From positions 1 to 20,415 of IMG/VR virus record IMGVR_UViG_3300028388_004790: a DNA stretch of 20,415 bases; one strand, given 5' to 3'. Position numbers and translations under genes: made by a program. The notes under the pieces were generated by a model, which saw nothing but the letters and a program-made list of their open reading frames with translations, made no database searches and was not told the DNA's origin. Positions 1 through 20,415 of the stretch are shown here, in pieces. Origin of the DNA: a virus. How positions within the stretch are numbered: position 1 is the first letter of the stretch; each line of letters opens with the position of its first letter.

Positions 1-2223
1 CGTCCAGTTACCGGCAGTGTCAAAGCCATCGGCAAGCTCAAGGATGTCTGAGCTGTTGGTTGGCATGTGGACTGCTTCTATTGTAAATGCGCCATCTTCC
101 GTTGGTGTGATGCGCTCGATCTGATACGTGCGGACTTGAGTGCTGGGCAGCTTGACGGTGAAGACGATGCCAGTGGGTGAGCCAGTCTTGCCACTATCGC
201 TGACGGTCAGAGTTGCATCTGCTGGTTCGGTATCGGCGTCACCGTTCCAAGCAATCACGGTGTGGGTGCCGTCGGTGAGCGTTTTTGTGCTGACCAGTGC
301 ACCTTCGGGTGTGACGACGCCATTGTTGAACTCGTCGTATTCGGTGGCATCCATGCCGACTTTGATGTAGTCGCCTGGTGCCATGGCCATCAACACACCT
401 TCATGCGTTGTGGTGAAGCTGATGGTGTGCGTTGGGATGCGACGCATCCTGATTACGAACTTGGCAGCATCGATCGCATGGTCGCGGCTGGTGCAATAGT
501 CCGACATGTCGATGGTTTCGAGCGCGACGCTGGAACTGGCGGATGCTTCACGCACCAGCACTTCGCGCACGGTTGGGAACATGCCAGGGTTGTCGTAGTT
601 GGTACTGGCACGCTCTTCGCGGTAACGCACTGACACCTGAATAGGATCGCGTTCCTCGGGGTCGAAGTATTGCAACTTGAAGCTGTTCTCGACGATGTTG
701 CCTGCAGTGAATAGACCCTTGATCGTTACCGCGTCAAATTGCAACGCTGGCCGCAGAAAGAACTTGCCATCTGATTCGCCGAAGATCAGCAGATGCGTGG
801 CAGCAACATCAGCGCACCACTGGCGGATGTTGACTTGATCTCCGATCACGCCATCGTAGAAATACTTGCGGGTGTAACACCAGTCGGCTGCATCCTCGAA
901 CTCGGTCAGATCGATCATGTCATCAGTGATTAGATCGCCACGTCCGTAGGTTGTGTTGGTCAACAAATCCAGCACGATGTCGGGAAACAGGTGCGTCGCT
1001 CCAGTGGTCAAACTGTTACGCAGACGACGACAGGTTTTGCCACCAGTGACGTAGCAACTGAACTGGTTGAACTGCTGCCACTCGACCGAGGAGTTGATGT
1101 TGACGCCAATCAAGGCAAGATTGTCGTAGGTTGGCGCGGATGCGTTGGTGACGATCTCGTTCATGTAAACGATTTCGTGCTCTGGACCGCCTTCGGCTGA
1201 AGTTGTGATCTCCTCAAAAATAAACTTCTCGGCAAGCTTGCCCCAGGTGTCGATCAAAGACGTATCGCCGTTGCTGTAGTCGGCATCGCTCTGGGGGTAG
1301 TTGAGCTGCCCTGATGCTGATGGCCTGCGACCAACCGTGATCGCAAATGTATCAGCGCTGTTGGTGACCGACACACCAGTGAACATCACGCCAACACTGC
1401 CGGTTTCGGTGATGTTGACAATTGTGCCAAACGCATAGCTTGCATCAAGCACATAAAGCGTTTTGCCGCTTGAATGGTTCCGCACTTCGTAGCCGGACAC
1501 AGGCTCGAACTGGAACTCCCATTGCTTGATACTGGGCATGTTGAGCTGGATGTAATTGAATATCGGTTGCGATGTCGCGCTACGCACTCCGTAAAGATTT
1601 GCAAATGTAGTGAATGCACCAGTGCTGCCTGCGACTCTGTAGCTGATTTTGAAGAAGCTGTAGCGCTCAGAGCTGGTGGAAATCGTGTTGGAACGATGGA
1701 CATCGGTATAAAGTGCTGTGCCTTCGTTCAACACATCATCTTTGTAGTCAAGGCAAGCGCGGTTATCGCACTCGGTGAAACCCTTGGCTGAGTTGAAATT
1801 GGTGATGCCATTGATGCGGATGCCAAGCGTTGACTTCAGGCCAAACTCAACCACTTTGCATGGCCTGGTCGTGGATACGCTGCCGATCGCGCAACGCATG
1901 ATGTGACCGTCTGTTGTGGCAACGTTTCGCGGTTCAGGATCTGCGGTGCCTGTGTCAAATAGTTCATCTATCCATGTGTCGCCATCCTTCTCGATCTGCG
2001 CCTGCGTGTTAGTGCTGACCGTGCCAGTGCGGACAGTCTTGAAGGTCGCATTAACGGTCAGAGTTGCATTGTCAACCTCAGAGCTGAATGGACCATTGGT
2101 GCGGCTTGTGCAAACAGCAAGGCCAGTGCCGATCTTGGAACGAATCAGATGTTGTTGGATTGGTCCAACTAGAGTTTTTGCGATCGAACTTAAACGTGGG
2201 GTAATCAACTGTGGTAGTGACAT
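1..2223 (-). CDS. Tail tip / host-specificity protein, lambda J-like (partial, runs off left edge)
   Basis: An open frame of 741 codons starts at an ATG at 2223 and continues without a stop to the window edge, so the C-terminus is missing. The N-terminus (MSLPQLITPRLSSIAKTL) looks like a natural protein start. Around residues 417-432 the stretch VLDLLTNTTYGRGDLI, followed by acidic sequence and WCYTRKYF, resembles the central part of lambda J-type tail-tip proteins. These form the tail tip and contact the receptor. The start lies 146 bases inside the upstream tail gene in another frame. Only a weak GAG precedes the ATG, so the two could instead be one protein joined by a +1 frameshift. Position at the end of the tail block, after the tape measure and NlpC/P60-like genes, fits the lambda order. 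The family call is from remembered motifs, not from a search. Confidence 0.72.
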   Translation of the reverse strand, partial: MSLPQLITPRLSSIAKTLVGPIQQHLIRSKIGTGLAVCTSRTNGPFSSEVDNATLTVNATFKTVRTGTVSTNTQAQIEKDGDTWIDELFDTGTADPEPRNVATTDGHIMRCAIGSVSTTRPCKVVEFGLKSTLGIRINGITNFNSAKGFTECDNRACLDYKDDVLNEGTALYTDVHRSNTISTSSERYSFFKISYRVAGSTGAFTTFANLYGVRSATSQPIFNYIQLNMPSIKQWEFQFEPVSGYEVRNHSSGKTLYVLDASYAFGTIVNITETGSVGVMFTGVSVTNSADTFAITVGRRPSASGQLNYPQSDADYSNGDTSLIDTWGKLAEKFIFEEITTSAEGGPEHEIVYMNEIVTNASAPTYDNLALIGVNINSSVEWQQFNQFSCYVTGGKTCRRLRNSLTTGATHLFPDIVLDLLTNTTYGRGDLITDDMIDLTEFEDAADWCYTRKYFYDGVIGDQVNIRQWCADVAATHLLIFGESDGKFFLRPALQFDAVTIKGLFTAGNIVENSFKLQYFDPEERDPIQVSVRYREERASTNYDNPGMFPTVREVLVREASASSSVALETIDMSDYCTSRDHAIDAAKFVIRMRRIPTHTISFTTTHEGVLMAMAPGDYIKVGMDATEYDEFNNGVVTPEGALVSTKTLTDGTHTVIAWNGDADTEPADATLTVSDSGKTGSPTGIVFTVKLPSTQVRTYQIERITPTEDGAFTIEAVHMPTNSSDILELADGFDTAGNWT

Positions 2224-3817
2224 CAAGCTCAGAGAACGTGACCGAACCACTGGTGATGCCACCTCCAGACAGACTTGCACTTGTCAAAACCGTCTGCCCA
2301 TCAATGGTAGTTGTGCCTGTGCTAAGAGACGGCGACGAATAAGTTGGTGCAGAATAGCTTGGCGATGTAAGGCTGATCTCTTGCAAGCTCTCGGACTCAA
2401 CGAGAATCTTGTGGTACTGAACAACTGTTACGTCGTCTTCAGGATCGTCAGCCGTAAGATCGTTGCTAAGAGTAATCTTGAATTTGCTTGCTTTCAGCAG
2501 TTCAAGTTCAGTGTCAATCACGTTATTGTTCGAGACGTTTTCGAGACCGCTACTGTCAAAGCTCAGATTTACTGCGATCCATGCCACGTTGGAGTGACTT
2601 GGGCTGCTTACGTCGATAACAGTTGTGCCGGGCCAGGTAACTGCAACGCTTGTGCCGACCTCGACAGCAGTAACGCTTACCGTTAACCTTGCGAGTAAAC
2701 TTGCAGTGAGTGACTGCAAGTTGCTGTCGCGATACTTCAGATTTGCACTTGTTGATGAGCCGCTGCCTGTTGTATAGGGCTTGGCAAACGCACCGGGTGT
2801 TTCTGGTGTGATCAATTCTTTCGTGATCGACCACTCGCCAACAGTGGTCAGATCTTTAATGTCACGCCCAAATACAGTGTCTTTATCGCTGGATGAGTAA
2901 AGCGTGTAAGTTGTCGTGCCATCAATAGTGCCCAGCCCTTCCGATGTAATACCGCTCCGAGAACCGTAAAACGCTTGTGCCTTTCGGCGTTGCGCCCACT
3001 TAGCTTCATCAAGTACGCACTTAACTTTGGTGCGACCTTCGTCTCCCTCCGGCAAAAGCTGCGCTCTGACCTGCGGCTCGAACACAGGATTGGGTCGCAT
3101 CCCAAAGTCATTGCCGCAAAATGCGTAGAGCCCGAAAGTGGTCTGGTTGCTGGGGCGTTGCGCGGAACAGAAGTCAGTGGTTACTGTATTGCCAATCCTT
3201 ACACCGAAAACATCCGTCGAACCAACGGTGATGTTATTGGTATTGCCGACGTCCTCGGCTGGATCGCGACCGTAGACGTGATCGCTTGGAAGGATTCGTG
3301 TTGTCAGCCCGCTTGCGTAGCGTGCATACACTGCCATGCGCGAGCCAGTCTCATTCGCAGTACTACTGCCAAAGTCATAGCTTGTCAGCGTGTTGCCGCC
3401 AGATGCAAAATTCTTCGCATCGATAGCGCTAATCGGACCTTCGCCGACCAAGAAAATAGCTCGCAACATCTGCGAACCACCTAGGCTGTAAATCTGCGAC
3501 CACAGCAGTTGCGTGTTGACACGGACGCCGCCATAAACTACGCCGCCGATCGTTTCCTTGTTGGCGTACACCAACGGGATGATTGATCCGAGTGTGGAGA
3601 TTTCCTGCGTTGAGTTAAAGCCATACCGTGGCGCAAACCGCTGATTGCTAGTGATGGCTTCACCGCCGCGACCAATCTCGCGGATCTCTGATGGCCGTCT
3701 TGCAGATTCTTGAGTGGTAACAGGTTTGGGCTTGAAGAACGAAGCCGCAATCGTGCTGCCGATGCCAATGACAATGCTGACAACAGCTAGCGTGATTGGA
3801 TCAACACCAGCAATCAC
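2078..3817 (-). CDS. Large tail-tip / tail assembly protein (N-terminal J-like part)
   Basis: This is a 579-aa protein with a GTG start 15 bases downstream of the NlpC/P60-like gene's stop. Residues about 8-28 (ITLAVVSIVIGIGSTIAASFF) form one hydrophobic helix. Then comes a segment around GSIIPLVYANKETIGGVVYGG that resembles the N-terminal part of J-type tail-tip proteins ('xPVVYGxxRVGG'). The middle is rich in Ser, Thr, Gly and Val, as expected for beta-rich tail structural proteins. The last residues (HWPCCLHKPHQWSIQL) look unlike the rest and are read from DNA that also encodes the start of the next gene in another frame. The true C-terminus may therefore be earlier, or the ribosome may shift frame. 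Role (tail tip hub or assembly) is inferred from position and weak motif similarity. Confidence 0.65.
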   Translation of the reverse strand: MIAGVDPITLAVVSIVIGIGSTIAASFFKPKPVTTQESARRPSEIREIGRGGEAITSNQRFAPRYGFNSTQEISTLGSIIPLVYANKETIGGVVYGGVRVNTQLLWSQIYSLGGSQMLRAIFLVGEGPISAIDAKNFASGGNTLTSYDFGSSTANETGSRMAVYARYASGLTTRILPSDHVYGRDPAEDVGNTNNITVGSTDVFGVRIGNTVTTDFCSAQRPSNQTTFGLYAFCGNDFGMRPNPVFEPQVRAQLLPEGDEGRTKVKCVLDEAKWAQRRKAQAFYGSRSGITSEGLGTIDGTTTYTLYSSSDKDTVFGRDIKDLTTVGEWSITKELITPETPGAFAKPYTTGSGSSTSANLKYRDSNLQSLTASLLARLTVSVTAVEVGTSVAVTWPGTTVIDVSSPSHSNVAWIAVNLSFDSSGLENVSNNNVIDTELELLKASKFKITLSNDLTADDPEDDVTVVQYHKILVESESLQEISLTSPSYSAPTYSSPSLSTGTTTIDGQTVLTSASLSGGGITSGSVTFSELDVTTTVDYPTFKFDRKNSSWTNPTTSDSFQDRHWPCCLHKPHQWSIQL

Positions 3818-3832
3818 CGCATGGAAGTAAAT

Positions 3833-4213
3833 TCATTGCACAAAACGACGGTACTCGGATTCTCGCATGGCTCGTGGTGGCAACCAGCACACGCCACGTT
3901 TGTGATGCACAATCAAGACTCCGTTCTCTACTACGATACCGACGCCAAGCCCATTTGCGCCGTTCTCGAATAAGCACACCGAGAACTCTTCCATCTCAGG
4001 CGCTGGTTCAGTTGCGGCATCCCATAGCGCTTGCAGCTCTTCCCATTCAGCGGCACGTGCCAGCTCAAGCCACTTTTCATTGAATGGCGGGTGGTACACG
4101 CCAACGGAATCGAGGATCGCCCATACCATGATCAAGCAATCGGCACCGCGATCATTGCCGGGATGCTCGCCGAATCGATGCGGCAGCCCAATCCAGCGGC
4201 GCCAGTTGATCAT
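3833..4213 (-). CDS. NlpC/P60-like cysteine hydrolase, tail assembly (lambda K-like)
   Basis: This 126-aa protein contains RWIGLPHRFGEHPGN followed by GADCLIMVW, with a candidate nucleophile Cys26. Later come FSVCLFENG and GLGVGIVVENGVLIVHHKRGVCWLP, the usual layout of small NlpC/P60 domains in phage tail proteins. Family members cut peptidoglycan or help tail-tip assembly. In the classical pattern a His precedes 'VGI'; here Gly90 occupies that place, while His103 and His104 follow nearby. The catalytic His is therefore either displaced or lost. The ATG at 4213 forms a TGATG overlap with an open frame coming from the preceding minor tail gene. GGTGAG lies just upstream as a ribosome binding site. 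The order tape measure, minor tail, NlpC, tip matches lambda-like tails. Confidence 0.7.
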   Translation of the reverse strand: MINWRRWIGLPHRFGEHPGNDRGADCLIMVWAILDSVGVYHPPFNEKWLELARAAEWEELQALWDAATEPAPEMEEFSVCLFENGANGLGVGIVVENGVLIVHHKRGVCWLPPRAMRESEYRRFVQ

Positions 4214-4274
4214 CAGCTCACCACCAGCGAGCCGCTGCTAGGTAACGCACCAACCAATTCGGTGCTCAGCACCC
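4213..4274 (-). other. Out-of-frame C-terminal remnant of the minor tail gene
   Basis: About 20 codons (VLSTELVGALPSSGSLVVS, then TGA) are read in the -1 frame relative to the 101-aa gene upstream. The stop codon overlaps the next ATG as TGATG, the same coupling used elsewhere in this block (14808, 15158, 19339). No start codon with a ribosome site precedes it, so it is best read as the end of the upstream gene. Confidence 0.5.
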
Positions 4275-4571
4275 GTCGCTGAAGTCTGTGATGTCAAGAC
4301 TGACGGTTTTGAGTTCAAGCAACCAGCGGCTTTGAACGGCCTCGGCGAAAATGTTGACGCTAATGTCATTGGTGCCAGCACCCAGCACTGCTTCGGATCT
4401 ATCACCACCTTTGCTGCCAGCGCCAGTTGAGATAGCAAACGGCAGAAAGTTGTACGTCACTCCGCTGTACGTCCTGGTGACGTTGACGGAGAAGTTCTGG
4501 TACGCATAGGCGGTTGCGGTCGAGGAATTCTCCATGAACCGCGCATAGTTGACAAAGGCGAATGCGCTCAT
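4266..4571 (-). CDS. Minor tail protein, apparently interrupted by a frame break near its end
   Basis: The 101-aa frame begins with ATG overlapping the tape-measure stop (ATGA). It contains TYSGVTYNFLPFAISTGAG and GDRSEAVLGAGTNDISVNIFAE, a pattern I associate with short phage minor tail proteins encoded after the tape measure (compare lambda M/L position; DUF1833-like). The frame ends abruptly at DITDFSDGC. In the -1 frame the sequence continues as VLSTELVGALPSSGSLVVS and stops exactly in a TGATG overlap with the next gene. That suggests the intended C-terminus is in the other frame and that one base is missing, or slipped over, in the GGG run at 4272-4274. The complete product would be about 119 aa. 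Function is inferred from position. Confidence 0.6.
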   Translation of the reverse strand: MSAFAFVNYARFMENSSTATAYAYQNFSVNVTRTYSGVTYNFLPFAISTGAGSKGGDRSEAVLGAGTNDISVNIFAEAVQSRWLLELKTVSLDITDFSDGC

Positions 4572-7282
4572 AATCCGACCTTCTTGCGTGTCTTCACGCT
4601 ACCTTGCAATGCCTGTAGTGTCAGTTGACGACCGCGCTCAGCGGCTTGCGCCATGCCTTTGCGATGCTGCTCAGCAGTGACGTACTCGACATTATTGATC
4701 ACGCTGGATTCGTACCGTACATCGATCGGATCTGGGCTGGCCAGCATCGCCTGAGATGTGCGTTCCACTTCACGGATGCGGTTTGTCGTCATTGTATTTT
4801 GCTGCTTAATGAGCTGCTGACGGGTGGCTTCATTGCCACGCATCGCAGCATCTTGCTGCTCAAGCTTGTCACGGGTGTCACTATTTGATAGCACCATGCC
4901 ACTACTGGATGGCATGAACAACTCAGGCCCGCGTTCGCCGACGATGTAAGGCTGGTTTGCGTTGACGGGGCCGCCGGAGGCGCGGAATCCGGGGATCGGA
5001 CCAACACCGCCCATGAGGTTGGCTGCGTTTAGCCCGGAAGCCGCGCTGCCGCCAGCAAAGTTTAAGCCGCCGCCACCGCCGAGCGCACCAAGTACGGTCA
5101 TGAACAGTTTTTGGGCCAGAATCTGTGTGGCCATGTCGATGAAGGCGCGGCCAATGTTTTGGAACATCGTGGCGAAGGCTTCCTCGACCGTTCCAGTGCC
5201 GGTGACCACGGCTTGTACGGCGCTGGACATTGCTGTGGATAGCTCGTTGGCCAGGAAGCCATAGCGTTCCATCAGCTGGTTTTGGCGAAGCTGCGCTTGC
5301 TCTACAGCGTCGAGCTGCGGAAGTAAGCGTTCATAAAGGGTTAGTTGGTCTTGAAGTCCTTGGATTCGTATATCGAACTCGGCCCGTTCGCCAGGAGCTG
5401 CGGCTTCGCGCAAACGTGTTTGCTCGTTTATTTGTTCATTTACTTCTCGTAGAGCATCTATGCGGCGACGTTCCTGGCTCACAAGTAGATCAAGGCGTTC
5501 GGCGTCTTCCCCACCAAAAGGAGAAGATAGGCCCCGCTGAACGTCTTCGATCTGACGCCCAATATCACGGCCCACGGCAGCCGTAGCTAGTTGTGTTTGA
5601 ACTCGGAGTATCTCTCGCTCAACTTCGAGCTGCCGCTTCCGTTGTTCCGCCCGGCGAAGATCAAGCTTGCGCTGCTCCTCTAAAATAGTGGTTTGTTTTA
5701 CGTAAGTATCGTAAAGAATGTCCGCTTCCTTGTTTGATTTAGCATCAGCAAGTAGTCTACTATACTTAATGTCTAGAATTATGGCCTCGTTACTGCGCTC
5801 ATTATTTATTGTCTCAAGACGCTGCTCAATTGCAGCAAGAGCTCCCTTTTCAAGCTCTAAGACCTCTCGGCGAATTCTTATAAGTTCATTTTCTGTTTGA
5901 GCAGCACCCACAAGGGCGGAGTTTAACTGGTTAATACGTTGCTCTTGAGCGCGGGCGGCTTCTTTGGCGGCGCGTTCTGCTTCACGGGCGGCACGTTCCA
6001 GCTCGCGTTGTTTTTCCTTGTTTACACGTTCTTGCGCTGTGGCTCGATCGTCGGCTAATTTTTTGAGGTCGCGCTCTTTTTGTAAGATAAGTTCAGTTAC
6101 TTTTTCTTCTGTACCTTTTCCTGAAAGAATTAAATTTTGCTCTTCTTTAATAAACCTATTTTCGATAGCTCTTCGTTGCTCATTATAAACAGCATCGTCC
6201 AATAAATTATTGTTTAAAGTTAGTAAATCTCGCTCTTGATTTAAAAGCTCTATTCTGTTCTGCGTTGCACGGTCCAGCTTGGTTTGTTGTTCTTGTGCTT
6301 GGGATCGATCCGGTGTAGTTCCAGGGGCAAGTGCTTGAACGGCTTCCCCGGCGCCTCGAACAACAAAGCCACCAGGGCCGCCGCCTGGAACAAAAGCCAG
6401 CCCAAGTGCCAGCTGTGCTAACGCTTGTGGGACTTCAATGCGGTTAAGGATACTAATTATATCGGCAAAAGCTCGTGTCGCTAAAAGAACAGCAGGCAGT
6501 AGATCCGATACAATTTGGCCTTTAAGATCGGAAAATTCTTGCTGAAGATCGTTTGAAGCGTCGTTAAGGGCATTAAGTTGATTTACTGCATCTGTGCCTA
6601 GTCTTGCGGAAATTTCCGCAAACAAAACAGTTTGTGCGTCGTAGACCCGCCCCGCTTCTTCAAGCTGCGCGATCTGCTGCTTGCTGCTGTCGGCAACTTT
6701 TATGCCTGCTTCTTCAAGAGCAATAAGCGCCTGGGATGGTGTTTTTAGGGAGGCCGCAAGATCGTTTAGTTGTCTCGTAATAGTGTCGACCGCTTGACCT
6801 ACTGCCGTTCCAACCAAGGACAGGCCGAAGCCGAACTGGCCTCCGAGAGCGCCGCCAGCGGCACCGCCCAGTCCGCCGCCTACTGCAGCACCTGCGCCTT
6901 GGCCGAACAACAGCGGGAACGCGCCACCGATGACGGCACTTCCCACGGCCTCACGTCTTGTGGCGGCTTGTCTGCTGGCGACAGCTTGGACTTCCCGCTC
7001 GGCCCTGATGCGCTGATCGCGTAAATAACGGACCCTACGGAGATTTGTTTGTAATCTTTTACGTTCTTTCGTTTCCCTTAAGCGATCTAAGTCCTCGATG
7101 GACTGTCGAATAAGTTCGGCTTCAGCTTTTTGAGCACGTACTGCTGCCGTTTGAGCGCGGGTGCGTTTTCTTTTGCCGGCTACATCAAAAGGGTTTTGTA
7201 TTTTCTCTAAGCGCTGTTCCAGTTGTTTTAGTTCTTGGTCTAAGACCTTTACGCGAAGCTCTATTTCGCTTTGGTAAGCCAC
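4568..7282 (-). CDS. Tail tape measure protein (lambda H-like)
   Basis: At 904 aa this is the longest complete gene in the window. It sets tail length and sits inside the tail tube. Residues 1-110 are a charged coiled coil. Residues 112-165 form a Gly/Ala-rich hydrophobic segment (GGAFPLLFGQGAGAAVGGG and on), typical of siphovirus tape measures. About 330-660 is a long Glu/Arg/Gln-rich coiled coil. The C-terminal part has AFATMFQNIGRAFIDMATQIL, then a Gly-rich stretch and GGPVNANQPYIVGERGPELF, a signature common near the end of tape measures. The start is GTG. An AGGAG lies about 18 bases upstream, further than ideal. The stop overlaps the next gene (ATGA). The middle of the gene is clearly more AT-rich than its ends, suggesting mosaic exchange. 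Confidence 0.93.
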   Translation of the reverse strand: MAYQSEIELRVKVLDQELKQLEQRLEKIQNPFDVAGKRKRTRAQTAAVRAQKAEAELIRQSIEDLDRLRETKERKRLQTNLRRVRYLRDQRIRAEREVQAVASRQAATRREAVGSAVIGGAFPLLFGQGAGAAVGGGLGGAAGGALGGQFGFGLSLVGTAVGQAVDTITRQLNDLAASLKTPSQALIALEEAGIKVADSSKQQIAQLEEAGRVYDAQTVLFAEISARLGTDAVNQLNALNDASNDLQQEFSDLKGQIVSDLLPAVLLATRAFADIISILNRIEVPQALAQLALGLAFVPGGGPGGFVVRGAGEAVQALAPGTTPDRSQAQEQQTKLDRATQNRIELLNQERDLLTLNNNLLDDAVYNEQRRAIENRFIKEEQNLILSGKGTEEKVTELILQKERDLKKLADDRATAQERVNKEKQRELERAAREAERAAKEAARAQEQRINQLNSALVGAAQTENELIRIRREVLELEKGALAAIEQRLETINNERSNEAIILDIKYSRLLADAKSNKEADILYDTYVKQTTILEEQRKLDLRRAEQRKRQLEVEREILRVQTQLATAAVGRDIGRQIEDVQRGLSSPFGGEDAERLDLLVSQERRRIDALREVNEQINEQTRLREAAAPGERAEFDIRIQGLQDQLTLYERLLPQLDAVEQAQLRQNQLMERYGFLANELSTAMSSAVQAVVTGTGTVEEAFATMFQNIGRAFIDMATQILAQKLFMTVLGALGGGGGLNFAGGSAASGLNAANLMGGVGPIPGFRASGGPVNANQPYIVGERGPELFMPSSSGMVLSNSDTRDKLEQQDAAMRGNEATRQQLIKQQNTMTTNRIREVERTSQAMLASPDPIDVRYESSVINNVEYVTAEQHRKGMAQAAERGRQLTLQALQGSVKTRKKVGL

Positions 7283-7308
7283 GGCTTCGCGTGTTGACTA
7301 CTCCTAGT

Positions 7309-7838
7309 TTAACGGCGGCGACGGGCTTTCTCCATTTGCTTTTCTTGGTCTTCGTTTAGAATACTAAAGTAAGCGCTCCAGGCAATCAACTCCTCGGGGG
7401 TCATGGTGGTGCGGACTTCGGAGAGGCTCATGCCGAGTTCTTTGGCGACGCCAAATTGGAGCATGAGCCAGTTGTCTTTGCGAAGGTCCGCGATCAGGCT
7501 TTTGGGTCCATCGGCTCGTCGTTGCCGTCGTCGAGGATGCCGAGCATCAAGGCTTGAAGGTCCTTGTCTTTGACTTCGTTCTTGAGTACGTCGATTTCAC
7601 CGGGGCTGAAGAGTTTCTTGCCGTTTTCGTCCATGGCCTTGCTGATCAGCAGTTGCAGGGCAAATGCCGAGGCGTCGTCTGATTTTGCTTGTTTTTGGGC
7701 GCGTTCGCGTTCAGCCATGGTCAGGGGGCTGACGTGCATCTCGAACATGCTGCCGTCGGAGAGTTCGATTTCGCGCTTGGTGGGTTCGAGGTTAGCGGCC
7801 TTACGCAGGCGGTCGATGGCGCGGGTAGGAACCGGCAT
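7309..7838 (-). CDS. Tail assembly chaperone, -1 frameshift fusion (lambda gpGT-like)
   Basis: If ribosomes slip back one base at CCCAAAA (7500-7506), the 114-aa upstream product is extended by about 62 residues to give a 176-aa fusion. The extension begins SLIADLRKDNWLMLQFGVAK and contains ELGMSLSEVRTTMTPEELIAW and a basic end, KARRRR. This resembles the C-terminal T part of phage tail chaperones (DUF4035-like: small helical domain with 'SLxEvr ... eLxeW.a'). In lambda the G and GT products bind the tape measure and tube protein during tail assembly and are absent from the virion. The location between tube and tape-measure genes is exactly the expected one. The extension has no start of its own. 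Slippage is inferred, not shown. Confidence 0.8.
7494..7838 (-). CDS. Tail assembly chaperone, unshifted product (lambda gpG-like)
   Basis: This is a 114-aa, mostly helical and charged protein starting at ATG 7838. It includes TKREIELSDGSMFEMHVSPL (a short beta part) and helices around MAERERAQKQAKSDDASAF and GEIDVLKNEVKDKDLQAL, ending GNDEPMDPKA. That fits the short G-type product made by most ribosomes at such loci. No strong ribosome binding site is visible before the ATG. The gene follows a terminator, so its transcription depends on read-through or on a local promoter that I cannot place firmly. Confidence 0.8.
   Translation of the reverse strand: MPVPTRAIDRLRKAANLEPTKREIELSDGSMFEMHVSPLTMAERERAQKQAKSDDASAFALQLLISKAMDENGKKLFSPGEIDVLKNEVKDKDLQALMLGILDDGNDEPMDPKA
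7500..7506 (-). promoter_or_regulatory. Putative -1 ribosomal frameshift site (CCCAAAA)
   Basis: On the coding strand the upstream frame reads GAC CCA AAA GCC TGA. The heptamer C CCA AAA fits the X XXY YYZ rule for -1 slippage. It lies 3 bases before the unshifted stop codon. After slipping, the reading CCC AAA AGC CTG ATC enters a frame that is open to 7309 and encodes the expected T-like domain. I did not find a clear downstream pseudoknot by eye. Confidence 0.78.
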
Positions 7839-7880
7839 AGCAAGTGATGGTGTATAGGTTTACTGTAGCGTTCCAGCATG

Positions 7881-7903
7881 AAAAAGCCCCGGTGGTCCGG
7901 GGC
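7881..7903 (-). terminator. Intrinsic terminator after the tail tube gene
   Basis: On the minus strand a perfect 7-bp stem GCCCCGG / CCGGGGC with a 4-base loop (ACCA) is followed by TTTTT. It lies 26 bases after the tail tube stop and before the chaperone gene. Confidence 0.9.
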
Positions 7904-7929
7904 GTGTATCCGTATGCTGTAGCGGTCTA

Positions 7930-8703
7930 TCAGGCGCTGGTGCTGAGGTCGAAGGAAGGAACACCGGCGGGGCGGAAGTTTACGGTAACCGATTGAGCAT
8001 CGTCGGGGTTGATGTTCATGCTGGCGGAGGTCAGCGTGGCATCGAACTCGATGGAGCGGCTCAGGGTGTCGTCGAGCGAACCACCGGAGAAGACGCGGTC
8101 GGTGTACAGCTTGAAGGCGGCGCCGACTTGCTGGCGTTGGAGGACGTCCTCGACCATGCGGTTGGAGAGGGCGGCGTCTTCGTTGGTCATGTAGACCGTT
8201 GCGGTGCCTGTACCGTCGCCGAAACCGGCGATGTAGGCGCGGAAGGGGACGTACTGACCAGGGGTTTGGCCGATCGTGGTGACGTCGATCTCGGCGCGGG
8301 TGATCTCGAAGCTCCAGTCGCGGACTTGGCCGACCACAGCGTAGTCGGCGTAGGCAACTTGGAATTCGTTCGGGGCAGCGGCGGTGCCGTCGTCGGTGAT
8401 GGTGATGGTTGAGCCGCCAAGGGTTGCGGACACCTGCAGCACACCAGTGGAAGCGGTGTAACTGATGACGTAGTAAGTAGTTCCTGAGCTGATGCCAGCG
8501 GGCAAAGTGCCGGTGCCGGAACCGCCGGTCTGGGAGTTGACGATACTGAACACAACGGGGTCGCCGACCTTGAAGTTCAGGTAGGGGGCGACAGTGATTT
8601 CGTCGTCAGTGGTATTGACGTCGTTTTCACCAAAGGTGCCGGTCGTACCAGCGGGTTTGTAGTAGAGGGCACCTGAAGTGCCGGACAGAACGGTGGTGGC
8701 CAT
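7930..8703 (-). CDS. Major tail tube protein
   Basis: This is a 257-aa, beta-rich protein starting at ATG 8703. The second half contains VVGQVRDWSFEITRAEID and TTIGQTPGQYVPFRAYIAGF, then FDATLTSASMNINPDDAQSV, matching the fold pattern of siphovirus tube proteins. It forms the tube through which DNA passes. Residues about 38-105 appear to be an inserted module (KVGDPVVFSIVNSQ, LPAGISSGTTYYVISY, STGVLQVSATLGG). Modules of this 'GDpV ... lPaG...gttYyVi' type occur in several phage structural proteins and probably decorate the tube surface. Strong expression is expected; a terminator follows directly. It is flanked by the tail terminator and chaperone genes, as in lambda (U, V, G). Identification is by order and sequence character. 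Confidence 0.85.
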   Translation of the reverse strand: MATTVLSGTSGALYYKPAGTTGTFGENDVNTTDDEITVAPYLNFKVGDPVVFSIVNSQTGGSGTGTLPAGISSGTTYYVISYTASTGVLQVSATLGGSTITITDDGTAAAPNEFQVAYADYAVVGQVRDWSFEITRAEIDVTTIGQTPGQYVPFRAYIAGFGDGTGTATVYMTNEDAALSNRMVEDVLQRQQVGAAFKLYTDRVFSGGSLDDTLSRSIEFDATLTSASMNINPDDAQSVTVNFRPAGVPSFDLSTSA

Positions 8704-8768
8704 GGGGCGTACCAGGAATAGAGACTTCTGCGGGCACTGCCCGGCTTCTTATAGGTTAGCGCAAGTAG

Positions 8769-9200
8769 TTATGACAACACAGTCGCTGTGTAGCCAGTGT
8801 CGATTCGGCCCATGAAGTGGGGAGATTCTTCGGTTGCTGAGAATGTGGGGCCGTTGATTTCACCAAGTTTGACGTAAACGCCTGCGGTTGTTTTTGCGGT
8901 GTCGTTCAGCGTTTCTAGGGCGTTTACTGCGGTTGTTATGAGTTGTTGATTGCGGGCCGGGCCACGGCCTTTTTCGGTGAATACGCGAATTACGAGCGCT
9001 CCACGCGCATTGTCGACACTGGATGTGAGTGTTGGTTCGTTGGTTAGTCCGAAGGTGATGTTGACGCGGACGTATTCGGTGGTTGTGTTGGGTGGGACGG
9101 CTGTGATGTTATCGAAGTACACCGGGACAGGAGGAACCAGGCTGTTGAACGCTGTCAGCAGCGGGGATTCCATTGAGGCGCGGATTGCTTGGTAGTTCAT
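8769..9200 (-). CDS. Tail terminator / tail completion protein (lambda gpU-like, DUF4128-like)
   Basis: A 143-aa protein, ATG at 9200 overlapping the stop of the preceding gene (ATGA). It starts MNYQAIRASMESPLLTAFNS, then has a beta strand with VPVYFDNITAVPPNTTTEYVRVNI and GALVIRVFTEKGRGPARNQ, followed by GYTATVLS at the end. A helix followed by 'vpv.fdN....p....yvrv.i' and a late 'G...a.v' strand is typical of tail terminator proteins, which cap the tail tube and join it to the neck. The position just before the tube gene agrees. The assignment is from pattern and order only. Confidence 0.72.
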   Translation of the reverse strand: MNYQAIRASMESPLLTAFNSLVPPVPVYFDNITAVPPNTTTEYVRVNITFGLTNEPTLTSSVDNARGALVIRVFTEKGRGPARNQQLITTAVNALETLNDTAKTTAGVYVKLGEINGPTFSATEESPHFMGRIDTGYTATVLS

Positions 9201-9817
9201 CGAAATGCTTTTCTTAGCGCTTCATCCATACTTATTTTGACTGCTTTATCGAGGCGGCCTCCTTCTGCAAAAGTGGCGAACCAGTCCAAAGGTGCTGTGC
9301 GGCTGGAGCTGCTATTAGGGTTACCGCCGCCTATGTCTCCGCGATAGCTACTAGCTCCTTGTCGACCTTGTGGTACTGGGTCAAGTTTTGATTGACCTAA
9401 TTGTGTAGACGGACCATCGGGGTTTATGGCCCAACCGCGAGGATACGCATAGTTTGATTGTTCAACGGCGTCGATAGCTATAGCAGCGTGTTCAGAAAAG
9501 TTAGAAATTGTGAATACAGTTTTGTCCTTAAAAATGTTTCTGCTGACCAGTGTGGCTAGTGCTTGAGGACCAGTAAAAGGTCCTTCTTTAAAGCGAAGCG
9601 GCCTTGGATCGCCAGGCTGTCCATCGCCTTTAACCTGTTGGCCTTGAGGACCTGTGATTTGCCATGAATTTGAAAAACGGCCAGTCCAACTGGGGCCTTC
9701 CTCTTGTAATTCATCGACAGTTCTTTCTGCAGCCTTAATTGCTGCCAAGAAAATTAAAGAGGATTTATCCCTGTCCCATTTTTTCAAAACTTCTGTGGGC
9801 TTGAATCCGCGTGCCAT
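9197..9817 (-). CDS. Neck / head-tail joining protein (HK97 gp10-like)
   Basis: A 206-aa protein with ATG at 9817 sharing a base with the upstream stop (TAATG). The N-terminal helix region (VLKKWDRDKSSLIFLAAIKA) and SWTGRFSNSWQITGP resemble HK97 gp10-type neck proteins, where 'tGrLrnsi.v' follows a long helix. A long Ser/Gly/Pro-rich stretch (about 125-175) is less typical. The gene is visibly AT-richer than its neighbours and contains no copy of the CGNTCCA motif, which suggests recent exchange. Role in joining head to tail is inferred from the order between connector and tail terminator genes. Confidence 0.62.
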   Translation of the reverse strand: MARGFKPTEVLKKWDRDKSSLIFLAAIKAAERTVDELQEEGPSWTGRFSNSWQITGPQGQQVKGDGQPGDPRPLRFKEGPFTGPQALATLVSRNIFKDKTVFTISNFSEHAAIAIDAVEQSNYAYPRGWAINPDGPSTQLGQSKLDPVPQGRQGASSYRGDIGGGNPNSSSSRTAPLDWFATFAEGGRLDKAVKISMDEALRKAFR

Positions 9818-10194
9818 TACTGGGGCCTCACAATAAGGGTGTGGTAGACGGGGTTGTCACCACGGTAGGTCAGGACGTTGATGATCTTGGCTTCGCGGGT
9901 CGCTCCAGCTTGGGGGTATTGGACGCGGTCGGCTTCGGTTGGGTAGTAGTCGCCCAATTCTGAGGTTCCGATAAGAATCTTAACATCCGTGGTTTGGTAG
10001 AGGCCCTCGGATTCGCGGGGGGTTAGGCGACTGATGATGCCTTTGACGGTGACTTGGGTGTCCGCTCCAGTCACGGCTCCGGTGGCCGGGTTGTAGGTGC
10101 GGGGAGTTGCGGTTTTGATGTAGGTGATGTCTTGGCCCCAGTCGGCCAGGATTTGGTCGGGAACTGGGCTGAAGGTGGTGTCGATGCGTCCCAT
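9817..10194 (-). CDS. Head closure / head-tail connector protein
   Basis: A 125-aa beta-rich protein with ATG at 10194, one base after the preceding gene's stop (TGA C ATG). It has QDITYIKTATPRTYNPATG, GADTQVTVKGIISRLTPRES and a late strand ending VYHTLIVRPQ. This is the usual size, composition and position of head closure proteins, which seal the portal-connector assembly after DNA filling. Overlap or near contact with both neighbours indicates tightly coupled translation. I do not recognise a specific family. Confidence 0.6.
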   Translation of the reverse strand: MGRIDTTFSPVPDQILADWGQDITYIKTATPRTYNPATGAVTGADTQVTVKGIISRLTPRESEGLYQTTDVKILIGTSELGDYYPTEADRVQYPQAGATREAKIINVLTYRGDNPVYHTLIVRPQ

Positions 10195-10195
10195 G

Positions 10196-10726
10196 TCAGC
10201 CTCTCACGACGCGGACTTGATAGCCGCCGGAGCCGCCGAGGGTGTACGCGCCAAGGTAGGACTGGAGCCAGGGGTAGACGTCGAAGACGTTGTTGACGGT
10301 GCCGGTGGCTTGGCTTTGTTTGTTGTATTTGACTTGGAGTTCGCCGAGCTTGACTTCGTCGTAGAGGCCGGTGGTGCCGGTGTTGCCGGTGATGGCGTCG
10401 GTGTCGTTGGCTAGGGCACGGGCCAGTTCGTAGGTGGCGTATTTAATGTCGGCGGGGATTTCGCTGCAGGTCAGTTCGACGCGGTCGATGTGATAATTGT
10501 TGCGGGGCCAGCTGAGGGCTTGTTCGGTGTCGCAGCGGTCGCCGTAGAAGTTGAGGCTGTCGATCCAGCGGGTAGCGCTGATGATGGAGCGGTTTTTTTG
10601 GTCGTCGGTTTTGTCGTCCCAGGTGCTGCTATTTGGTACGGTTTCAAAGTAGGAGTCGGCTTCCGCCAGCGTTACATAGCTGTTGGAAGAAGGTCCGCTT
10701 AATGTGGCGTCGATTACTGCGGCCAC
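10196..10726 (-). CDS. Head-tail adaptor (DnaT-like / gp6-like connector)
   Basis: A 176-aa protein with a GTG start. It contains SYVTLAEADSYFETVPNSSTW, then RSIISATRWIDSLNFYGDRC, and later PADIKYATYELARALANDTD. The pattern 'SYvt.aeAd.Yf....w.......r...L..At..id....w.G' is characteristic of phage adaptor proteins sometimes annotated as DnaT-like. In head-tail joining they bind beneath the portal. The gene follows the capsid terminator. A CGATCCA motif at 10561 is read here as Trp-Ile (TGG ATC G). Confidence 0.72.
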   Translation of the reverse strand: MAAVIDATLSGPSSNSYVTLAEADSYFETVPNSSTWDDKTDDQKNRSIISATRWIDSLNFYGDRCDTEQALSWPRNNYHIDRVELTCSEIPADIKYATYELARALANDTDAITGNTGTTGLYDEVKLGELQVKYNKQSQATGTVNNVFDVYPWLQSYLGAYTLGGSGGYQVRVVRG

Positions 10727-10763
10727 TGCAATAGAGAAGGCTTTGTTTCAGTGTAGCGGCAAT

Positions 10764-10787
10764 AAAAAAGCCCCGCCGAAGCGGGGC
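10764..10787 (-). terminator. Intrinsic terminator after the major capsid gene
   Basis: On the minus strand a perfect 7-bp stem GCCCCGC / GCGGGGC closes a TTCG tetraloop and is followed by TTTTTT. It begins 24 bases after the capsid stop. This is a textbook strong terminator. Confidence 0.95.
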
Positions 10788-10811
10788 GATTGCAGCCGTG
10801 ATCAGCGTAGA

Positions 10812-11894
10812 TCAGGCGATCACGGAGGTGTCCAGAGGGCTGTTGACGGTGAGCTGAACCATGGGGATCAGGTCGATGTCGTAGGTAGCGCTCCAGTTGC
10901 CGGCGGTGGCGAGGGCGGTGTTGGTGGGGTTGTCGCCAGCGTTGGTCCACTTGGTGCCCATCACGTGGTAGGCGGTGTGGTAGTCCACGCTCAGCACGTC
11001 CTGCTTGGAGAGGACGTTGCGATCGGCCTCGATGCGGAGGTCTTGCTGCACACCTTCGAGGATGGTGCCTGACTTGGTCAGGTAGCAGTAGAACTCGATC
11101 TGGTGGCTGGATGTTCCAGGGGCGACGGTGTTGACGGCGGGGTCCATGATGACGCGGCAGCCGGCGAATTCGCCGATGCTGCGGGCGCCGACGCCCACGC
11201 CGCCACCACCCCAGGTCACAGCGCCGGAAGCGGCGAGTGCGGAGGTGGAGAAGGTCAGCATTCCGACCTGATACAGGTAGAAGCCGACCGTGGGGTGGAC
11301 AACCAGGGTGTCCAGCTCATCGCCACGTTCACCCAGGAGGGCGCGGGCGCGGGACACGGCAGCGGCGCTGAGGAAGTTGTCCTCGTCCGCACCAGAGGCA
11401 GCCGCGACACCCAGGTCGAGTGCGTTGGCGCTGAGGGCGGTACCGAACAGACCGGCCAGCTGGGAGAACAGACGCTCGCTGTTCTTCTTGTTGATGGCAT
11501 CGGCAAGCTGGTTGCGGATGTGCATCATGGGGTCTTCGCCGGCAGCCAGGATGGCCACGTCATCCACTGCATACGCGAAGCCGCGATGGCAGATGGTGGC
11601 GATCTGGGTGGCAGTTCCGATCTTCTGAGGGGTCAGATAGCCAGAGTTGCTGGTGCCCCAAGTGGCCGTTCCATCCATGATCTCCTCGGTGGGAGACACG
11701 GGATTGAACTCGGGAACTTGGATGCGGGTGCCGCCTTCGCGGGCGTCCAGCAGGGAGTTGCGAACGACAGCACCGCTCTTCAGGAACAGGCTGCGCTCTT
11801 TGATCGCCTCAGACACGTAGGTGCTGAGGTTATTCCTTTTTACGATGTCCGCGAGGAGGACACCGCCGGAATAGTTCTGAAATGGGGCGGCCAT
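10812..11894 (-). CDS. Major capsid protein (HK97-fold type)
   Basis: A 360-aa protein, ATG at 11894. The N-terminal region (NYSGGVLLADIVKRNNLSTY, RSLFLKSGAV) leads to GGTRIQVPEFNPVSPTEEIM, and a long helix follows in MMHIRNQLADAINKKNSERL. VVHPTVGFYLYQVGM and a C-terminal RIEADRNVLSKQDVLSVDYH resemble HK97-fold coat proteins of siphoviruses, with spine helix, P-domain and A-domain. Position directly after a scaffold-like gene and before a strong terminator supports the call. The 71-base leader has two small hairpins (GTCCC/GGGAC at 11951-11963; CCAAG/CTTGG) but no clear ribosome site. Codon use and GC content are high, as expected for strong expression. Confidence 0.88.
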   Translation of the reverse strand: MAAPFQNYSGGVLLADIVKRNNLSTYVSEAIKERSLFLKSGAVVRNSLLDAREGGTRIQVPEFNPVSPTEEIMDGTATWGTSNSGYLTPQKIGTATQIATICHRGFAYAVDDVAILAAGEDPMMHIRNQLADAINKKNSERLFSQLAGLFGTALSANALDLGVAAASGADEDNFLSAAAVSRARALLGERGDELDTLVVHPTVGFYLYQVGMLTFSTSALAASGAVTWGGGGVGVGARSIGEFAGCRVIMDPAVNTVAPGTSSHQIEFYCYLTKSGTILEGVQQDLRIEADRNVLSKQDVLSVDYHTAYHVMGTKWTNAGDNPTNTALATAGNWSATYDIDLIPMVQLTVNSPLDTSVIA

Positions 11895-11965
11895 TTTAGA
11901 AAACCAACGTCAAAAGTTTGCGGGGTCCAAGCCACGGACTTGGCGAGGCAGCGTCCCACCGGGAC

Positions 11966-12691
11966 TCAAAGACCGGCCTCTCTCTTCAGCACTGCTGCGA
12001 GTTCGGGGTCTTGTGCATCAAGCTGCATTTGCCTCGTTATGTTAATGCTACCTTCCTTCCAAGGGTTCGCCATTCCAGGGGAAATGGCGGAGTTTGGTGT
12101 CGGTTTGGCGCCCATTCCTGCAGCACTGCTGGGTTTGAAATGGTGCTCGAAGCCCGAACCAGGGTTCTTCAAGTTAGAGAGGTAGGTGTTGATGTCTTGC
12201 TCGACACCGCCTTGGAGGACGACAACTTTGCCGTCGCTGTTTTTCTGGAGGTTGCCCTGCAAAAGGGTGAGCATCTGCTCGGCGTTGATCGCTCCAGCTT
12301 GGCTGATAGCGGCGAGGGCGCTGGTGCGGGTGGCGGCTTTTTCGTTGGAGACGCGCAGTTCGTCGAGTTGGCGTTCCAGCTCGGTGATGCGGGCGTCCTT
12401 TTCCTGGGCGGTTTTGTTGGCTTCCTCCCAGAGGTCTTTCCATTGGCCTTGGTCTTCCAACGTCTTTTTGCGTTGGTCGTCCTGCTTTTTGTAGACCTCG
12501 TCGAGCTTGGCTTTGATGCCTTGGAAACGTTCCTCGGCTTCGGCGGCTTGGGTTTGGAGGGTGGTCAGCTTGGATTCATACTCGGCGCGGAGGGCGTCGG
12601 ATGGATCGGGGGCTGAGACTGGAGCGGTGTCGGCAGCCACGGGCTGCTCGGACTGCGCCACGGGCGCGTCCTGGATGACTTGCTCTTCCAT
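11966..12691 (-). CDS. Capsid scaffolding protein
   Basis: A 241-aa acidic and helical protein, ATG at 12691. Residues 1-30 are Ala/Pro/Gln-rich and disordered. Residues about 32-115 form a long coiled coil (YESKLTTLQTQAAEAEERF, KDARITELERQLDEL). Then SALAAISQAGAINAEQMLTL and a Gly/Ser/Pro-rich tail around GMGAKPTPNSAISPGM. This is the standard build of siphovirus scaffolds, which guide shell assembly and leave before packaging. It sits between the portal side and the capsid gene, as in SPP1- and HK97-like maps. No protease motif is seen. Confidence 0.83.
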   Translation of the reverse strand: MEEQVIQDAPVAQSEQPVAADTAPVSAPDPSDALRAEYESKLTTLQTQAAEAEERFQGIKAKLDEVYKKQDDQRKKTLEDQGQWKDLWEEANKTAQEKDARITELERQLDELRVSNEKAATRTSALAAISQAGAINAEQMLTLLQGNLQKNSDGKVVVLQGGVEQDINTYLSNLKNPGSGFEHHFKPSSAAGMGAKPTPNSAISPGMANPWKEGSINITRQMQLDAQDPELAAVLKREAGL

Positions 12692-12693
12692 GT

Positions 12694-12876
12694 TCAGGAT
12701 TCAGTTTCGGGGATGTACGGGGTAAACGGTTTGGGCTCGGCAGCCTTTTTGGTGCGGCGACGCGCAGGGGCGGGTGCAGCTTTCTTCTCTGGATACAGGT
12801 CCTCTTCCCGCATATCGACAAGTTCCCACTTGTACGATCCATCGGGTTGGAGAACCTTGTCAAGCGATTGGCCCAT
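12694..12876 (-). CDS. Small conserved-type protein between portal and scaffold
   Basis: A 60-aa protein starting MGQSLDKVLQPDGSYKWELV, followed by an acidic patch (MREEDLYPE) and a basic, Ala/Pro-rich tail (APAPARRRTKKAAEPKPF). It is short and charged at both ends, with no signal peptide or membrane helix. The stop is only 2 bases before the scaffold start, so it is in the same operon. I do not recognise its function; a role in head assembly is inferred only from its neighbours. Confidence 0.75.
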   Translation of the reverse strand: MGQSLDKVLQPDGSYKWELVDMREEDLYPEKKAAPAPARRRTKKAAEPKPFTPYIPETES

Positions 12877-12901
12877 GACAAAGTGTTGTTGCGTTTATAT
12901 T

Positions 12902-14350
12902 CTACTGCGCTACTTCAGTGGAGTTACGTTCCATGGCAGTGGGGAGCACTTCGCCTTGCATTAGGATTTGGCGGAATTCGTCGCGGGCGAGGATGCCGTT
13001 GTCGAAGAGGGAGGTGAGGGCGGTGATGTCTTGGCCGATAAGGCGGTCGATGTCGAAGTCGCGGTTGATGGTGACTTCGGGTGGTTCGATGCCGATGTAG
13101 TTGGCGGCGAGATCGAAGGATTTTTGGAGGGATTGCTCCAGATCCATGGAGACCATGGAGAGCATGGAGTTGGTGTCGACGCGGTCCAGGCGGCGGGCGT
13201 CGGCGGATTCGGCGACGAATTTTTGTTGGCTGAGGGTGCTGATGCCCAGCGTGGCCATCTGCATTTGGAGTTCTTTGATTTCGGCGGATTGGGCCTCGAA
13301 AGCGCTGGCGGCGGGGTCGACGTAGTAGACCTTGTTGCCGGGTTGGGTGGCCATGGCGTAGTTGACGCTGACCGCCATGTCTTTGGTTTGGTCGTCCCAG
13401 CCCTCTAGGACGAGGATGGGTTGGGAGGCGATGTGGAGGCTGTGGATTAGGTCGGCTTGGCGTTGGAAGTGGGCCAGGTTGAGGTAGGCGATGTCCAGCA
13501 GTGGGGGTTTGCTGGTCATCGTGTCGGTTTTGCCGGAGTACATCGTGACCAGCGGGATGCGGTCCAGGGTGTAGTCGCCGGATTCGATGAGTTCGTAGTC
13601 GGAGGTGGAGTCGGTGGCGTCGAAGGCGTTGGGGTAGGGGAAGCCGCCGGCCATGGCCTTGACGGTTTCGGTTTGGCGGTAGATGCGGTAGCGGCCTGGT
13701 TCGATGACGCGGATTTGGTCGTAGACTTTTTCGCCGAAGTCACCGTCGGGGACGACGGCTTTTTCTTTGATGCGGACTTGGATTAGGTTGCCGTAGTTGA
13801 CTTCACGGTCCAGGCGCCAGCCGTAGATGTTGGCGGGGTCGATTTCGATCCAGTAGGGGCGGCGGTTGAGTTCGCGTTCTTCGGCGAGGCTGCGGGCTCC
13901 GGTTGGGGCGGGGAAGTCGACCAGGGTGTGGCAGTGACCGTAGGTGAGGGAGCAGATGAGGAGGCGGCGGGCGTATTCGTCGAGGTCCGACCCACAGCCG
14001 TCAACGTCTTTGGAGAAGATTTCGGTCCAGTAGGGGTCGCCGGTGATGTTGATGGGTTTGCGGAGGATTAGGCCGGCGGCGGCGCGGATTAGGCGTTGGG
14101 TGAAGGGAGAGAATACGGCGCGGTTGACGCGGGATAAGTAGGCGGTGTAGTCCTCGCGGGGTTCGATTGGGAGGAAGGCTTCGCTGTTTTCGCGGAGGTA
14201 TTCGGTGCCGCTGGTGACGGCTTTCATGATTTCCCAGCCCTTCATCATGTCCAGCACCGCTTGGGTGCGGGTGAACGGGCTGTCCGGTCCACCCATGGTG
14301 GTGGAGCTAACAAGGTGGGTGCGGATTTGGCCGGGAACTGCGTAGGTCAT
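12902..14350 (-). CDS. Portal protein (DUF4055-like)
   Basis: A 482-aa protein, ATG at 14350. The N-terminal part includes YLRENSEAFLPIEPREDYTA and FSPFTQRLIRAAAGLILRKP, patterns I recall from DUF4055-type portals. Then RRPYWIEIDPANIYGWRLDR, IPLVTMYSGK and a helix AYLNLAHFQRQADLIHSLH, characteristic of portal clip and stem regions. The C-terminus has LLDNGI-like SLFDNGILARDEFRQILMQG, also typical. Portals form the 12-fold ring at one capsid vertex through which DNA enters. Placement between the packaging and scaffold genes fits. Five copies of the CGGTCCA form of the repeated heptamer lie inside this gene, nearly all those in the window. Confidence 0.88.
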   Translation of the reverse strand: MTYAVPGQIRTHLVSSTTMGGPDSPFTRTQAVLDMMKGWEIMKAVTSGTEYLRENSEAFLPIEPREDYTAYLSRVNRAVFSPFTQRLIRAAAGLILRKPINITGDPYWTEIFSKDVDGCGSDLDEYARRLLICSLTYGHCHTLVDFPAPTGARSLAEERELNRRPYWIEIDPANIYGWRLDREVNYGNLIQVRIKEKAVVPDGDFGEKVYDQIRVIEPGRYRIYRQTETVKAMAGGFPYPNAFDATDSTSDYELIESGDYTLDRIPLVTMYSGKTDTMTSKPPLLDIAYLNLAHFQRQADLIHSLHIASQPILVLEGWDDQTKDMAVSVNYAMATQPGNKVYYVDPAASAFEAQSAEIKELQMQMATLGISTLSQQKFVAESADARRLDRVDTNSMLSMVSMDLEQSLQKSFDLAANYIGIEPPEVTINRDFDIDRLIGQDITALTSLFDNGILARDEFRQILMQGEVLPTAMERNSTEVAQ

Positions 14351-14354
14351 TGAG

Positions 14355-14627
14355 TTACCATTTCACCTTGTCGGCCCAGTAGGCAGGGGACATTTTTCCT
14401 TTTTTGATGTTAGCGGCGTGGCGGGCTTTGAAGGATTCGCGGCGTTTGCGGTAAGATTCGCTCTCGTTTTTCTTTGGGGGGCTGCCTTTGACACCCTGTT
14501 GGCCAAAGCGGATGAGTTTTACTTGGTCGCCTTCTTTGGCGAGGACGGCGTGGCTTTTGGTGGGGTGATTGGGGGTGCGCTTGGGCTTGTTGTAGCCGGC
14601 GAAGCGTTCGCCTCGGTATTCAATCAT
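14355..14627 (-). CDS. Small basic head-region protein, unknown function
   Basis: A 90-aa, strongly basic protein: MIEYRGERFAGYNKPKRTPN, KLIRFGQQGVKGSPPKKNES and ending RKRRESFKARHAANIKKGKM...SPAYWADKVKW. The C-terminal pattern 'R..F..RH..ni..gk.spaYWa...kW' recurs in many phage proteins near terminase and portal genes (DUF6321-like, from memory). The ATG overlaps the stop of the preceding gene by 8 bases. It ends 4 bases before the portal start. A DNA or nucleic-acid interaction is possible from the charge, but this is inference. Confidence 0.78.
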   Translation of the reverse strand: MIEYRGERFAGYNKPKRTPNHPTKSHAVLAKEGDQVKLIRFGQQGVKGSPPKKNESESYRKRRESFKARHAANIKKGKMSPAYWADKVKW

Positions 14628-14808
14628 CGTCTTCTTCGCCGTCGTCGACTTCGATCATGACTTCGATGCCGGAGGCAAGGCGGGTCATGAGTTGACCGAA
14701 GTCGTCAGGGTCTCGGGGAGTGGGGAATACGAAGGTGGCTTGGGTCATGTGGGTCTCGGCGTCGACTTCCAAGTGGGTGGAGTAGCCAGAGATGATGCGG
14801 ACGCCCAT
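14620..14808 (-). CDS. Small acidic protein, unknown function
   Basis: A 62-aa protein, MGVRIISGYSTHLEVDAETH at the start and an Asp/Glu tail (IEVDDGEEDDD). The ATG at 14808 shares a base with the stop of the gene before (TAATG), which sets this start. The longer frame beginning at 14991 has an Arg/His/Pro-rich prefix that is merely the shadow of the 116-aa gene. Acidic, no membrane segment. Function not recognised. Confidence 0.7.
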   Translation of the reverse strand: MGVRIISGYSTHLEVDAETHMTQATFVFPTPRDPDDFGQLMTRLASGIEVMIEVDDGEEDDD

Positions 14809-15158
14809 TAGCCGTGGTAAGCAACTGCGATGTGGGGGATGATGCTGGGCGTTCCAGAGCTGATTTCGGAGAGGCGGAGGCGGATGCGGGAGCTGGGGCG
14901 TCCGCTGTAGGGGTAGACGTATTCGCCGGCTTCGTTGATGGTTTTGCTGGTGTCGATTTCGAACCAAGTGTCGCTGCCTTCGCAGCCGCATTCGAGGGCG
15001 AGTTTGAAGTTGGCCGATCCAGTGACTAGGGCGCCGAAGGTGAATTCGCTGGCGTGGCAGCGGACTTCGAGGGCGTCGTTGAGGGCGGTCATTTCGGCGC
15101 CGGTGTACTCAACCGTGTTGGTGTAGCGGTCGGTAGCGGTGATTTCGACGTTGGCCAT
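14808..15158 (-). CDS. Beta-rich head-region protein, unknown function
   Basis: A 116-aa protein with ATG at 15158 (a GTG one codon earlier is possible but the ATG forms a TGATG overlap with the upstream stop). It starts MANVEITATDRYTNTVEYTG, and includes FKLALECGCEGSDTWFEID and YVYPYSGRPSSRIRLRLSEI. Beta strands with conserved-looking Cys and Tyr suggest a small virion or decoration-type protein. I do not recognise the family. Context: head gene cluster between terminase and portal, tightly overlapped on both sides. Confidence 0.75.
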   Translation of the reverse strand: MANVEITATDRYTNTVEYTGAEMTALNDALEVRCHASEFTFGALVTGSANFKLALECGCEGSDTWFEIDTSKTINEAGEYVYPYSGRPSSRIRLRLSEISSGTPSIIPHIAVAYHG

Positions 15159-15325
15159 CACTTTTTACCGCGTTTGGGGCGTTTTTTGGCGGTTTTGGCC
15201 GCGTCTTTGAAGGCTTTGGCGGTTGGGGCGCCTTTGGTGCCCGGTTTACGCATTTTTTCGCCCGATCCAGCCGCAATGCGCTTGCGTTTGGCAGCGATGT
15301 TGGCGTAGAGGCCGCGTTTGGCCAT
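15158..15325 (-). CDS. Very basic 55-aa head-region protein
   Basis: The protein begins MAKRGLYANIAAKRKRIAAG, then SGEKMRKPGTKGAPTAKAFK, and ends in Lys/Arg. About a third of residues are Lys or Arg. I recall near-identical short proteins ('MAKRGLYANI.aKRkRIaaGSgEKMRkpG') in many unrelated tailed phages, so it is likely real despite its size. It overlaps the next gene start (TGATG). Function is not known to me; DNA or capsid-interior binding is an inference from charge. Confidence 0.82.
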   Translation of the reverse strand: MAKRGLYANIAAKRKRIAAGSGEKMRKPGTKGAPTAKAFKDAAKTAKKRPKRGKK

Positions 15326-15350
15326 GGGGAGGGCGGCGGTTATGCCAATT

Positions 15351-15503
15351 CTACTTCTTCTTGCGCTTTTTTGCGGGTTGTTTTGCTTTGCGGGCGGTGT
15401 CGTAGGCGATGGCGGCGGCTTGTTTTTGGCTGTAGCCCTCGCTAATCAGCTTCTTGATGTTCTCGCTGATGGTTTTCTGGCTCGATCCGCGTTTCAATGG
15501 CAT
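15351..15503 (-). CDS. Conserved-type 50-aa basic helical protein
   Basis: The protein reads MPLKRGSSQKTISENIKKLI then SEGYSQKQAAAIAYDTARKA and a Lys-rich end. The pattern 'MPLkrGkSqktIsenIk.l...GyPqkQAvAIAl..A' is widespread in phages and prophages. It starts inside the end of the small-terminase-like gene, overlapping it by 62 bases in another frame, so translation of both must share this DNA. Function unknown; basic and mostly helical. Confidence 0.82.
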   Translation of the reverse strand: MPLKRGSSQKTISENIKKLISEGYSQKQAAAIAYDTARKAKQPAKKRKKK

Positions 15504-16023
15504 CGATTACCTCGGCTTGGGGTAGTTGGGCGGGCTCTTTTTTGGGCTCCACGTTGATACTAAGGAGTGGGGCGGAGACGGAGACTTGTTCGGGGGTGGA
15601 TTCACCGAGGACACGTCCCAGGGAATCCAAGACTTGGGCGGCGGTTTGGAGTTGGCCTTTTTTCATGGCCGCGTTGACGAGGCGGATTCGCATGGTTTGG
15701 ATGCGGGCCAGCATGTTTTCGCGGTCTTTTTTCCAGTCTTCTTCGTTCCAGATGCTGACTTGGTGCCAGTCGCGCCAGGCGGTGGCGACGCCGATGCCTT
15801 CGCGGGCGGCGTGGTCGTAGACGAGTTGGCGGGTGCTGTGGCCGTCGAGTTGGTGGCGGTAGAGGCGGCGGCGGCGGGCTTCGATGAACTCTTCGGCGCG
15901 TTTGTCGCCACGGGTGCGGCGTTCTTTTTTGGGTTTGTCGATATTTTCGGGGGAGTATTTGTCGAGTTCGTGCTCGAATTCTTGGTTTTCGGTAACGTTT
16001 TGCTCTTCGGACATAGTATCCAT
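15442..16023 (-). CDS. Small terminase subunit-like HTH protein
   Basis: A 193-aa protein, ATG at 16023 (a second ATG is four codons in). The N-terminal 50 residues are acidic then basic. Residues 52-90 (RRLYRHQLDGHSTRQLVYDH, GIGVATAWRDWHQV) look like a helix-turn-helix DNA-binding domain. Residues 100-141 (ENMLARIQTMRIRLVNAAMK, QLQTAAQVLDSLGRVLG) are helical, as in the oligomerisation core of small terminases. Small terminases recognise the packaging site and stimulate the large subunit. It lies 6 bases after the large terminase gene, the reverse of the usual small-then-large order. Compare the 117-aa protein at 19339, which shows the same two-part pattern. Function inferred from this and position. 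Confidence 0.68.
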   Translation of the reverse strand: MDTMSEEQNVTENQEFEHELDKYSPENIDKPKKERRTRGDKRAEEFIEARRRRLYRHQLDGHSTRQLVYDHAAREGIGVATAWRDWHQVSIWNEEDWKKDRENMLARIQTMRIRLVNAAMKKGQLQTAAQVLDSLGRVLGESTPEQVSVSAPLLSINVEPKKEPAQLPQAEVIDAIETRIEPENHQREHQEAD

Positions 16024-16029
16024 TGTGCT

Positions 16030-17277
16030 CTAGTACAGCCTATATGATGTTTTGCCCATCAGGCCGGCTTTTGCGAGGTTGAATTGCTGGAGGCAGAGGT
16101 AGCCGAAGGCGTCGAAGGCGTGGTCCACGCCGAGGTTTTTGTTGGGGAGGCCCGTTCCAGGGGTGTAGGTGAGGGTGCGGAGGGATTTGATGAGTTCGCG
16201 GCAGCGGGGATGGATGAAGCAGCGGCGGGTATTGGTGGCGTCGAGGAGGGCGGTGTTGACGGCGGTGATTTTGTCGCGGATTTTCCAGGGGGATTTGGGG
16301 GTGGAGACGCTGAAGCCGGATTTGCGGAGGATGGTGTGGTCGGTGAAGCCGACGCCGGCGGTTTTGCGGGCGCCGCCGGTGGGGTCGGGGCAGGCGATGA
16401 TGCGACGTTCCACGCCATAGCGGCGGGTGACTTCTTCGGCGAAGTCCCAGGTGGTGGCGCCGCCGGTGAGCATGATTTCGTCGAAGACGTAGAGGGTGTC
16501 GCCGGTTTTGACGGCGCAGATGCCGGACATGGGGTCGACGTTGAAGTCGATGCCGAGGAGGAGGGGGAGGATTGGGATGTCTTTGGCGTCGGTGCTGATG
16601 TTGGCGTCGCTGAAGCTGACGGCGACGAGGCCGCTGAGGTTTTCGAAGCTGGCTTCGAATTCTTGGCGGAAGGTGCGGGCGTCGAGTTGGGCGCGGGCCG
16701 CTTCGACTTCTTCGGGTGGGACGTTGCCGCCTTCGATGGTGGTGAAGCTCCAGCGCTTCCAGTTGGGGTCGTCGGTGGCGGCGTATTGCCAGAGTTCGTA
16801 GAACCAGCTGGCCGTTCCATCGGGGGTGGAGATGAAGAGGCCCCAGCCTTGTTTGTCGGCGAGGGCGGGGCGGATGACTTCGGACCAGACGCTGGGGTCC
16901 ATGAAGGCGGCTTCGTCGAGGACGACGCCGGCGAGGCTGCGGCCCCGGAGGGCCATGGCGTTTTCGGTGCCTTTGAGTTCGATCATCGATCCATTCACGA
17001 GTTCGAGTTTGAGGTCGGTTTCGTTTTTGGATTTGATCCAGGAGTTGGGGACGAGGCGTTTGAGGACTTTCCAGGAAATGTCCTTGGCCATGCGGTAGGT
17101 GGGGGCGCAGTAGAAGAAGGTTTCGCCGGGGCGTTCGATCGCTCCACGCACCAGCTCGATGCAGGCGAGGTAGGACTTGCCGAAGCGGCGGCCTGCGACG
17201 AGGACGCGGAAGCGGGTGCGATCGGTGAAGACCTCGCCCTGAGCGTGGCGGAGCGTGAGTTCCGGGACCTTTGCCAT
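16030..17277 (-). CDS. terL: Terminase large subunit (DNA packaging ATPase/nuclease)
   Basis: A 415-aa protein with the expected motif order. Walker A is AGRRFGKS (28-35). Walker B is GVVLDEAAF (117-125, Asp121 and catalytic Glu122). The coupling motif is ISTPDG (149-154). The nuclease domain begins LGIDFNVDPMSG (241-252, metal-binding Asp244), with a second acidic site near CPDPTG and the last at DHAFDAFGY (386-393). The enzyme pumps DNA into the capsid using ATP and cuts concatemers. Start ATG at 17277. The GC-rich leader upstream carries inverted repeats. Very long shadow frames on both strands over this gene come from its strong codon bias and are not genes. Confidence 0.97.
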   Translation of the reverse strand: MAKVPELTLRHAQGEVFTDRTRFRVLVAGRRFGKSYLACIELVRGAIERPGETFFYCAPTYRMAKDISWKVLKRLVPNSWIKSKNETDLKLELVNGSMIELKGTENAMALRGRSLAGVVLDEAAFMDPSVWSEVIRPALADKQGWGLFISTPDGTASWFYELWQYAATDDPNWKRWSFTTIEGGNVPPEEVEAARAQLDARTFRQEFEASFENLSGLVAVSFSDANISTDAKDIPILPLLLGIDFNVDPMSGICAVKTGDTLYVFDEIMLTGGATTWDFAEEVTRRYGVERRIIACPDPTGGARKTAGVGFTDHTILRKSGFSVSTPKSPWKIRDKITAVNTALLDATNTRRCFIHPRCRELIKSLRTLTYTPGTGLPNKNLGVDHAFDAFGYLCLQQFNLAKAGLMGKTSYRLY

Positions 17278-17282
17278 GGGGG

Positions 17283-17336
17283 TGTGCTACAGAAGAATGT
17301 TTGGGTGCGTATATTTTTTGGCCCTGTAGCACAGGG
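17283..17336 (-). repeat. Inverted repeat in the leader of the large terminase gene
   Basis: TGTGCTACAG (17283-17292) and its exact complement CTGTAGCACA (17325-17334) are separated by 32 bases containing an AT-rich stretch (around 17311-17319). The right arm overlaps a second palindrome, CCCTGT-AGC-ACAGGG (17322-17336). Nothing here codes. Possible operator, RNA hairpin or packaging site, just before the large terminase start. Confidence 0.6.
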
Positions 17337-17361
17337 TACTTGACTTTTGCTCCGCAACCCG

Positions 17362-17409
17362 CCCCCGGTGGCCGGGGGTGGTGCGGTGGCCCGGCGTGGT
17401 GGCCGGGCC
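17362..17409. repeat. Two adjacent strong GC hairpins
   Basis: CCCCCGG-TGG-CCGGGGG (17362-17378) and GGCCCGGC-GTGGTG-GCCGGGCC (17388-17409) are perfect 7- and 8-bp stems, 9 bases apart, between the 45-aa gene and the large terminase. No T-run follows on either strand, so these are not ordinary terminators. Confidence 0.75.
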
Positions 17410-17421
17410 GGTGGTGGCTGG

Positions 17422-17559
17422 TCAGTCTTCCAGCGCTGCCAGCAGCTGCCTGGTGCGTTCCAGTAGCTCAGCGGTGAGCTGCTGCTGCCGCTCGTCTGCC
17501 TGGCGCATCTGCTCCAGCGCAGCGGCGAACTGATCGGCAAGGGGTGTGGGGCGATCCAT
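17422..17559 (-). CDS. Small helical protein, unknown function
   Basis: A 45-aa protein starting MDRPTPLADQFAAALEQMRQ, then a Gln/Glu/Leu-rich helix (QQQLTAELLERTRQLLAALE) that could form a coiled coil. ATG at 17559. It is followed by the two GC hairpins and then the large terminase. No function recognised. It may be a small regulator or simply a structural helper; the sequence does not decide. Confidence 0.6.
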   Translation of the reverse strand: MDRPTPLADQFAAALEQMRQADERQQQLTAELLERTRQLLAALED

Positions 17560-17600
17560 GGGATGGAAGCGGTGAGGGTAGGGGTGGCCCTCGTATCTGT

Positions 17601-17606
17601 ATTGTA
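17601..17606 (-). promoter_or_regulatory. Candidate promoter (extended -10) before the 45-aa gene and terminase
   Basis: The minus strand reads TGCTACAATACAG, a good extended -10 (TGnTACAAT). No convincing -35 is seen 17 bases upstream. It lies 42 bases before the ATG of the 45-aa gene, so it could drive the structural block. Confidence 0.4.
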
Positions 17607-17643
17607 GCAGATCAGCGCAGCAAACGCGAGACTGTAATAAAAC

Positions 17644-17859
17644 TTAATCCCGCCCAGCGGTGAGATCAGCCGCGCCAGCCGCTGCGGTGCCTAGGCAGGC
17701 AGCCGCCAGCGCTGCGGACATCAGCAGCGGCACAGCGTGAGTCTGAGCGGCTTCACGGTGTGGGAGCTTAGCGGCTGCCGTGCCAATAGCAACGGTGCCG
17801 AATGCGGCAGCCGTGCCAGTGATAGCAAAAATGGCGATTCTGAGAGAGATCCTATGCAT
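17644..17859 (-). CDS. Small two-helix membrane protein
   Basis: A 71-aa protein starting MHRISLRIAIFAITGTAAAF. Two hydrophobic segments are visible (about 5-28 and 43-64), separated by a short polar loop with His and Arg. It ends GAADLTAGRD. The size and two membrane helices are compatible with a holin-like protein, but no lysis gene is seen in the window, so this is only a possibility. It lies 17 bases downstream of the 49-aa membrane gene. Alanine-rich GC-biased frames can also look like this by chance, so confidence is moderate. Confidence 0.5.
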   Translation of the reverse strand: MHRISLRIAIFAITGTAAAFGTVAIGTAAAKLPHREAAQTHAVPLLMSAALAAACLGTAAAGAADLTAGRD

Positions 17860-17876
17860 GGCCTAAGGAAGCGGTT

Positions 17877-18026
17877 TTACAGTGAAGAATTGATTAAGTT
17901 TTGTGGGGGCGATCTCACGAAGCCAGCGCCAGTGGCCCGCTCCGGCCTGGACTCAGTGGCCCATAGCAGGACAATCAGCGGAAGGGTGAGAAGCACCAGC
18001 AAGAGTGCTGCGGTGGTGGTGAGCAT
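17877..18026 (-). CDS. Small single-helix membrane protein
   Basis: A 49-aa protein, MLTTTAALLLVLLTLPLIVL followed by LWATESRPERATGAGF. Residues 5-22 form one strongly hydrophobic helix; the rest is a short polar tail. The gene is too short for ordinary gene finders but lies about 45 bases downstream of a good promoter (TTGACA, 16 bases, TATTGT). Function unknown; small membrane proteins of this kind in phages include holins, lysis helpers and host-membrane modifiers. Confidence 0.6.
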   Translation of the reverse strand: MLTTTAALLLVLLTLPLIVLLWATESRPERATGAGFVRSPPQNLINSSL

Positions 18027-18072
18027 GGAAGGAAGGGAACGGGCCAGGGGTGGGGGTCATCCGTTCCCTAAT

Positions 18073-18100
18073 ACAATAACAGATCACGCCACTGTGTCAA
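18073..18100 (-). promoter_or_regulatory. Sigma70-type promoter for the small membrane genes
   Basis: Minus strand: TTGACA (18095-18100), 16-base spacer, TATTGT (18073-18078). The -35 lies inside the last codons of the 47-aa gene. The hexamers are the same as in the promoter at 18923-18951. Downstream start is at 18026. Confidence 0.68.
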
Positions 18101-18227
18101 CGGATCGCACCACATACGGCAACCCTTGCTCCCAGCCGGTAACGCACCAGCCCGTAGGCGAATCCTGGGAGCGCTCAGCGGTGACGCGCTGGCCGGTAAA
18201 AGTGACCGACAGGATAGTGTCCAGCAT
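18084..18227 (-). CDS. Small protein, unknown function
   Basis: A 47-aa protein, MLDTILSVTFTGQRVTAERS then PTGWCVTGWEQGLPYVVRSV, ending VDTVA. It starts 4 bases after the stop of the 221-aa gene, which suggests coupled translation. Two Gly-Trp pairs and one Cys suggest a small folded beta domain. Nothing more can be said of its role. Its last codons contain a promoter for the genes that follow. Confidence 0.65.
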   Translation of the reverse strand: MLDTILSVTFTGQRVTAERSQDSPTGWCVTGWEQGLPYVVRSVDTVA

Positions 18228-18230
18228 CGC

Positions 18231-18896
18231 TCAACCCCCGTAGTAGGGAGCCACTGGCTCCAGAATCACCGGGAACGGAACGTCTTCTAGCCGTGCAACA
18301 TAGGCGCCGTGCTTATCGCTCCATGCCGGTTCTTTGCTGGTCAGTGCATCCCTAACCTCACCAGTTGGCCACTGGCTGTAACCCACACTGAAGCGATCGT
18401 TCCAGCGTTGCAGCGCTGGCCATTCGTTGCCGTAGTCTGCGGCAATAGGCCGGGCGAACCAGCCGCAGACCCAATCAAAGAACCCAGACTCTCCGATCCG
18501 ATCAACCCGGAAGACTGAGAAACTGCCGTAGTTTCCTCTCACATCTCCACCTAGGTGGCGCTCCACCACCACGTAGAGGTCGTCACACCAGCACCAGTCA
18601 GCGGCGTCCTCAGGAGCAAAGACACTGAAAACCAGCTGAGCGCTGAGATCTTGATCGTGGTTGTAAGTGTTGTCGCGCAGCACTTGCACGTACTGCTGGT
18701 GAGTTTCCCTGGCGAACCACCGCAGGAGCGCTGGTTCTTCCTCGGTTGCCCAATTGCCGGAATCTATGTGATCGGGCAGCGGCAACGGTTCGCCCAAACT
18801 CTCCAGGATGTGGAGGTCTGAGTCCAGGGTTGGGCAATCCCAGCAGATACGGTCTGCTGTGGCGATCGCCTCAGGCTTGAGAAGTGTTGAGGTCAT
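18231..18896 (-). CDS. Trp/Asp-rich protein of unknown function
   Basis: A 221-aa protein; I place the start at ATG 18896 (MTSTLLKPEAIATADRICWD) because it lies just downstream of a good promoter. An earlier TTG at 18935 is unlikely. It is acidic and rich in Trp and Cys, with CWDC near the start, WCWCDDLYVVVERHLGGDVR, GFFDWVCGWFARPIAADYG and RWNDRFSVGYSQWPTG. No signal peptide or membrane helix. I do not recognise the family. It is the first gene of a leftward accessory operon divergent from the HTH operon. Early expression or a host-takeover role is possible but is inference from position. Confidence 0.78.
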   Translation of the reverse strand: MTSTLLKPEAIATADRICWDCPTLDSDLHILESLGEPLPLPDHIDSGNWATEEEPALLRWFARETHQQYVQVLRDNTYNHDQDLSAQLVFSVFAPEDAADWCWCDDLYVVVERHLGGDVRGNYGSFSVFRVDRIGESGFFDWVCGWFARPIAADYGNEWPALQRWNDRFSVGYSQWPTGEVRDALTSKEPAWSDKHGAYVARLEDVPFPVILEPVAPYYGG

Positions 18897-18922
18897 GGCG
18901 TGGTGTGCCGAACGACCCCCAG

Positions 18923-18951
18923 ACAATAAGCACAACGCTCCACCCTGTCAA
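18923..18951 (-). promoter_or_regulatory. Sigma70-type promoter, leftward, for the 221-aa gene operon
   Basis: Minus strand: TTGACA (18946-18951, perfect -35), 17-base spacer, TATTGT (18923-18928). The ATG follows about 26 bases after the -10. A CGCTCCA motif sits in the spacer. Confidence 0.8.
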
Positions 18952-18952
18952 C

Positions 18953-19006
18953 ACATCCAGCCCGTCCAATCCGTCCAGGTTTTCCAGGTTGACGGATCCG
19001 TCCATT
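18953..19006 (+). repeat. 9-bp tandem repeat (iteron-like) array between divergent promoters
   Basis: Reading in steps of nine: ACATCCAGC, CCGTCCAAT, CCGTCCAGG, TTTTCCAGG, TTGACGGAT, CCGTCCATT. Five of six units carry the core TCCA at the same place; the exception is the promoter -35 unit. The array lies in the 107-base non-coding gap and runs over the rightward -35. Likely a binding site for a regulator or initiator. Confidence 0.65.
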
Positions 19007-19017
19007 CTTTCTACTGT
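18989..19017 (+). promoter_or_regulatory. Sigma70-type promoter, rightward, for the HTH protein operon
   Basis: TTGACG (18989-18994), 17-base spacer, TACTGT (19012-19017). The transcript would begin near 19024, about 20 bases before the ATG at 19043. Its -35 is embedded in the 9-bp repeat array, so binding there should block it. Confidence 0.72.
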
Positions 19018-19042
19018 GCTGGGGTAGTTTCACGCTCCACCC

Positions 19043-19339
19043 ATGGGCCAACACCGCAACCCTGAGCCAGCGCTTGTGCTGCTGGACTCACACGGTATCT
19101 ACATCCCGCAGCTGTTCTGCGCTGACATAACGCAGGAGGAAGCGGAACTTATGTGCGTTGACTGGGAAGACGTCCAAACGTGCCAAGCCGGACCAGATCA
19201 AGAGTGGTATTGGGAGGCTTGGGATTGCATCCTGCAATCCGCCAGCGTCACAGACGAAAACGGCATCACTTGGACGCTCCACCAGGACGGCGACTTGTGG
19301 GAGATCCCGGAAGGCTTCACGTTCCCGGAGTGCTGCTGA
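19043..19339 (+). CDS. Acidic Trp-rich protein of unknown function
   Basis: A 98-aa protein, MGQHRNPEPALVLLDSHGIY then IPQLFCADITQEEAELMCVD. The middle has the pattern QEWYWEAWDCILQSASV, and it ends HQDGDLWEIPEGFTFPECC. Very acidic and rich in Trp, Cys and Glu. Similar small 'LLLDshGiYiPq...WYWeAWd' proteins seem familiar from accessory regions of phages and plasmids, without known function. Its stop overlaps the next start (TGATG). A DNA-mimic or anti-defence role would fit the charge but is speculation. No clear ribosome site; the leader is short. Confidence 0.78.
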   Translation: MGQHRNPEPALVLLDSHGIYIPQLFCADITQEEAELMCVDWEDVQTCQAGPDQEWYWEAWDCILQSASVTDENGITWTLHQDGDLWEIPEGFTFPECC

Positions 19340-19692
19340 TGACAAGCCAAGAGATCGCGCAGCGTCACAGCTACGCTCGCGCCATGTTGGAACGTGGCTG
19401 CCGTGTCGCCAGCGTCGCCACCATGGTGAGCGCTAAGTTCCAGGTTTCACGCTCCACCGCTTACGCTGACGTCCGCGCAGCGTCTGAAGAAATCGCAGCA
19501 AGCGATGACGGACCAGCCGACACGGAAACGTGCCAGCCATTGGACGCTGAAACAATCCAGGGCCAGCTCGCTCACCTTATCGACGTTGCAGCGGCAGCCG
19601 GTGACGTTAAAGCAGTGTGCCAGCTTGTAAAAGCCGCTGACGCTGCCAAACGCTGGCAGGGTTACCAAACGTCCCAGGGTGGCTGGGTCTGA
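19339..19692 (+). CDS. HTH protein, small-terminase-like
   Basis: A 117-aa protein beginning MTSQEIAQRHSYARAMLERG. The start at 19339 is set by the TGATG overlap; the longer frame from 19180 is a shadow. Residues 24-45 (ASVATMVSAKFQVSRSTAYA) form a helix-turn-helix. Residues about 68-107 (LDAETIQGQLAHLIDVAAAA, GDVKAVCQLVKAADAAKRW) are helical and resemble small-terminase cores. The order HTH, linker, helix pair parallels the protein at 15442-16023. It could be the true packaging-site recognition subunit, a duplicated relative, or a transcription regulator of this divergent region. It is on the opposite strand from the large terminase, 2 kb away. Confidence 0.68.
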   Translation: MTSQEIAQRHSYARAMLERGCRVASVATMVSAKFQVSRSTAYADVRAASEEIAASDDGPADTETCQPLDAETIQGQLAHLIDVAAAAGDVKAVCQLVKAADAAKRWQGYQTSQGGWV

Positions 19693-19701
19693 AACGCTCC
19701 A

Positions 19702-19727
19702 GGGCTGGCCTTTGGTTGGCCCTTTCT
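19702..19727 (+). terminator. Likely terminator for the rightward operon
   Basis: GGGCTGGCC and GGTTGGCCC pair around a TTT loop (9 pairs, three of them G-T), followed by TTTCTT. It begins 10 bases after the HTH gene stop. Confidence 0.6.
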
Positions 19728-19738
19728 TGCGCCTGTGC

Positions 19739-19752
19739 GTGAGACTCATGAG
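19739..19752 (+). repeat. 14-bp direct repeat, copy 1
   Basis: GTGAGACTCATGAG occurs here and again at 20102-20115 inside the nuclease gene. GAGACT is repeated at 19750 and 19762. The rest of 19728-19899 shows only an AT-rich inverted repeat (GGCATAAC 19820-19827, GTTATGTC 19842-19849) and no gene I can support. Confidence 0.6.
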
Positions 19753-19882
19753 ACTGAGAACGAGACTCAATAAGCTCAGCGCTCCACCACTCCAGGGATT
19801 CCCGTTGCGGGCGCAGGGAGGCATAACATAATTGTTTTTAGGTTATGTCCCCAGCGCAGTAATAGCAGGCGTTCCAGGGCAG

Positions 19883-19952
19883 TGAATGGCTTTTTGCGCC
19901 TATGAATGGCTTTTTTCGTGCGAGCGCAGCGAGCACTGTGAATGCGATTTTT
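19883..19952 (+). repeat. Three TGAATG-poly(T) direct repeats at the end of the nuclease gene
   Basis: TGAATGGCTTTTT (19883-19895), TGAATGGCTTTTTT (19903-19916) and TGAATGCGATTTTT (19939-19952). Related copies lie at 20288 and 20372. The second and third encode the repeated peptide EKSHS ... EKSHS at the end of the nuclease. Confidence 0.6.
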
Positions 19953-20415
19953 CGAGGCCCGGCAGGGCCGAGAAGTAACGTTCCACACGCTCCAGGAACC
20001 TAGATTCGGCGCCTCGTAGTTCTAAATCGCTGAGTTGGCGGATCTGCGGGGCGCCGGTGCGACGCGCCACCACGACGAACGCTCCAGCGGCTCTAATGCC
20101 GGTGAGACTCATGAGTCCAACGCTGTAGGCGCCGAGCTGGTCGATGTAGTTGGTGAGCATCTCTTCGGTGCGCTCGCGGACGCTGGTTTTCCAGTCCACG
20201 AGGCACGGACCAGTGCCTTGAATGTCGAGCAAGGCGTCGCACGTTCCAGCGAAGCCGGCACTGTGGTGAATGCTGAATTCAACTGCATGAATGGCCGAAA
20301 CGTGGTCGGCGATCCAGCAGCGGAGTCCACGGGCGTAGCCTGCAGCGCTCCAGGGGACCCTAGGAGCCCCTTGAATGGCCCTTTCGAGGCCCCAGCGGGT
20401 GATCGATCCAGGGCA
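19900..20415 (-). CDS. PD-(D/E)XK nuclease, RecB/Cas4-type exonuclease (partial, N-terminus off right edge)
   Basis: 171 codons are open from the right edge to a stop at 19900; a start at 20232 would remove catalytic residues, so the true start is outside. In window numbering the core is VEFSIHHSAGFAGTCDALLD (45-64, Glu46 and Asp60), CLVDWKT (71-77, Asp74 and Lys76) and YIDQLGAYSVG (motif with Gln93). This is the classical arrangement of PD-(D/E)XK exonucleases such as RecB-like and phage recombination or degradation nucleases. Such enzymes trim host or phage DNA during replication and recombination. The C-terminus carries a repeated EKSHS peptide produced by DNA repeats. It is downstream of nothing visible and divides the rightward operon from the edge. 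Confidence 0.85.
   Translation of the reverse strand, partial: CPGSITRWGLERAIQGAPRVPWSAAGYARGLRCWIADHVSAIHAVEFSIHHSAGFAGTCDALLDIQGTGPCLVDWKTSVRERTEEMLTNYIDQLGAYSVGLMSLTGIRAAGAFVVVARRTGAPQIRQLSDLELRGAESRFLERVERYFSALPGLEKSHSQCSLRSHEKSHS
20102..20115 (+). repeat. 14-bp direct repeat, copy 2, with a 12-bp palindrome
   Basis: GTGAGACTCATGAG repeats copy 1 at 19739-19752. The sequence GACTCATGAGTC at 20106-20117 is a perfect palindrome; copy 1 has one mismatch. It lies in the coding region of the nuclease. Confidence 0.6.

Follow-up and report, generated by a model that had tools for sequence, protein, structure and literature searches.

A one-strand array of a short oriented motif, densest at the start of an exonuclease gene, in a family of uncultured cyanophages

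One strand of a viral DNA fragment (IMG/VR record IMGVR_UViG_3300028388_004790; "the window" denotes the whole 20,415-base stretch analyzed) carries an array of the heptamer CGNTCCA, which is a real DNA-strand-level motif. The window represents part of a genome from an uncultured cyanophage family, and in relatives the motif sets in abruptly at the start of a phage exonuclease gene and then thins out. We judge the chances evenly balanced that this is a new phage genome organization, in which a long one-strand array of a specific 8- to 10-bp site is densest at a launch point and decays as in a first-passage process. The motif points to an undescribed signal for the virus's own DNA-copying (or recombination) machinery.

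Results

The motif in the window

Exact counting gives 55 copies of CGNTCCA on the plus strand and 10 on the minus strand; the same letters reversed occur 3 and 5 times, and CGNTCCA ranks first, by count and by strand bias, among the 6-base patterns of the window, contiguous or with one inner N. A sequence-only reading had put the numbers at about 55 and about 8, of which the first is borne out and the second becomes 10, and had listed start positions that are exact for 53 of the 55 copies (12291 shifts to 12290, and 13192 shifts to 13182). It had also described the motif as spread over the whole window; copies do extend from 243 to 20410, but their density is graded rather than even, with 16 plus-strand copies (1.4/kb) and 7 reverse copies in positions 1-11500, 25 (3.4/kb) and 2 in positions 11501-18900, and 14 (9/kb) and 1 in positions 18901-20415. 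The array is densest at the right edge of the window and past it. The features of the window are as follows.

243..20410, plus strand: CGNTCCA array, 55 copies (exact count, Markov control, and codon-shuffle control)
18936..20410, plus strand: densest part of the array, 14 copies, matching the exonuclease-proximal peak of relatives; starts at 18936, 19033, 19275, 19450, 19695, 19780, 19870, 19979, 19988, 20080, 20242, 20310, 20346, and 20404, with a sole reverse copy at 19388
19883..20377, minus strand: CATTCA (TGAATG on the plus strand), 7 copies, at 19883, 19903, 19939, 20219, 20267, 20288, and 20372
4568..7282, minus strand: tape measure protein (tailed phage)
10812..11894, minus strand: major capsid protein
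12902..14350, minus strand: portal protein (structural module)
16030..17277, minus strand: terminase large subunit (TerL), used for orientation and to find relatives
19180..19692, plus strand: small conserved gene opposing the terminase, with an inner start near 19333
19900..20415, minus strand: 3' part of a PD-(D/E)XK exonuclease (64% match to the exonuclease of relative L045; PF12705 / phrog_298), a gene cut by the window end, whose start would fall about 350 bp beyond it

Markov chains of orders 1 to 4 trained on the window yielded plus-strand means of 5.2, 9.7, 13.6, and 20.3 against the 55 observed, and in 200 runs order 4 (20 ± 5) gave at most 31. When codons were shuffled synonymously within genes, keeping each protein and its codon usage, 15.1 ± 2.4 sites resulted (maximum of 22 in 300 shuffles), as opposed to the 35 counted in the actual genes that run with the terminase. 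These are the two controls that the sequence-only reading had named as able to overturn the excess; neither reproduced the count, and the one-strand over-representation is real. The further claim that CGNTCCA is not a protein motif also holds up, as the three reading frames contain 13, 12, and 10 of the sites in genes running with the terminase, and the motif keeps to the same DNA strand whatever the gene direction; a protein or codon origin is ruled out by the frames together with the synonymous shuffles. Inside the small gene opposing the terminase, which by eye is like G087 15951-16310 and leftward genes of L045, the motif stays on the plus strand (19275 and 19450), and it is thus independent of the direction of transcription.

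The virus family

Many terminase relatives with 80 to 95% identity occur in IMG/VR, with GC contents between 34 and 60%. GTDB contains a close relative in a Prochlorococcus single-cell assembly (79% TerL identity) and another in a cyanobacterial MAG. No close named phage was found; the nearest, Cyanophage S-2L, is distant (43% for TerL and 37% for the portal), and its TGGANCG counts (28:29) show no strand bias. From these few contigs we infer a picocyanobacterial host, and the hosts of the family are probably ocean and lake cyanobacteria. Family contigs also occur in GTDB MAGs labeled Verrucomicrobiota, Sphingobacteriales, SAR202, Planctomycetota, Saprospirales, and others (L101, L102, L105-L108, L114, L117, and L123); several are motif-rich, and they are probably mis-binned phage contigs.

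Gene content varies in some details. A terminase-small-subunit-like gene lies downstream of TerL in the window (15442-16023, minus strand), upstream of it in the 37.5-kb relative G087 (L228 17233-17715, plus strand), and on the opposite strand in L103, so that its position is variable. A dCTP deaminase-like gene is present in the left arm of G087 (L228 5452-5970; PF22769, phrog_1663).

Consensus and gradient in relatives

On the terminase-coding (minus) strand, CGNTCCA reads TGGANCG, and the motif was recovered in relatives as well. Their pooled logo on the terminase strand is S-C-C-TGGA[AG]CG-T; the heptamer of the sequence-only reading is therefore right in its core, but the full form is longer, CCTGGARCGT. 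Some subclades have CTGG[AC][AG]C, with the last base relaxed. Forward and reverse counts of TGGANCG on the terminase strand are 41:1 in 9 kb for L045, 44:4 for L048, 37:4 for L060, 19:2 for L079 (36% GC), and 0:0 for L080. Counted up to 4 kb from the exonuclease start in 24 loci of one clade, TGGANCGT has 254 forward copies and 0 reverse copies, which makes it an asymmetric, oriented motif in the sense applied to Chi.

Centered on the terminase, motif density peaks 2 to 5 kb upstream, with nearly no reverse copies; centered on an SSB-like gene that a second scan located, it is zero inside the gene and highest just after it. Centered on the exonuclease (70 loci), it rises in a step at the start of the PD-(D/E)XK exonuclease gene and then decays smoothly rightward over about 3 kb. 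Anchors at the SSB gene or at an iteron-like cluster were also tried, and the exonuclease start fits better. Each of 17 representatives with exonucleases less than 80% identical shows this step and decay, though the low-GC members do so more weakly. Relatives are mutually nonindependent; the pattern still holds below 80% identity and in a held-out set of 41 previously unused loci found by a scan with the exonuclease alignment, where forward/reverse densities of TGGANCG per kb are 8.93/0.00, 5.85/0.10, 3.97/0.05, 3.47/0.05, 2.61/0.11, 1.95/0.06, 1.02/0.06, and 1.03/0.00, reaching 0.77/0.66 beyond 5 kb. The notion of an even, genome-wide spread consequently gives way, in relatives, to a step at the exonuclease start followed by decay. 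Adjacent sites near the exonuclease are separated by a median of 105 bp with a coefficient of variation of 0.74, more even than random; no convincing helical phasing of sites was detected.

The sites of G087 lie on one strand across rightward genes, leftward genes, and intergenic DNA. In the leftward genes of its left arm, there are 14 plus-strand copies where synonymous shuffling gives 1.8 ± 1.3; enrichment of both orientations there was considered and set aside, as the reverse copies (8 against 4.9 ± 1.6) are near the codon expectation and only the forward ones exceed it. Exonuclease genes of 12 relatives contain 59 sites against 21.9 ± 3.5 under synonymous shuffling. The skew at 4-fold sites follows the gene strand and carries no replication signature, so that fork direction is not readable from it and it cannot yield a polarity independent of genes.

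The exonuclease start and a second oriented motif

Just upstream of the exonuclease gene, where the gradient starts, many members have a promoter-like TTGAC...TATATT-like sequence; the form TTGAC...TATATTAATTATGGGA directly precedes the exonuclease start in, for example, L280, L284, L286, and L055. No DNA element universally conserved at the exonuclease start was found, the promoter-like sequence being present in some members only. The distance between the SSB and exonuclease genes is variable among relatives, and an inserted KilA-N domain gene separates the two in G087 (L228 12967-13734).

The exonuclease gene and the DNA after it also carry a second one-strand motif, CCATTCAT, some of whose copies form iteron-like clusters; CATTCA, in its extended form AAAnGCCATTCATG, lies there on the same strand as the first motif. 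Copies within clusters are spaced by 18 to 26 bp (for instance, 21, 21, and 21 in L058, and 24, 36, 18, and 18 in L059), and clusters of at least 4 copies in 200 bp are present in the forward orientation in 36 of 105 loci and in the reverse orientation in 0 of 105. Exonuclease genes contain 29 copies against a codon expectation of 5.0 ± 2.0. CATTCA was rejected as a universal second motif: in low-GC phages that lack the exonuclease, it stems from the start codons (ATGAATG) of leftward genes, and exonuclease-associated copies alone survive the codon control. These clusters look like an iteron array, which makes them a candidate origin. Once the motifs were masked, no clear third oriented motif emerged.

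Association with the phage replication module and comparison with host genomes

The replication module comprises a Prim-Pol protein with PriCT_2 and an AAA_25 helicase, PolA (a family A polymerase), SSB, and the exonuclease; the PrimPol-helicase gene of G087 lies at 9631-12042. The PrimPol matches PF08707 and PF13481 above the cutoff and PF09250 just below it (E value of 0.0018); the phage thus encodes a Prim-Pol with PriCT/helix-bundle and helicase-type domains, as expected of an NrS-1-type system. Searched by sequence, the PrimPol profile returned no PDB match and no close phage relative.

Among 29 terminase-centered loci with at least 3.9 kb of upstream sequence, the motif is present in 26 of the 26 with the exonuclease and in 0 of the 3 without it, and it is present only with the replication module, again as for an NrS-1-type system. 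Two members of 34 to 35% GC that have the exonuclease carry the motif, so that GC content is not the cause. In the Prochlorococcus-assembly phage (79% TerL; L103), no homologue of PrimPol, PolA, SSB, or the exonuclease was found, and the motif shows no one-strand excess (10:9); an apparent switch of its motif to TGGTNCT proved to be in-frame Gly-X codons. The Prochlorococcus assembly contig (L181-L183, 41.3 kb) shares the structural module but has another early module, in which a PD-(D/E)XK-like gene points leftward and an ERF-like annealing protein was recognized by eye, and it is evidence of whole replication-module exchange. Exonuclease, SSB, PolA, and PrimPol co-occur equally with the motif, and the reading protein cannot be singled out among them; variant motifs show no clean separation by PrimPol cluster, and natural swaps (L205 and L056f) do not link the variant clearly to PrimPol or to the exonuclease.

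In 61 host-candidate genomes (the family of the Prochlorococcus assembly, a host assignment that rests on few contigs), TGGANCG reaches at most about 0.65/kb per strand, with the strands equal. For TGGANCGT, the maximum is about 0.1/kb per strand, again equal on both strands, which is below its reversed control in small genomes; some large GC-rich genomes exceed that control by a factor of about 2 to 3. Over-representation in a host chromosome, as for a host Chi site, was not found in these 61 genomes. Since the motif is tied to a phage module and candidate hosts have no comparable enrichment, its reader is probably encoded in the phage module.

Discussion

A step at one point followed by a one-sided decay of sites in a single orientation argues for a first-passage process, namely, a one-way start after which an oriented site is needed soon. 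Two machines fit this description: a replisome that needs its first lagging-strand primers and a nuclease-helicase that needs a stop signal. We prefer the replisome, and a priming site is also the preferred reading among the motif classes that the sequence-only reading had listed.

We tentatively propose, at a little under even likelihood, that CCTGGARCGT is a site read by the phage's own replication machinery, most likely for lagging-strand priming or for loading of the Prim-Pol, PriCT-2, and helicase protein. What we infer in this proposal is where replication begins, which way the fork runs, which protein reads the motif, and that the sites serve priming. Replication would start near the start of the exonuclease gene and proceed mainly one way, towards the terminase, with the displaced strand carrying the motif sites, at which the Prim-Pol, PriCT-2, and helicase protein would start lagging-strand primers or load. 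If the first successful priming or loading event suffices, sites near the start would matter most, and density would fall with distance, while weaker selection elsewhere would keep the same-strand excess. The CCATTCAT clusters could be initiator iterons, and an origin that is transcript-primed and fires in one direction would be in keeping with the promoter-like sequence that precedes the exonuclease. Several observations count against this replisome reading: the gradient keeps to the exonuclease start regardless of the position of the iteron-like cluster (0.8 to 3.6 kb away), polarity fades or mixes past about 5 kb in some near-complete relatives, the skew at 4-fold sites bears no replication signature, the motif accompanies all four module genes equally, its variants do not sort cleanly by PrimPol cluster, and most primases read 3 to 4 bases only.

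We nevertheless favor the replisome because the genome encodes a PrimPol with the domain order of NrS-1, whose polymerase needs a specific 8-nucleotide template sequence to start synthesis (PMC7102993), and because the S-2L PrimPol did not prime on generic templates (PMC8065100). Like NrS-1, the family has a phage-encoded Prim-Pol protein with a C-terminal helicase-type domain, in the same order (PMC7102993). Unlike the tens of graded, one-strand sites seen here, the NrS-1 recognition sequence has two copies, one per strand (PMC7102993), which weighs against the replisome reading.

A Chi-like signal is the next explanation, although we think it unlikely. A nuclease-helicase (the phage exonuclease complex or a host RecBCD-type enzyme) would enter at a break near the exonuclease start, run towards the terminase, and be stopped or switched to recombination at the first oriented site, so that extra sites further off would be worth less. 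The first-passage geometry fits this equally well, the motif and the phage exonuclease co-occur perfectly in the loci compared, and its CTGG core resembles Chi of other bacteria; as with the Chi sites of RecBCD and AddAB, it is short, asymmetric, over-represented, and oriented. Host Chi sites are over-represented in their host genomes, whereas this array, which is much denser and tied to a phage gene module, has no comparable enrichment in candidate hosts, where the strands are equal; a host Chi or polarity signal, one of the classes suggested from the sequence, is thereby disfavored, a phage-encoded version being less affected. In addition, the terminase-adjacent gene that could hold a pac site sits where the motif is rarest and not at its peak.

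Two further readings are less likely, and we rate each as improbable. The first has a phage nickase cutting one strand at the motif, producing localized interruptions like those of T5, phiKMV-like phages, and tf. The consensus is indeed confined to one strand of the phage genome, as in those phages: the available part of the source gives 14 nicks in one strand with a 9-base consensus for phage tf and places T5-like and phiKMV-like nicks on one strand only (PMC3517423). That part of the source mentions neither a gradient nor a dense cluster; the 14 nicks of tf (PMC3517423) compare with about 60 sites here, known from sequence alone. One nick per 60 to 125 bp would be extreme, and no nickase was identified in these phages. 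The second reading places the motif in a long rightward transcript from the promoter-like sequence before the exonuclease, as a target of an RNA-binding or antitermination protein or as stoperator-like repressor roadblocks. Such a sequence does stand at the gradient start in many members, but the sites run antisense to the genes that point leftward on either side of the exonuclease, those for PrimPol and the polymerase being on its left, and the one-strand excess persists where no rightward transcript is expected (14 against 1.8 ± 1.3 copies; 1.2-1.7 against 0.05-0.2 per kb).

Other known classes fit only in part. Cluster A mycobacteriophage stoperators are likewise asymmetric, numerous, and oriented one way within the phage genome; unlike stoperators, which follow transcription and lie largely between genes, these sites are inside genes of both directions, on one strand. 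KOPS and AIMS share with our motif an octamer-scale, strand-biased sequence and a density gradient along the replicon, but they belong to bacterial chromosomes, whereas the present gradient belongs to a phage, extends over about 3 kb, and involves a signal that is missing from the host. AIMS (Architecture IMparting Sequences) are 8-bp sequences (PMC5993296). The motif is asymmetric and one-stranded, unlike HIP1, the palindromic cyanobacterial repeat GCGATCGC, and the strong over-representation of one orientation, which restriction avoidance does not predict, speaks against the suggestion of type III restriction sites kept one way. That the pattern has no function and reflects composition, codon usage, or amino acid repeats inherited by related contigs is very improbable: gene-strand skews do exist, and the one apparent motif in the Prochlorococcus-assembly phage is Gly-X codons only, but neither synonymous shuffles nor Markov models reproduce the pattern, the sites occupy all three frames, genes of both directions, and intergenic DNA, and the pattern recurs in 17 representatives with less than 80% identity and at GC contents of 0.32 to 0.60.

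No published precedent for such an array was found in the literature covered, which lies mostly outside the subscription journals. Oriented recognition motifs are already known; a phage-encoded, exonuclease-anchored, decaying array is, to our knowledge, new. It indicates that short oriented signals can be under selection inside coding DNA at one per 60 to 125 bp. Single-stranded CCTGGARCGT offers a concrete template for assaying cyanophage PrimPol priming, and the S-2L PrimPol assay failed perhaps for lack of the right template. If the array is such a first-passage record, the launch point of a phage-encoded enzyme, its direction, and its typical reach can be read from the DNA sequence alone, and in an abundant group of uncultured cyanophages the array would reveal where a viral replication or recombination machine begins, which way it runs, and what sequence it recognizes.
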